Source: Bacteroidales bacterium (lineage in GTDB: Bacteria; Bacteroidota; Bacteroidia; Bacteroidales; UBA932). From it: 44,280 bases of DNA. Shown piece after piece: positions 1 to 44,280 of the stretch. Location of the stretch: assembly GCA_017549145.1 (NCBI GenBank), contig JAFYVM010000077.1:1-44280 (forward strand), written 5' to 3'. The translations under genes were made by a program, and so were the position numbers. Under the pieces are notes generated by a model. The model saw only the letters and a list, made by a program, of their open reading frames with translations. It was not told the origin of the DNA and made no database searches. How positions within the stretch are numbered: position 1 is the stretch's first letter; every line of letters starts with the position of its first letter.

Positions 1-1
1 A

Positions 2-2818
2 ATACTAGTACTGGCCTCGCTTGCTGTATTCTCGTCTTGTATGAAGGAAGAGGAGAAGACTGTAGCTACGGCTATCATGACAGACAAGCAGTCTTTGGAG
101 TTTGGTATCGAGGATGAGTTGGCACAGACACTTACAGTCTATGCTGACGCTCCTTGGACCGTTGAAACTCCTAGTTGGATTACAGTTGAGCCTGCTGAAG
201 GACCTGCAGGAGAGACTGAAGTCCTTGTAACAGCAGCGGCTAATATCAGAGAGGCCCTTGCTGACAGACCAAGATCAGCAGAGATTACTTTCAAGGGAGT
301 CAATATGTATGCTGATGCTGCTGTAACAGCTATTCAGCTGGGTGACAAGTATCGTGACCTTGTTGAAGGTACTTTGGCAGAGGCTTTCGAGCAGCCTGCT
401 GAGACTTTTGTAGGTGTAAAGGATATCCAGGTCGTTGCTTTGACTTCTGACGGCTTTGTTGTTAAGGATAATGCTGATTTATCATATGTTACCGGACAGC
501 AGACTGTTGAGGTGGGTGACAAGGGATCGGTATATGCTTATGTATCATCTATTAACGGCCTTCCTTCTTTGAAGAATGCTGACAAGGTGACTGTTACAGG
601 CAATTCAGCTGTTGAATATGGTGCAGCAAATGATATCACTTCAAGTCTTCAGACTTATGCTCCTGAGCAGATTGAGTACGTTACAGTAAAAGGTAAGCTC
701 ACTTCAAAGAAGATCGAGGCTTATTCTGAGGACGGCAGCGCAACAGGCTCTGTATATGTTGAGCTTCTTAACACTCATTCATCCCTTAATATGTCACAGT
801 ATGATGGATGGCTTGTTGAGGCTAAGGGTTATGTGTTCAGCAAGAGCGGTGATGTTGTATATCTGGTTCCTGTATCTATTGAGGGTATCCAGTCACTTGA
901 GACAATCTATTTCGCAGATGACTTCGAGTGGATCAAGTGGGCTACAGTTGATGCTGTAGGAAATGACGATCCGTCAACATCAGTTACAAATATCTGGAAG
1001 GCAGATTGGGCTGATGCATTCTTTGCAGAATTCAATAAGATCGGATATCAGTATCTCTGGTCAACTGTAGGTGACAAGGAGTTTAAGGTAGGTCCTGAGC
1101 AGGCTGCAAATCCTTCAGTAGGTAAGGATGGATCAATGTATGCATGTAAGAACTACCTCAAGTTCGGTCAGACAAGCTATAGCGGTGCTCTCAGACTTCC
1201 AGCATTGTCTTCTATCCAGGGTACAAAAAATGTTCAGATTGATTTCGATTGGTGCTGGCAGGTGACCGGATCAAATAATGCCGACATCATGACTGTATCA
1301 GTCGAGACTACTTCCGGTAAGTTCGAGCAGACTGGTATTGCCATGTCTGAGCCACTTGAATCATCTCAGTCGACTGAATCCAAGAGTAGTCACCTTGCAT
1401 GGCAGCATGCAACTGTCATCTTGACAGAGGCGACAGCTCAGACAGTTCTTACTATTCGTCCTACATATGCTGACCCAGACAGACAGAATCCAGATAGACA
1501 TCAGAACCGCTGGTATCTTGATAATATCAAGGTCATCGAGTATACAGGATCAGTGTCTGTTGCTGAGCCAGAGGAGGCGAATATCTCTATCTCAATGGAT
1601 AACAGCATCACATTCGACGCTCTCCCTACTGGTCCTGCTTCATTCACATTCCTCTCTGACCAGGAGGCTACTCTTCTTGCCGGAGCTGACTGGATCTATT
1701 TCGTAGGTCCGGAGGATGCTCAGCTTGAAAGTATCACTATCCCTGCAGGTACTTCTACTGAGGTATTCGTAGGTTGTAAGGAGTATACTGGAGCAGAGCC
1801 TCGTACAACTGAGATCACAGTTGAGTCAGGTATCACTGTTCAGACAATTCCTGTTAAGCAGGTGGCACAGGGACAGCATATTGAGCCGTTCATCAGCCTT
1901 GTAGAGGGTAACTCTAAGAATTTCCCAATTGAGGGAGGTACATATACAATGACAGTTCAGTCGAACATTGAGTTCGAGTGTGCTTCATCAGCAGATTGGC
2001 TTACAGTAGAGGCTGTACCTGCAACAAGAGCAATGGTTGAGACTGCTTCGTACATTGTGACATGTGCTGCAAATACAGGCAAGTCGAGAACAGCAACTGT
2101 ATCAGTATACAATTCTTCAAAGAATCTTGAGGCAGTGCTTAAGGTTACTCAGACCGGTGACGATGCGCCGAAGGTTTATTTTGAGGAGAACTTCGACTGG
2201 GTTGCACCTTGGGCTGATGTATATGGATCGTCTGACTCAGTAGGAGATAATGACCATTCAGGAAAGGCTCCAAATGTTTATACGCAGAAGACGCATCTTG
2301 CTTATGATCCAACTACCGGCTCTGGTGTCGAGGGACAGCCTGCGTTCCTTGAGGTTTTCGCTGAAAAGGGATACGAGGACCTTAACGCAGCAGGACAGGT
2401 TATCTATACACAGAAGTATTACCTCAAGTTTGGTAAGACAAATGTTCACACAGGTCTTAAACTTCCTGCAAATGCATTTGAGGGTGATACACCAGTAGAT
2501 GTCGTGATTTCATTCGACTGGTGTGCTCATATGATTACGAAAGAACCGTTTACACACGATATCGTGAAGATGGTTGTTGAGTTGAGCGGTCCTGGTGCAT
2601 GTGCTGATTCTGGTGCAGCAATCAGTAATGCATATGACACAAAACAGCTTGACGGTTTCATGGAGTGGCAGAAGTTCTCTGTTCAGTTGAACGGCGTCAC
2701 TAAGGATACAAGAATTTCTATCCGTCCTCTTGATATGGACAAGACTGACAAGCAGGGCGCAGACTATAAGGTTCAGCGCTACCATCTTGACAATATCAAG
2801 ATCTCAGCAGTTGAGTAA
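2..2818 (+). CDS. BACON-domain surface lipoprotein, 5'-truncated by the window edge
   Basis: The first ATG in the window (position 41) is not the start. The frame stays open to position 2 and upstream reads as the end of a lipoprotein signal peptide, ILVLASLAVFSSC, with the lipobox cysteine directly before that Met. The residues after the Cys (MKEEEK) are Lys/acidic, like the surface-export signal of Bacteroidetes lipoproteins. Numbering from the Met at 41: a BACON-like domain at about 10-90; an uncharacterised beta-rich region at 95-285; a module at about 288-500; two more BACON-like domains at about 510-705; and a second copy of the module at about 710-925. Both module copies carry YLKFG, FDWC, a Ser/Thr-Ile-Arg-Pro motif and LDNIK. 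BACON domains usually bind carbohydrate or mucin or act as spacers. It is probably a surface glycan-binding protein of an upstream PUL. Family is confident, ligand unknown. Confidence 0.8.
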   Translation: MLVLASLAVFSSCMKEEEKTVATAIMTDKQSLEFGIEDELAQTLTVYADAPWTVETPSWITVEPAEGPAGETEVLVTAAANIREALADRPRSAEITFKGVNMYADAAVTAIQLGDKYRDLVEGTLAEAFEQPAETFVGVKDIQVVALTSDGFVVKDNADLSYVTGQQTVEVGDKGSVYAYVSSINGLPSLKNADKVTVTGNSAVEYGAANDITSSLQTYAPEQIEYVTVKGKLTSKKIEAYSEDGSATGSVYVELLNTHSSLNMSQYDGWLVEAKGYVFSKSGDVVYLVPVSIEGIQSLETIYFADDFEWIKWATVDAVGNDDPSTSVTNIWKADWADAFFAEFNKIGYQYLWSTVGDKEFKVGPEQAANPSVGKDGSMYACKNYLKFGQTSYSGALRLPALSSIQGTKNVQIDFDWCWQVTGSNNADIMTVSVETTSGKFEQTGIAMSEPLESSQSTESKSSHLAWQHATVILTEATAQTVLTIRPTYADPDRQNPDRHQNRWYLDNIKVIEYTGSVSVAEPEEANISISMDNSITFDALPTGPASFTFLSDQEATLLAGADWIYFVGPEDAQLESITIPAGTSTEVFVGCKEYTGAEPRTTEITVESGITVQTIPVKQVAQGQHIEPFISLVEGNSKNFPIEGGTYTMTVQSNIEFECASSADWLTVEAVPATRAMVETASYIVTCAANTGKSRTATVSVYNSSKNLEAVLKVTQTGDDAPKVYFEENFDWVAPWADVYGSSDSVGDNDHSGKAPNVYTQKTHLAYDPTTGSGVEGQPAFLEVFAEKGYEDLNAAGQVIYTQKYYLKFGKTNVHTGLKLPANAFEGDTPVDVVISFDWCAHMITKEPFTHDIVKMVVELSGPGACADSGAAISNAYDTKQLDGFMEWQKFSVQLNGVTKDTRISIRPLDMDKTDKQGADYKVQRYHLDNIKISAVE

Positions 2819-2840
2819 GATCAATTTGCAATATTTTAAG

Positions 2841-2873
2841 GTCGGCGCAGAGCAATCTGTGCCGACTTTTTTT
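2841..2873 (+). terminator. Rho-independent terminator after the BACON lipoprotein
   Basis: Two 11-nt arms (2841-2851 and 2856-2866, one G-T wobble) enclose a GCAA tetraloop and are followed by seven T. This is a strong intrinsic terminator. The GNRA-type loop with AGCAAT context recurs in the terminator at 26925. Confidence 0.9.
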
Positions 2874-2874
2874 A

Positions 2875-2882
2875 TATATTTG
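2875..2882 (+). promoter_or_regulatory. Bacteroidetes -7 element (TATATTTG) for the MBL/phosphoesterase operon
   Basis: TATATTTG matches TAnnTTTG exactly and lies 26 nt before the chosen start of the next gene. It begins in the T-tract of the preceding terminator, so the place of a -33 box is taken by the hairpin and none is visible. Confidence 0.55.
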
Positions 2883-2908
2883 TATGATTGAACATAAAAC
2901 ATAGTGAT

Positions 2909-4117
2909 ATGAAAAAGATTCTGCTTTCATTTGCCGCATTTGTCATTCTCGGGTTGGTGGCGTCGGCTCAGCAGTACCTTCCAAAGTGGCAGGAAGGTTA
3001 TATGGACATCCATACGATAGCTACCGGAAGGGGAGATGCAACCTTTATTGTCATGCCTGACGGTACGACCCTTATGATCGATGCCGGAGATAATGGAAAA
3101 ACCAAGGACAAGCAGCATCCGGACAGTACAAAAAGGGCTGGCGAGTGGCAGGCAATTTATATGAAGAAGGTAATGGAGGGGCTACCTGGCAACGGAAAGG
3201 TGGACTATGCCATGATTACTCACTTCCACGATGACCATATGGGTGCAGTTCGTCAGATGCTTCCAGGAAAGAATGGTTATGGCCTTTCTGGTATCACTCT
3301 AGTAGGAGAACTAGTCGGCTATAACAAACTTCTTGATCGTGGCTATCCTACCTACGATTTTCCTAACAAGAAGCTTAATAATACCAACAAGAAGTTTATG
3401 CCTGAGTACTTTAAGTTTGTGGAGTATCAGGTTGCTAACGGTATGAAGATGGAGCGCTTTGTTCCGGGAGCTCTCAATCAGATTTCGCTTGTGAACAATC
3501 CTAAGAAATACAAGAAGAATTTCGAGATCCGCAACCTTGCCGCAAATGCAGAAGTATGGACTGGAAAGGGTGAGAAGGCTGAGAAACAGTATAAGGGTGA
3601 CCCCAATCTTTTCGACGAAAATGTCAATTCTTGTGCTATCCGTATCATTTATGGTGATTTCAGATACTACAATGGAGGAGACCTCAGTGGTGGTAACTGG
3701 AATATCTACAAATCCTCTGAGAGAGATATGGAAACTCCTGTTGCCAAGGTTTGTGGTGAGGTTAATGTCATGAAGGCAAATCATCATGGATATTATGATA
3801 CCTGCAACGGCTTCTTTATGAATATGCTTTCTCCTGAGGTAGTGATAATCGACGCTCGAAGCAATAATCATCCAGTGCCTTCTACATTCACAAGAATGAC
3901 AGATCCGATGGTGCTTCCTTGCCAACCTGAGTTCTATATCACAGTGGATCAGGCCAGACAGAAACTCGGTGAGGAACTTTGGAGCAAGTTCAAGCCATGG
4001 GGACACATCGTAGTAAGAGTTTATGAGGGCGGTGAAAAGTATCAGGTATTCGTGCTTGATGCAGATAAACTAGACTATCCTATTATCTATAAATCAGATG
4101 TGAAGAAAGCTAAATAA
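2909..4117 (+). CDS. Secreted metallo-beta-lactamase-fold hydrolase
   Basis: A binuclear-metal hydrolase of the MBL superfamily. The ATG at 2909 is preferred over an in-frame TTG at 2888, because it begins a clean signal peptide (MKKILLSFAAFVILGLVASA, cleavage before Gln) for a 402-residue protein. The metal motif HxHxDH is at residues 105-110 (HFHDDH), after GRGDATFIV and IDAGDNG strands typical of the ComEC/Rec2-like MBL branch. A later HHG motif is near residue 292 and a DARSNNHP segment supplies another His. Export means it acts in the periplasm or outside. It is the first gene of a likely operon with the phosphoesterase-GDPD fusion, which suggests phosphodiester hydrolysis; the MBL-fold phosphorylcholine esterase Pce of pneumococcus is a precedent. 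MBL fold is confident, substrate is inference. Confidence 0.85.
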   Translation: MKKILLSFAAFVILGLVASAQQYLPKWQEGYMDIHTIATGRGDATFIVMPDGTTLMIDAGDNGKTKDKQHPDSTKRAGEWQAIYMKKVMEGLPGNGKVDYAMITHFHDDHMGAVRQMLPGKNGYGLSGITLVGELVGYNKLLDRGYPTYDFPNKKLNNTNKKFMPEYFKFVEYQVANGMKMERFVPGALNQISLVNNPKKYKKNFEIRNLAANAEVWTGKGEKAEKQYKGDPNLFDENVNSCAIRIIYGDFRYYNGGDLSGGNWNIYKSSERDMETPVAKVCGEVNVMKANHHGYYDTCNGFFMNMLSPEVVIIDARSNNHPVPSTFTRMTDPMVLPCQPEFYITVDQARQKLGEELWSKFKPWGHIVVRVYEGGEKYQVFVLDADKLDYPIIYKSDVKKAK

Positions 4118-4174
4118 TTCAGCTGTCGTTGTGATTATGGTATATTAAGAATTGATTAAAATATATCAGACAAG

Positions 4175-6427
4175 ATGAAAAGATTACTGATTCTATTTTT
4201 GTCTCTTGCTGCATTGTGCAATGTGGCAGAAGCTAGAGTTGTTTCTGGTTCAGTAACCTGTAGCAAAAAGAAACTTTCTGATGTCATCGTGACAGATGGT
4301 AAGAATTTTACAAAGACACAGAAGGGTAAATTTAAATTTGAGATAGATGACAATGCTGAGTTTGTCTACATCGTCACTCCGTCCGGTTATGTAGCTGACT
4401 GGAGCAATGGTGTACCTGCCTTTTATCAGGCTGCTGCAGGAAAGGATAAATTCAACTTCGAACTTACTAAGACAAAGGAGTCTGCCGGTTATTCAATAGT
4501 AGCGATTGCTGATCCTCAGCCAAGAGGTAAGGCACATTTTGCGAAGTTTACAGGTAAACCGCTGGAAGATCTCTGCCAGACAACAAAAGGATTGGAGAAT
4601 ATGGCTGTGGGTCTTGTTCTTGGCGATATATGCTGGGATAATCTTGAACTTCTTGAAAATTATAAGTCGGAGATTGTGCGCACAGGTATTCCTTTCTATC
4701 CGGTCGTAGGTAATCATGACCATGACCGTAATGCACAGGGAGATCTTGCTGCTACTGCTGCTTACAGAAGATCATTGGGTCCTGAAAATTATGCTTTTTA
4801 CCTTGGTAACGATGTGGTTATCGTTGTTGATAATATCATCTACAATACCGATAAAAAGTATAAGGAAGGTTATGCGGATCATGTCCTTGCGTGGGTGAAA
4901 AATCTAGTCGACCAGCTTCCTGAGGATGCTGATCTTTATATTGCTCAACATTCTCCTCTATATCATTGGGATATTGATTTCCGTATTGTCAACTCTCAGG
5001 CAATGCTTGATATAGTAAAAGGCCATGAGACCAATTTTATCTCTGGTCACACTCATATCAATAACATTCTCGAATATGGTGATAATGTCAAAGAGCACAA
5101 CGTCGCAGCTATCTGCGGTTCATGGTGGGATACACTTCATACTACCGACGGTACTCCTAGAGGTTATAAGGTGTTCAATAAGGAGAACGATGAACTGTCA
5201 TGGTACTATAAGTCAGTTGGCCAGCCTAAGGATTTTCAGGTGGAGTTCTTCGATATGGGACAGGCCCCATTCCATCCGAACAGTGTTGTTGCAAACGTGT
5301 GGGATTGGGATCCGCAGTGGAAGGTAGAGTGGTATCAGGACGACAAATACATGGGCGAGCTTAAGCCGGCTAATGAGCTTTCACCTGTCTACTGCAATGA
5401 GATTCATGAGGCCTATAATGCAAAGGGTGAGAAGGCTCCTAATTACAAGAAGCCCCGTGTCAATTATCACTATTTTGCAGCTACACCAAGTCAGTATGCA
5501 AAGAATGTCAAGATTACAGTCAAGAGCCGTTTCGGTCAGAGCTGGTCATATGACTTCAATATGACTGACTATGTGGACGTACAGGCGCATAGAGGTGGCG
5601 CAGGACGTGTTCCTGAGAATACAATTGAGGCGATGAAGTATTCTCTTGATCTTGGTGTCAATACTCTTGAACTCGACCTTCAGATCAGCAAGGATGGCCA
5701 GGTGGTCGTATCGCATGACCCTTATTTCCACTCAAGATATGGTATCCGTCCAGATGGTTCACATATCACGAAGGAAGATCCTAAGGAGTACATATACACA
5801 ATGGATTATGAACTTGTGAAGAAGTACGATGTGGGTAGTCGTCCAAGCAATGTATGGCCTGAAAAGGCATGCTTCCCGACTGTGAAGCCGCTGGCTACTG
5901 ACCTTATAGACTTTGTTGAGAATTATGTAAAGGAGAAGGGTTATTCTCCTGTAAGATATAATATCGAGGTCAAGTCAAAGGATGCAGAGGGTGAGGGAGT
6001 AAATTGGCCAGAGTATAAGGCATTTGCTGACGCATGTATCGAACTTCTGATGAGTAAGAACCTTGGAGACAGACTTGTGGTGCAGTGTTTTGATACCAGA
6101 ACTCTCAACTATATGCATGAAAAATATCCTTCGATCATCTATTCATATCTTGTAGATGCAAAGGTGAAGGATTTTGATGTCTATATGTCTAAGTTGAATT
6201 TTACACCTGTATGGCTTAGCCCTCACTATACAATTGTTGATGAGGAACTTGTAAAGAAATGTAAGGAGATGGGTATTAAGCTTGTTCCTTGGACAGTCGA
6301 TAAGCCTGAGGATATCAAGAGAATGATAGATCTCAAGGTGGAGGCAATCATATCCAATTATCCAGATCGTTTGATTGAGCAGACAAGAGGATGCCTATAT
6401 GAGATTACTAAGCTGAAACGTAAATGA
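4175..6427 (+). CDS. Exported calcineurin-like phosphoesterase fused to glycerophosphodiester phosphodiesterase
   Basis: A 750-residue two-enzyme fusion. After a signal peptide (about 1-20, AEA cleavage) comes a small beta-sandwich (22-75) of the kind preceding this phosphoesterase family. The calcineurin-like domain (about 105-345) has ADPQ (Asp113), GD at LGDICW, GNHDHD (179-184), AQHSP and GHTH (291-294). A beta-rich C-cap follows to about 462. The GDPD domain (about 467-750) begins with AHRGG, PENTIEAM, ELDLQISKDG and SHDP, the metal and catalytic signature of GDPDs, and ends with LVPWTVD and a SNYPD motif. The first half probably removes phosphate or cleaves a phosphodiester; the second releases glycerol phosphate from glycerophosphodiesters. 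The stop overlaps the next ATG by 4 nt (ATGA), so translation may be coupled. All motifs look intact in both halves. Confidence 0.9.
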   Translation: MKRLLILFLSLAALCNVAEARVVSGSVTCSKKKLSDVIVTDGKNFTKTQKGKFKFEIDDNAEFVYIVTPSGYVADWSNGVPAFYQAAAGKDKFNFELTKTKESAGYSIVAIADPQPRGKAHFAKFTGKPLEDLCQTTKGLENMAVGLVLGDICWDNLELLENYKSEIVRTGIPFYPVVGNHDHDRNAQGDLAATAAYRRSLGPENYAFYLGNDVVIVVDNIIYNTDKKYKEGYADHVLAWVKNLVDQLPEDADLYIAQHSPLYHWDIDFRIVNSQAMLDIVKGHETNFISGHTHINNILEYGDNVKEHNVAAICGSWWDTLHTTDGTPRGYKVFNKENDELSWYYKSVGQPKDFQVEFFDMGQAPFHPNSVVANVWDWDPQWKVEWYQDDKYMGELKPANELSPVYCNEIHEAYNAKGEKAPNYKKPRVNYHYFAATPSQYAKNVKITVKSRFGQSWSYDFNMTDYVDVQAHRGGAGRVPENTIEAMKYSLDLGVNTLELDLQISKDGQVVVSHDPYFHSRYGIRPDGSHITKEDPKEYIYTMDYELVKKYDVGSRPSNVWPEKACFPTVKPLATDLIDFVENYVKEKGYSPVRYNIEVKSKDAEGEGVNWPEYKAFADACIELLMSKNLGDRLVVQCFDTRTLNYMHEKYPSIIYSYLVDAKVKDFDVYMSKLNFTPVWLSPHYTIVDEELVKKCKEMGIKLVPWTVDKPEDIKRMIDLKVEAIISNYPDRLIEQTRGCLYEITKLKRK

Positions 6428-6447
6428 AACTACAAAAAATACAAAAT

Positions 6448-8439
6448 ATGAAACTCATTACAAAAATGATCACAATCGCAGGCTTGGCCGCAGCCTCTGT
6501 TTCGTGTGCAGACAAAGCGTCCGATTTCAAATATCTTATCGATGAGTTCGCTGATCTCAAGATCATGAGATATCAGGTTCCTGGTTGGGACGAACTAACA
6601 CTTCAGCAGAAAGAATATGTCTATCACCTCTCAGAAGCGGCAAAATATGGTCGTGACATCATCTGGATGCAGAATTGCAAGGATAATCTCGCAGTCCGTA
6701 AGGTGATTGAAAACATCATCGAGAACTATCAGGGTGACCGCACTTGCGAGGATTACAAGAAGTTCGAGACCTATGCTAAGAGAGTGTTCTTCAGCAATGG
6801 TATTCATCACCACTATGGTGAGGATAAGTTCTTCCCTGAGTGCTCACAGGAGTACTTTGCTGAGCTTATGAAAGCTGTTGGCTGTGAGGATCAGTGCGAA
6901 AAACTTCTCCCTGTGATGTTCGATCCGAATGTTTATGCATCTCGCAAGATGATGGACGGTAAGGATATCGTGGCAGAGTCAGCTGTTAACTTCTATGAGG
7001 GTGTTACTCGTGCAGAGGTTGAGGCATTCTATGCTAAAATGGTAGATCCAAAGGACAAGACTCCGATTTCATATGGTCTTAACTCTCGCGTTGTAAAAGG
7101 CGCTGATGGCGTTGTGAGAGAGGAGGTTTATAAGGTTGGTGGTCTTTACGGAGCTGCTCTTGAGAAGATTATCGCAGAACTTGAGAAGGCAGCTGCAGTG
7201 GCAGAGAATGTGACTCAGAAGGAGTACACTGCAAATCTTATCGAGTATTACAAGACTGGTGACTTGAAACTTTGGGATGCATACAACGTACAGTGGGTGA
7301 AGGATACCCTTGGCACTATCGACTTTGTGAATGGTTTTGTTGAGGATTATGGTGACCCACTTGGACGTAAGGCTACTTGGGAGTCAATCGTAAACTACAA
7401 GGACTATGTGGCTTCTGAGAGAACACAGCTTATCAGCGATAATGCTCAGTGGTTTGAGGATAATTCTCCTGTAAATCAGCTCTTTAAGAAGCCTGTAGTG
7501 AAGGGCGTTTCTGCTAAGGTCATCAATGTCGCTGTACTTGCTGGTGACTGCTATCCTGCTGCTCCAATCGGTATCAACCTTCCAAATGCAGACTGGATCC
7601 GTCGTGAGCATGGCTCGAAGTCAGTGACTATCGCAAACCTTACATCAGCATACGCAATGGCAGCTCAGGAGTCTCCAAAGAGCATGCTTTCAGAGTTTGC
7701 TTGGTCAGAGGACGAGATTGCGATGGAGAAGAAGTATGGTGCCCTCACAAGTGATCTCCATACAGATCTTCATGAGTGCCTTGGCCATGGTTCAGGTCAG
7801 CTCCTTCCAACAACATCTCCTAACGCTCTAGGTGAGTACAGCTCAGCTCTTGAGGAAACTCGTGCAGACCTCTTCGGACTTTACTATCTTGCTGATCCTA
7901 AGCTTGTTGAGCTTGGCATCCTCCCTGATATGGAGGCTTACAAGGCACAGTATTCAAGCTATATCCGTAATGGTATCTTCACTCAGTTCACTCGCGTAGA
8001 ACTCGGTAAAAAGAATATGGAGGCTCACATGCAGAACCGTAAGCTCATCGCTGACTGGTGCTACGAGAAAGGTCTTGCAAACAACGTAATTGAGAAGAAG
8101 GTTCGCGATGGTAAGACTTTCTTCGTGGTTAATGACTATGAGGCACTCCGCGGCTTATTCGGTGAACTTCTTGCAGAGGTTCAGCGTATCAAATCTGAGG
8201 GCGATTATGAGGCAGGAAAGGCTCTTGTAGAGACTTACGCTATCAATATCGATCCTGAACTCCACAAGGAGGTTAAGGAACGTTATGCAGCCCTTGAACT
8301 CAAGCCTTATGGTGGATTCCTTAACCCGGAAATCGTTCCGGTAGAGGAGAATGGTGCAGTGGTTGACTACCAGATTGTTTATGCTGAGAACTTCATCGAT
8401 CAGATGATGGAGTATGGCCGCAAATACGCAACTCTTTAG
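6448..8439 (+). CDS. Dipeptidyl-peptidase III-like zinc metallopeptidase (M49), probable lipoprotein
   Basis: M49 peptidases remove dipeptides from the N-terminus of short peptides. The zinc signature HECLGH (HExxGH) is encoded from 7771, and the second zinc motif EETRAD follows about 25 residues later, as in bacterial DPP III. At about 660 residues it has the usual length for Bacteroides homologues. Two starts are possible: 6424, overlapping the previous stop as ATGA, or 6448. I chose 6448 because it gives a compact signal peptide, MKLITKMITIAGLAAASVSC, with a relaxed lipobox. The protein is therefore probably anchored in the periplasm or at the outer membrane, whereas the mammalian enzyme is cytosolic. 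Its place behind the GDPD fusion may be positional only. Family is very likely; lipidation is inferred. Confidence 0.88.
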   Translation: MKLITKMITIAGLAAASVSCADKASDFKYLIDEFADLKIMRYQVPGWDELTLQQKEYVYHLSEAAKYGRDIIWMQNCKDNLAVRKVIENIIENYQGDRTCEDYKKFETYAKRVFFSNGIHHHYGEDKFFPECSQEYFAELMKAVGCEDQCEKLLPVMFDPNVYASRKMMDGKDIVAESAVNFYEGVTRAEVEAFYAKMVDPKDKTPISYGLNSRVVKGADGVVREEVYKVGGLYGAALEKIIAELEKAAAVAENVTQKEYTANLIEYYKTGDLKLWDAYNVQWVKDTLGTIDFVNGFVEDYGDPLGRKATWESIVNYKDYVASERTQLISDNAQWFEDNSPVNQLFKKPVVKGVSAKVINVAVLAGDCYPAAPIGINLPNADWIRREHGSKSVTIANLTSAYAMAAQESPKSMLSEFAWSEDEIAMEKKYGALTSDLHTDLHECLGHGSGQLLPTTSPNALGEYSSALEETRADLFGLYYLADPKLVELGILPDMEAYKAQYSSYIRNGIFTQFTRVELGKKNMEAHMQNRKLIADWCYEKGLANNVIEKKVRDGKTFFVVNDYEALRGLFGELLAEVQRIKSEGDYEAGKALVETYAINIDPELHKEVKERYAALELKPYGGFLNPEIVPVEENGAVVDYQIVYAENFIDQMMEYGRKYATL

Positions 8440-8460
8440 TCTTAGTCATCCCACCCTTTT

Positions 8461-8488
8461 CTGTCATCCTGAGCGCAGCGAAGGATCT
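8461..8488 (+). repeat. Dispersed CATCCTGAGCG..AAGGATCT repeat (HPERSEG-type element)
   Basis: This 28-nt imperfect palindrome has ATCCT and AGGAT ends. It belongs to the same family as the cluster at 42996-43085. Read in frame with xerD it would encode CHPERSEGS, a string that often appears as a spurious N-terminal extension in annotated proteins. It ends 3 nt before the xerD ATG, so it may form part of the xerD leader. Confidence 0.8.
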
Positions 8489-8491
8489 CAT

Positions 8492-9382
8492 ATGCATACA
8501 AAACTAATAACAGACTACGAATACTATCTGAGGATGGAACGTGCGATGTCACCAAATACGGTGGCATCGTACTGTTCTGATATTCAGAAGTTTCTAGCTG
8601 TTTGTGAGGTTGATGCGGATAAGGTGCAGCCTGATGATATCCTGCAATATCTGTCAACTTCAAAGAAGGTCTCTGAGCGGTCACAATCACGCTTTTTAAG
8701 CGCACTACGCAGTTTCTATGATTGGATGCAGATTGAGGGATATATGTCCGAAAATCCATGCGACAGAGTAGATATGCCTAAGCTTGGAGTTTATCTGCCA
8801 TCTGTACTTTCTGTCCAGGAAGTTGAGGCTGTAATCAACTCGATAGACCGCTCTGATTGGATAGGATCAAGGGATAAAGCAATCCTCGAAGTTCTCTATG
8901 GATGTGGGCTCCGAGTATCGGAGGCTGTAGGGCTTAGAATATCAGGATTATACCTGGATGAGGGCTTCATCCGTATTATCGGAAAGGGCAATAAGGAGAG
9001 GCTTATTCCTCTCGGAGATATGGCCTGTAATGCCGTGAGAGCCTATTTGGATGTTCGTCCACAACCTGCTGACCCGCAGTCGGATGATCTGCTGTTCCTG
9101 AATCGTTTCGGGAAGAGCTTCAGCAGAGTTTCAATGTTCAAACTTATTAAGAAACAGGCTCTGATAGCAGGTGTCTCCAAGGAAATTTCACCTCATACTT
9201 TCAGACACTCCTTTGCTACGCACCTGGTAGAAAATGGCGCGGATTTGCGTGTCGTTCAGGAGATGCTCGGACATGAGAGTATTACAACCACAGAAATCTA
9301 TACTCATATAGAGGCGGCAACATGGCAAAAAGATATTCGCGAAAAAATCGAAAATGTATTAAATTTGCGCCGCAAGAAATGA
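8492..9382 (+). CDS. xerD: Tyrosine recombinase XerD
   Basis: Site-specific recombinase of the XerC/XerD type, which resolves chromosome dimers at dif near the terminus and acts in the cytoplasm with XerC and FtsK. The start at 8492 gives 296 residues, the usual XerD length. A longer in-frame extension from 8414 would run through the dispersed repeat and overlap the upstream peptidase gene, so it is rejected. An N-terminal SAM-like core-binding domain (about 1-85) is followed by the catalytic domain with Arg141 (GLRVSEA), Lys165 (GKGNKE), His235-x-x-Arg238 (HTFRH), His261 (LGHES) and the nucleophile Tyr270 (EIYTH). All catalytic residues are present. No mobile-element genes are nearby, so this is the housekeeping recombinase rather than an integron or transposon integrase. 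XerC cannot be fully excluded. Confidence 0.92.
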   Translation: MHTKLITDYEYYLRMERAMSPNTVASYCSDIQKFLAVCEVDADKVQPDDILQYLSTSKKVSERSQSRFLSALRSFYDWMQIEGYMSENPCDRVDMPKLGVYLPSVLSVQEVEAVINSIDRSDWIGSRDKAILEVLYGCGLRVSEAVGLRISGLYLDEGFIRIIGKGNKERLIPLGDMACNAVRAYLDVRPQPADPQSDDLLFLNRFGKSFSRVSMFKLIKKQALIAGVSKEISPHTFRHSFATHLVENGADLRVVQEMLGHESITTTEIYTHIEAATWQKDIREKIENVLNLRRKK

Positions 9383-9400
9383 AACAAAACTTATAAAATC

Positions 9401-10006
9401 ATGGATAAGAATAGTTACGCATTGGGCATGAGCATTGCCCACAATATGATGTCATCTGGCATCAAGGAAGTTAATTTTGAGGACTTTGCAGCTGGTCTTA
9501 AGGCAGTCCTTACTGGTGCGCAGCCAGAGGTTTCTTTCGAAGAGGCTGGCCAGCTCCTTGACAAGTATTTTGCAGCACTTGAGGCAGAGCAGAAGGCTCA
9601 GATGGAGGCTATGAGCGCAATGATGCGTGAAGAGGGTGAGGGTTATCTCGCTGCCAAGGCTAAGGAAGAGGGTGTAGTAGTACTTCCTAGTGGCCTTCAG
9701 TACAAGGTTCTCACAGAGGGTACAGGTAAGAAACCGTCTGCAACAGACAAGGTTAAGTGCCACTATGAGGGTCGTCTTGTAAACGGCAGCATCTTCGATA
9801 GTTCATACAAGAGAAACGAGCCTGCAGTATTCGGTCTCAATCAGGTGATTGCAGGATGGACAGAGGGTGTTCAGCTTATGTCTGAGGGCTCAAAGTATGA
9901 GTTCTATATCCCTTACAACCTTGCTTATGGTGCTCAGGGCGCTCCAGGAGCAATCCCTCCATATGCAGCCCTTACATTCGTTGTAGAGCTTATCGAGGTA
10001 CTCTAA
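9401..10006 (+). CDS. FKBP-type peptidyl-prolyl cis-trans isomerase, FklB/Mip-like
   Basis: A prolyl isomerase that helps protein folding. The N-terminal 90 residues are mostly helical and rich in Met, Glu and Ala (for example EAEQKAQMEAMSAMM), like the dimerisation arm of Mip/FkpA/FklB proteins. The C-terminal FKBP domain (about 95-201) shows VKCHYEGRLVNGSIFDSS, FGLNQVIAGWTEGVQLM, GSKYEFYIPYNLAYG and the final FVVELIEVL. At 201 residues it is close to E. coli FklB, and like FklB it has no signal peptide, so it is probably cytoplasmic. It lies 18 nt after xerD and 9 nt before recR, suggesting a housekeeping transcription unit. Confidence 0.92.
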   Translation: MDKNSYALGMSIAHNMMSSGIKEVNFEDFAAGLKAVLTGAQPEVSFEEAGQLLDKYFAALEAEQKAQMEAMSAMMREEGEGYLAAKAKEEGVVVLPSGLQYKVLTEGTGKKPSATDKVKCHYEGRLVNGSIFDSSYKRNEPAVFGLNQVIAGWTEGVQLMSEGSKYEFYIPYNLAYGAQGAPGAIPPYAALTFVVELIEVL

Positions 10007-10015
10007 TCGTAAATT

Positions 10016-10651
10016 ATGGCATTCAAGGAAAATTATCCTTCAAAGCTTTTGGAAGATGCGGTGGATGCAATAAGTTCACTGCCCGGAGTGGGACGCAGAA
10101 GTGCTCTGCGTCTCGCTTTGCATCTTCTTAAGCAGCCTGTAGAAAATGTTCATCATTTCACAATGGCGATCGACCGCCTGAGAGATGATGTGAAATACTG
10201 CCGTCACTGCAGAATGATTTCTGATGATGATATATGCTCTATCTGCGCAGACCGCAGCCGCGATCATAGTCTTATCTGTGTTGTGGAGAGCGTGCGTGAT
10301 GTGATGAGTATCGAGAATACAGGTCAGTACAGAGGCGTGTATCATGTCCTCGGAGGTATAATTTCCCCAATCAACGGAGTAGGACCCTCCGACTTGACTA
10401 TCAAGGAATTGGTCTCTCGTGTCGCATCAGAACAAGATGACATGTCAACTGCACCAGCAGAAGTTATTCTGGCGCTAAGTGGTGATGTAGAAGGCGAAAC
10501 CACTTCATTCTACATCTATCGCCAGTTGTCTCAGTTCAATGTCAAAGTCTCAACTCTAGCTCGAGGTCTCGGATTCGGAGACGACCTAGAGTATGCAGAT
10601 GAGCTTACCCTAGGTCGTTCCATTGTAAATCGTCAGCCTTTCAAGGTATAA
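10016..10651 (+). CDS. recR: Recombination mediator RecR
   Basis: RecR works with RecO and RecF to load RecA on gapped DNA. The 211-residue product has the expected order: a helix-hairpin-helix (SSLPGVGRRSALRLALHLL, about 19-37), a four-cysteine zinc finger (Cys62, Cys65, Cys74, Cys77), a Toprim domain starting at ICVVES, and the C-terminal YRQLSQFNVKVSTLARGLG segment typical of the family. It begins 9 nt after the FKBP stop. The gene converges with the minus-strand phosphoesterase, with only 4 nt between the two stops; a short AAGGT/ACCTT inverted repeat (10643-10657) spans the junction. Confidence 0.95.
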   Translation: MAFKENYPSKLLEDAVDAISSLPGVGRRSALRLALHLLKQPVENVHHFTMAIDRLRDDVKYCRHCRMISDDDICSICADRSRDHSLICVVESVRDVMSIENTGQYRGVYHVLGGIISPINGVGPSDLTIKELVSRVASEQDDMSTAPAEVILALSGDVEGETTSFYIYRQLSQFNVKVSTLARGLGFGDDLEYADELTLGRSIVNRQPFKV

Positions 10652-10655
10652 AACC

Positions 10656-12062
10656 TTAGAGCTTGATTGTTTCTTTCCAAGTCTTTCCGAATCGGTTTGT
10701 AATCACGATTGTGATTTCTTTTGCACCTTCAGCAGGCTTTGCTGCGAAATAATGTTTTTCCTTTCCTGTCCTTTTGTGTTCAGAAACGGTCTTGCCCTTG
10801 TACCTCGCTTCTATTTCCGATGAATGTAGTGGGTTGTATTCCCACACCTGCTCCATCTTGCCCATTGGCTTTCCATCTTCTATCCACTCGATCTTCCATT
10901 CTGGGTCATAGTCCCATACATTTACAACCAGGCACTCAGGGTTAAGAGTTGTAGTTCCTACGTTAAACACTTCGTACTGGAAATCAGGATCTTTATCGAT
11001 TGCCTTGTAGTACCATGTAAGGTCGCCATCTTTCTTTGTGAACACTTTGTATCCTCTTGGAGTACCATCTGTGCAGTGATATGCATCCCACCATGTGCCG
11101 CAAATGGCAGCAATGTTATGCTCCATCATGTCCTCATTATACTGGAAAAAGCCGCTTACGTGATTGTGTCCGGAAAGGAAGGTTACCTCGTAGCCGGTGA
11201 GGATATTAATCAGCTTTTCGCTGTTGATGATATTTGGATCATAGTTAAGGGTTCTATGATTTCTACCATTGAGAGGGGAGTGCTGGGCAACATAGATGTC
11301 GGCGTCTTCGTCAATATATTCCATAAGTCTTGCAACCCACTCGAGAACCTCCTCAGTATAGCCTTCCTTGTAGCTGCTGCGAGAGTGATAAATGATGTTG
11401 TCGAGGACAATCATGATGTCCTTTCCTATGAAGAACGCATAGTTAGCTGGACCGAAGTTAGCCTTGTATGCATGAGGTGCCTGAGCGTCATTCTTGAAGG
11501 CCTGGTCATGGTCATGATTTCCGATAGACGGATAGAATGGAATCTTAGTGCGTACGATCTCCTCTTTCCATCTTTTCTGTAGTGGAAGAACGTCGTAGCA
11601 GATGTCTCCAAGTACGATTCCAACTGTCTGTCCTTCAAGCTTTTGAGCTGTTGCGCAGATGTCGTTTAGAGGTCTGTCTGCGAACTCTTCAAAATGAGCA
11701 TCAGAACGTGGCTGAGGATCTCCTACTGCGATGATGTTATACACATCGTTGGGATCTCCTGTCTTAATCAGTTCGAATGAAAAATTATCGTTGTTTTCAG
11801 CTTTCTTGTAGAACTCAGGTGAGCCCTTTGACCAGTCTGCTGCGTAACCTGCCGGGGTGATGATATAAACGAATTCAGCAGAATCAGCGATCTCGAATTT
11901 GAAACTTCCGTTGCCTTTGGTCTTGGTAAATGACTTGCCATCTGTCACGACTACAGAGGATAAGCCTTTGCCATCGCATGTAACCGAACCCTTTACCTTT
12001 CTTGCCTCCGCAGAAAATGCTGAAATTGCGAGGCAGAGTGTTGCTAAAAATATCTTTTTCAT
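10656..12062 (-). CDS. Exported calcineurin-like phosphoesterase, paralogue of the 4175 fusion without GDPD
   Basis: A metal-dependent phosphoesterase of 468 residues. The start at 12062 is chosen because it begins the signal peptide MKKIFLATLCLAISAFSAEA; an extension to 12110 adds 16 residues without signal character and runs through the promoter. It aligns with the first 460 residues of the 4175 product throughout: the same N-terminal beta domain (VKGSVTCDGK, VVTDGKSFTK), GDPQPR, LGDIC, GNHDHD, AQHSP and GHNH motifs, and a C-cap ending RFGKTWKETIKL where the fusion continues into GDPD. It differs in GHNH versus GHTH. The probable role is periplasmic dephosphorylation or phosphodiester cleavage. 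It is divergently transcribed from the PUL's first gene, so the two may be co-controlled from the shared 127-nt intergenic region. Confidence 0.9.
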   Translation of the reverse strand: MKKIFLATLCLAISAFSAEARKVKGSVTCDGKGLSSVVVTDGKSFTKTKGNGSFKFEIADSAEFVYIITPAGYAADWSKGSPEFYKKAENNDNFSFELIKTGDPNDVYNIIAVGDPQPRSDAHFEEFADRPLNDICATAQKLEGQTVGIVLGDICYDVLPLQKRWKEEIVRTKIPFYPSIGNHDHDQAFKNDAQAPHAYKANFGPANYAFFIGKDIMIVLDNIIYHSRSSYKEGYTEEVLEWVARLMEYIDEDADIYVAQHSPLNGRNHRTLNYDPNIINSEKLINILTGYEVTFLSGHNHVSGFFQYNEDMMEHNIAAICGTWWDAYHCTDGTPRGYKVFTKKDGDLTWYYKAIDKDPDFQYEVFNVGTTTLNPECLVVNVWDYDPEWKIEWIEDGKPMGKMEQVWEYNPLHSSEIEARYKGKTVSEHKRTGKEKHYFAAKPAEGAKEITIVITNRFGKTWKETIKL

Positions 12063-12082
12063 CGTTTGAATGTTTGTTGGCA

Positions 12083-12111
12083 CAAAGATATGCATTTTCG
12101 GCGAATTCAAA
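12083..12111 (-). promoter_or_regulatory. Promoter for the minus-strand phosphoesterase
   Basis: On the minus strand TATCTTTG (12090-12083) is an exact TAnnTTTG -7 element 20 nt before the ATG. A TTTG at 12111-12108 is 17 nt upstream, slightly closer than the usual 19-20 nt, so the -33 assignment is weaker than the -7. Confidence 0.55.
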
Positions 12112-12132
12112 GAATCAGGGTGTGGGTAAGTG

Positions 12133-12162
12133 TTGTTATTTTTGAAAAAAATACTATCTTTA
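12133..12162 (+). promoter_or_regulatory. Probable promoter of the main PUL operon
   Basis: TTG (12133-12135), 19 nt, then TATCTTTA (12155-12162), which differs from TAnnTTTG only in the last base. It sits 27 nt before the first PUL gene and back to back with the minus-strand promoter at 12083-12111. No inverted-repeat operator was recognised between them. Confidence 0.5.
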
Positions 12163-12189
12163 CGCGTTAAAATAAACCAAGGAAACGCT

Positions 12190-13380
12190 ATGAAGAAAAC
12201 GTTTTTGGCTATTGTGCTAGTTATTAGCTCTTTATGCCTTGTAAATGCCCAGCAGAAGCCAGTTAGAGCTAAAGCTCTCTGTGGACCGTATGTTCAGTGT
12301 GTGTCGGAAACAGGCTTTACTGTAATCTGGACAACAGACATGGATGCTATTGCATGGGTGGAAGTTGCACCGAACGATGGTACTCATTTCTACAACAAGG
12401 AGAGAGATAAGTACTATGATGCCAGGGGTAATGGTGTTTTTCCAATCGGTAAGATCCACAAGGTGGTCGTAGAGGGTCTTGAGCCTGGAACAACATATCG
12501 CTACAGAATCATGAACAAAGGCGTGACTGCCTACAATGGTTCGGGTAACGTAGAGTACACAAAGGGAAGCGGTACAGACGTACACCGCGGATCTGCTTTT
12601 GAAATCACAACGCTCAAGAAAGATTACGAAACACTTCGTTTCGATATTTTCAACGACATTCACGGAAAGGATTCTCTATTCCGTACAATCCTCGCTGGTG
12701 CAAGAGATAATCGCGACTTCGTTTTCCTTAACGGAGACATGACCAGCAACATTTCGAAAGAGGAGCTCATCGCATCGATGTATCTCAACTCTGCGGCTAA
12801 GAGCCTTAACGGAGGCGTTCCGATGTTTGCTTCAAGAGGAAATCACGAGCTCAGAGGACGCGATGCAATCAAGTGGCTTGACTATTTCTCAACTCCAACA
12901 GGAACTCCATACTACTCATTCAGCTTCGGCAAGTTCTTCTTCATCGTTCTTGATGCATGCGAAGACAAGCCGGACAGCGATATCGAGTATAGCGGAATCG
13001 TAGCATCAAGACCTTATGTTCAGCGTCAGTCCAGATGGCTCAAGGAGGTTCTCGCTTCTGAGGAATGCAAGAATGCAGAGGTACGTATCGTATTCTGCCA
13101 CGTTCCACCTGAAACAAACGGCTGGTATGGTGCAGCGCAGATGTGTGAGCTTCTGGTCGAGCCTCTCAATGAAGCTGATATTGATGCGATGTTCTGCGGA
13201 CATATTCACAGATGGAGAGTTGCAAAGCCTGATGGAAGCATTTCAAATGCAAACTTCCCGGTAATCTGCAATCCAAACATGCAGAGAATGGAGGTGACAG
13301 CAACAAATAAGTCTATCCAGATCAGCACATTCGACACAAACGGTAAGAATACTAACAACCACACAATCACTTTGAAATAA
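12190..13380 (+). CDS. Exported purple-acid-phosphatase-like metallophosphoesterase
   Basis: First gene of the PUL operon. The ATG at 12190 is chosen because it starts a signal peptide (MKKTFLAIVLVISSLCLVNA, then Gln-Gln); an extension from 12130 would cover the promoter. The protein has 396 residues. Residues about 25-135 form a fibronectin-III-like domain (GPYVQCVSETGFTVIWTT, LEPGTTYRYRI) of the type found before purple acid phosphatases. The calcineurin-like domain has DIH (Asp156-His158), NGD, GNHE (217-220), CHVPPE and GHIH (337-340). It differs from the two other phosphoesterases in the window in its N-terminal domain and motif I (DxH rather than DxQ), so it is a separate subfamily. It probably removes phosphate from glycan fragments. 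The GH97 gene follows after 5 nt. Confidence 0.88.
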   Translation: MKKTFLAIVLVISSLCLVNAQQKPVRAKALCGPYVQCVSETGFTVIWTTDMDAIAWVEVAPNDGTHFYNKERDKYYDARGNGVFPIGKIHKVVVEGLEPGTTYRYRIMNKGVTAYNGSGNVEYTKGSGTDVHRGSAFEITTLKKDYETLRFDIFNDIHGKDSLFRTILAGARDNRDFVFLNGDMTSNISKEELIASMYLNSAAKSLNGGVPMFASRGNHELRGRDAIKWLDYFSTPTGTPYYSFSFGKFFFIVLDACEDKPDSDIEYSGIVASRPYVQRQSRWLKEVLASEECKNAEVRIVFCHVPPETNGWYGAAQMCELLVEPLNEADIDAMFCGHIHRWRVAKPDGSISNANFPVICNPNMQRMEVTATNKSIQISTFDTNGKNTNNHTITLK

Positions 13381-13385
13381 CACTC

Positions 13386-15404
13386 ATGAGGAATTCTGTT
13401 CGCGTATTGAGCATTTTAGTGTCTCTTCTATTATCATGTGTCTATTCGCAGGCCGCAACGAAGAAACATACTCTTACATCTCCAAACGGTAAACTTACAG
13501 CAGTAGTCGAGTCGGGCGAGAATCTTCAGTGGACTCTCTCGTATGACGGTCAGCAGCTGATTGCCCCTTCAGCAATCTCAATGACCCTGGCTGATGGTAC
13601 CGTTTATGGTGGTGCTGCAAAGGTCAGCCGTGAGATCAGACGCAGTGTTGATAGAATCATCAATGCTCATATCTACAAGAAAGCTCAGGTTCAGGATAAG
13701 TACAATGAACTTACTCTCAAGTTCAAGAACTACTCTCTCATCTTCCGTGCTTTTGATGATGGATTCGCTTATCGTTTCGTATCACACTCCAAGGTCCCTT
13801 TCAAGGTAGTTTCTGAGCAGGCTACGTTTGCTGTTCCTGAGGACTGGAATATGTATGTGGGGTATGTATGTCAGAACCTTGCTACTCTCGAGACACAGCT
13901 TTTCAACTCGCATGAGAACATATATGAGTATTGTCCTGTATCTCAGTGGAACAAGGAGAGACTGGCATTTACTCCATTGATGATTGAGGCTCCAAAAGGC
14001 CTCAAGATGTGTATTATGGAGGCTGATCTTTTGAACTATCCTGGAATGTTCCTTTATAATGATGATGCATCTTCAACTCTCGATGGCGTATTCGCAAGAT
14101 ACCCTAAGACTATGGAACAGGGTGGACACAATATGCTTCAGATGCTTGTAAAGGATAGGGAAGAGTACATTGCTGCCTTTGATGGTGCAACTGAGTTCCC
14201 GTGGAGAGCAATCTCAATCTCTGAGAATGATGCACAGATGGCAGATAATGACCTCGTTTATCGTCTTGCTAAGGATCCGGATCCGCAGAAGGATTGGAGT
14301 TGGGTTAAGCCAGGTAAGGTCGCATGGGATTGGTGGAATGCCTGGAACATTCGTGGAGTGGATTTCCGTGCCGGAATCAACAATGATACCTATAAATATT
14401 ATATAGACTTCGCGTCGGAGTATGGAATCGAGTATGTAATCCTTGATGAGGGATGGGCTGTCAACAAGAAGGCTGACCTCTTCCAGGTGATTCCGGAGAT
14501 CGACCTTGAGATGCTTGTAAAGTATGCTCAGGAAAGAAATGTCGGTCTGATTCTCTGGGCAGGATACTGGGCTTTCGACAGAGAGATGGAGAAAGTGTTC
14601 CAGCATTTCTCAAAGATGGGTATCAAAGGCTTCAAGGTTGACTTCATGGATAGAGATGACCAGATTATGGTTGACTTCCACCATCGTGCTTCCAAGATGG
14701 CTGCTGATTATGGAATGCTCATCGACTTCCACGGTACATATAAGCCTACTGGCCTTCATAGGACATATCCTAATGTTGTGAATTTCGAGGGTGTGCATGG
14801 TTTGGAGACTGCAAAGGGTTCGCGTGGTAAGGAAGATGAAGTGGAGTATGACGTGACTATACCTTTCATCCGTATGGCCGCAGGACCGATGGATTACACT
14901 CAGGGCGCTATGCGCAATGCTACAAAGAGGAATTTCCGTTCTGTGAGCTCAGAGGCTATGAGCCAGGGAACAAGATGTCGTCAGCTCGCTGAGTATGTGA
15001 TCTTTGAGTCTCCACTTAATATGCTTTGCGACAACCCTTGCAACTATATGGATGAGCCAGAGTGTACTCGTTTCATTGCTGCTATTCCTACAGTTTGGGA
15101 AGAGACTAAAGCTTTGGATGGTAAGGTTGCAGACTATATCGTGATGGCCAGAAGAAGTGGCAATACATGGTATGTCGGAGGATTGACTGACTGGACTCCA
15201 CGTGATCTTCAGGTGAATCTCGATTTCCTTGCTGATGGTGAATACGAAGTTGAACTCTTCCGTGACGGAGTAAATGCTGACAGAACAGCACGCGACTATA
15301 AGAAGGTGATGATGACAATTGCTGTGAAGGACGGTAAGGCAGAACCGATGAACATCCACCTTGCACCAGGAGGTGGTTTCGCGGCAAAGATTACTAAGAA
15401 ATAA
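13386..15404 (+). CDS. Glycoside hydrolase family 97, retaining-type (alpha-galactosidase-like)
   Basis: GH97 enzymes of Bacteroidetes act on alpha-glucosides (inverting, SusB) or alpha-galactosides (retaining). The 672-residue product has the family layout: an N-terminal beta-sandwich (about 28-290, starting TSPNGKLTAVVESG), a TIM barrel (about 300-560) and a C-terminal beta domain. The segment GFKVDFMDRDDQ places Asp419 where the retaining branch has its nucleophile; as I recall, inverting members lack that Asp. DFHGTYKPTGLHRTYPNV follows, also typical of the retaining branch. The N-terminus could be cleaved by signal peptidase I after SQA or lipidated at Cys18 (LLSC); I cannot decide. Only 5 nt separate it from the phosphoesterase and 45 nt from susC. 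The family is certain, alpha-galactosidase specificity is inferred. Confidence 0.93.
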   Translation: MRNSVRVLSILVSLLLSCVYSQAATKKHTLTSPNGKLTAVVESGENLQWTLSYDGQQLIAPSAISMTLADGTVYGGAAKVSREIRRSVDRIINAHIYKKAQVQDKYNELTLKFKNYSLIFRAFDDGFAYRFVSHSKVPFKVVSEQATFAVPEDWNMYVGYVCQNLATLETQLFNSHENIYEYCPVSQWNKERLAFTPLMIEAPKGLKMCIMEADLLNYPGMFLYNDDASSTLDGVFARYPKTMEQGGHNMLQMLVKDREEYIAAFDGATEFPWRAISISENDAQMADNDLVYRLAKDPDPQKDWSWVKPGKVAWDWWNAWNIRGVDFRAGINNDTYKYYIDFASEYGIEYVILDEGWAVNKKADLFQVIPEIDLEMLVKYAQERNVGLILWAGYWAFDREMEKVFQHFSKMGIKGFKVDFMDRDDQIMVDFHHRASKMAADYGMLIDFHGTYKPTGLHRTYPNVVNFEGVHGLETAKGSRGKEDEVEYDVTIPFIRMAAGPMDYTQGAMRNATKRNFRSVSSEAMSQGTRCRQLAEYVIFESPLNMLCDNPCNYMDEPECTRFIAAIPTVWEETKALDGKVADYIVMARRSGNTWYVGGLTDWTPRDLQVNLDFLADGEYEVELFRDGVNADRTARDYKKVMMTIAVKDGKAEPMNIHLAPGGGFAAKITKK

Positions 15405-15449
15405 ACCAAAACAACATACAACCAAATCAACTAACTAATTAACTATTTT

Positions 15450-18400
15450 ATGAACAAACTTTATCATTTGATGATTCTGTTCCTAGCGGCTTTAATGCCA
15501 TTCGCAGCATCTGCACAGTCAGGTACTGTCAAGGGAACAGTAACAGATGAGTCCGGTTTGCCAGTAATCGGCGCCGGAGTCGTGGTGAAGGGAACGACAA
15601 AGGGTACGATTACTGACATCGACGGTGTCTATTCAATAGCTGCCGCTCAGGGTCAGACCCTCGTTTTCACTTCAATTGGCTACGTTGATCAGGAAGTCGT
15701 AGTTGGACTTTCTGACGAGGTTAACGTAGTTCTTAAGACTGACAACGAACTTCTTGATGAGGTCGTAGTGGTCGGTTATGGTGTTCAGAAGAAGGTGAAC
15801 CTTACTGGTTCGGTGAGTGTCGTTGAGTCTGAGGATCTCGTCGGCAGAACTTCTGCTAACACTTCAAACCTTCTCGTCGGAGTCGTTCCTAACATGAACG
15901 TAACTAACGACAACGGTCGTCCGGGTGATGGTTCAAGCATCAACATCCGTGGTGTCAACTCTATCTCAAGCAGCGCAGGTCCTTATGTCCTCGTTGATGG
16001 TGTAGAAGGAAACATTGACCGTGTAAACCCTAATGACATTGAGTCTATCTCAGTCCTCAAGGATGCTTCTTCTGCTGCTATCTATGGTGCTAAGGCTGCG
16101 TTCGGTGTTATCCTCATTACTACTAAGTCTGGTGGTGACGGTAAGGCACACGTTGATTATAACGGCCGTTTCAGCTTCCACTCACCAGCAGTAAAGACTG
16201 ACTATGAGACCAGAGGTTACTACTCAGCAGCTCTTTCTGACCTCTTCCATGAGACTTTTCAGGGAGTTCGCTTCACTAACTACAATGATGAGGACTACTA
16301 TGAGATGTGGATCCGTCGTAATGACAAGGTTGAGCATCCAGATCGTCCTTGGGTAATGGTGAAGGATGGTAAGTACAAGTACTATGCAAACCAGGACTGG
16401 TACAACTACTTCTTCAAGGATGACCGTCCAACTCATGAGCACAACCTCTCGATTTATGGTGGTACTCAGAAGTTGAGCTACCGTATTTCTGCCGGTTACT
16501 ATCACCAGGATGGTATCCTCCGTCAGGGACAGGGTGATGAGTATACTCGTTACAACATGCGCGTCCGCGTTTCTTCACAGGTAAACAATTGGCTTAAGGT
16601 AAGCAACAATACTACTTACTACGCTGATAAGTATCCTTACTACACTCGTGGTAATGTGAAGAACCTTTGGGGAAAGACAATGACTGGTGGTCTTGCTTCT
16701 ATCCCTGCTAGAAACAATGATGGTTCTGCTATCTGGATCGTAGATAACTATGCTACATCTAACAACCGTCTTATGTCAGGTTATTCAGCAGTAGCTGAGG
16801 ACGGACGTACTTACAACCAGGATGATAACAACCACTTCTCGACTACATTCGAGGTTGCTATCACTCCATTCGAAGGCTTCAGAGTAACTGGAGACTACAC
16901 TTTTACACACGCTCAGTACAGAGCTGTGAACCGTAGTGTTCCTGTTCCTTATTCTCAGTATCCAGGCGTAATCGAGATGTGTTACGACCTTACTGACCAG
17001 CTCTCTGAGTCAAGAACTATTCAGGAGATCCAGACTGCCAATATCTATGCTAACTATACCAAGACATTTGCACAGGATCACAACTTCTCAGCAACAGCCG
17101 GTGTATTCTACAACACAAGATTCCAGTACTCACTCGCTGCAAATCGTCAGGACCTCCTCAGCGATGAGCTCAATGACTTCAACCTTGCAAAGAGTGAGAC
17201 AATGAACCTTACTGGTGGTAGAACACGTTATATCAACCAGGGTCTCTTCTACCGTGCATCTTATGACTATAAGGGACGTTACCTTCTCGAGGTGAATGGA
17301 CGTTATGACGGTTCATCACGTTTTGCAAAGGGTATCCGCTACGGTTTCTTCCCATCAGTTTCTGCTGGTTGGAGAATCAGTGACGAGTCATGGTTCGAGC
17401 CTGCAAAGAAGGTAGTTAACAGCCTTAAGCTCCGTGCTTCTTATGGTAAGCTCGGTAACAATGAGGTAGGTGACTACGATTACATCCAGACTATTACTTC
17501 TGGTGCTTCTATCGACTATATCTTCGGAACTACAAACAAAGCAGCTGGTGCTTCAGTTTCTGCGCCTAACGCTTCAGACTACTCTTGGGAGGTTGTAACT
17601 TCAGCTAACATCGGTCTCGATATCAGCTTCCTCCAGAACAAGTTGACATTCAGCGGAGATGCTTACATCCGTGACACTGACGGAATGCTTATGGCAATGT
17701 CAGATCTTCCTGCAGTTTACGGAGCATCTGCACCTAAGAGCAACGCTGCTTCCCTCCGTTCAAAAGGTTGGGAGTTCATGATCGAGTGGAAGGATAGCTT
17801 CATGCTTGGTGGTCGTCCATTCAACTACTCAGTTGGTGGCTCACTTGCTGACTACGTTTCACACGTTCGTCACTACAACAACGATAACCACACAATCGGT
17901 ACTCCATACACAGGTCAGCGCCTTGGTGAGATGTGGGGTTATGTAGTAGATGGTTACTTCGCAACTGATGAGGAGGCTGCTAACTACGCTGTAGACCAGT
18001 CTTATGTTAACTCAATGATCAACCAGTGTGCTATCGATAAGGGAGTTCACGCCGGTGACCTTAAGTTCGTGGATATGGACGGTGACGGTGTTATCTCTCC
18101 AACCCTTTCTGCAAAGAACGTGAAGGATATGGTAGTAGTTGGTAACTCACTTCCAAGATTTACTCACACTGTACGTCTTTCTGCTCAGTACGCTGGATTC
18201 GACCTTTCACTTCTCTTCAATGGTGTAGGTTATCAGAACTGGTATCCAAGAGGTGACACAGGTCTCTTCTGGGGTAACTATGCTCGTCCATTCCAGACTT
18301 ACATTCCTGGCGACTTCGCTGAGAAGATCTGGACCCCAGAGAACCCAGATGCATACTTCCCACGTCCACGTGGATACGTTGCATTCAACTCAGGAGTTCG

Positions 18401-18689
18401 TGAGCTTAACGTAGTTAATACTAAGTATATCCAGAACGTTGGTTACTTCCGTCTCAAGAACCTTACATTCGGTTACTCACTTCCTAAGAAGTGGATGGAT
18501 AAGATCCAGATCGAGAAGGTTAGAGTATACTTCTCTGGTGAGAACCTCTTCACAGTTTCACCTCTCGAGAGTGACTATATCGACCCTGCAATGGCTGGTG
18601 CGACAACAACTTGGAAATCTGGTAACACAGACTGCTACGGCTACCCAACAGCTAGAGCATACTCTTTCGGTCTTGATATAACATTCTAA
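15450..18689 (+). CDS. SusC/RagA-type TonB-dependent outer-membrane transporter
   Basis: Imports oligosaccharides across the outer membrane together with its SusD lid, powered by TonB. The 1079 residues comprise a signal peptide (1-22, ASA|Q), a carboxypeptidase-regulatory-like domain (about 26-110, GTVTDESGLPVIGAGVVVKG), a TonB-box region (LDEVVVVGYGVQKKVNLTGSV), a plug (NINIRG-type motif INIRGVNSISS and YVLVDGVEG), and a beta-barrel ending with the C-terminal Phe of DITF. It has no N-terminal STN domain, so it is not the anti-sigma-signalling kind. The leader before the ATG (15405-15449) is A/C-rich and lacks a Shine-Dalgarno, as is common for highly translated Bacteroidetes genes. The SusD gene follows after 13 nt. 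Confidence 0.97.
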   Translation: MNKLYHLMILFLAALMPFAASAQSGTVKGTVTDESGLPVIGAGVVVKGTTKGTITDIDGVYSIAAAQGQTLVFTSIGYVDQEVVVGLSDEVNVVLKTDNELLDEVVVVGYGVQKKVNLTGSVSVVESEDLVGRTSANTSNLLVGVVPNMNVTNDNGRPGDGSSINIRGVNSISSSAGPYVLVDGVEGNIDRVNPNDIESISVLKDASSAAIYGAKAAFGVILITTKSGGDGKAHVDYNGRFSFHSPAVKTDYETRGYYSAALSDLFHETFQGVRFTNYNDEDYYEMWIRRNDKVEHPDRPWVMVKDGKYKYYANQDWYNYFFKDDRPTHEHNLSIYGGTQKLSYRISAGYYHQDGILRQGQGDEYTRYNMRVRVSSQVNNWLKVSNNTTYYADKYPYYTRGNVKNLWGKTMTGGLASIPARNNDGSAIWIVDNYATSNNRLMSGYSAVAEDGRTYNQDDNNHFSTTFEVAITPFEGFRVTGDYTFTHAQYRAVNRSVPVPYSQYPGVIEMCYDLTDQLSESRTIQEIQTANIYANYTKTFAQDHNFSATAGVFYNTRFQYSLAANRQDLLSDELNDFNLAKSETMNLTGGRTRYINQGLFYRASYDYKGRYLLEVNGRYDGSSRFAKGIRYGFFPSVSAGWRISDESWFEPAKKVVNSLKLRASYGKLGNNEVGDYDYIQTITSGASIDYIFGTTNKAAGASVSAPNASDYSWEVVTSANIGLDISFLQNKLTFSGDAYIRDTDGMLMAMSDLPAVYGASAPKSNAASLRSKGWEFMIEWKDSFMLGGRPFNYSVGGSLADYVSHVRHYNNDNHTIGTPYTGQRLGEMWGYVVDGYFATDEEAANYAVDQSYVNSMINQCAIDKGVHAGDLKFVDMDGDGVISPTLSAKNVKDMVVVGNSLPRFTHTVRLSAQYAGFDLSLLFNGVGYQNWYPRGDTGLFWGNYARPFQTYIPGDFAEKIWTPENPDAYFPRPRGYVAFNSGVRELNVVNTKYIQNVGYFRLKNLTFGYSLPKKWMDKIQIEKVRVYFSGENLFTVSPLESDYIDPAMAGATTTWKSGNTDCYGYPTARAYSFGLDITF

Positions 18690-18702
18690 AACAGAAAATG
18701 CT

Positions 18703-20502
18703 ATGAAATCAAATAAGATAACAAAGTGGCTGATGCTCTGTGTTTCGGTTGTTGGTCTTTCTGCCTGCGATATTACTTTGTATCCAGAGGATAAGATTAC
18801 ACCGGGTTCGTTCTTCAGAAACGAGTCAGACCTTCAGTTGTTTACAAATAACTTCTACGTTTCAACTATGCCAAGCGCAACTGATATCTATCAAGATGAG
18901 GCTGATATCATCATCAACCCTGCGCTTAACGACGCTGTCAGCTGTCAGAGAATTATTCCTGAGACAGGTGGTGGCTGGTCTTGGACTGCTCTAAGACAGA
19001 TCAACTATTATCTTGAGAACTCATACCGTTGTAGCGATGAGGCTGCAAGACTTCACTATGATGGAATCGCTAGATTCTTCAGAGCAATGTTCTACTTCAA
19101 CAAGGTCAAGAGATTCGGAGACGTTCCTTGGTATGACGTTGTAGTAGGTTCAGGTGATGCTGCTCTTCTTAACAAGCCACGTGATTCACGTAAGTATGTG
19201 ATGGAGAAGATTCTTGAGGACCTAGACTATGCAATTGAAAACATCAACTCTTCAAAGGATGTTTACCGTGTTTCTAAGTGGGCAGCTCTCGCTCTTAAAT
19301 CAAGAGTGATGCTTTTCGAAGGAACTTTCCGTAAGTATCATGGTCTTGGTGACTGGGAAGTTTGCCTTCAGGAGTCTGTTAAGGCTTCAGAGCAGCTCAT
19401 TAACGAGGGCGGTTATGCACTTTATGCAAAGGGTGACACTCCTTACGCATCACTCTTCATGACTCTCAATGCAACTGAGACTGCAGAGGAAGTTATCCTT
19501 GCTCGTGACTACAGCAACACAGTTCAGCTTCGTCACTCAGTTCAGAACTACACTACTTCACCTACTGCAGGTTGTACAGGTGTGACAAGACGTCTTGTTG
19601 ATGCTTACCTTATGGCTGACGGTTCATTCCACACTAGCCGTAAGAACTATAATAAGATGAGCTTTGTAGATGAGTGCAAGAACCGTGACCCACGTATGGC
19701 TCAGACTCTCCGTACTCCTGGTTACGAGATTCAGGGTGTTCCTACTCCTGCAAACCTCGGTGCCATGAAGCTCGGATATCAGCTCAGAAAGTTCTATATT
19801 GCTGTTGAGTATGATGGATTCTCGGAGGTTGACCTTCCTGTATTCCGTCTTGCTGAGGTTTACCTTAACCATGCTGAGGCAAAGGCTGAGCTCGGTACAC
19901 TTACTCAGGCTGACCTTGACAACACTGTTAACCTCATCAGAGCACGTGCTGGTGTAAAGGGTAAGCTTGATATGGCTACAGCTAACGCTAATCCTGAGCC
20001 TTGGATCAAGGGTTGCTACCCTTACCTTGCAAAGCTTAACCCTGCTAACCTCGGAGTAATCCTTGAGATTCGTCGTGAGCGTACAGTTGAGCTTGTAATG
20101 GAAGGCTTCCGTTACTATGACATCATGCGTTGGAAGGAGGGTTCAGTATTCAATGAGGAGTTCCTCGGAATGTATATCGCAGGTCCTGGTCCTATCGACG
20201 TAAGCGGTGATGGCAAAGCTGATTTCTACATCAAGACAAAAGGTGACACTGCTACTCCAGCTGCTGGACTTGAAGTGTTGAACATGGAGGATGGAAAGGT
20301 TACTCTTGTAACTCCAAACGCTTCAGGAGCCAATACTTACAATGGTGAGAGCGGATACCTTACTACTCATACTCTTGACGTTCTTACAAGACAGTGGAAC
20401 GAGGATAGAGATTACCTCTACCCAATTCCTACTAAGGAGCGTGTTCTTACTAACGGTGTTCTTACTCAGAACCCAGGTTGGGAAGATGGTCTTGGACTTT
20501 AA
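18703..20502 (+). CDS. SusD/RagB-type surface glycan-binding lipoprotein
   Basis: Partner of the SusC transporter, forming the lid that captures glycan on the cell surface. A lipoprotein signal peptide ends at LSAC (Cys22). Family landmarks are all present: RFFRAMFYFNKVKRFGDVPWYD in the N-terminal helical region, LAEVYLNHAEAKAELG, NLIRARAGV, IRRERTVELVMEGFRYYDIMRW, and a C-terminal LYPIPTKE..NGVLTQNPGW. At 599 residues it is a little longer than classical SusD (about 550), mostly through the segment after RW that contains a DxSGDGKADFYI stretch. This stretch resembles a Ca-binding loop and may be an insertion. The next gene begins 18 nt downstream. Confidence 0.96.
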   Translation: MKSNKITKWLMLCVSVVGLSACDITLYPEDKITPGSFFRNESDLQLFTNNFYVSTMPSATDIYQDEADIIINPALNDAVSCQRIIPETGGGWSWTALRQINYYLENSYRCSDEAARLHYDGIARFFRAMFYFNKVKRFGDVPWYDVVVGSGDAALLNKPRDSRKYVMEKILEDLDYAIENINSSKDVYRVSKWAALALKSRVMLFEGTFRKYHGLGDWEVCLQESVKASEQLINEGGYALYAKGDTPYASLFMTLNATETAEEVILARDYSNTVQLRHSVQNYTTSPTAGCTGVTRRLVDAYLMADGSFHTSRKNYNKMSFVDECKNRDPRMAQTLRTPGYEIQGVPTPANLGAMKLGYQLRKFYIAVEYDGFSEVDLPVFRLAEVYLNHAEAKAELGTLTQADLDNTVNLIRARAGVKGKLDMATANANPEPWIKGCYPYLAKLNPANLGVILEIRRERTVELVMEGFRYYDIMRWKEGSVFNEEFLGMYIAGPGPIDVSGDGKADFYIKTKGDTATPAAGLEVLNMEDGKVTLVTPNASGANTYNGESGYLTTHTLDVLTRQWNEDRDYLYPIPTKERVLTNGVLTQNPGWEDGLGL

Positions 20503-20520
20503 CATTATAATAAACTGATT

Positions 20521-22872
20521 ATGAAAATTAGAAATATATTTGGTCTAACCTTGGCAGCAACTCTTGCCTTTGGCGCTTGTGCTGAGAAGGACACGACTGC
20601 AGTTGATCAGTGGCTCGGAGAGAAGTTCAACCAGGAGATTCTCTGGGATGTGGACTCTCTTGCGTTCCGCAGAACTAACTGGGAGTCACAGGAATTGGCT
20701 AGCGGAGTACAGATCCGCAAGTCATCTATCAAGATGTGGGAGTCTGTTCAGAGCGTCTCTTATATCACTTTCTCACCAGTGTTGTTCAACACAGGTTTGG
20801 GCTACACCGGTTCTGAGGGAACTGTAGGTGAAATTGCAGAAAACTATGACGATGTATTGTTCGCAATCAACGCAGGTAGCTTTGCTAACGGTAAGTCTGC
20901 TGACTACTTGAAGCTTAATGGTGAGGTTAAGAACGGCAATGTGTCAGAGATGGCAGAGGCTCTCTTCGGACTCAACACTAAGAAGATCAGTGAAGAAATG
21001 GCTCTTACAGATGTGAAGCTTACAGCCGACTTTACTGAGCATGAGTCATTTGAGTCATCTGTTGCAACAGGTCCTATGATCGTGCGTAACGGTAATGCAG
21101 TGAAGAGTTTCCCAGAGGGTGAGTTCTTCGACACTCGTATGGCTCGTTCATTCGTAGGTGTTACTGCAGCAGGTAACTGTGTGTTCGGTATCATCGATGG
21201 TGGCAATACAGGTCATGCTGACGGTGCAACTGTAGCTGAGGCTGCTGTTATCGCACAGCTCATGGGTCTTAAGACTGCAGCTCTTCTTGGTTGTGGTGAC
21301 GAGACTACAGTATGGTCAAAGAAAGACGGTGTCCTCAATGCTCCATCTGCAGGATCTGCACAGAAGGTAGGTAGCGTTCTCTACGTTGCTAAGGGCTCTG
21401 TTACTGTTAACGGTGATGGTTCTAAGTCAAACCCTTACATTATCGACAACCATGTTCACATGATGTTGATGAGATCTCTTTGCCAGCCTAACTCAACTAA
21501 CTACTTCCGCATGGAGAAGGACGTTGATATGACTGATGTGAAGCTTTGGACTCCAATCAACTTCGATGATCCTTACCATCGTCAGATTCATTTTGATGGT
21601 AACGGCAAGACTATCTCTAACTTTGCTCCAGATGCATTTGTAGCTGATGATCAGGCAACTGCTGCTGGATACGCATCAATGTTTGGAGTACTTTACGGAT
21701 CAGTTACTGATCTTACTGTGAAGAACGCTAAGGTAATTGTTCCTTTGACACAGGGTAGTGCAACTGGAGTTCTCGGTGGATTCGTAGGTAGTGCTGCTCT
21801 TCCTGCAACTGTTGAGAATGTTCATGTAATCAATTCTGAGGTTCAGGGTGGTCGTGACTGCGGACTCTTCGGAGGTCAGGGTCGTGACGCAACTATCAAG
21901 AATTGTACAGCAAACGGTAAGATTACTGGTGGTAATGCTGACTGCGGTGGTTTCATCGGTCGTGCAGCGGGTCATATTGTATTTGAGAACTGTCACTCTG
22001 ATGTATATCTTACAATTGGTCAGAATCCTGGTTCAAACCTCCGTTATGGTGGTCTCATGGGATTCATGGCAACAATCGGCGGTACAGACACTACACGTGA
22101 CGATCTTACACTTACAAACTGCTCTACAACAGGTACATTCTTCAATGATCAGTATAGCGGAAACACTGTCGGCGGTATCGTTGGATATATCAACTCTAAC
22201 GCAGTACTTACTCAGTCATACAGTACATTGTCTATCTCTGGTTCACGTCAGAATGCCCCTGATCAGGGTGGCCCTCTTGGCGGTAACCACGCTAGCTGCG
22301 GTGGTATTGCAGGAGTTGTATCTAGTGTAGGAAAAGTTAATATCACTAACTGTTGGACTGGTGGCGATGCTGAGTTCGCAACTGGACAGAAGGCCGGTGG
22401 TTTGATCGGTGTTCTTGAGAAGGGTGAACTTACAATCGAGAACTGCTACTCTACTTATAACATGCTTTGCTATTCTGGTGCTGGTGGAGTATTCGGACAG
22501 ACTAAGGCTGGTACATTGAATATCATCAAGACATTTGCATGGAACCCTAAGGTTATCACTTACCGTGCAAGCGATAAGTATAGCTCAGGAGCATTTGCAG
22601 GTTGTATCGCTCAGGCATGTACAATCACTGGCTGCTTCAGAAACCCTAACATGGAGTTCGTTGATCCGTACAGACAGATCAAGAACCATGGTGATGTAGC
22701 AAATGCTGTTCTTGAGAACGACATTGAGCACAACCCTGCTAAACCAGCAGCTAACAACAACGCTTATGATGCTATGCCATCTGAGGAGGCAACTCTTTCA
22801 GCAGCAGCACAGAAGGCAGGTTGGTCAGCTGATGTTTGGGATTTCTCAGGTGACGTTCCAGTACTTAAGTAA
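20521..22872 (+). CDS. Lipoprotein: degenerate NAGPA-like domain fused to GLUG-repeat region
   Basis: The position behind susCD is where surface glycan-binding proteins (SusE/F type) usually lie. A lipobox is at FGAC (Cys20). Residues about 25-295 have the layout of an NAGPA (phosphodiester glycosidase, PF09992-like) domain: AINAG, TGPMIVRNG, RSFVGVTAAGN, IDGG. However, the family motif MDGGGSTT, intact in the next two genes, is replaced by LGCGDETT (residues 256-263), and the Arg of VDGR is Gly. Residues about 300-740 carry GLUG-type repeats (for example GGFVGSA, DCGLFGGQG, CGGFIGRAAG, GGIVGYIN), which probably form a beta-helix. It ends with a C-terminal cap (AAAQKAGWSADVWDFSGDVPVLK region) shared by the other GLUG proteins here. 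It is probably a non-catalytic glycan-binding derivative; activity with altered residues is not excluded. Confidence 0.75.
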   Translation: MKIRNIFGLTLAATLAFGACAEKDTTAVDQWLGEKFNQEILWDVDSLAFRRTNWESQELASGVQIRKSSIKMWESVQSVSYITFSPVLFNTGLGYTGSEGTVGEIAENYDDVLFAINAGSFANGKSADYLKLNGEVKNGNVSEMAEALFGLNTKKISEEMALTDVKLTADFTEHESFESSVATGPMIVRNGNAVKSFPEGEFFDTRMARSFVGVTAAGNCVFGIIDGGNTGHADGATVAEAAVIAQLMGLKTAALLGCGDETTVWSKKDGVLNAPSAGSAQKVGSVLYVAKGSVTVNGDGSKSNPYIIDNHVHMMLMRSLCQPNSTNYFRMEKDVDMTDVKLWTPINFDDPYHRQIHFDGNGKTISNFAPDAFVADDQATAAGYASMFGVLYGSVTDLTVKNAKVIVPLTQGSATGVLGGFVGSAALPATVENVHVINSEVQGGRDCGLFGGQGRDATIKNCTANGKITGGNADCGGFIGRAAGHIVFENCHSDVYLTIGQNPGSNLRYGGLMGFMATIGGTDTTRDDLTLTNCSTTGTFFNDQYSGNTVGGIVGYINSNAVLTQSYSTLSISGSRQNAPDQGGPLGGNHASCGGIAGVVSSVGKVNITNCWTGGDAEFATGQKAGGLIGVLEKGELTIENCYSTYNMLCYSGAGGVFGQTKAGTLNIIKTFAWNPKVITYRASDKYSSGAFAGCIAQACTITGCFRNPNMEFVDPYRQIKNHGDVANAVLENDIEHNPAKPAANNNAYDAMPSEEATLSAAAQKAGWSADVWDFSGDVPVLK

Positions 22873-22896
22873 TAACAACAATTAAAACGATTAATT

Positions 22897-22920
22897 CCAG
22901 GTGGGAGTGATCTCACCTGG
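22897..22920 (+). promoter_or_regulatory. Intergenic hairpin between NAGPA-family genes
   Basis: Nine-base-pair arms (22897-22905 and 22912-22920, one G-T wobble) enclose a 6-nt loop. The hairpin is followed by ATTTAAAT rather than a T-run, so it is at best a weak terminator. It may instead stabilise or process the long operon mRNA. It lies 17 nt before the next ATG. Confidence 0.55.
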
Positions 22921-22937
22921 ATTTAAATATCTAAAAG

Positions 22938-24044
22938 ATGAAATTGAAAAGATTATTTTTGATTATTGCTGCTGTCGCATTTGTAGCATCTGCATGTAAC
23001 CCATACCAGATTGAGATTCCTAATCATGACCAGACACAGAAGCCAGGAAACAATCCCGGTGGTGGAGATAACACAGGTGACGATAGTGGTGATGACAAAA
23101 CTCCTACTACAGTAACTTATCCTACTCCAGGTGTAGCCAAGACCAAGACTTTGCTTACCAGTGGATATTTTACTTCAAGAACGATCCAGAAGGGTATTAC
23201 CTGGTATAGTTTTAATGGAAAGGATGATATTACAGGAGTTTATCAGAACGTACACGTTATCGAACTTGACCTTAACAATGAGGCCTACAAGGTAGAATTC
23301 CTTAATGCAGGATCTCAGAACACTCAGCAGGCGGGAGTTAACAATAAGGCTATTGTAGCTGTTAATGCTGCTTATGAGACGGATGCAACTTATAAGAGAA
23401 CGAATGGAGTAAATCACTCACAGGTGACACTTGATCCTGATCATCTTCGTTTCTGGAAGCATGAGGCTGCTATTGTAGGTGATGGCGAGAGAAAGATCGG
23501 TATCATTCACGGTGCTAAGGGAACTTCTAATAATAAAGAGGGTGGTATCCAGGCAATTGAGATCTACAAACAGCTCACTGAGCCTAACCTCTTCTCAAGC
23601 TCTCCAATGCTTATCGACGACTATAATCCAGTAGGAACTACTTTCGTACCAGAGCCATACAACAGCATGACTTTGTCTCAGTTGAGCAATAGTGGTCTGG
23701 ATTCTGAGGACTATCGTTACCATCAGGCTTATCGTCACCCTCGTACAGCAATGTGTGTAACAGAGGATAACGATCTTCTTATGATTACAGTAGACGGCCG
23801 TTTCTCAGGTAAGGCCGAGGGTATGTCAGCTAAGGAGTTTGCACTCTTTATCCAAAAGCATTTCAAACCACGTTGGGCAATCAACATGGACGGTGGTGGA
23901 TCTACCACAATGTATATCAAGGGAGCCGATACTCCATGTGGTGTTGATGGCGTTGTTAACCATCCATGTAACTCTGGTTCTACTTGGACAAAGGCTAATC
24001 TCAGAAACCTGAATACATTCTTCCTTATCAAGTACAATGAGTAA
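22938..24044 (+). CDS. NAGPA-type phosphodiester glycosidase, lipoprotein
   Basis: Family relative of the human uncovering enzyme, which cleaves GlcNAc from a GlcNAc-1-phospho-6-mannose diester; bacterial members are annotated as phosphodiester glycosidases. The lipobox is VASAC (Cys20). A Gly/Asp/Asn-rich linker (about 21-56) separates the lipid anchor from the catalytic domain (about 57-368). Family motifs are intact: VAVNAAYETD, SSSPMLIDDY, YRHPRTAMCVTEDNDLLMI followed by TVDGR, and WAINMDGGGSTTMYI (Asp318). The acidic linker and its length suggest a surface display. The stop overlaps the next start by 8 nt. The substrate is inferred to contain a sugar-1-phosphodiester. Confidence 0.9.
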   Translation: MKLKRLFLIIAAVAFVASACNPYQIEIPNHDQTQKPGNNPGGGDNTGDDSGDDKTPTTVTYPTPGVAKTKTLLTSGYFTSRTIQKGITWYSFNGKDDITGVYQNVHVIELDLNNEAYKVEFLNAGSQNTQQAGVNNKAIVAVNAAYETDATYKRTNGVNHSQVTLDPDHLRFWKHEAAIVGDGERKIGIIHGAKGTSNNKEGGIQAIEIYKQLTEPNLFSSSPMLIDDYNPVGTTFVPEPYNSMTLSQLSNSGLDSEDYRYHQAYRHPRTAMCVTEDNDLLMITVDGRFSGKAEGMSAKEFALFIQKHFKPRWAINMDGGGSTTMYIKGADTPCGVDGVVNHPCNSGSTWTKANLRNLNTFFLIKYNE

Positions 24045-25032
24045 TATCATTCGGAAAATATTTTTTTGTATAATGGCGCTTTTTACAGGCGCCATTATAC
24101 CTTTTATGCATCTTAGTGTTTCTGCGCAAGGGCTGGTTTATCCGGAATCCGGCGGAAAGAAGGTAAAGACTCTTCAGACAAAAGGGGAGTTTACAAAGAC
24201 CAAAGTAGACAGGGGGCTGAACTACTACTTCTACCAAAGTGTGGACGAGATCAGTGGTGCGCCTCAGACAGTATATGTAACAGAAATAGATCTTGATTGT
24301 GGCAGGTATAATGTCGTCTTTCATTATGGCGGAGATTCAACCTCGGCTGCAGCAATTCAGTATGGCGCAGTTGCCGCAATCAATGCTACCTATGAGACAG
24401 ATGCATCTTATATCCGCTCAGAAGGCAAGAATCACCATGAGGTGACTATCCCTTCCGGACACTTAAGGTTCTGGAAACACAATGGTGCAATTGTGGGAGA
24501 TGGTGGAAATAGGATAGCAATTGTTAACGGCGCTCCAGGACAGGAGGCTGCTCCTGAGGGTGGAGAAAAGGCTATTGCATTGTATAAGAGTCTTTCAGAG
24601 CCAAATGTGTTTTCGAGTGCCCCAATGCTGATTGACGATTATGACCTGGTAGGTGCCAGATACGTCCCAGAAGAATTGATTGGATCCGACTTCAAACAAT
24701 TCAAGTATGAAGACTACCGTCGTCACCAGGGTGTACGTCATCCGCGTGTTGCAGTAGCTCTTACTGAAGATAACGACTTGTTGCTTATCGTGGTGGATGG
24801 TCGCAATCCTAAGGCATCAGGAATGAGCGCCAGAGAACTTACACTATTTATTGCAAGGCATTTCAATCCAAGATGGGCTTTGAATATGGATGGTGGCGGA
24901 TCATCGACAATGTATATCAAGGGGCTTGGCGATCCTATAACCAACGTGTTGAATTATCCTACTGATAATAAAAAGATTGACCATTATGGACAAAGGAGGA
25001 TATGTTCACATATTTTGGTAACCAGAAGGTAA
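24037..25032 (+). CDS. NAGPA-type phosphodiester glycosidase, secreted paralogue
   Basis: A 331-residue paralogue of the preceding gene, with the same order of motifs: AAINATYETD, SSAPMLIDDY, VRHPRVAVALTEDNDLLLIVVDGR, and WALNMDGGGSSTMYI (Asp285). It has a signal-peptidase-I type leader (cleavage near SVSAQ, about residue 31) instead of a lipobox, so it is probably soluble in the periplasm while its neighbour is membrane-anchored. Translation is likely coupled to the upstream gene through the 8-nt overlap. The leader codons contain a strong hairpin (24069-24099). Having two intact copies with different localisation suggests cleavage of the same bond outside and inside the outer membrane. Confidence 0.9.
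   Translation: MSNIIRKIFFCIMALFTGAIIPFMHLSVSAQGLVYPESGGKKVKTLQTKGEFTKTKVDRGLNYYFYQSVDEISGAPQTVYVTEIDLDCGRYNVVFHYGGDSTSAAAIQYGAVAAINATYETDASYIRSEGKNHHEVTIPSGHLRFWKHNGAIVGDGGNRIAIVNGAPGQEAAPEGGEKAIALYKSLSEPNVFSSAPMLIDDYDLVGARYVPEELIGSDFKQFKYEDYRRHQGVRHPRVAVALTEDNDLLLIVVDGRNPKASGMSARELTLFIARHFNPRWALNMDGGGSSTMYIKGLGDPITNVLNYPTDNKKIDHYGQRRICSHILVTRR
24069..24099 (+). promoter_or_regulatory. Hairpin inside the signal-peptide codons of the second NAGPA gene
   Basis: Perfect 11-bp arms (24069-24079 and 24089-24099) with a 9-nt loop start 32 nt after the ATG, directly behind a T7 run. No T-tract follows, so it is not a terminator. It could slow early translation or adjust expression relative to the upstream copy. 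Confidence 0.55.
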
Positions 25033-25050
25033 TAATTATTTAAAATTGCT

Positions 25051-25058
25051 TATATTTG
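25051..25058 (+). promoter_or_regulatory. -7 element (TATATTTG) before the GLUG lipoprotein
   Basis: Exact TAnnTTTG 52 nt upstream of the ATG, in a 78-nt intergenic stretch that is otherwise A/T-rich. No convincing TTTG at -33 was seen. If used, the GLUG lipoprotein is transcribed independently of susCD as well as by readthrough; no terminator separates it from the upstream gene. Confidence 0.45.
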
Positions 25059-25110
25059 CCTGATTTTAAACCGAAACACTTATAACTAATTTAATCATAA
25101 CATTATCACT

Positions 25111-26895
25111 ATGAAATTCAAAAAATCATTTATCAGCATGCTCGCTATTGCGGCTGTTGTTGTAGCTTGCGAAAAGCCAGCTCCTACTCCAGATGATCCT
25201 ACACAGGATCCTACTGAAACTCCAGGTGGTGAGCCAGAAGAGGAAGAGCCAACAATTACTGAGGACGGTACTGAGGCACATCCTTGGCTAGTTAAGAGCC
25301 TTGAGGATCTTAAGGCAGTTAGAGAGAAAGCAACTCCAGGAGCAGAGACTTTCTTCCGTCTTGAGGCAGATATCGATATGACTTCAGTTAAGAACTGGAT
25401 TCCAGTTAACTGTGGTGATACTGAAACTGTAGGTGAAGGAGATGCAGCTACTACTGCAACAACTTTCACTCGTAAGATTAACTTCGATGGTAACAATAAG
25501 ACTATCAGCAACTTCGCTCCAACTACTTGGTACCTTGAGGATGGTTTGACAGAGGCAGGTTACCAGTCACTTTTCGGTGTTCTTTATGGAACAGTTAAGA
25601 ATCTTAATGTAACAGGTGCAAATCTTGTTGATGTTAAGGCATCTGCAGGTATTCTTGCTGGTTATGCAGGAACAATGCAGAATGAGGTTGTAATGGCTGC
25701 AGTTGTGTCAAACGTTTCTGTTCAGGGTACAATCACAGCAGTAGGTGACAAAGTCGGTGGTATGGCTGGTGTAGCTTACTATGCTACATTCGAGGACTGT
25801 AATGCTGACGTTACAATCACTACTTCTACAACAGACTGCGGTGGTCTTATCGGTAAGGCAGTAGGTGAATTGACAGTAACTGGATGTAATGTTAAGGCTA
25901 ACATCACTTCAAATGCTGCAACAAAGAACCGCGTAGGAGGTCTCATCGGTTGGAACTCAACTGCTAAGACAACAATCACAAATGCTCACGTTCTTGAGGG
26001 ATCAGTTCTTACTGACGGTTCTAACAGAGCATCTGCCTCTAATGGTAACTTTGGTGGTCTTATCGGTTTCGGTGACACAACAGGTACAGAGATGACAATC
26101 TCTAAGTCTTCAGCAACAATCACTATCGCTAATAGCAACTTCGGTACATATAACGGTGGTTTCATTGGTGGTCTTGGTTATGTTTCAACTGCTGTTATCA
26201 CTGATTCATGGGCTAAGGGAACAATTATCGGTAACAACTACACAGGTGGTTTCATCGGTGCTGTTCAGAATACTACAACAATCGAGAGATGTTATGCAGA
26301 CGTTGAGGTAACTTCAACTGGCCAGCGTGCTGGTGCATTTGTCGGAACAAACACAACAGCTATCGTAATCAAGGATTCATACTCTCTTGGTAATGCAACT
26401 GGTACTGGTCAGCAGATTGGTGGTCTTATCGGATACGATAAGGTAGGTGCTACAATCGAGCGCTGCTACACTGCTGGTGATATCAGATCTGATAAGTCAG
26501 GTTCAGCTGGTTTCGTTGGAACTATGGACGGTGCAGGTTCATCTGTTGTTAAGTCTATCGCTTGGAATAAGAACATCATTTGCAACAGAACAGCTAATAC
26601 AGCATGGGCTCCAGGTGCATTTGTAGGTGCTATAACAAAGGATGGTACTTATGCTGATTGCTATAGAAGAGCTGATATGGTTCTTACTGATGTTGAGAAT
26701 GGAATGACTCTTTTCGATCAGGAGAATGTAACAAACGGTTCGCCTGCTGCTCCTGCATACAGCGCAGAGACAACTCAGCGTGCTTACCATGGTAAGGCTG
26801 CTGCAGCTGATGCAACTTGCTCAAGCGTAGCTAAGTCACTTGGTTGGGATGAGAAGGTTTGGGATCTTTCTAAGGATCTTCCAGCTTTGAAGTAA
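25111..26895 (+). CDS. GLUG-repeat surface lipoprotein
   Basis: The lipobox is VVVAC (Cys20), followed by a Pro/Glu/Asp-rich tether (about 21-50). The segment from about 52 (GTEAHPWLVKSLEDL, LEADIDM, INFDGNNKTISNF, LFGVLYGTVKNLNV) is a head conserved in all GLUG proteins of this window. Repeats with GG(L/F)IG cores follow (for example GGMAGVAYY, CGGLIGKAV, VGGLIGWNS, GGFIGGLGY, GGFIGAV), predicting a right-handed beta-helix. The end carries the shared cap AYHGKAAAADAT, SVAKSLGWDEKVWDLS. The protein has 594 residues. GLUG is named for a motif first noted in proteases and adhesins; here there is no catalytic motif and the role is probably glycan binding or adhesion. A strong terminator follows. 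Confidence 0.82.
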   Translation: MKFKKSFISMLAIAAVVVACEKPAPTPDDPTQDPTETPGGEPEEEEPTITEDGTEAHPWLVKSLEDLKAVREKATPGAETFFRLEADIDMTSVKNWIPVNCGDTETVGEGDAATTATTFTRKINFDGNNKTISNFAPTTWYLEDGLTEAGYQSLFGVLYGTVKNLNVTGANLVDVKASAGILAGYAGTMQNEVVMAAVVSNVSVQGTITAVGDKVGGMAGVAYYATFEDCNADVTITTSTTDCGGLIGKAVGELTVTGCNVKANITSNAATKNRVGGLIGWNSTAKTTITNAHVLEGSVLTDGSNRASASNGNFGGLIGFGDTTGTEMTISKSSATITIANSNFGTYNGGFIGGLGYVSTAVITDSWAKGTIIGNNYTGGFIGAVQNTTTIERCYADVEVTSTGQRAGAFVGTNTTAIVIKDSYSLGNATGTGQQIGGLIGYDKVGATIERCYTAGDIRSDKSGSAGFVGTMDGAGSSVVKSIAWNKNIICNRTANTAWAPGAFVGAITKDGTYADCYRRADMVLTDVENGMTLFDQENVTNGSPAAPAYSAETTQRAYHGKAAAADATCSSVAKSLGWDEKVWDLSKDLPALK

Positions 26896-26924
26896 TCTAG
26901 TTACTCAAAATATGATTTTATCGA

Positions 26925-26954
26925 GCGGTCCGAGCAATCGGACCGCTTTTTTTT
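26925..26954 (+). terminator. Rho-independent terminator after the first GLUG lipoprotein
   Basis: A perfect 9-bp stem (26925-26933 and 26938-26946) with a GCAA loop, then eight T. It ends the susCD/NAGPA/GLUG transcription unit, at least partly. Confidence 0.93.
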
Positions 26955-26956
26955 AT

Positions 26957-26964
26957 TATATTTG
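26957..26964 (+). promoter_or_regulatory. -7 element (TATATTTG) of the GH3/GLUG/SGNH unit
   Basis: Exact TAnnTTTG two bases after the terminator's T-tract and 40 nt before the GH3 ATG. As at 2875, the terminator hairpin occupies the place of the -33 box. Confidence 0.6.
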
Positions 26965-27004
26965 TTGGTTATTATAATGCATAATTACTAACACTATAAA
27001 AGAT

Positions 27005-29272
27005 ATGTTCAAGGCGTTAATTGCAGCTGCTTTACTATCAGTGACACCACAGTCAGATGTGCCGCAGCTTAATGAAAACAACATCCCAGAGGTCATTGCA
27101 GCAATGACTGTTGAAGAGAAATGTGCACTTATTATCGGCGGTAGAGCCAAGGATTTCAACGGTATCGGATTTACCAATATCGGCGTAGAAGGTGCAGCAG
27201 GAGTAATCAATGGAATTCCACGTTTGGGTATTCCTACAGTTGTACTTGCAGATGGTCCTGCAGGTTTGAGAATTTCCCCAACTCGTAAAGGTGAGACAAG
27301 AACCTTCTATTGTACAGGCTATCCTATTGGATCAATGCTGTCTTCTACTTGGAATCTTGAGCTTGTTGAAGAGGCTGGAAAGAGTATCGGTAACGAGGTT
27401 CTTGAGTATGGTGTTGATGTGCTTTTGGCACCTGGAGCCAATATTCACAGAAATCCTCTTTGTGGAAGAAACTTCGAGTACTATTCAGAGGACCCTCTTC
27501 TTACAGGAAAGGTAGCTGCTGCTATGATTAACGGTATTGAGTCTAATGGCGTTGGTACATCCATCAAGCACTTTGCTGTTAACAGTCAGGAGTTCAATCG
27601 TCTTGCAAACAACTCTATCTTGTCCGAGAGAACCCTACGTGAAATCTATCTTAAGAATTTTGAGATTGCAGTCAAGGAGTCTCAGCCTTGGACAATCATG
27701 ACTTCATACAACTTTATCAATGGTGAGCATGCATCAGAGAGTTCGCGTCTTTTGACAGATATCCTACGTGGAGAGTGGGGCTTTGAAGGTGCTGTGATGA
27801 CAGACTGGAGCGGCGGATATGATGATGCGCAGATTGTGCGTGCCGGTAATGAGATGATTCAGCCTGGTAGTGACTCTCGCTTCAAGAAGCTTTTGGCAGC
27901 AATCAATGATGGCTCACTCAGCATGGCTGACGTGGATAGAGCAATTGAGAGAATTCTTAAACTTGTTGTGAAGACTCCTAAGTTCAAAGGTTATGTTCCA
28001 TCTCAGACTCCAGATCTTGAGGCACATGCTAAGGTGTGTAAGAAGGTAGCTGATGAGGGTGTAGTACTTCTGAAGAATGAAAAGGCTGCTCTTCCAGTAT
28101 CTAGAGAGCAGGAGATTGCACTTTTCGGAACTACTTCTTATGACTTCATCGCAGGTGGAACAGGTTCAGGTGATGTTAACAGACCATATGTTGTGGATCT
28201 TATGACTGGACTTTCTAACCTTGGCTTCAAGCTTGAGCCTGAGGTTGATGCTTTCTATAAGGACTATATGGCTGCTGAGGCAATCCGTTGCAAGAGAATC
28301 AATGGTAACAATAAGTGGTACATTGATAGAGAGCGAGCTATTGAGGTCATTCCTGTGGAGCTTATTGAGAAAGCTGCAGAGACTGCTGATGCTGCGATGA
28401 TTACAATCGGTCGCGTTTTTGGTGAGGGAAAGGATAGAGACTACTACCATAGCTACTGCCTTTCTGATCGTGAACAGGAACTCATTGATTGCGTTTCAAA
28501 GGCATTCCGTGCAAAGGGTAAGACACTTACCGTTATCTTGAACGTCGGAGGATTCGTAGAGATGATTTCATGGCAGGACAAGGCTGATGCAGTAATTTTG
28601 TGTTGGCAGCCAGGTCAGGAAGGAGGAAATACAGTGGCCTCTGTTCTTTGCGGTGAGGTAAATCCAAGCGGACACCTTCCTTCAACAATGTCAACAGAGT
28701 ACAGACTTGAACCTTCATTCAAGAACTTCCCTCAGGCTGTTGCTGACAAACCATATAACTACTCGTTCTATCGCCATTTCACTGATAGAAAACTTCCTCT
28801 TAACACTGTCAAGAATATTGACTACACAAACTACGAGGAGGGAATTTACGTGGGATATAGATATTTTACTACATACGCTCCTGAGGCAATTGCTTATCCG
28901 TTTGGATATGGACTCAGCTACACTACATTCGACTTCAAGGATATGAAGGTCGCTGCTGTAGAGGGTGGATGGAATGTTACTGTTACCGTTCAGAATACTG
29001 GTAAGGTAGCAGGAAAAGATGTTGTGCAGATTTATGTAAAAGCTCCTAAGGGTGAACTTGACAAACCGGAGAGAGAGTTGAAGGCATTCGCCAAGACTCC
29101 TATGCTTGCAGCAGGAGAGTCATGTGAACTTACTATGTATGTTTCTAAAGAGAGTCTCGCTTCATTTAACGAGAAAACTAATTCTTGGGAAGTGGATAAT
29201 GGTAAATATACTTTTGTTGCAGCACAGGATGCTATGGATAACTCATTGAAGGTGAAAGTACAAGTTAATTAA
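27005..29272 (+). CDS. Glycoside hydrolase family 3, beta-glucosidase-like
   Basis: GH3 enzymes release terminal beta-linked sugars by retention. The 755 residues show the three-domain form: GH3 N-terminal TIM barrel (about 25-330), GH3 C-terminal alpha/beta domain (about 375-600) and a fibronectin-III-like domain (about 665-745, VTVQNTGKVAGKDVVQIYV). Motifs: LADGPAGLR, APGANIHRNPLCGRNFEYYSEDP, SIKHFAVNSQE, and VMTDWSG with nucleophile Asp267. KHFAVNSQE, not KHFPGHG, argues against a NagZ-type N-acetylglucosaminidase and for beta-glucosidase or beta-xylosidase type. The N-terminus (MFKALIAAALLSVTPQ) is a short probable signal peptide, with the cleavage site unclear. It starts a new transcription unit and is 15 nt before the next GLUG gene. 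Confidence 0.93.
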   Translation: MFKALIAAALLSVTPQSDVPQLNENNIPEVIAAMTVEEKCALIIGGRAKDFNGIGFTNIGVEGAAGVINGIPRLGIPTVVLADGPAGLRISPTRKGETRTFYCTGYPIGSMLSSTWNLELVEEAGKSIGNEVLEYGVDVLLAPGANIHRNPLCGRNFEYYSEDPLLTGKVAAAMINGIESNGVGTSIKHFAVNSQEFNRLANNSILSERTLREIYLKNFEIAVKESQPWTIMTSYNFINGEHASESSRLLTDILRGEWGFEGAVMTDWSGGYDDAQIVRAGNEMIQPGSDSRFKKLLAAINDGSLSMADVDRAIERILKLVVKTPKFKGYVPSQTPDLEAHAKVCKKVADEGVVLLKNEKAALPVSREQEIALFGTTSYDFIAGGTGSGDVNRPYVVDLMTGLSNLGFKLEPEVDAFYKDYMAAEAIRCKRINGNNKWYIDRERAIEVIPVELIEKAAETADAAMITIGRVFGEGKDRDYYHSYCLSDREQELIDCVSKAFRAKGKTLTVILNVGGFVEMISWQDKADAVILCWQPGQEGGNTVASVLCGEVNPSGHLPSTMSTEYRLEPSFKNFPQAVADKPYNYSFYRHFTDRKLPLNTVKNIDYTNYEEGIYVGYRYFTTYAPEAIAYPFGYGLSYTTFDFKDMKVAAVEGGWNVTVTVQNTGKVAGKDVVQIYVKAPKGELDKPERELKAFAKTPMLAAGESCELTMYVSKESLASFNEKTNSWEVDNGKYTFVAAQDAMDNSLKVKVQVN

Positions 29273-29287
29273 ATTTTATAAAACACT

Positions 29288-31141
29288 ATGAAAAAATCTC
29301 TACTATTGATTTTGGCAACTCTGGCCATTTTCTCATGTGAGAAGATTAAACCAGAGCCGGAAAAAGAAAAGGGCACTGAGGAGACTCCTTATGTTATTAC
29401 AACGGCAGAAGAGTTGGCTAAGGTGGGCGAACTGATCAAGGTGGACACTTTGGTTTATGTTGAGCTAGGTGCTGATATCGATATGACTGCTGTTAAGGAT
29501 TTTGTTCCTTTCAATGCTGTCGCTCCTTATAAGAAGCAGATTCACTTTGATGGTAAGGGCCATACTGTCAGCAATCTTACTTGCGGTCATGAGAAGTATC
29601 CTAGTTTGTTCGGAGTGCTTATCGGAACTTGCCAGAATCTTAATATTGATAATGCAAACATTACTGCTAACGGTTCGTGTGGAGTGATTGCAGCTACTGT
29701 GGGGTCAGCTGACGAGTCTACAACTCTCGAGAATGTGACTATCACTAATTCAAAGGTTACAAATGATGCCCAGTTTGCAGCTGGTGTTTGTGGCACAGCT
29801 GTGAATGCGAAGGTAAAGAATGTGTCATTCCAGGGAACAGTCATTTCTAACTTCACTCAGGAAGCTAAGGCTGGTGGATTTGTTGGCCAGGCTGAGGATA
29901 TGACTACTTTCGAGAATTGTAGTGTTGATGTAAGATTTGCCGGAAGAGGAACTGACCTTGGAGGCTTTGCAGGTAAGGTTATAGAGAATGTGAAGTTTAC
30001 AAGCTGTCAGTCTAAGGCTGAGATCGTGTCTTATGCAGCTCAGAAGAACCGCGTGGGTGGATTCATTGGATGGAACTCATCAGAAAAGACTGTCCTCAAA
30101 GATTGTCATGTACTTGCAGGTACAACTCTTACAGATAAGTCTGGAAGAACAGAGTCTTCAAACGGTAACTATGGTGGCTTCATCGGTTTTGGTGACACAA
30201 CAGGTACTGTTCTTGAGATTTCAGGCTGTTCTGCAGACGTGAATGTTGATGGTGGCGTGTCAGCATATAACTCAACATTCATTTCATATCTAGGTTATGC
30301 TTCTTCTACTTCCATCAAGAATTCATATGCAAAAGGTAAGGTCTTCTCGAAGACTGGTAACTACACTGCAGGATTGATCGGATGTATAAACAAAGATGCA
30401 GCCGTTTCTATCTCAGGATGTTACTTCAAGGGTGATGTTGAGGCTACAGGTGGATATGTAGGTGGACTTGTAGGAGGTACAAGTGGTAAGCTTACATTGA
30501 CAAAATCATATTCTGAGGGAACAGTGAGCGCAATGTCAGCTTACGTTGGTGGACTCATCGGAGCTTCTATGAATGACGCAGTGACAATTACCAACTGTTT
30601 CTCAACTTCAAAGATTCATGCAAGAGGTCAGCAGTGTGGAGGACTTGTCGGTACTACAACTAATAAGCTTACAATGTCTAATTGCTATGCTTCTGGCGAT
30701 GTCTATTCAGGTACTTCAGGAGCCGCTGGTCTTGTTGGTCGTGTACAGAGGTCATCATCTATCGTTAATTGTATCGCATGGAATAAGAATGTAGCGTCAT
30801 CAAGATCTGCAAACAATGTATATGCATCAGGTGCAATTCTCGGATGTGCTCAGGAGAAAGGAACTTACAAGGGATGTATCCGTAGATATGACATGGTTTA
30901 TACAGACGACTTCCTTACACTCGAAGACCATGAGGACTGCGAGAATGCTATGCCACCTCTCCCATCTTATTCTACTGCAACTCACCAGCAGGCTTACCAT
31001 GGTAAAGCTGCTGCAGCGGATGCAACTTTGGCTTCTGTAGCAAAGAGTCTCGGTTGGGATGAGACCGTTTGGGATTTCTCGTCATCTTCTGCAAATGAAA
31101 TGACAATCAAGAAGTTGGGTGATAATAAAGTAGAGTTCTAA
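29288..31141 (+). CDS. GLUG-repeat surface lipoprotein
   Basis: A 617-residue paralogue of the 25111 product. The lipobox is IFSC (Cys17), followed by a Lys/Glu/Pro tether (EKIKPEPEKEKGTEE) whose acidic/Lys residues resemble surface-export signals. It has the conserved head (GADIDMTAVKDFVPFN, IHFDGKGHTVSNL, SLFGVLIGTCQNLNI), many GG(L/F)(I/V)G repeats, and the shared cap AYHGKAAAADATLASVAKS then LGWDETVWDFS. Unlike the others it ends with an extra tail of about 17 residues (SSANEMTIKKLGDNKVEF). Its last stop base is also the first base of the next ATG, so translation is probably coupled. Role: probable glycan binding or adhesion, with no catalytic motif seen. Confidence 0.82.
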   Translation: MKKSLLLILATLAIFSCEKIKPEPEKEKGTEETPYVITTAEELAKVGELIKVDTLVYVELGADIDMTAVKDFVPFNAVAPYKKQIHFDGKGHTVSNLTCGHEKYPSLFGVLIGTCQNLNIDNANITANGSCGVIAATVGSADESTTLENVTITNSKVTNDAQFAAGVCGTAVNAKVKNVSFQGTVISNFTQEAKAGGFVGQAEDMTTFENCSVDVRFAGRGTDLGGFAGKVIENVKFTSCQSKAEIVSYAAQKNRVGGFIGWNSSEKTVLKDCHVLAGTTLTDKSGRTESSNGNYGGFIGFGDTTGTVLEISGCSADVNVDGGVSAYNSTFISYLGYASSTSIKNSYAKGKVFSKTGNYTAGLIGCINKDAAVSISGCYFKGDVEATGGYVGGLVGGTSGKLTLTKSYSEGTVSAMSAYVGGLIGASMNDAVTITNCFSTSKIHARGQQCGGLVGTTTNKLTMSNCYASGDVYSGTSGAAGLVGRVQRSSSIVNCIAWNKNVASSRSANNVYASGAILGCAQEKGTYKGCIRRYDMVYTDDFLTLEDHEDCENAMPPLPSYSTATHQQAYHGKAAAADATLASVAKSLGWDETVWDFSSSSANEMTIKKLGDNKVEF

Positions 31142-32988
31142 TGAAAAAGATTATATATGTATGTGCAGCCTTTTTGGCACTTTCATGTGTGAATAAGTCA
31201 GAGGTTGCCCCTGTGACAGGCAAGGTTCCTGTAACAGTAGAGGTTGCGGAGACAAAGACTGTTATCAATGGCAATCAGGTCTCTTTTGCAGGAGCTGAGG
31301 CAATGTCACTTGTATGCCAGGATCTCAACGCTGCCAAGATTACAAATAAGGACATGGCTGTGAATAAGTTTACAGGTGAGTTCAATGCAGTTGGCAAGTC
31401 AAAAGCAGATGCATCATTCTATGCAATATATCCATATGTCGGAGTAGGTCAGAATGGACAGGAGAGATGCTTTGTACCAGTTAGTCAGCGAGCACCTTTT
31501 GACGCATCTGCTAACTTTATGTGCTCGGATATTGTAACTTCAGCATATGATGAGACTGCTATGCCGGCTCTTTCTTTGTCGATGAACCAGCTTTTGGGTA
31601 TTGTAAAGGTGTCATTTACTAACTCATCTGCTTCTTATCAGGAAGATATGGTAAAGGAGGTGGTACTTACAAGTTCAACTCCACTTGTCGGTGAGTTTGT
31701 TGTAAAGTTCGATAAGGACGGAAAGCCATACCCTGAGTTTAAAGGCACAGACAAGAGAGTCCTTTCATGGTTCACCACACCTGTTGAGCTTGGTGTGAAT
31801 AAGACTCATGAGGTGTACTTCTGCGTAAATCCTGCTGAAATCAAGGATGCTGTTCTTACAGTTCGTACTGACAAGCATGTCTTTACACGCCAGGCTAAGG
31901 GTGCGTTCACTGCAGTTCAGGGTGATTTGACATATATGGATCCGATGGATGTAGCTACTACTTTCACTCCTGCTGAGGCTAAGTTGAAGACTCTTGTAGT
32001 ATGGGGAGACAGCTACACAAACCGTGGATACGAGACAACTCATATTGACAGATGTAACTATGCTTACCATCTACAGCAGATGCTCGGCAGCGAGTGGCAG
32101 ATCTTTAATGGAGGATGCTCAGGTGACGTTACCAACACAATCGCAGCTCGTCAGGGTGGTATCTCTATGCATGTCGGTGCAAGTGATTTCACAATTCCTG
32201 CGGACTGCACTCCAGTAGCTGTCGGAGGAGTTTATTCTGGACGTAACTTCTGGTTCACACAGGGTGAGTATACTCAGATTTCTCGTTATGGTCTTATTAA
32301 TCCATGTGAGATTGTTGTTGAGGATGCTCAGGGAAATGAGATTGCACGAATCGAGGGTAGGATTACTCATAAAGGAAATGAAACCAATAAGACTGCAGAC
32401 TTCGCTACAGATGTGAAGTTTACACGTACTACTCCAGGTGAGGCAATCACAGTTCCTGCAAAATCTAAGCTTGTTACTTTTGCTGCCAAGAATCTCCGCA
32501 ACCCGGATCTTACTATTATCTATATGGGTCAGAACGGTGGTTACAAATCTTTGGATATCCTTTACTCGCAGTATCGTGCTATGATTGATTATGCATTCCC
32601 TGAAGGACCAGAAAACTATATCGCTGTTGGTTTCCATAACCATACTAAGCTTGCTACAGAGAATGTAAATAATGCATACTGGGACTTCTTCGAGGGACCT
32701 AACGGATTTGGTGTGAACGAAAGCGCAGGACGTCCTATAAGCCGTTTCGTTAACCTTTTCAAAGAGCTCACAGGAGAGAACTATAAGGATTATCTCGCTC
32801 TTTCTGGAGCAGCAGCGTCGCCTTCAGATGTAATGGCAGCTGACAGTAAGTATGTATTGGACGGAATGCTTCCACGCTCATATTGGTTCGACCCGGAGGC
32901 AGGCGATATCCATCCAAACGAGTATGGTGCAAAAGCTTTTGCCCATGCTATCTACAAGAAGATCGTAGAACTCGGATATGTTGATTAA
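31141..32988 (+). CDS. Lipoprotein SGNH hydrolase with fimbrillin-like N-terminal domain
   Basis: The lipobox is LALSC (Cys16). Residues about 20-265 read like a fimbrillin-type (Mfa-like) beta-sandwich: TKTVINGNQVSFAGAEAMSL, ASFYAIYPYVG, LGIVKVSFTN, STPLVGEF. The C-terminal part (about 285-615) is an SGNH/GDSL hydrolase with block I WGDSY (Ser291), block II GGCSGD, block III YMGQNGG and block V DIHPNEYG (Asp589, His591). SGNH enzymes deacylate esters, often O-acetyl groups on glycans, so this may strip ester decorations before glycosidases act. About 110 residues between blocks II and III form a beta-rich insertion. A fimbrillin-like domain on an esterase is unusual and may serve as a surface or binding module. 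Confidence 0.82.
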   Translation: MKKIIYVCAAFLALSCVNKSEVAPVTGKVPVTVEVAETKTVINGNQVSFAGAEAMSLVCQDLNAAKITNKDMAVNKFTGEFNAVGKSKADASFYAIYPYVGVGQNGQERCFVPVSQRAPFDASANFMCSDIVTSAYDETAMPALSLSMNQLLGIVKVSFTNSSASYQEDMVKEVVLTSSTPLVGEFVVKFDKDGKPYPEFKGTDKRVLSWFTTPVELGVNKTHEVYFCVNPAEIKDAVLTVRTDKHVFTRQAKGAFTAVQGDLTYMDPMDVATTFTPAEAKLKTLVVWGDSYTNRGYETTHIDRCNYAYHLQQMLGSEWQIFNGGCSGDVTNTIAARQGGISMHVGASDFTIPADCTPVAVGGVYSGRNFWFTQGEYTQISRYGLINPCEIVVEDAQGNEIARIEGRITHKGNETNKTADFATDVKFTRTTPGEAITVPAKSKLVTFAAKNLRNPDLTIIYMGQNGGYKSLDILYSQYRAMIDYAFPEGPENYIAVGFHNHTKLATENVNNAYWDFFEGPNGFGVNESAGRPISRFVNLFKELTGENYKDYLALSGAAASPSDVMAADSKYVLDGMLPRSYWFDPEAGDIHPNEYGAKAFAHAIYKKIVELGYVD

Positions 32989-33011
32989 CACCAAATTAAA
33001 CCATATAAATT

Positions 33012-33140
33012 ATGATCACAAATTATGAAACCCCTTCAGTAATTGAACAAGAGTTGTTCATTGAAGGAATTCTCTGCTTAAGCGGAGCAGGTAACGAAAG
33101 CTACGGTGGCGATCCGGGCGAAGATGAAACAATTTTCTAA
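33012..33140 (+). CDS. 42-residue acidic Gly-rich peptide of unknown function
   Basis: A small ORF fills most of the 158-nt gap between the SGNH and fimbrillin/GLUG genes. It starts MITNYETPSVIEQEL, has a single Cys at residue 22 (GILCLSGAGNESYGG) and ends DPGEDETIF; it has no signal peptide or membrane segment. The ATG lies 23 nt after the SGNH stop and the stop 6 nt before the next ATG, so spacing fits an operon gene. The gap has no hairpin or promoter that would otherwise explain it. From memory, Bacteroidales carry many short ORFs of the pattern Tyr-x-x-Pro near the start, then an acidic stretch, then Leu-Cys/Ala-x-Ser and a Gly/acid tail, often beside surface-lipoprotein genes. No function is known to me. 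It could be a peptide precursor, chaperone partner or regulator. Confidence 0.6.
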   Translation: MITNYETPSVIEQELFIEGILCLSGAGNESYGGDPGEDETIF

Positions 33141-33146
33141 AATGTT

Positions 33147-35732
33147 ATGACAATGAGAAAGTTAAGTTATTTTGCGGCTCTTGTCGTAGCGATGGTAGCC
33201 GTTTCATGTGCTAAGGAGATTGATGCTCCTGTAGCAGACAGTACAGTTAAATTTACAGCAAGTTTTGATGCATCTGCTTCTAAGGCAGTGCTCAAGCCTG
33301 GTGCTGAAGAATCAAAGGTAGAGTGGGAGGCTGGTGATCAGGTAAGTATTCTTGCTGCTGGCGCAAACTACCTTTATGCAGCTCAGACTCCGGGCGCATC
33401 TACAACTCTTACAACAGAGGCAACAGATGTACCTGCAGAAGGTCCGTATTATGCTGTTTATCCTTATGATGCTGATGCAACTCTTGCAGAAGGCGTGATC
33501 ACAACAGAACTTCCTGCAGAGCAGACTGCAGTTCTTGGTTCATTCTCAACACATCTTGCAGTTGCTCAGGCAAATGGAACTACTCTTGCTTTCAAGAACG
33601 TATGCGGTCTTGTGAAGGTAAATGTAAGTGCAGAGAATGTGACTAAGATCGTACTCGAAGGAAATTCTGGTGAGGTTGTAGCTGGTGCTATCAATGTTAC
33701 TGTAGCTGATGCTCCAACCTGGACAGCAGTTGCAGAGCAGGGTGCTACTTCTGTTTCACTTGCTGCTGCTTCAGGCACACTTGCTAAGGGTGACTACTAT
33801 TTCGCTGTTCTTCCTCAGACTTTCGCTGCAGGTTTCAAGGTGACTGCATATAAGGGCGAGACAGCTTCTGTTATCAGAAATGTCACAACTGAGGTTACAA
33901 TTGCACGTGCTGATATCGTAGCCGGCAAGTCATTCGGTATTGACGGTGAAGGAACAGAGGCAAGTCCATACATCCTCAAGACGGCTCAGGATATGGTTGA
34001 TATGCGTTCACTTGCAAAGCTTGGTGGCGAGACTTGGTTTAAGATGGCTAACGACATCGACATGGCTGGCGTAACCAACTTCATTCCGGTAAACTACAAT
34101 GATAACTTCGAAAGAAAGATACATTTTGACGGTGGAAACTTTACTCTCTCGAACTTTACATGTGACAAGTCTGTGAATGGCGCTAACTATCCAAGCCTTT
34201 TTGGAGTACTTTATGGTTCATGTAAGAATCTTAAAGTCGATAACGCCACTATCAAATCTTCAAGCGGATGTGGAGTTCTTGGTGGATATGTAGGAACATC
34301 AGGCAAACCTGGCCTTGTTGAGAATGTCACTATTACAAATTCTATAGTTGATAATACTGGTGATGCGGCAGGTGGTGTCTGTGGAAATGCCAGAGAGGCT
34401 ACATTTAAGAATGTATCATTCCAGGGAACTGTTACATCTAAAATAACTACTAAGGCTGCTAAGTCTGGTGGATTTGTTGGTATCGGAAATTCGACAGCTT
34501 CATTTGAAAATTGTTCTGTTGATGCAGTTGTCAATGGTGCAGGTACAGATCTGGGAGGTTTTGCTGGATATTTGACAGGATCTAAATTTGACTTTACTGG
34601 CTGTGATGCTAAGGTTATTGTAACAACGACTGCACCTGAAAAGAACCGTGCAGGTGGATTTCTCGGATGGAATTCTGCTGCTGCTGTGACAATTACAGAC
34701 TGTCACGTATTGGAAGGCTCAACAGTTACTGATGCTGCAGAAAGAACAGCTAATAAGAATAGTATGACAGGAGGATTCATCGGCTATGGAGATATCGATG
34801 GTACAGTTCTTACTATAAAGGATTGCTCATCAAAGGCGACTGTAAATGCTGGAACATATGGAGCACAGGCATCCGGCTTTATCGCTACGGTGGGATATGA
34901 TTCGGAAGTTACTATTGAAAATTCTTTTGCAGAGGGAGATGTTACCGGACAAAATTTTACAGCAGGTTTTGTGGGTTATATGGGCGAGAATGTTAAGATG
35001 ACCATTGCAGACTGTCATTATGAAGGAACGGTTTCTGGTAATAGCTCTGTTGCAGGATTGGTAGCAGGTGCAGCTACTACTACAAATGATGGTGTCGATA
35101 ACTATCCTGATTTGACAATCTTAAGATCATATGCTAAAGGTAATATTAATCCGAAGGGTACAAATAACGGTGGACTTGTCGGACAGTCGCAGGGTACCAT
35201 GAAAGTAGAGAATTCGTATGTGGATGTTACAATCACTATGCAGACACAGCAGTATGGTGCAGGTATCGTCGGTATGGCGAAGTATCAGACTTCCATCAAG
35301 AATTGTTTTGCAAAGGGACAATTGAATATTGGTAGAGGTTGTGCGTTTATTGTTGGTAGATTAGAGGGAACTGCTGCGATCGAAGGTTGTGTTGCGTGGG
35401 GAAATATTAAGACTAACCGCGGTGTGACCCAGTATTCTCCAGGTGCTATTGTCGGTACAATACAGACTGGCAATGGTACATATAAGTCTTGCTATCGCAA
35501 TGCAGATATGGTTCTTGACGATCCATGGATGAAACTCGTAGATCATGATGATGTAGTTAATGGCCGTCCGCCACTTCCAGTTTATGAGGGAGACACTGCA
35601 GCTGATAAAAACCAGTACGCTTACCATGGCAAGGCCGCAGCGGCAGACGCTACAATTTCATCAGTTGCCAAGTCAATCGGCTGGGATGAGGCAATCTGGG
35701 ATCTCTCAGGTGCTGTTCCAGTATTGAAATAG
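33147..35732 (+). CDS. Fimbrillin-like/GLUG-repeat fusion lipoprotein
   Basis: Starts at 33147 or, two codons later, at 33153; either gives a lipoprotein leader ending VAVSC. Residues about 28-270 form a fimbrillin-like beta-sandwich (VKFTASFDASASKAVL, WEAGDQVSIL, YYAVYPYDADATL, VCGLVKVNVSAENV, KGDYYFAVLPQTF), and residues 275-861 are the GLUG head, repeats and cap (GTEASPYILKTAQDM, IHFDGGNFTLSNF, SLFGVLYGSCKNLKV, then AYHGKAAAADAT and IGWDEAIWDLS). It is the largest GLUG protein of the set. Fimbrillin-like domains elsewhere build pili by donor-strand exchange, but here a single domain is fused to a beta-helix, so a surface binding protein is more likely. A terminator follows at 35752. Confidence 0.82.
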   Translation: MTMRKLSYFAALVVAMVAVSCAKEIDAPVADSTVKFTASFDASASKAVLKPGAEESKVEWEAGDQVSILAAGANYLYAAQTPGASTTLTTEATDVPAEGPYYAVYPYDADATLAEGVITTELPAEQTAVLGSFSTHLAVAQANGTTLAFKNVCGLVKVNVSAENVTKIVLEGNSGEVVAGAINVTVADAPTWTAVAEQGATSVSLAAASGTLAKGDYYFAVLPQTFAAGFKVTAYKGETASVIRNVTTEVTIARADIVAGKSFGIDGEGTEASPYILKTAQDMVDMRSLAKLGGETWFKMANDIDMAGVTNFIPVNYNDNFERKIHFDGGNFTLSNFTCDKSVNGANYPSLFGVLYGSCKNLKVDNATIKSSSGCGVLGGYVGTSGKPGLVENVTITNSIVDNTGDAAGGVCGNAREATFKNVSFQGTVTSKITTKAAKSGGFVGIGNSTASFENCSVDAVVNGAGTDLGGFAGYLTGSKFDFTGCDAKVIVTTTAPEKNRAGGFLGWNSAAAVTITDCHVLEGSTVTDAAERTANKNSMTGGFIGYGDIDGTVLTIKDCSSKATVNAGTYGAQASGFIATVGYDSEVTIENSFAEGDVTGQNFTAGFVGYMGENVKMTIADCHYEGTVSGNSSVAGLVAGAATTTNDGVDNYPDLTILRSYAKGNINPKGTNNGGLVGQSQGTMKVENSYVDVTITMQTQQYGAGIVGMAKYQTSIKNCFAKGQLNIGRGCAFIVGRLEGTAAIEGCVAWGNIKTNRGVTQYSPGAIVGTIQTGNGTYKSCYRNADMVLDDPWMKLVDHDDVVNGRPPLPVYEGDTAADKNQYAYHGKAAAADATISSVAKSIGWDEAIWDLSGAVPVLK

Positions 35733-35751
35733 TTAGAGAATATATATGGTT

Positions 35752-35780
35752 AAGGAGTCTCCAAATGGGGACTCCTTTTT
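35752..35780 (+). terminator. Rho-independent terminator after the fimbrillin/GLUG gene
   Basis: Arms of 11 nt (35752-35762 and 35767-35777, one T-G wobble) around an AAAT loop, ending in a run of five T. It separates the GH20 pair from the upstream unit. Confidence 0.9.
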
Positions 35781-35803
35781 CGTCATTTGACGGCAGTCCT
35801 CCT

Positions 35804-35823
35804 GGAACAATTCATTTTGTTCC
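35804..35823 (+). promoter_or_regulatory. Inverted repeat GGAACAA-N6-TTGTTCC over the -33 box (candidate operator)
   Basis: A perfect 7-bp dyad with a 6-nt spacer whose right arm overlaps the TTTG -33 element of the GH20 promoter. The position would suit a repressor site. No regulator gene is in the window to pair with it. Confidence 0.45.
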
Positions 35824-35846
35824 CTCCTAAAAATTTCGTATTTTTG
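35816..35846 (+). promoter_or_regulatory. Promoter of the GH20 pair
   Basis: TTTG (35816-35819), exactly 19 nt, then TATTTTTG (35839-35846): both Bacteroidetes elements match consensus. The ATG is 36 nt downstream. This is one of the two cleanest promoters in the window. Confidence 0.8.
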
Positions 35847-35882
35847 GCACCGCTTAAATGCATATATACTAACTAAATAAAT

Positions 35883-38219
35883 ATGAAAAAGATTTTTTTG
35901 TTTTTGACTCTTGCTATTGCAGTTTCGTGTACGACACAGGTACACCAGAGCAATGTGCTTGATGTTGTTCCTTATCCTAATGATGTTCAGGTGGGAGAGG
36001 GTGTGTTCAACGCCAAGGGAGCCGCGGTAGCATATGATGAGTCTGTTGATGAGGCAAGTGCTAATGTGATCAAGGCTTTTGCTGAGAAACTGGCAGTTGC
36101 CAGTGGAGCGCAGAACGCTGTTAGCGTTGGTACTGCTGACAATGGATTCGTATTCACATACAACGCGGAGATTCCTGCTGAGGCTTACACATTGAACGTA
36201 ACTCCAGAGGCTGTGCGTGTAGAGGCTTCCGGTCTCCGTGGATTCAATTATGCAATCCAGACTATCAAGCAGCTTCTCCCTGTGGAGATTTTTGCTGCTA
36301 AGCCTGCACCGAGAGCATCATGGACTATTCAGTGCGTGACTATCTCAGATGCACCTAGATACTCTTATCGTGGTCTTCATCTTGACGAGGGACGTCATTT
36401 CTTCGGAGTCGAGGCTGTCAAGAGATATTTGGATATCATGGAAGTTCACAAACTCAATAAGTTCCACTGGCATCTCACTGAGGATCAGGGTTGGAGAATC
36501 GAGATCAAGAAGTACCCACGTCTTACAGAGATCGGTGCAGTACGTAAGGGTACCTGCATCAAGAAGGATTTCTCATCACATGACGGAGTTCCATACGGCG
36601 AGGGAATGTGGTATACTCAGGATCAGATCCGAGAGATTGTGGCTTATGCTGCAGCTAAGGGTATTGATGTAATTCCTGAGATTGACCTCCCTGGTCACAT
36701 GCTTGGAGCGCTTGCTGCATATCCTGAGCTTGGATGTACAGGTGGACCATACGAGGTCTGGACTCGCTGGGGCGTTTCTGATGATGTGCTTTGTGCTGGA
36801 AACGAGGCAATCTATGGATTCCTTGAGGATATTCTTACTGAGGTTTGCGAGCTCTTCCCTTATGAATATATCCACCTCGGTGGTGATGAGTGTCCAAAGG
36901 TACGTTGGGAGACTTGCCCTAAGTGTCAGGCTAAGATCAAGGAACTTAAACTTAAGGATAAGGATGGCGAGAAGGCAGAACATTTCCTTCAGAGCTATGT
37001 AATTTCTCGTATGGAGAAGTTCCTCAATTCTAAGGGACGTAAGATCATCGGATGGGATGAGATCCTTGAGGGTGGTATCGCTCCAAACGCGACAATCATG
37101 TCTTGGAGAGGCGAAGGTGGTGGTATCGCTGCGGCTCGTCAGGGACACGATGCTATCATGACTCCTAATTCACATTATTATCTTGACTATTATCAGTCAG
37201 AGGATATTAAGAATGAGCCACACGGAATCGGTGGATATCTTCCAGTTGAGAAGTGCTACTCATATGAGCCTGCTGAGAATGACCTTACTCCTGAGGAGAA
37301 GAAGCATATCCTTGGTATTCAGGGAAATATGTGGACAGAGTATGTGGCTACTGAGGAGCATCTTCAGTATATGATTCTTCCACGTCTTGCTGCTCTTTCT
37401 GAGTGCCAGTGGTGTAATGTCGAGAATAAGAGTTGGGAGCGTTTTTCTGCTGCTGCAGTGAGATTCTGCAAGATGTATGATGTTATGGGTTATAACTATG
37501 CTACTCATATGTTCCAGGTTAAGGGTGATGTTGTAGCTAACCCTACTGAGAAGTCTGCAACTGTGACCCTTTCAACTCAGGGCGATGCTCAGATCAGATA
37601 TACTCTCGATGGAACTAAGCCAGGTAAGAATTCACTTCTTTACACTGAACCTCTTGTTTTGACAGAGAGCTGTGTATTGACAGCCGTGTCTATCAGAAAT
37701 AACGTTGAGCCTAAGTACTATACCAGAAGGTTTGATTTCCATAAGGCTATCGGTAAGAAGGTTACTTTCTCACGTGAGGTGAATACAAGATACGCTAAGG
37801 GTGGGGATGTTAACTTGACTGATGGTGTTCGTGCTAATGAGGTTCATAAGAGTGTTGATTGGACAGCTTGGCGTGGTGATGCAGTGGATCTTGTGGTTGA
37901 TATGGAGAGCACTGAGCCATATAGCAGCGTTTCATTCGGAATGCTCAGCAACAAGTCTTCACGTATTTTCCTTCCAGTTAAGCTTGTTATTGCTGTATCT
38001 GAGGATGGCGTGAACTATACTGAGGTTGCTTCACAGGAGTATGAGATTGAGCCAAAGGATGCACCAGATGATCATATTACAGAGTATTCGTTCTCATTCC
38101 CTGAGACATCTGCTCGCTACATCAAGGTTACTGGAACTCCAGTGGAGGTGCTTCCGGAGTGGCATTACAATGCTGGTGCTCGTGTTTACATTTTCTTTGA
38201 TGAGATTATTGTACGCTAA
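35883..38219 (+). CDS. GH20 beta-N-acetylhexosaminidase, lipoprotein (copy 1)
   Basis: Releases terminal beta-linked GlcNAc or GalNAc by substrate-assisted catalysis. The lipobox is AVSC (Cys16), followed by TTQVHQ with no acidic export signal, so the protein is likely periplasmic-facing (inference). Layout of 778 residues: GH20 N-terminal alpha/beta domain (about 20-145), catalytic barrel (about 150-500) with YRGLHLDEGRHFFG, HWHLTEDQGWRIEIK, and GGDECPKVRW carrying the Asp335-Glu336 pair; a chitobiase-type C-terminal beta domain (about 545-625, IRYTLDGTKPG); and a discoidin-like (F5/8 type C) module (about 645-778, ARYIKVTG). All catalytic motifs are present. It is 16 nt before its paralogue, and both are driven by the promoter at 35816. 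Confidence 0.95.
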   Translation: MKKIFLFLTLAIAVSCTTQVHQSNVLDVVPYPNDVQVGEGVFNAKGAAVAYDESVDEASANVIKAFAEKLAVASGAQNAVSVGTADNGFVFTYNAEIPAEAYTLNVTPEAVRVEASGLRGFNYAIQTIKQLLPVEIFAAKPAPRASWTIQCVTISDAPRYSYRGLHLDEGRHFFGVEAVKRYLDIMEVHKLNKFHWHLTEDQGWRIEIKKYPRLTEIGAVRKGTCIKKDFSSHDGVPYGEGMWYTQDQIREIVAYAAAKGIDVIPEIDLPGHMLGALAAYPELGCTGGPYEVWTRWGVSDDVLCAGNEAIYGFLEDILTEVCELFPYEYIHLGGDECPKVRWETCPKCQAKIKELKLKDKDGEKAEHFLQSYVISRMEKFLNSKGRKIIGWDEILEGGIAPNATIMSWRGEGGGIAAARQGHDAIMTPNSHYYLDYYQSEDIKNEPHGIGGYLPVEKCYSYEPAENDLTPEEKKHILGIQGNMWTEYVATEEHLQYMILPRLAALSECQWCNVENKSWERFSAAAVRFCKMYDVMGYNYATHMFQVKGDVVANPTEKSATVTLSTQGDAQIRYTLDGTKPGKNSLLYTEPLVLTESCVLTAVSIRNNVEPKYYTRRFDFHKAIGKKVTFSREVNTRYAKGGDVNLTDGVRANEVHKSVDWTAWRGDAVDLVVDMESTEPYSSVSFGMLSNKSSRIFLPVKLVIAVSEDGVNYTEVASQEYEIEPKDAPDDHITEYSFSFPETSARYIKVTGTPVEVLPEWHYNAGARVYIFFDEIIVR

Positions 38220-38235
38220 AATTTAACTAAATCAT

Positions 38236-40569
38236 ATGAAAAAGATTCTATTATTTGCTGGCTTGGCTTTAGCTGCAGCATGTACAACTGAGGTTCACCA
38301 GAGCAATATTCTGGATGTGATTCCTTATCCAAATGAGGTGCAGGTGGGTGTGGGTACTTTTAATGCTAAGGGTGCTGCGGTCACATACGAGGAGTCTTTT
38401 GATGAGGTTTCTGTAAATGTGATCAAGGCATTTGCTGATAAACTTTCTGCAATCAGCGGCGTAGCTTCTGTAGCGACTGCCGGTACTGCTGAAACAGGTT
38501 TTGTGTTCGCTTACAATGAGGCTGTTCCAGCTGAGGCTTACACGCTTGACGTGAAGGCTGATGTGGTTCGTGTTGAGGCTTCTGGTCTTCGTGGATTCAA
38601 CTATGCGATCCAGACCATCAAGCAGCTTCTTCCTGTTGAGATCTTTGGAAATACTCCTGCTCCTAAGGCATCATGGACTATGCAGTGTGTGACTGTTTCT
38701 GATGCTCCACGTTTCGGATACCGTGGTCTTCACCTTGATGAAGGACGTCATTTCTTCGGTGTTGAGGAGGTTAAGCGTTACCTTGACATCATGGAGGTAT
38801 ACAAACTTAATAAGTTCCACTGGCATCTTACTGAAGATCAGGGTTGGAGAATTGAGATTAAGAAGTATCCACGTCTTACCGAGGTTGGATCGATTCGTAA
38901 GGGTACCTGCATCAAGAAGGATTTCTCTTCGCATGACGGAGTGCCTTATGGTGAGGGAATGTGGTACACTCAGGATCAGATTCGTGAAATTGTAGCATAC
39001 GCTGCTGCAAAGGGTATTGATGTGATTCCAGAGATTGACCTTCCTGGTCATATGCTCGGAGCGCTTGCTGCATATCCGGAACTTGGATGTACAGGTGGCC
39101 CATACGAGGTCTGGACTCGTTGGGGTGTGTCTGAGGATGTTCTCTGCGCCGGTAATGAGGCTGTCTATACATTCCTTGAGGATGTCTTGACAGAGGTTTG
39201 CGAACTTTTCCCTTATGAGTATATCCACGTAGGTGGCGATGAGTGTCCTAAGGTACGTTGGGAGGCTTGTCCTAAGTGCCAGGCTAAGATCAAGGAACTT
39301 AAGTTCAAGGATGATAAGAATCATAAGGCTGAGCATTATCTTCAGAGTTATGTCATCACAAGAATGGAGAAGTTCCTCAACTCAAAAGGACGTAAGCTCA
39401 TTGGTTGGGATGAGATTCTTGAGGGTGGTATCGCTCCGAATGCGACTATCATGTCTTGGAGAGGCGAGAAGGGTGGTCTTGAGGCTGTACGCCAGGGCCA
39501 TGATGCCATCATGACTCCGAACACATACTTCTATCTCGATTACTATCAGTCTGCTGATATTGAGAATGAGCCTTTCGGAATCGGTGGATATCTTCCTGTT
39601 GAGAAGTGTTATTCTTATGAGCCATATCCTGCTGGAATGACAGAGGAGGAGACAAAGCATATCATTGGTGTTCAGGCTAATATGTGGACAGAATATATCT
39701 CTGAGGTAGATCATCTCCACTATATGCTTCTCCCTCGTCTTGCTGCTCTTGCCGAAGTTCAGTGGTGTAATGCTGACCGCAAGGATTGGGACCGTTTCTT
39801 CAATGCCGCTGACAATTTCTGCAAGGTATATGACGTAATGGGATATAACTATGCAACTCATATCCTCCAGGTGAAGGGTAGTGTAGAGGCTAAGCCTGCT
39901 GAGAACTGCGCAGTGGTTACACTCGCGGCACAGGGTGATGCCCCTATCAGATATACTCTTGATGGTACAGCTCCTACCAAGAGATCTAAGCTCTACACAG
40001 AGCCGCTCGTGATCTCAGAGAACTGCGTACTTACAGCAGCTGCAATGAGAAAGGGAATTGAGCCTAAGAACTATGTCAGAAAGTTTGATTTCCACAAGGC
40101 TGTAGGCAAGGAACTTACTTTCTCTCGCAAGGCGCATAGAAACTATTCTGCTGCAGCTCCTGCAAACCTGATTGATGGTGTTCGCGGTCCAAAGGTCTTC
40201 AAGAGCATCGAGTGGACAGCATGGCATGGCAAGCCAGTTGACCTTATGATAGATATGGCGGAGACTCAGCCATATAGCTCGGTTACTCTTGGAATGCTTA
40301 CAGACAAGCCTTCGCATATCTTCTTCCCAACAAAGATTGCTGTTGCGGTTTCAGAGGATGGTGAGAACTATACTGAAATTGCTGCTCAGGAGTATGAACT
40401 GGAAGGAAAGGATGATCCAGATGGAACCAAGGATTTCACAGTTTCTTTCGCTGAAACATCTGCACGTTATCTCAAGGTGACTGTTGAACCGACTGCTGCA
40501 ATGCCGGAATGGCATCATAAGAAAGGAGGAGCAACATTCATTTTCCTTGACGAAATCATCGTTCGATAG
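38236..40569 (+). CDS. GH20 beta-N-acetylhexosaminidase, lipoprotein (copy 2)
   Basis: A tandem paralogue of copy 1, nearly the same length (777 residues) and collinear to the last residues (FLDEIIVR against FFDEIIVR). The lipobox is AAAC (Cys16). The catalytic Asp335-Glu336 in GGDECPKVRW has the same number in both copies. The barrel is strongly conserved between copies (YRGLHLDEGRHFFGVE, KKDFSSHDGVPYGEGMWYTQ), while the N-terminal and C-terminal non-catalytic domains differ more, so the copies may have diverged in binding or chain-length preference. It has the same chitobiase-type and discoidin-like C-terminal modules. The unit ends in the hairpin at 40602. Confidence 0.95.
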   Translation: MKKILLFAGLALAAACTTEVHQSNILDVIPYPNEVQVGVGTFNAKGAAVTYEESFDEVSVNVIKAFADKLSAISGVASVATAGTAETGFVFAYNEAVPAEAYTLDVKADVVRVEASGLRGFNYAIQTIKQLLPVEIFGNTPAPKASWTMQCVTVSDAPRFGYRGLHLDEGRHFFGVEEVKRYLDIMEVYKLNKFHWHLTEDQGWRIEIKKYPRLTEVGSIRKGTCIKKDFSSHDGVPYGEGMWYTQDQIREIVAYAAAKGIDVIPEIDLPGHMLGALAAYPELGCTGGPYEVWTRWGVSEDVLCAGNEAVYTFLEDVLTEVCELFPYEYIHVGGDECPKVRWEACPKCQAKIKELKFKDDKNHKAEHYLQSYVITRMEKFLNSKGRKLIGWDEILEGGIAPNATIMSWRGEKGGLEAVRQGHDAIMTPNTYFYLDYYQSADIENEPFGIGGYLPVEKCYSYEPYPAGMTEEETKHIIGVQANMWTEYISEVDHLHYMLLPRLAALAEVQWCNADRKDWDRFFNAADNFCKVYDVMGYNYATHILQVKGSVEAKPAENCAVVTLAAQGDAPIRYTLDGTAPTKRSKLYTEPLVISENCVLTAAAMRKGIEPKNYVRKFDFHKAVGKELTFSRKAHRNYSAAAPANLIDGVRGPKVFKSIEWTAWHGKPVDLMIDMAETQPYSSVTLGMLTDKPSHIFFPTKIAVAVSEDGENYTEIAAQEYELEGKDDPDGTKDFTVSFAETSARYLKVTVEPTAAMPEWHHKKGGATFIFLDEIIVR

Positions 40570-40570
40570 G

Positions 40571-40601
40571 TTGTTATTTCAAACAATAAAATGTATATTT
40601 G
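40571..40601 (+). promoter_or_regulatory. Promoter of the corA gene
   Basis: TTG (40571-40573), 20 nt, TATATTTG (40594-40601). The -7 element directly abuts the left arm of the hairpin at 40602, so transcription would start inside that arm and the corA leader would lack a complete hairpin. Confidence 0.6.
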
Positions 40602-40632
40602 CAGGCTTGCATTTTTGTATGCAAGCCTGTTT
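40602..40632 (+). terminator. Hairpin terminating the GH20 unit
   Basis: Perfect 11-bp arms (40602-40612 and 40619-40629) with a 6-nt loop (TTTTGT). Only TTTC follows, so termination may be incomplete. Confidence 0.7.
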
Positions 40633-40657
40633 CGTGTAATATTTAATCGGCCGAGGT

Positions 40658-41611
40658 ATGATTGAGATCTTCTACAAGAAAGACGGACAGATGATGGTTT
40701 CCCAGTCGGAGACTGATTTCGCTATTATCAACTACGATGACGTAATATGGATTGACCTCTTCACCCCTTCAGGCGAGGAGAAGCGTGCTGTTGAGCAGTT
40801 CCTCGGAACAACAATCCAGAATAGAGCGCAGGCGGAAGAGATTGAGATCTCATCTCGTTTCTCTGAGACAGATAAAGCCATCTTCGCTAATACCAGCTTC
40901 CTTATCCCTGGACCGGATGAGTATGCAGAAGAGACAGTTTCATTCATCCTTATCGATAATATCCTTACTACATTGCGTGAGTGCCCGTTGAAGAGCTTTA
41001 CAGACCTTCAGCGTCGACTTATGGCATTCCCTAAGATCTATGATTCAGGTCATGTTGCTTTCCTTAGTATTCTAGAAAATCGTATCGACCTTGATGCCGA
41101 TATGGTGGAGCTCGTTTCAAAGGAAATCAACCAGTATAACAGAAAGGTGAGTGTCGGAGAGGATATCAGTGAGGAATTCCTTATCGATATCAACATCATC
41201 CAGGAGAATACGATGTTGATCCGTGAGAATATCATCGATAAACAGCGAGTTATCTCGAGCATTCTCAAGAGTGCCAACTATCCTAAGGAGTATCAGCCTC
41301 GCCTGAACGTCCTACTCAAGGATATTTCTTCCCTTATCAATCACACTGACTTTGGCTTTGAGCGTCTTGAGTATCTTCAGAATACTGTGCTCGGTATCAT
41401 CAACCTCGATCAGAACAAGATCATGAAGGTGTTCACCTTGGTGTCCCTGATGTTGATGCCTCCGACGCTTATTGCCAGCTTCTTTGGTATGAACGTGTCA
41501 TTCGGCGGATTCTTTACAAACTCAGGCTGGGCTTGGGTGATTATCGTCGTTATGATGCTTCTTTCATTCTACATAATATTCCGAGTATTTAAGAGCAGGA
41601 ATATGTTCTAA
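40658..41611 (+). CDS. corA: CorA-type magnesium/divalent cation transporter
   Basis: An inner-membrane Mg2+/Co2+ channel forming pentamers. The 317 residues have a cytoplasmic alpha/beta and long-helix domain (about 1-255) followed by two C-terminal transmembrane helices. The first (about 257-276, FTLVSLMLMPPTLIASFF) ends with the signature GMN (277-279), the second is WAWVIIVVMMLLSFYII, and the tail ends in the basic segment FKSRNMF. The loop NVSFGGFFTNSGW lies between them. The ATG is preceded by an unusually purine-rich GGCCGAGG. It is not obviously connected with the PUL. The family is certain; ion preference cannot be told. Confidence 0.95.
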   Translation: MIEIFYKKDGQMMVSQSETDFAIINYDDVIWIDLFTPSGEEKRAVEQFLGTTIQNRAQAEEIEISSRFSETDKAIFANTSFLIPGPDEYAEETVSFILIDNILTTLRECPLKSFTDLQRRLMAFPKIYDSGHVAFLSILENRIDLDADMVELVSKEINQYNRKVSVGEDISEEFLIDINIIQENTMLIRENIIDKQRVISSILKSANYPKEYQPRLNVLLKDISSLINHTDFGFERLEYLQNTVLGIINLDQNKIMKVFTLVSLMLMPPTLIASFFGMNVSFGGFFTNSGWAWVIIVVMMLLSFYIIFRVFKSRNMF

Positions 41612-41661
41612 TTGGCGCGTCGTTTGCCTAAGGTCGTTTCAACTGATTAATTATTAGTGGT

Positions 41662-42288
41662 ATGAAACGACTTTTAGCGACCATTATGGTCATTGCCGCC
41701 GGGCTTTCGGTGATAGCCCCCGACATAAGTGCGCAGAACTCCAGTGACGCGCAGGCTTCCAAGAGGAGGCAGAATGTAGAATCCTGGAAACAGGATATGC
41801 AGAAGTTCAGCGCCAAGATCAAGCAAGAACATAAGTTGAATGAACTTGCAGACTCATTGGCCTCTATTCAGGCAATTGCAGCCATGCGCAATCAGGATTT
41901 TGTGCTGCAGATTGACAATGTTACCTTCAGCAACGGTAACACCGTCTTTGTAAATTCCAATGTCAACTTTCTATCTGTCAAGGGAGATAGGGCAGTAGTC
42001 CAGATCTCACCTAGCAACTTTTCTCCGGGACCTAATGGCCTTGGCGGTGTGACTGTGGATGGAATTATCTCTGGCTATCAGATCATGACAGACAAGAAGG
42101 GTAGGGTCAATCTTACCTACAATGTTTCAGGAATCGGATTGAATGCTCAGATTGAGGTCTATATCACTCCTGGATCAAGTAATGCGCAGGCTACAGTCTA
42201 TCCAAATTTCAACTCAAACACGCTCTGGATTTCCGGTACAGTTGTTCCTTATGAAAATGCGGACATAATGGAAGGAAGTTCTCTATAA
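41662..42288 (+). CDS. DUF4251 family exported protein
   Basis: A 208-residue protein with a signal peptide (cleavage ISA|Q after residue 24), then a charged helical segment (KRRQNVESWKQDMQKFSAKIKQE, read in two parts around 35-57) and a beta-rich domain (about 78-200). The domain shows FVLQIDNVTFSNGN, VFVNSNVNFLSVKGDRAVVQ and VNLTYNVSG, which I recognise as the DUF4251 pattern common in Bacteroidales. Function unknown; envelope location is likely. The next gene is 22 nt downstream. Confidence 0.8.
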   Translation: MKRLLATIMVIAAGLSVIAPDISAQNSSDAQASKRRQNVESWKQDMQKFSAKIKQEHKLNELADSLASIQAIAAMRNQDFVLQIDNVTFSNGNTVFVNSNVNFLSVKGDRAVVQISPSNFSPGPNGLGGVTVDGIISGYQIMTDKKGRVNLTYNVSGIGLNAQIEVYITPGSSNAQATVYPNFNSNTLWISGTVVPYENADIMEGSSL

Positions 42289-42310
42289 ACTCTCTTTTAA
42301 TAAGAATATT

Positions 42311-42964
42311 ATGAAAACAATCAAATTCTTGGCGGCATCAGCTCTTGTGCTTATGGCTGCAGCATCTTGTCAGAAGGTTACTTCTTCGCAGGATATGGAC
42401 AATGAATACCTTGTCTATACATCTCCATCTAAGGATGTTGATCTATCTAAATATATGACTTTCGATATCGCAGATAGCCTTCTAGTTATCGGTGAGAAAG
42501 ATAAGCCATATTACTCTCAGTCAAACAATGCCCTTGCTCTCATCCAGGCATTCAGGACAAATATGGAGAACCGTGGTTACATCTACACACCATCCAATCC
42601 TGACGCACAGCTTGGCATCCAGGTGACATTCATTCAGGAGACTCAGCGCTACGTTCAGTATAACACAGACCCATACTGGTGGCTCGGCTATCCTGGTTAC
42701 TGGCCTTCAGGCTATTGGGGAAACTGGACCGGTTGGTACTATCCTTATCCGGTGACCTACACTTACACAACAAATGCACTTATTGCTGATATGGTGGATC
42801 TTACTCCAGTTGTCACAGCAGATGCTTCAAAGCCGTTGACTATCGTATGGTCATCGTACATTGGCGGCCCTGCCAGCTCTAGCATCTACAATGATGTGCA
42901 GAGAATGAGACTTGCTGTCAATCAAGCTTTCGAACAGTCTCCTTATCTCAAACGTGCGGAGTAG
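42311..42964 (+). CDS. DUF4136 family lipoprotein
   Basis: The lipobox is AASC (Cys20). The 217-residue protein matches the DUF4136 pattern: YMTFDIADSLLV near the start, a conserved LIQAFRTNMENRGYIYTPSNPDAQLGIQV block (split around residues 76-104), a Trp/Tyr/Gly/Pro-rich central stretch (YWWLGYPGYWPSGYWGNW region, about 117-145), and a C-terminal NQAFEQSPYL. Function unknown. The aromatic stretch is typical of the family and probably forms a surface loop. It forms a small envelope gene group with its neighbours on both sides. Confidence 0.8.
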   Translation: MKTIKFLAASALVLMAAASCQKVTSSQDMDNEYLVYTSPSKDVDLSKYMTFDIADSLLVIGEKDKPYYSQSNNALALIQAFRTNMENRGYIYTPSNPDAQLGIQVTFIQETQRYVQYNTDPYWWLGYPGYWPSGYWGNWTGWYYPYPVTYTYTTNALIADMVDLTPVVTADASKPLTIVWSSYIGGPASSSIYNDVQRMRLAVNQAFEQSPYLKRAE

Positions 42965-42974
42965 TGACGACGTC

Positions 42975-42995
42975 ATTCCCGACCATATCGGGAAT
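42975..42995 (+). terminator. Hairpin ATTCCCGA/TCGGGAAT after the DUF4136 gene
   Basis: Perfect 8-bp arms with a 5-nt loop (CCATA), 10 nt after the stop codon. There is no T-run; the CATCCTGA repeats begin at the next base, so the hairpin may belong to the repeat element rather than be a terminator. Confidence 0.45.
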
Positions 42996-43085
42996 CTGTC
43001 ATCCTGAACGAAGTGACCCTCCTGTCATCCTGAACGGAGCGACCCTCCTGTCATCCTGAACGGAGCGAAGCGAAGTGAAGGATCT
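42996..43085 (+). repeat. Cluster of three CTGTCATCCTGAACG repeats
   Basis: Two 26-bp units (42996-43021, 43022-43047) of the form CTGTCATCCTGAACGRAGYG + ACCCTC are followed by a longer third unit (43048-43085) that ends AAGTGAAGGATCT like the single copy at 8461. The unit ends ATCCT and AGGAT can pair. The first two units lack the AGGATCT end, as if truncated during tandem expansion. The cluster lies between the DUF4136 gene and the beta-barrel gene. Confidence 0.85.
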
Positions 43086-43113
43086 ATAAACAAATTTTAA
43101 AAACAGAAATATT

Positions 43114-43725
43114 ATGAAACGAATAATATATATCATGGCCATCACACTGGCAGCCCTACTCACTGCAGTCCAGGCCAATGCCCAGATGGGTAAGAGATAC
43201 TATATCAACGGCGGCTGGCAGTTCAATGGAACACTTGCCAATAATGTCGCTGAGAGCGCACAAGGTTATGGCGCCTATATGGAAGGTGGATACTACTTGA
43301 CTCCGATGATTGCAATCGGTGGATTTGCCAGCTTCAATTCCAATGATCAGTACTACGGAACCCAGACCTATACATTTGACGACCATTCTGCTTTGACAAC
43401 TGATTTGACTCGTGTTCTTTATCAGGTGCCATTTGGCTCGACAATCCGCTGCAGATTCATGAGGACACAGTTCCAGCCTTACCTCCAGGCAAAGATCGGA
43501 ACAGAGTACTCAGAGCAGAGCACATACATGTCGACATTTGTAAGCCAGACTGACAACTGGGGATTCTATGTGTCTCCAGAGATCGGCTTCACATGGTTCC
43601 CATTCGATGCCACTGACTTTGGTTTCCAGCTCGCTGTCTACTACAGCTATGCAACCAACCAGAACAAGTCTCTGAACATGAATGGAATCAACAACCTCGG
43701 CTTCAAGCTCGGCGTTGCCTTCTAA
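43114..43725 (+). CDS. Outer-membrane beta-barrel protein (OmpA/OprF-like small barrel)
   Basis: A 203-residue protein with a signal peptide (cleavage ANA|Q after residue 23) and alternating hydrophobic/polar strands ending in the outer-membrane Phe (LGFKLGVAF). Strands are readable at GKRYYINGGWQFNG, GYGAYMEGGYYL, MIAIGGFASF, TQFQPYLQAKIGTEY, WGFYVSPEIGFTWFP, and TDFGFQLAVYYSYA, consistent with an 8-strand porin-family barrel. No peptidoglycan-binding domain is present. Role unknown, probably structural or a small pore. It starts 28 nt after the repeat cluster. Confidence 0.82.
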   Translation: MKRIIYIMAITLAALLTAVQANAQMGKRYYINGGWQFNGTLANNVAESAQGYGAYMEGGYYLTPMIAIGGFASFNSNDQYYGTQTYTFDDHSALTTDLTRVLYQVPFGSTIRCRFMRTQFQPYLQAKIGTEYSEQSTYMSTFVSQTDNWGFYVSPEIGFTWFPFDATDFGFQLAVYYSYATNQNKSLNMNGINNLGFKLGVAF

Positions 43726-43733
43726 GAGGTGTG

Positions 43734-43799
43734 TTACTGCCCATTCGACATGTTTGTCTAGGATCTGCTCGGGAGAACATGTCAACGGATGGGCAGTAA
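43734..43799. repeat. Nested inverted repeat downstream of the beta-barrel gene
   Basis: Outer arms TTACTGCCCAT (43734-43744) and ATGGGCAGTAA (43789-43799) pair perfectly over 11 bp. Inner arms GACATGTT (43747-43754) and AACATGTC (43776-43783) pair over 8 bp. The centre is 21 nt. No T-run follows. It could be a 3'-end RNA structure or a remnant of a short mobile element. Confidence 0.75.
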
Positions 43800-43813
43800 T
43801 ATTGGGTTCAGTC

Positions 43814-43863
43814 GACCGTCAGGCAAAGTTTTTGGCAAAACTCTGTGTGACGGTCCTCTTTTT
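43814..43863 (+). terminator. Terminator-like nested hairpin with T-tract
   Basis: Arms GACCGTCA (43814-43821) and TGACGGTC (43848-43855) enclose a second hairpin (43827-43832 with 43837-43842, loop TGGC), followed by CTC and five T. It probably ends transcription before the tRNA cluster. Confidence 0.65.
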
Positions 43864-43903
43864 AGGTGAAAAGGGATATTAAATAAAAAAAGTTTACAAA
43901 AGA

Positions 43904-43934
43904 TTTGCAAACTAAGAAAAAAAGTGTACCTTTG
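43904..43934 (+). promoter_or_regulatory. Promoter of the tRNA-Lys cluster
   Basis: TTTG (43904-43907), exactly 19 nt, TACCTTTG (43927-43934). The -33 box lies in an imperfect palindrome AGTTTACAAA-AGA-TTTGCAAACT (43891-43913). The first tRNA begins 49 nt after the -7 element. Confidence 0.85.
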
Positions 43935-43983
43935 CAGTCCAATTCGAGAAAACTCGTTTGAGGCACGATTTGGACCAAGGATT

Positions 43984-44056
43984 GATTCGCTAGCTCAGTA
44001 GGTAGAGCACAACACTTTTAATGTTGGGGTCTTGGGTTCGAGCCCCAAGCGAATCA
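43984..44056 (+). tRNA. tRNA-Lys (UUU)
   Basis: The 73-nt cloverleaf has acceptor arms GATTCGC/GCGAATC with discriminator A, D-arm GCTCAGTAGGTAGAGC, anticodon loop CTTTTAA (anticodon UUU) in a CAACA/TGTTG stem, and T-arm GGGTTCGAGCCCC. CCA is not encoded (CGA follows). Confidence 0.97.
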
Positions 44057-44077
44057 CGAAAAAGTTCTTTTATTACT

Positions 44078-44150
44078 GCTTCCCTAGCTCAGTTGGTAGA
44101 GCACGACACTCTTAATGTTGGGGTCCAGGGTTCGAGCCCCTGGGGGAGCA
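44078..44150 (+). tRNA. tRNA-Lys (CUU), copy 1
   Basis: The 73-nt cloverleaf has acceptor arms GCTTCCC/GGGGAGC (one T-G pair) with discriminator A, anticodon loop CTCTTAA (anticodon CUU), and T-arm GGGTTCGAGCCCC. CCA is not encoded. Confidence 0.97.
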
Positions 44151-44193
44151 CTAAAAAGCGGTAACGCAAACATATTGAAGCAATTCAAGCAAA

Positions 44194-44266
44194 GCTTCCC
44201 TAGCTCAGTTGGTAGAGCACGACACTCTTAATGTTGGGGTCCAGGGTTCGAGCCCCTGGGGGAGCA
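44194..44266 (+). tRNA. tRNA-Lys (CUU), copy 2
   Basis: Identical over all 73 nt to the copy at 44078. The spacer between them (44151-44193) is unrelated to the spacer before copy 1. The window ends 14 nt later, so the cluster may continue. Confidence 0.97.
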
Positions 44267-44280
44267 CATAAAACCCCTCT

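Follow-up and report, generated by a model that had tools for sequence, protein, structure and literature searches.

The window analysed here, a stretch of 44,280 nucleotides from a Bacteroidales bacterium, carries a PUL of 14 co-directional genes on the + strand (12130-40569), comprising a SusC/SusD pair, three NAGPA (PF09992) proteins designated N1, N2 and N3, a PAP-like phosphatase, GH97, GH3 and two GH20 enzymes, an SGNH-like protein and three further GLUG lipoproteins (Table 1). Adjacent SusC and SusD genes together with co-directional carbohydrate-active enzymes (GH97, GH3 and both GH20) mark it as a Sus-type PUL. A neighbouring regulator is usual, not obligatory, for such loci, and no regulator domain (HTCS, ECF/anti-sigma or SusR) was detected near the PUL among the 26 window ORFs scanned. 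The PAP-like gene likely starts at an internal ATG at 12190, the start given in an earlier note on this DNA, which yields a better signal peptide than the start at 12130.

Table 1. Genes of the PUL and of its surroundings in the window
Feature	Position	Strand	Basis
PAP-like metallophosphoesterase with signal peptide (Pur_ac_phosph_N + Metallophos)	12130-13380	+	domain match
GH97, retaining alpha-galactosidase type	13386-15404	+	best PDB match 3a24 alpha-galactosidase, 807 bits
SusC-like TonB-dependent transporter	15450-18689	+	domain match; 86% identical in SIG155
SusD-like lipoprotein	18703-20502	+	domain match; 75% identical in SIG155
N1, NAGPA-family lipoprotein lacking DGGGS, with GLUG repeats	20521-22872	+	PF09992
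N2, predicted NAGPA phosphodiester glycosidase, lipoprotein	22938-24044	+	PF09992 and motifs
N3, predicted NAGPA phosphodiester glycosidase, no lipobox	24037-25032	+	PF09992 and motifs
GLUG-repeat lipoprotein	25111-26895	+	
GH3 beta-glycosidase	27005-29272	+	
GLUG-repeat lipoprotein	29288-31141	+	
SGNH-like hydrolase, lipoprotein	31141-32988	+	GDS and DxxH motifs; GDSL match below threshold; conserved in SIG155
GLUG-repeat lipoprotein	33147-35732	+	
GH20 beta-hexosaminidase	35883-38219	+	best PDB match 6q63, 789 bits
GH20 beta-hexosaminidase	38236-40569	+	74% identical to the preceding GH20
Divergent MetallophosN/C phosphoesterase	10656-12110	-	homologues inside two SIG155 NAGPA runs (C46, C11)
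Metallophosphoesterase-GDPD fusion, separate operon	4175-6427	+	
MBL-fold protein, same neighbouring operon as the GDPD fusion	2888-4117		

Every PUL gene named in the earlier note on this DNA was recovered, including the PAP-like, GH97, GH3, two GH20 and susC/susD genes, as was the phosphoesterase it had placed divergent from the PUL. Its SGNH hydrolase stands on the GDS and DxxH motifs, but the Pfam GDSL match stays below the cut-off (PF13472 at 16.5-19.2 bits versus 32.9) and none was obtained at E<=0.001. GLUG repeats, absent from that account, are found in four PUL proteins, N1 included.

Conservation of gene order in a second genome

A second genome, SIG155, keeps the gene order recR-PAP-SusC-SusD-N1-N2-N3-GLUG-SGNH. 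M49, XerD, FKBP, a 219-residue ORF and RecR lead into its PUL, and the PAP-like enzyme is the first gene of the locus there as well (738 bits). The SIG155 stretch read contains no GH97, the place between PAP and SusC included, and neither a GDPD fusion nor a divergent metallophosphoesterase lies beside the PUL there; among the matches listed, PF00149 has one on this contig. The neighbouring operon that had been added to the proposed system is present in the window, with its MBL-fold and GDPD-fusion genes, but the linkage is not kept in the SIG155 stretch read, so that synteny does not support counting the operon as part of the PUL.

NAGPA-family proteins and the genes around them

Human NAGPA, a relative of N1-N3, is an enzyme that takes the sugar off a sugar-phosphate link. 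Against PF09992, with a gathering cut-off of 25 bits, N1, N2 and N3 score 67, 77 and 74 bits. The HPR, DGR and DGGGS motifs are all present in N2 and N3, in agreement with the two intact glycosidases first proposed, and the description of the third protein as NAGPA-derived was right because GCGDE replaces DGGGS in N1 and GCGDD replaces it in the SIG155 orthologue; since the motif is missing in both genomes, N1 probably has a binding role. A profile of N2 and N3 retrieves the solved NAGPA entries 6pkg, 6pki, 6pku and 6pky as well as the bacterial entry 3ohg, which we take to be BACOVA_00430. The AlphaFold2 model of N2 is poor (mean pLDDT 53), and the argument therefore rests on sequence profiles. 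The family match and the motifs of N2 and N3 are what the locus shares with the NAGPA, or uncovering enzyme, family (animal NAGPA, bacterial 3ohg), whereas here two predicted-intact copies are encoded with SusC/SusD in a PUL and one further copy, devoid of DGGGS, is fused to GLUG repeats. The source genome of the window has 16 NAGPA matches. To our knowledge, few natural substrates have been established for bacterial NAGPA/DUF2233 proteins, and no NAGPA-centred PUL was recognised by titles and abstract starts among the literature matches listed. Extracellular calcineurin-like phosphoesterases fused to NAGPA are reported in PMC11488536.

Of 39 NAGPA clusters, 19 have a SusD gene no more than 10 kb away, where 7.6 would be expected (p=2.6e-5); with the source genome left out of the first batch, the counts were 3/8 at 10 kb (p=0.11) and 1/8 at 5 kb (p=0.51). 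Because SIG155 keeps the gene order and SusD occurs near NAGPA clusters more often than expected, the grouping is more than chance. Of the PF09992 co-occurrences that had been suggested as a check, the one with SusD is significant, whereas those with GH20 (2 of 17 clusters, p=0.27) and GDPD are not; GDPD is present in 2 of 29 NAGPA runs, and in the rest of the loci 1 of 326 genes is a GDPD (p=0.29). A PF00149 phosphoesterase lies within 10 kb of 7 of 25 NAGPA clusters (2.4 expected, p=0.008), and of 5 of 16 without the source genome (1.3 expected, p=0.008). Genes for phosphate-ester enzymes and OPA transporters are more frequent in NAGPA runs (19/182) than elsewhere in the loci (8/326, p=0.0002), an enrichment that vanishes without the query-source contigs (6/117 versus 7/276, p=0.16).

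Comparison of SusD loci with and without NAGPA gave no significant difference for metallophosphoesterases (1/9 versus 6/78), EEP (2/9 versus 11/78), S1/P1 (1/9 versus 1/78) or GH20 (1/9 versus 3/78), and GH97 does not significantly track NAGPA. GH20 was rejected as a defining NAGPA partner, having no significant association, and EEP as a specific one because it adjoins SusD without NAGPA too; PAP-like, EEP and GDSL enzymes serve other pathways as well. OPA genes, which are similar to GlpT/UhpT, occur near NAGPA at 5 kb in 1/37 cases without the discovery loci (p=0.47), and this transporter type is at most suggestive as a NAGPA-linked feature, because the control, weak MFS matches, is likewise enriched near NAGPA (4/39 at 10 kb, p=0.003).

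SusC-SusD and NAGPA share one same-strand run in four further loci (G016, G034, G018 and source-genome contig C65) and are neighbours in two more (G003, G028); GLUG is found in four of these six. Another source-genome run (C52) reads, with some genes omitted, EEP-SusC-SusD-NAGPA-DUF4886x2-S1/P1-OPA-GDPD on the same strand, and one in SIG155 (C46), likewise abridged, reads NAGPA-MetallophosC-SusC-SusD-EEP-GLUG-NAGPA-DUF4886-EEP-PAP-OPA-GDSL-GlmM-GalE. NAGPA runs outside the window carry S1/P1-type enzymes (4 of 29 runs), metallophosphoesterases, two GDPDs and GlpT/UhpT-like transporters. Comparison with these related clusters suggests that the locus feeds on a phosphate-linked glycan.

Candidate substrates and a predicted degradation route

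The locus is probably a PUL for a glycan or glycoconjugate with sugar-1-phosphodiester links. The phosphodiester-glycan target put forward in the earlier note is backed at its core by conservation and by the sister loci with their PAP, S1/P1, metallophosphoesterase, GDPD and GlpT/UhpT-like genes; the substrate may be a teichoic-like polymer, a capsule, a fungal or protist phosphoglycan, or a glycophospholipid.

It appears unlikely that the locus is an ordinary PUL for a host or plant glycan free of phosphate (N-glycan or mucin-type), in which the NAGPA proteins would be simple glycosidases or binding proteins and the PAP-like enzyme incidental. Such a PUL would fit the alpha-galactosidase type of GH97, the GH92 and GH20 genes that accompany another NAGPA-SusCD locus on source-genome contig C19, and the GH20 closest to 6q63, presumably the N-glycan enzyme BT0459. 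BT0459 is described in PMC10154615 as acting on antennary GlcNAc. Against such a substrate speak the intact motifs of two NAGPA proteins, the conserved PAP, the S1/P1, GDPD and OPA genes of sister NAGPA runs, and the lack of any significant tie of GH20 or GH97 to NAGPA.

Two other readings are narrower substrate versions of the phosphodiester-linked glycan PUL, and their odds therefore overlap with its own. A glycerol- or ribitol-phosphate polymer akin to teichoic acid, or else a bacterial capsule, with glycerol phosphate handled by GDPD and GlpT-like genes found in the genome, is a tentative possibility. GDPD stands next to a GlpT/UhpT-like gene in the C52 run and adjoins NAGPA in G004:C21, and the PAP-like enzyme joins a calcineurin-like domain to Pur_ac_phosph_N; PMC11488536 describes an FN3 domain at the N-terminus, depicted as Pur_ac_phosph_N, both for this phosphoesterase radiation and for the teichoate hydrolase PhoD. 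The locus resembles PhoD/GlpQ teichoic acid degradation in Bacillus subtilis in this domain pairing and in the GDPD genes of related loci, but differs in its SusCD and NAGPA genes. Moreover, the scarcity of GDPD in NAGPA runs argues against such a polymer, as does the window's only GDPD, which lies outside the PUL and is unlinked to it in the SIG155 stretch read.

A phosphomannan or phosphoglycan of fungal or protist origin, capped with sugar-1-P-6-Man, is a more doubtful version. Sugar-1-P-6-Man is the bond cut by animal NAGPA, and the known activity of that enzyme and of BACOVA_00430 would suit such caps, as would the GH92 gene downstream of NAGPA on contig C19. GH97 could take alpha-Gal caps off S. 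pombe mannan as described in PMC10154615. However, GH38, GH92, GH76, GH99 and GH125, which the yeast alpha-mannan PULs of Bacteroides thetaiotaomicron use, are all absent among the 26 window ORFs scanned. The likeness to those PULs lies in the predicted uptake of a phosphate-bearing polysaccharide, in the phosphatases and in a GH97 suited to alpha-Gal caps. Yeast mannan has phosphate between mannoses and phosphatases take part in its use, according to the section on yeast mannan in PMC10154615, which makes no mention of NAGPA; PULs for phosphodiester-bearing glycans thus have a precedent, with other enzymes.

For the phosphodiester-linked glycan PUL, beyond the observed genes, families and active-site motifs and the core order kept in SIG155, we infer every enzymatic step, the order of steps and their cellular sites. 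The substrate would be captured by the GLUG lipoproteins, N1 and SusD, and its sugar-1-P-O-R bonds would be hydrolysed by N2 and N3 to free sugar and a phosphomonoester, followed by import of fragments via SusC. The PAP-like enzyme, possibly aided by the divergent MetallophosC enzyme, would remove phosphate, the SGNH protein would take off acyl groups, and GH20, GH97 and GH3 would trim beta-HexNAc, alpha-Gal and a beta-glycoside, respectively. More speculatively, a family of SusCD loci in this genus and SIG155, to which that of the window belongs, might draw both carbon and phosphate from phosphodiester-linked glycans: NAGPA would expose a phosphomonoester on the fragment released, and the GlpT/UhpT-like organophosphate antiporter and GlmM-like mutase of sister loci would pass the sugar phosphate to metabolism without dephosphorylation.

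The conserved SusCD-NAGPA-phosphatase unit points to a concrete, testable substrate class, and its enzymes are a possible source for uncovering mannose-6-phosphate on therapeutic glycoproteins. Such a system would widen the reach of PULs to phosphate-linked polymers, among them teichoic acids, capsules and phosphoglycans.

Gene content of the locus

The PUL consists of fourteen genes separated by narrow gaps, on one of the 78 contigs of a 2.35 Mb assembly. The gene set listed for it in the earlier note proved sound: Pfam supports the purple-acid-phosphatase-like phosphoesterase (PAP), GH97, SusC, SusD, three NAGPA proteins (PF09992; N1, N2 and N3 in gene order), GH3 and two GH20 enzymes. Pfam also places GLUG repeats, which the note does not list, in four proteins, N1 among them. 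The SGNH assignment rests on GDS and DxxH motifs, together with sub-threshold GDSL matches in the window protein and its orthologue in SIG155, a related genome with a counterpart locus. GH97 groups with alpha-galactosidases, namely entries 3a24 and 5e1q; the two GH20 enzymes group with 6q63. A lipobox pattern marks SusD, N1, N2, the three GLUG proteins other than N1, the SGNH protein and both GH20 enzymes as predicted lipoproteins; it is absent from N3, PAP, GH3 and SusC and equivocal in GH97. To the left of the PUL lie genes for a BACON-domain protein, an MBL-fold protein, a metallophosphoesterase-GDPD fusion, an M49 peptidase, XerD, FKBP and RecR, as well as a divergent MetallophosC phosphoesterase.

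Coordinates of the PUL and of individual features observed in the window and in related loci
Location	Coordinates	Feature
Window	12130-40569 (+)	PUL, fourteen genes
Window	4175-6427	MetallophosN/C phosphoesterase and GDPD domain fused in a single protein, 750 residues
L080 (G061:C11)	6964-8385	GlmM-like mutase in two reading frames, 265 + 164 residues; either frameshift or assembly error
G000:C48	10955-13167	NAGPA gene adjoining LPG_synthase_TM membrane protein; 15 kb contig without SusC or SusD
L077 (G000:C66)	60-3550	Further NAGPA-SusCD run with TIG/NHL-repeat proteins and ECF sigma factor gene
G000:C49	7816-9470	EEP (PF03372) gene shortly after SusD, no NAGPA match nearby
G000:C10	12102-14092	Same arrangement
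G000:C34	7835-9707	Same arrangement
G023:C3	37036-38839	Same arrangement

NAGPA proteins and the counterpart locus in SIG155

The HPR, DGR and DGGGS motifs are all retained in N2 and N3. The last site reads GCGDE in N1 and GCGDD in its SIG155 orthologue. The NAGPA parts of these two proteins share 57% identity, so the change is common to both and N1 probably serves in binding. A profile built from four N2/N3-type sequences retrieved NAGPA entries 6pkg, 6pki, 6pku and 6pky as well as 3ohg. This last entry is BACOVA_00430, which reportedly has weak uncovering activity.

SIG155 carries M49-XerD-FKBP-219 aa ORF-RecR-PAP-SusC-SusD-N1-N2-N3-GLUG-SGNH up to a contig end, with no GH97 between PAP and SusC; identities to the window are 86% (SusC), 78% (PAP) and 75% (SusD). 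On another SIG155 contig, C11, GH20 adjoins CorA, as on the window's right side, and is preceded in a single run by a contig-end-clipped N1/GLUG-like protein, NAGPA, a GlpT/UhpT-like organophosphate transporter (OPA), a split GlmM and MetallophosC. Past CorA stands an S1-domain protein, versus DUF4251 in the window. Since the two contigs are not joined, we infer only that C11 is plausibly the remainder of the locus.

NAGPA neighbourhoods in related genomes

NAGPA matches number 16 in the window's genome, 11 in SIG155 and 0 to 6 in each of twelve same-genus relatives (at least 90% complete); an N2 search found a match in 29 of 61 genomes, the window's included. Of 39 NAGPA clusters from twelve genomes, 19 had SusD within 10 kb (7.6 expected, p=2.6e-5). 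Like the other cluster-proximity p-values, this one presupposes uniform placement and takes no account of contig ends, and the sample includes the apparent duplicates C4 and C38 of G019. By batch the counts were 9/17 and 10/22, the latter made by eye among the matches listed. Pointing the other way, batch 1 minus the window's genome gave 3/8 (p=0.11), and no per-SusD Fisher test was significant.

Phosphate-related genes were also found near NAGPA clusters: PF00149 within 10 kb of 7/25 (2.4 expected, p=0.008) and 5 kb of 4/25 (p=0.047), and MetallophosC within 10 kb of 4/39 (1.1 expected, p=0.024), with 2/39 at 5 kb (p=0.14). OPA occurred within 10 kb of 6/39 clusters (1.25 expected, p=0.0014); once the loci that had prompted the idea were removed, the count was 4/37 (p=0.027), and 1/37 within 5 kb (p=0.47). 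Adding four genomes, searched with N2 only, gave 7/46 (p=0.0005), or 5/43 without those loci (p=0.009). The remaining results speak against these links. Weak MFS matches were enriched at least as strongly as OPA (4/39, 0.6 expected, p=0.003). With query-source contigs dropped, phosphoesterase and OPA genes made up 6/117 genes in NAGPA runs versus 7/276 elsewhere in the loci (p=0.16); for OPA in runs versus elsewhere, p=0.06.

Among 29 same-strand NAGPA runs in the fetched loci, the window's run left out, SusC occurred in 12, SusD in 10, GLUG in 9, OPA in 5, S1/P1 and GDSL in 4 each, EEP and GH20 in 3 each, and PAP, MetallophosC and GDPD in 2 each. One run, on C52 of the window's genome, combines EEP, SusCD, NAGPA, two DUF4886 genes, S1/P1, OPA and GDPD. 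In an NCBIfam scan, three OPA genes scored 159-246 bits against the PgtP, GlpT, UhpC and UhpT models, under the model cut-offs, and the best solved-structure match of the one compared was GlpT 1pw4. The GlmM on SIG155 C46 exceeds the TIGR03990 cut-off.

Mechanism and substrate

The gene set is consistent with breakdown of a sugar-1-phosphodiester in two steps, in which NAGPA would act first and a phosphatase after it, followed by exo-glycosidases. The pairing of NAGPA with phosphoesterases is independently supported by extracellular calcineurin-like phosphoesterases fused to NAGPA, noted in PMC11488536. Uptake of phosphate-bearing mannan by Bacteroides, via GH38, GH92 and phosphatases, is already known, as the account of fungal mannan in PMC10154615 shows.

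Two pillars of the earlier note's case for a phosphodiester-containing glycan were dropped: the GDPD-fusion operon, as neither the fusion nor the divergent phosphoesterase was found in the SIG155 stretch read, and GH20, which lay near 2/17 NAGPA clusters (p=0.27). The target itself stood as the best reading: the window locus is a PUL built around the uncovering-enzyme family, and it is moderately probable that it is directed at a phosphodiester.
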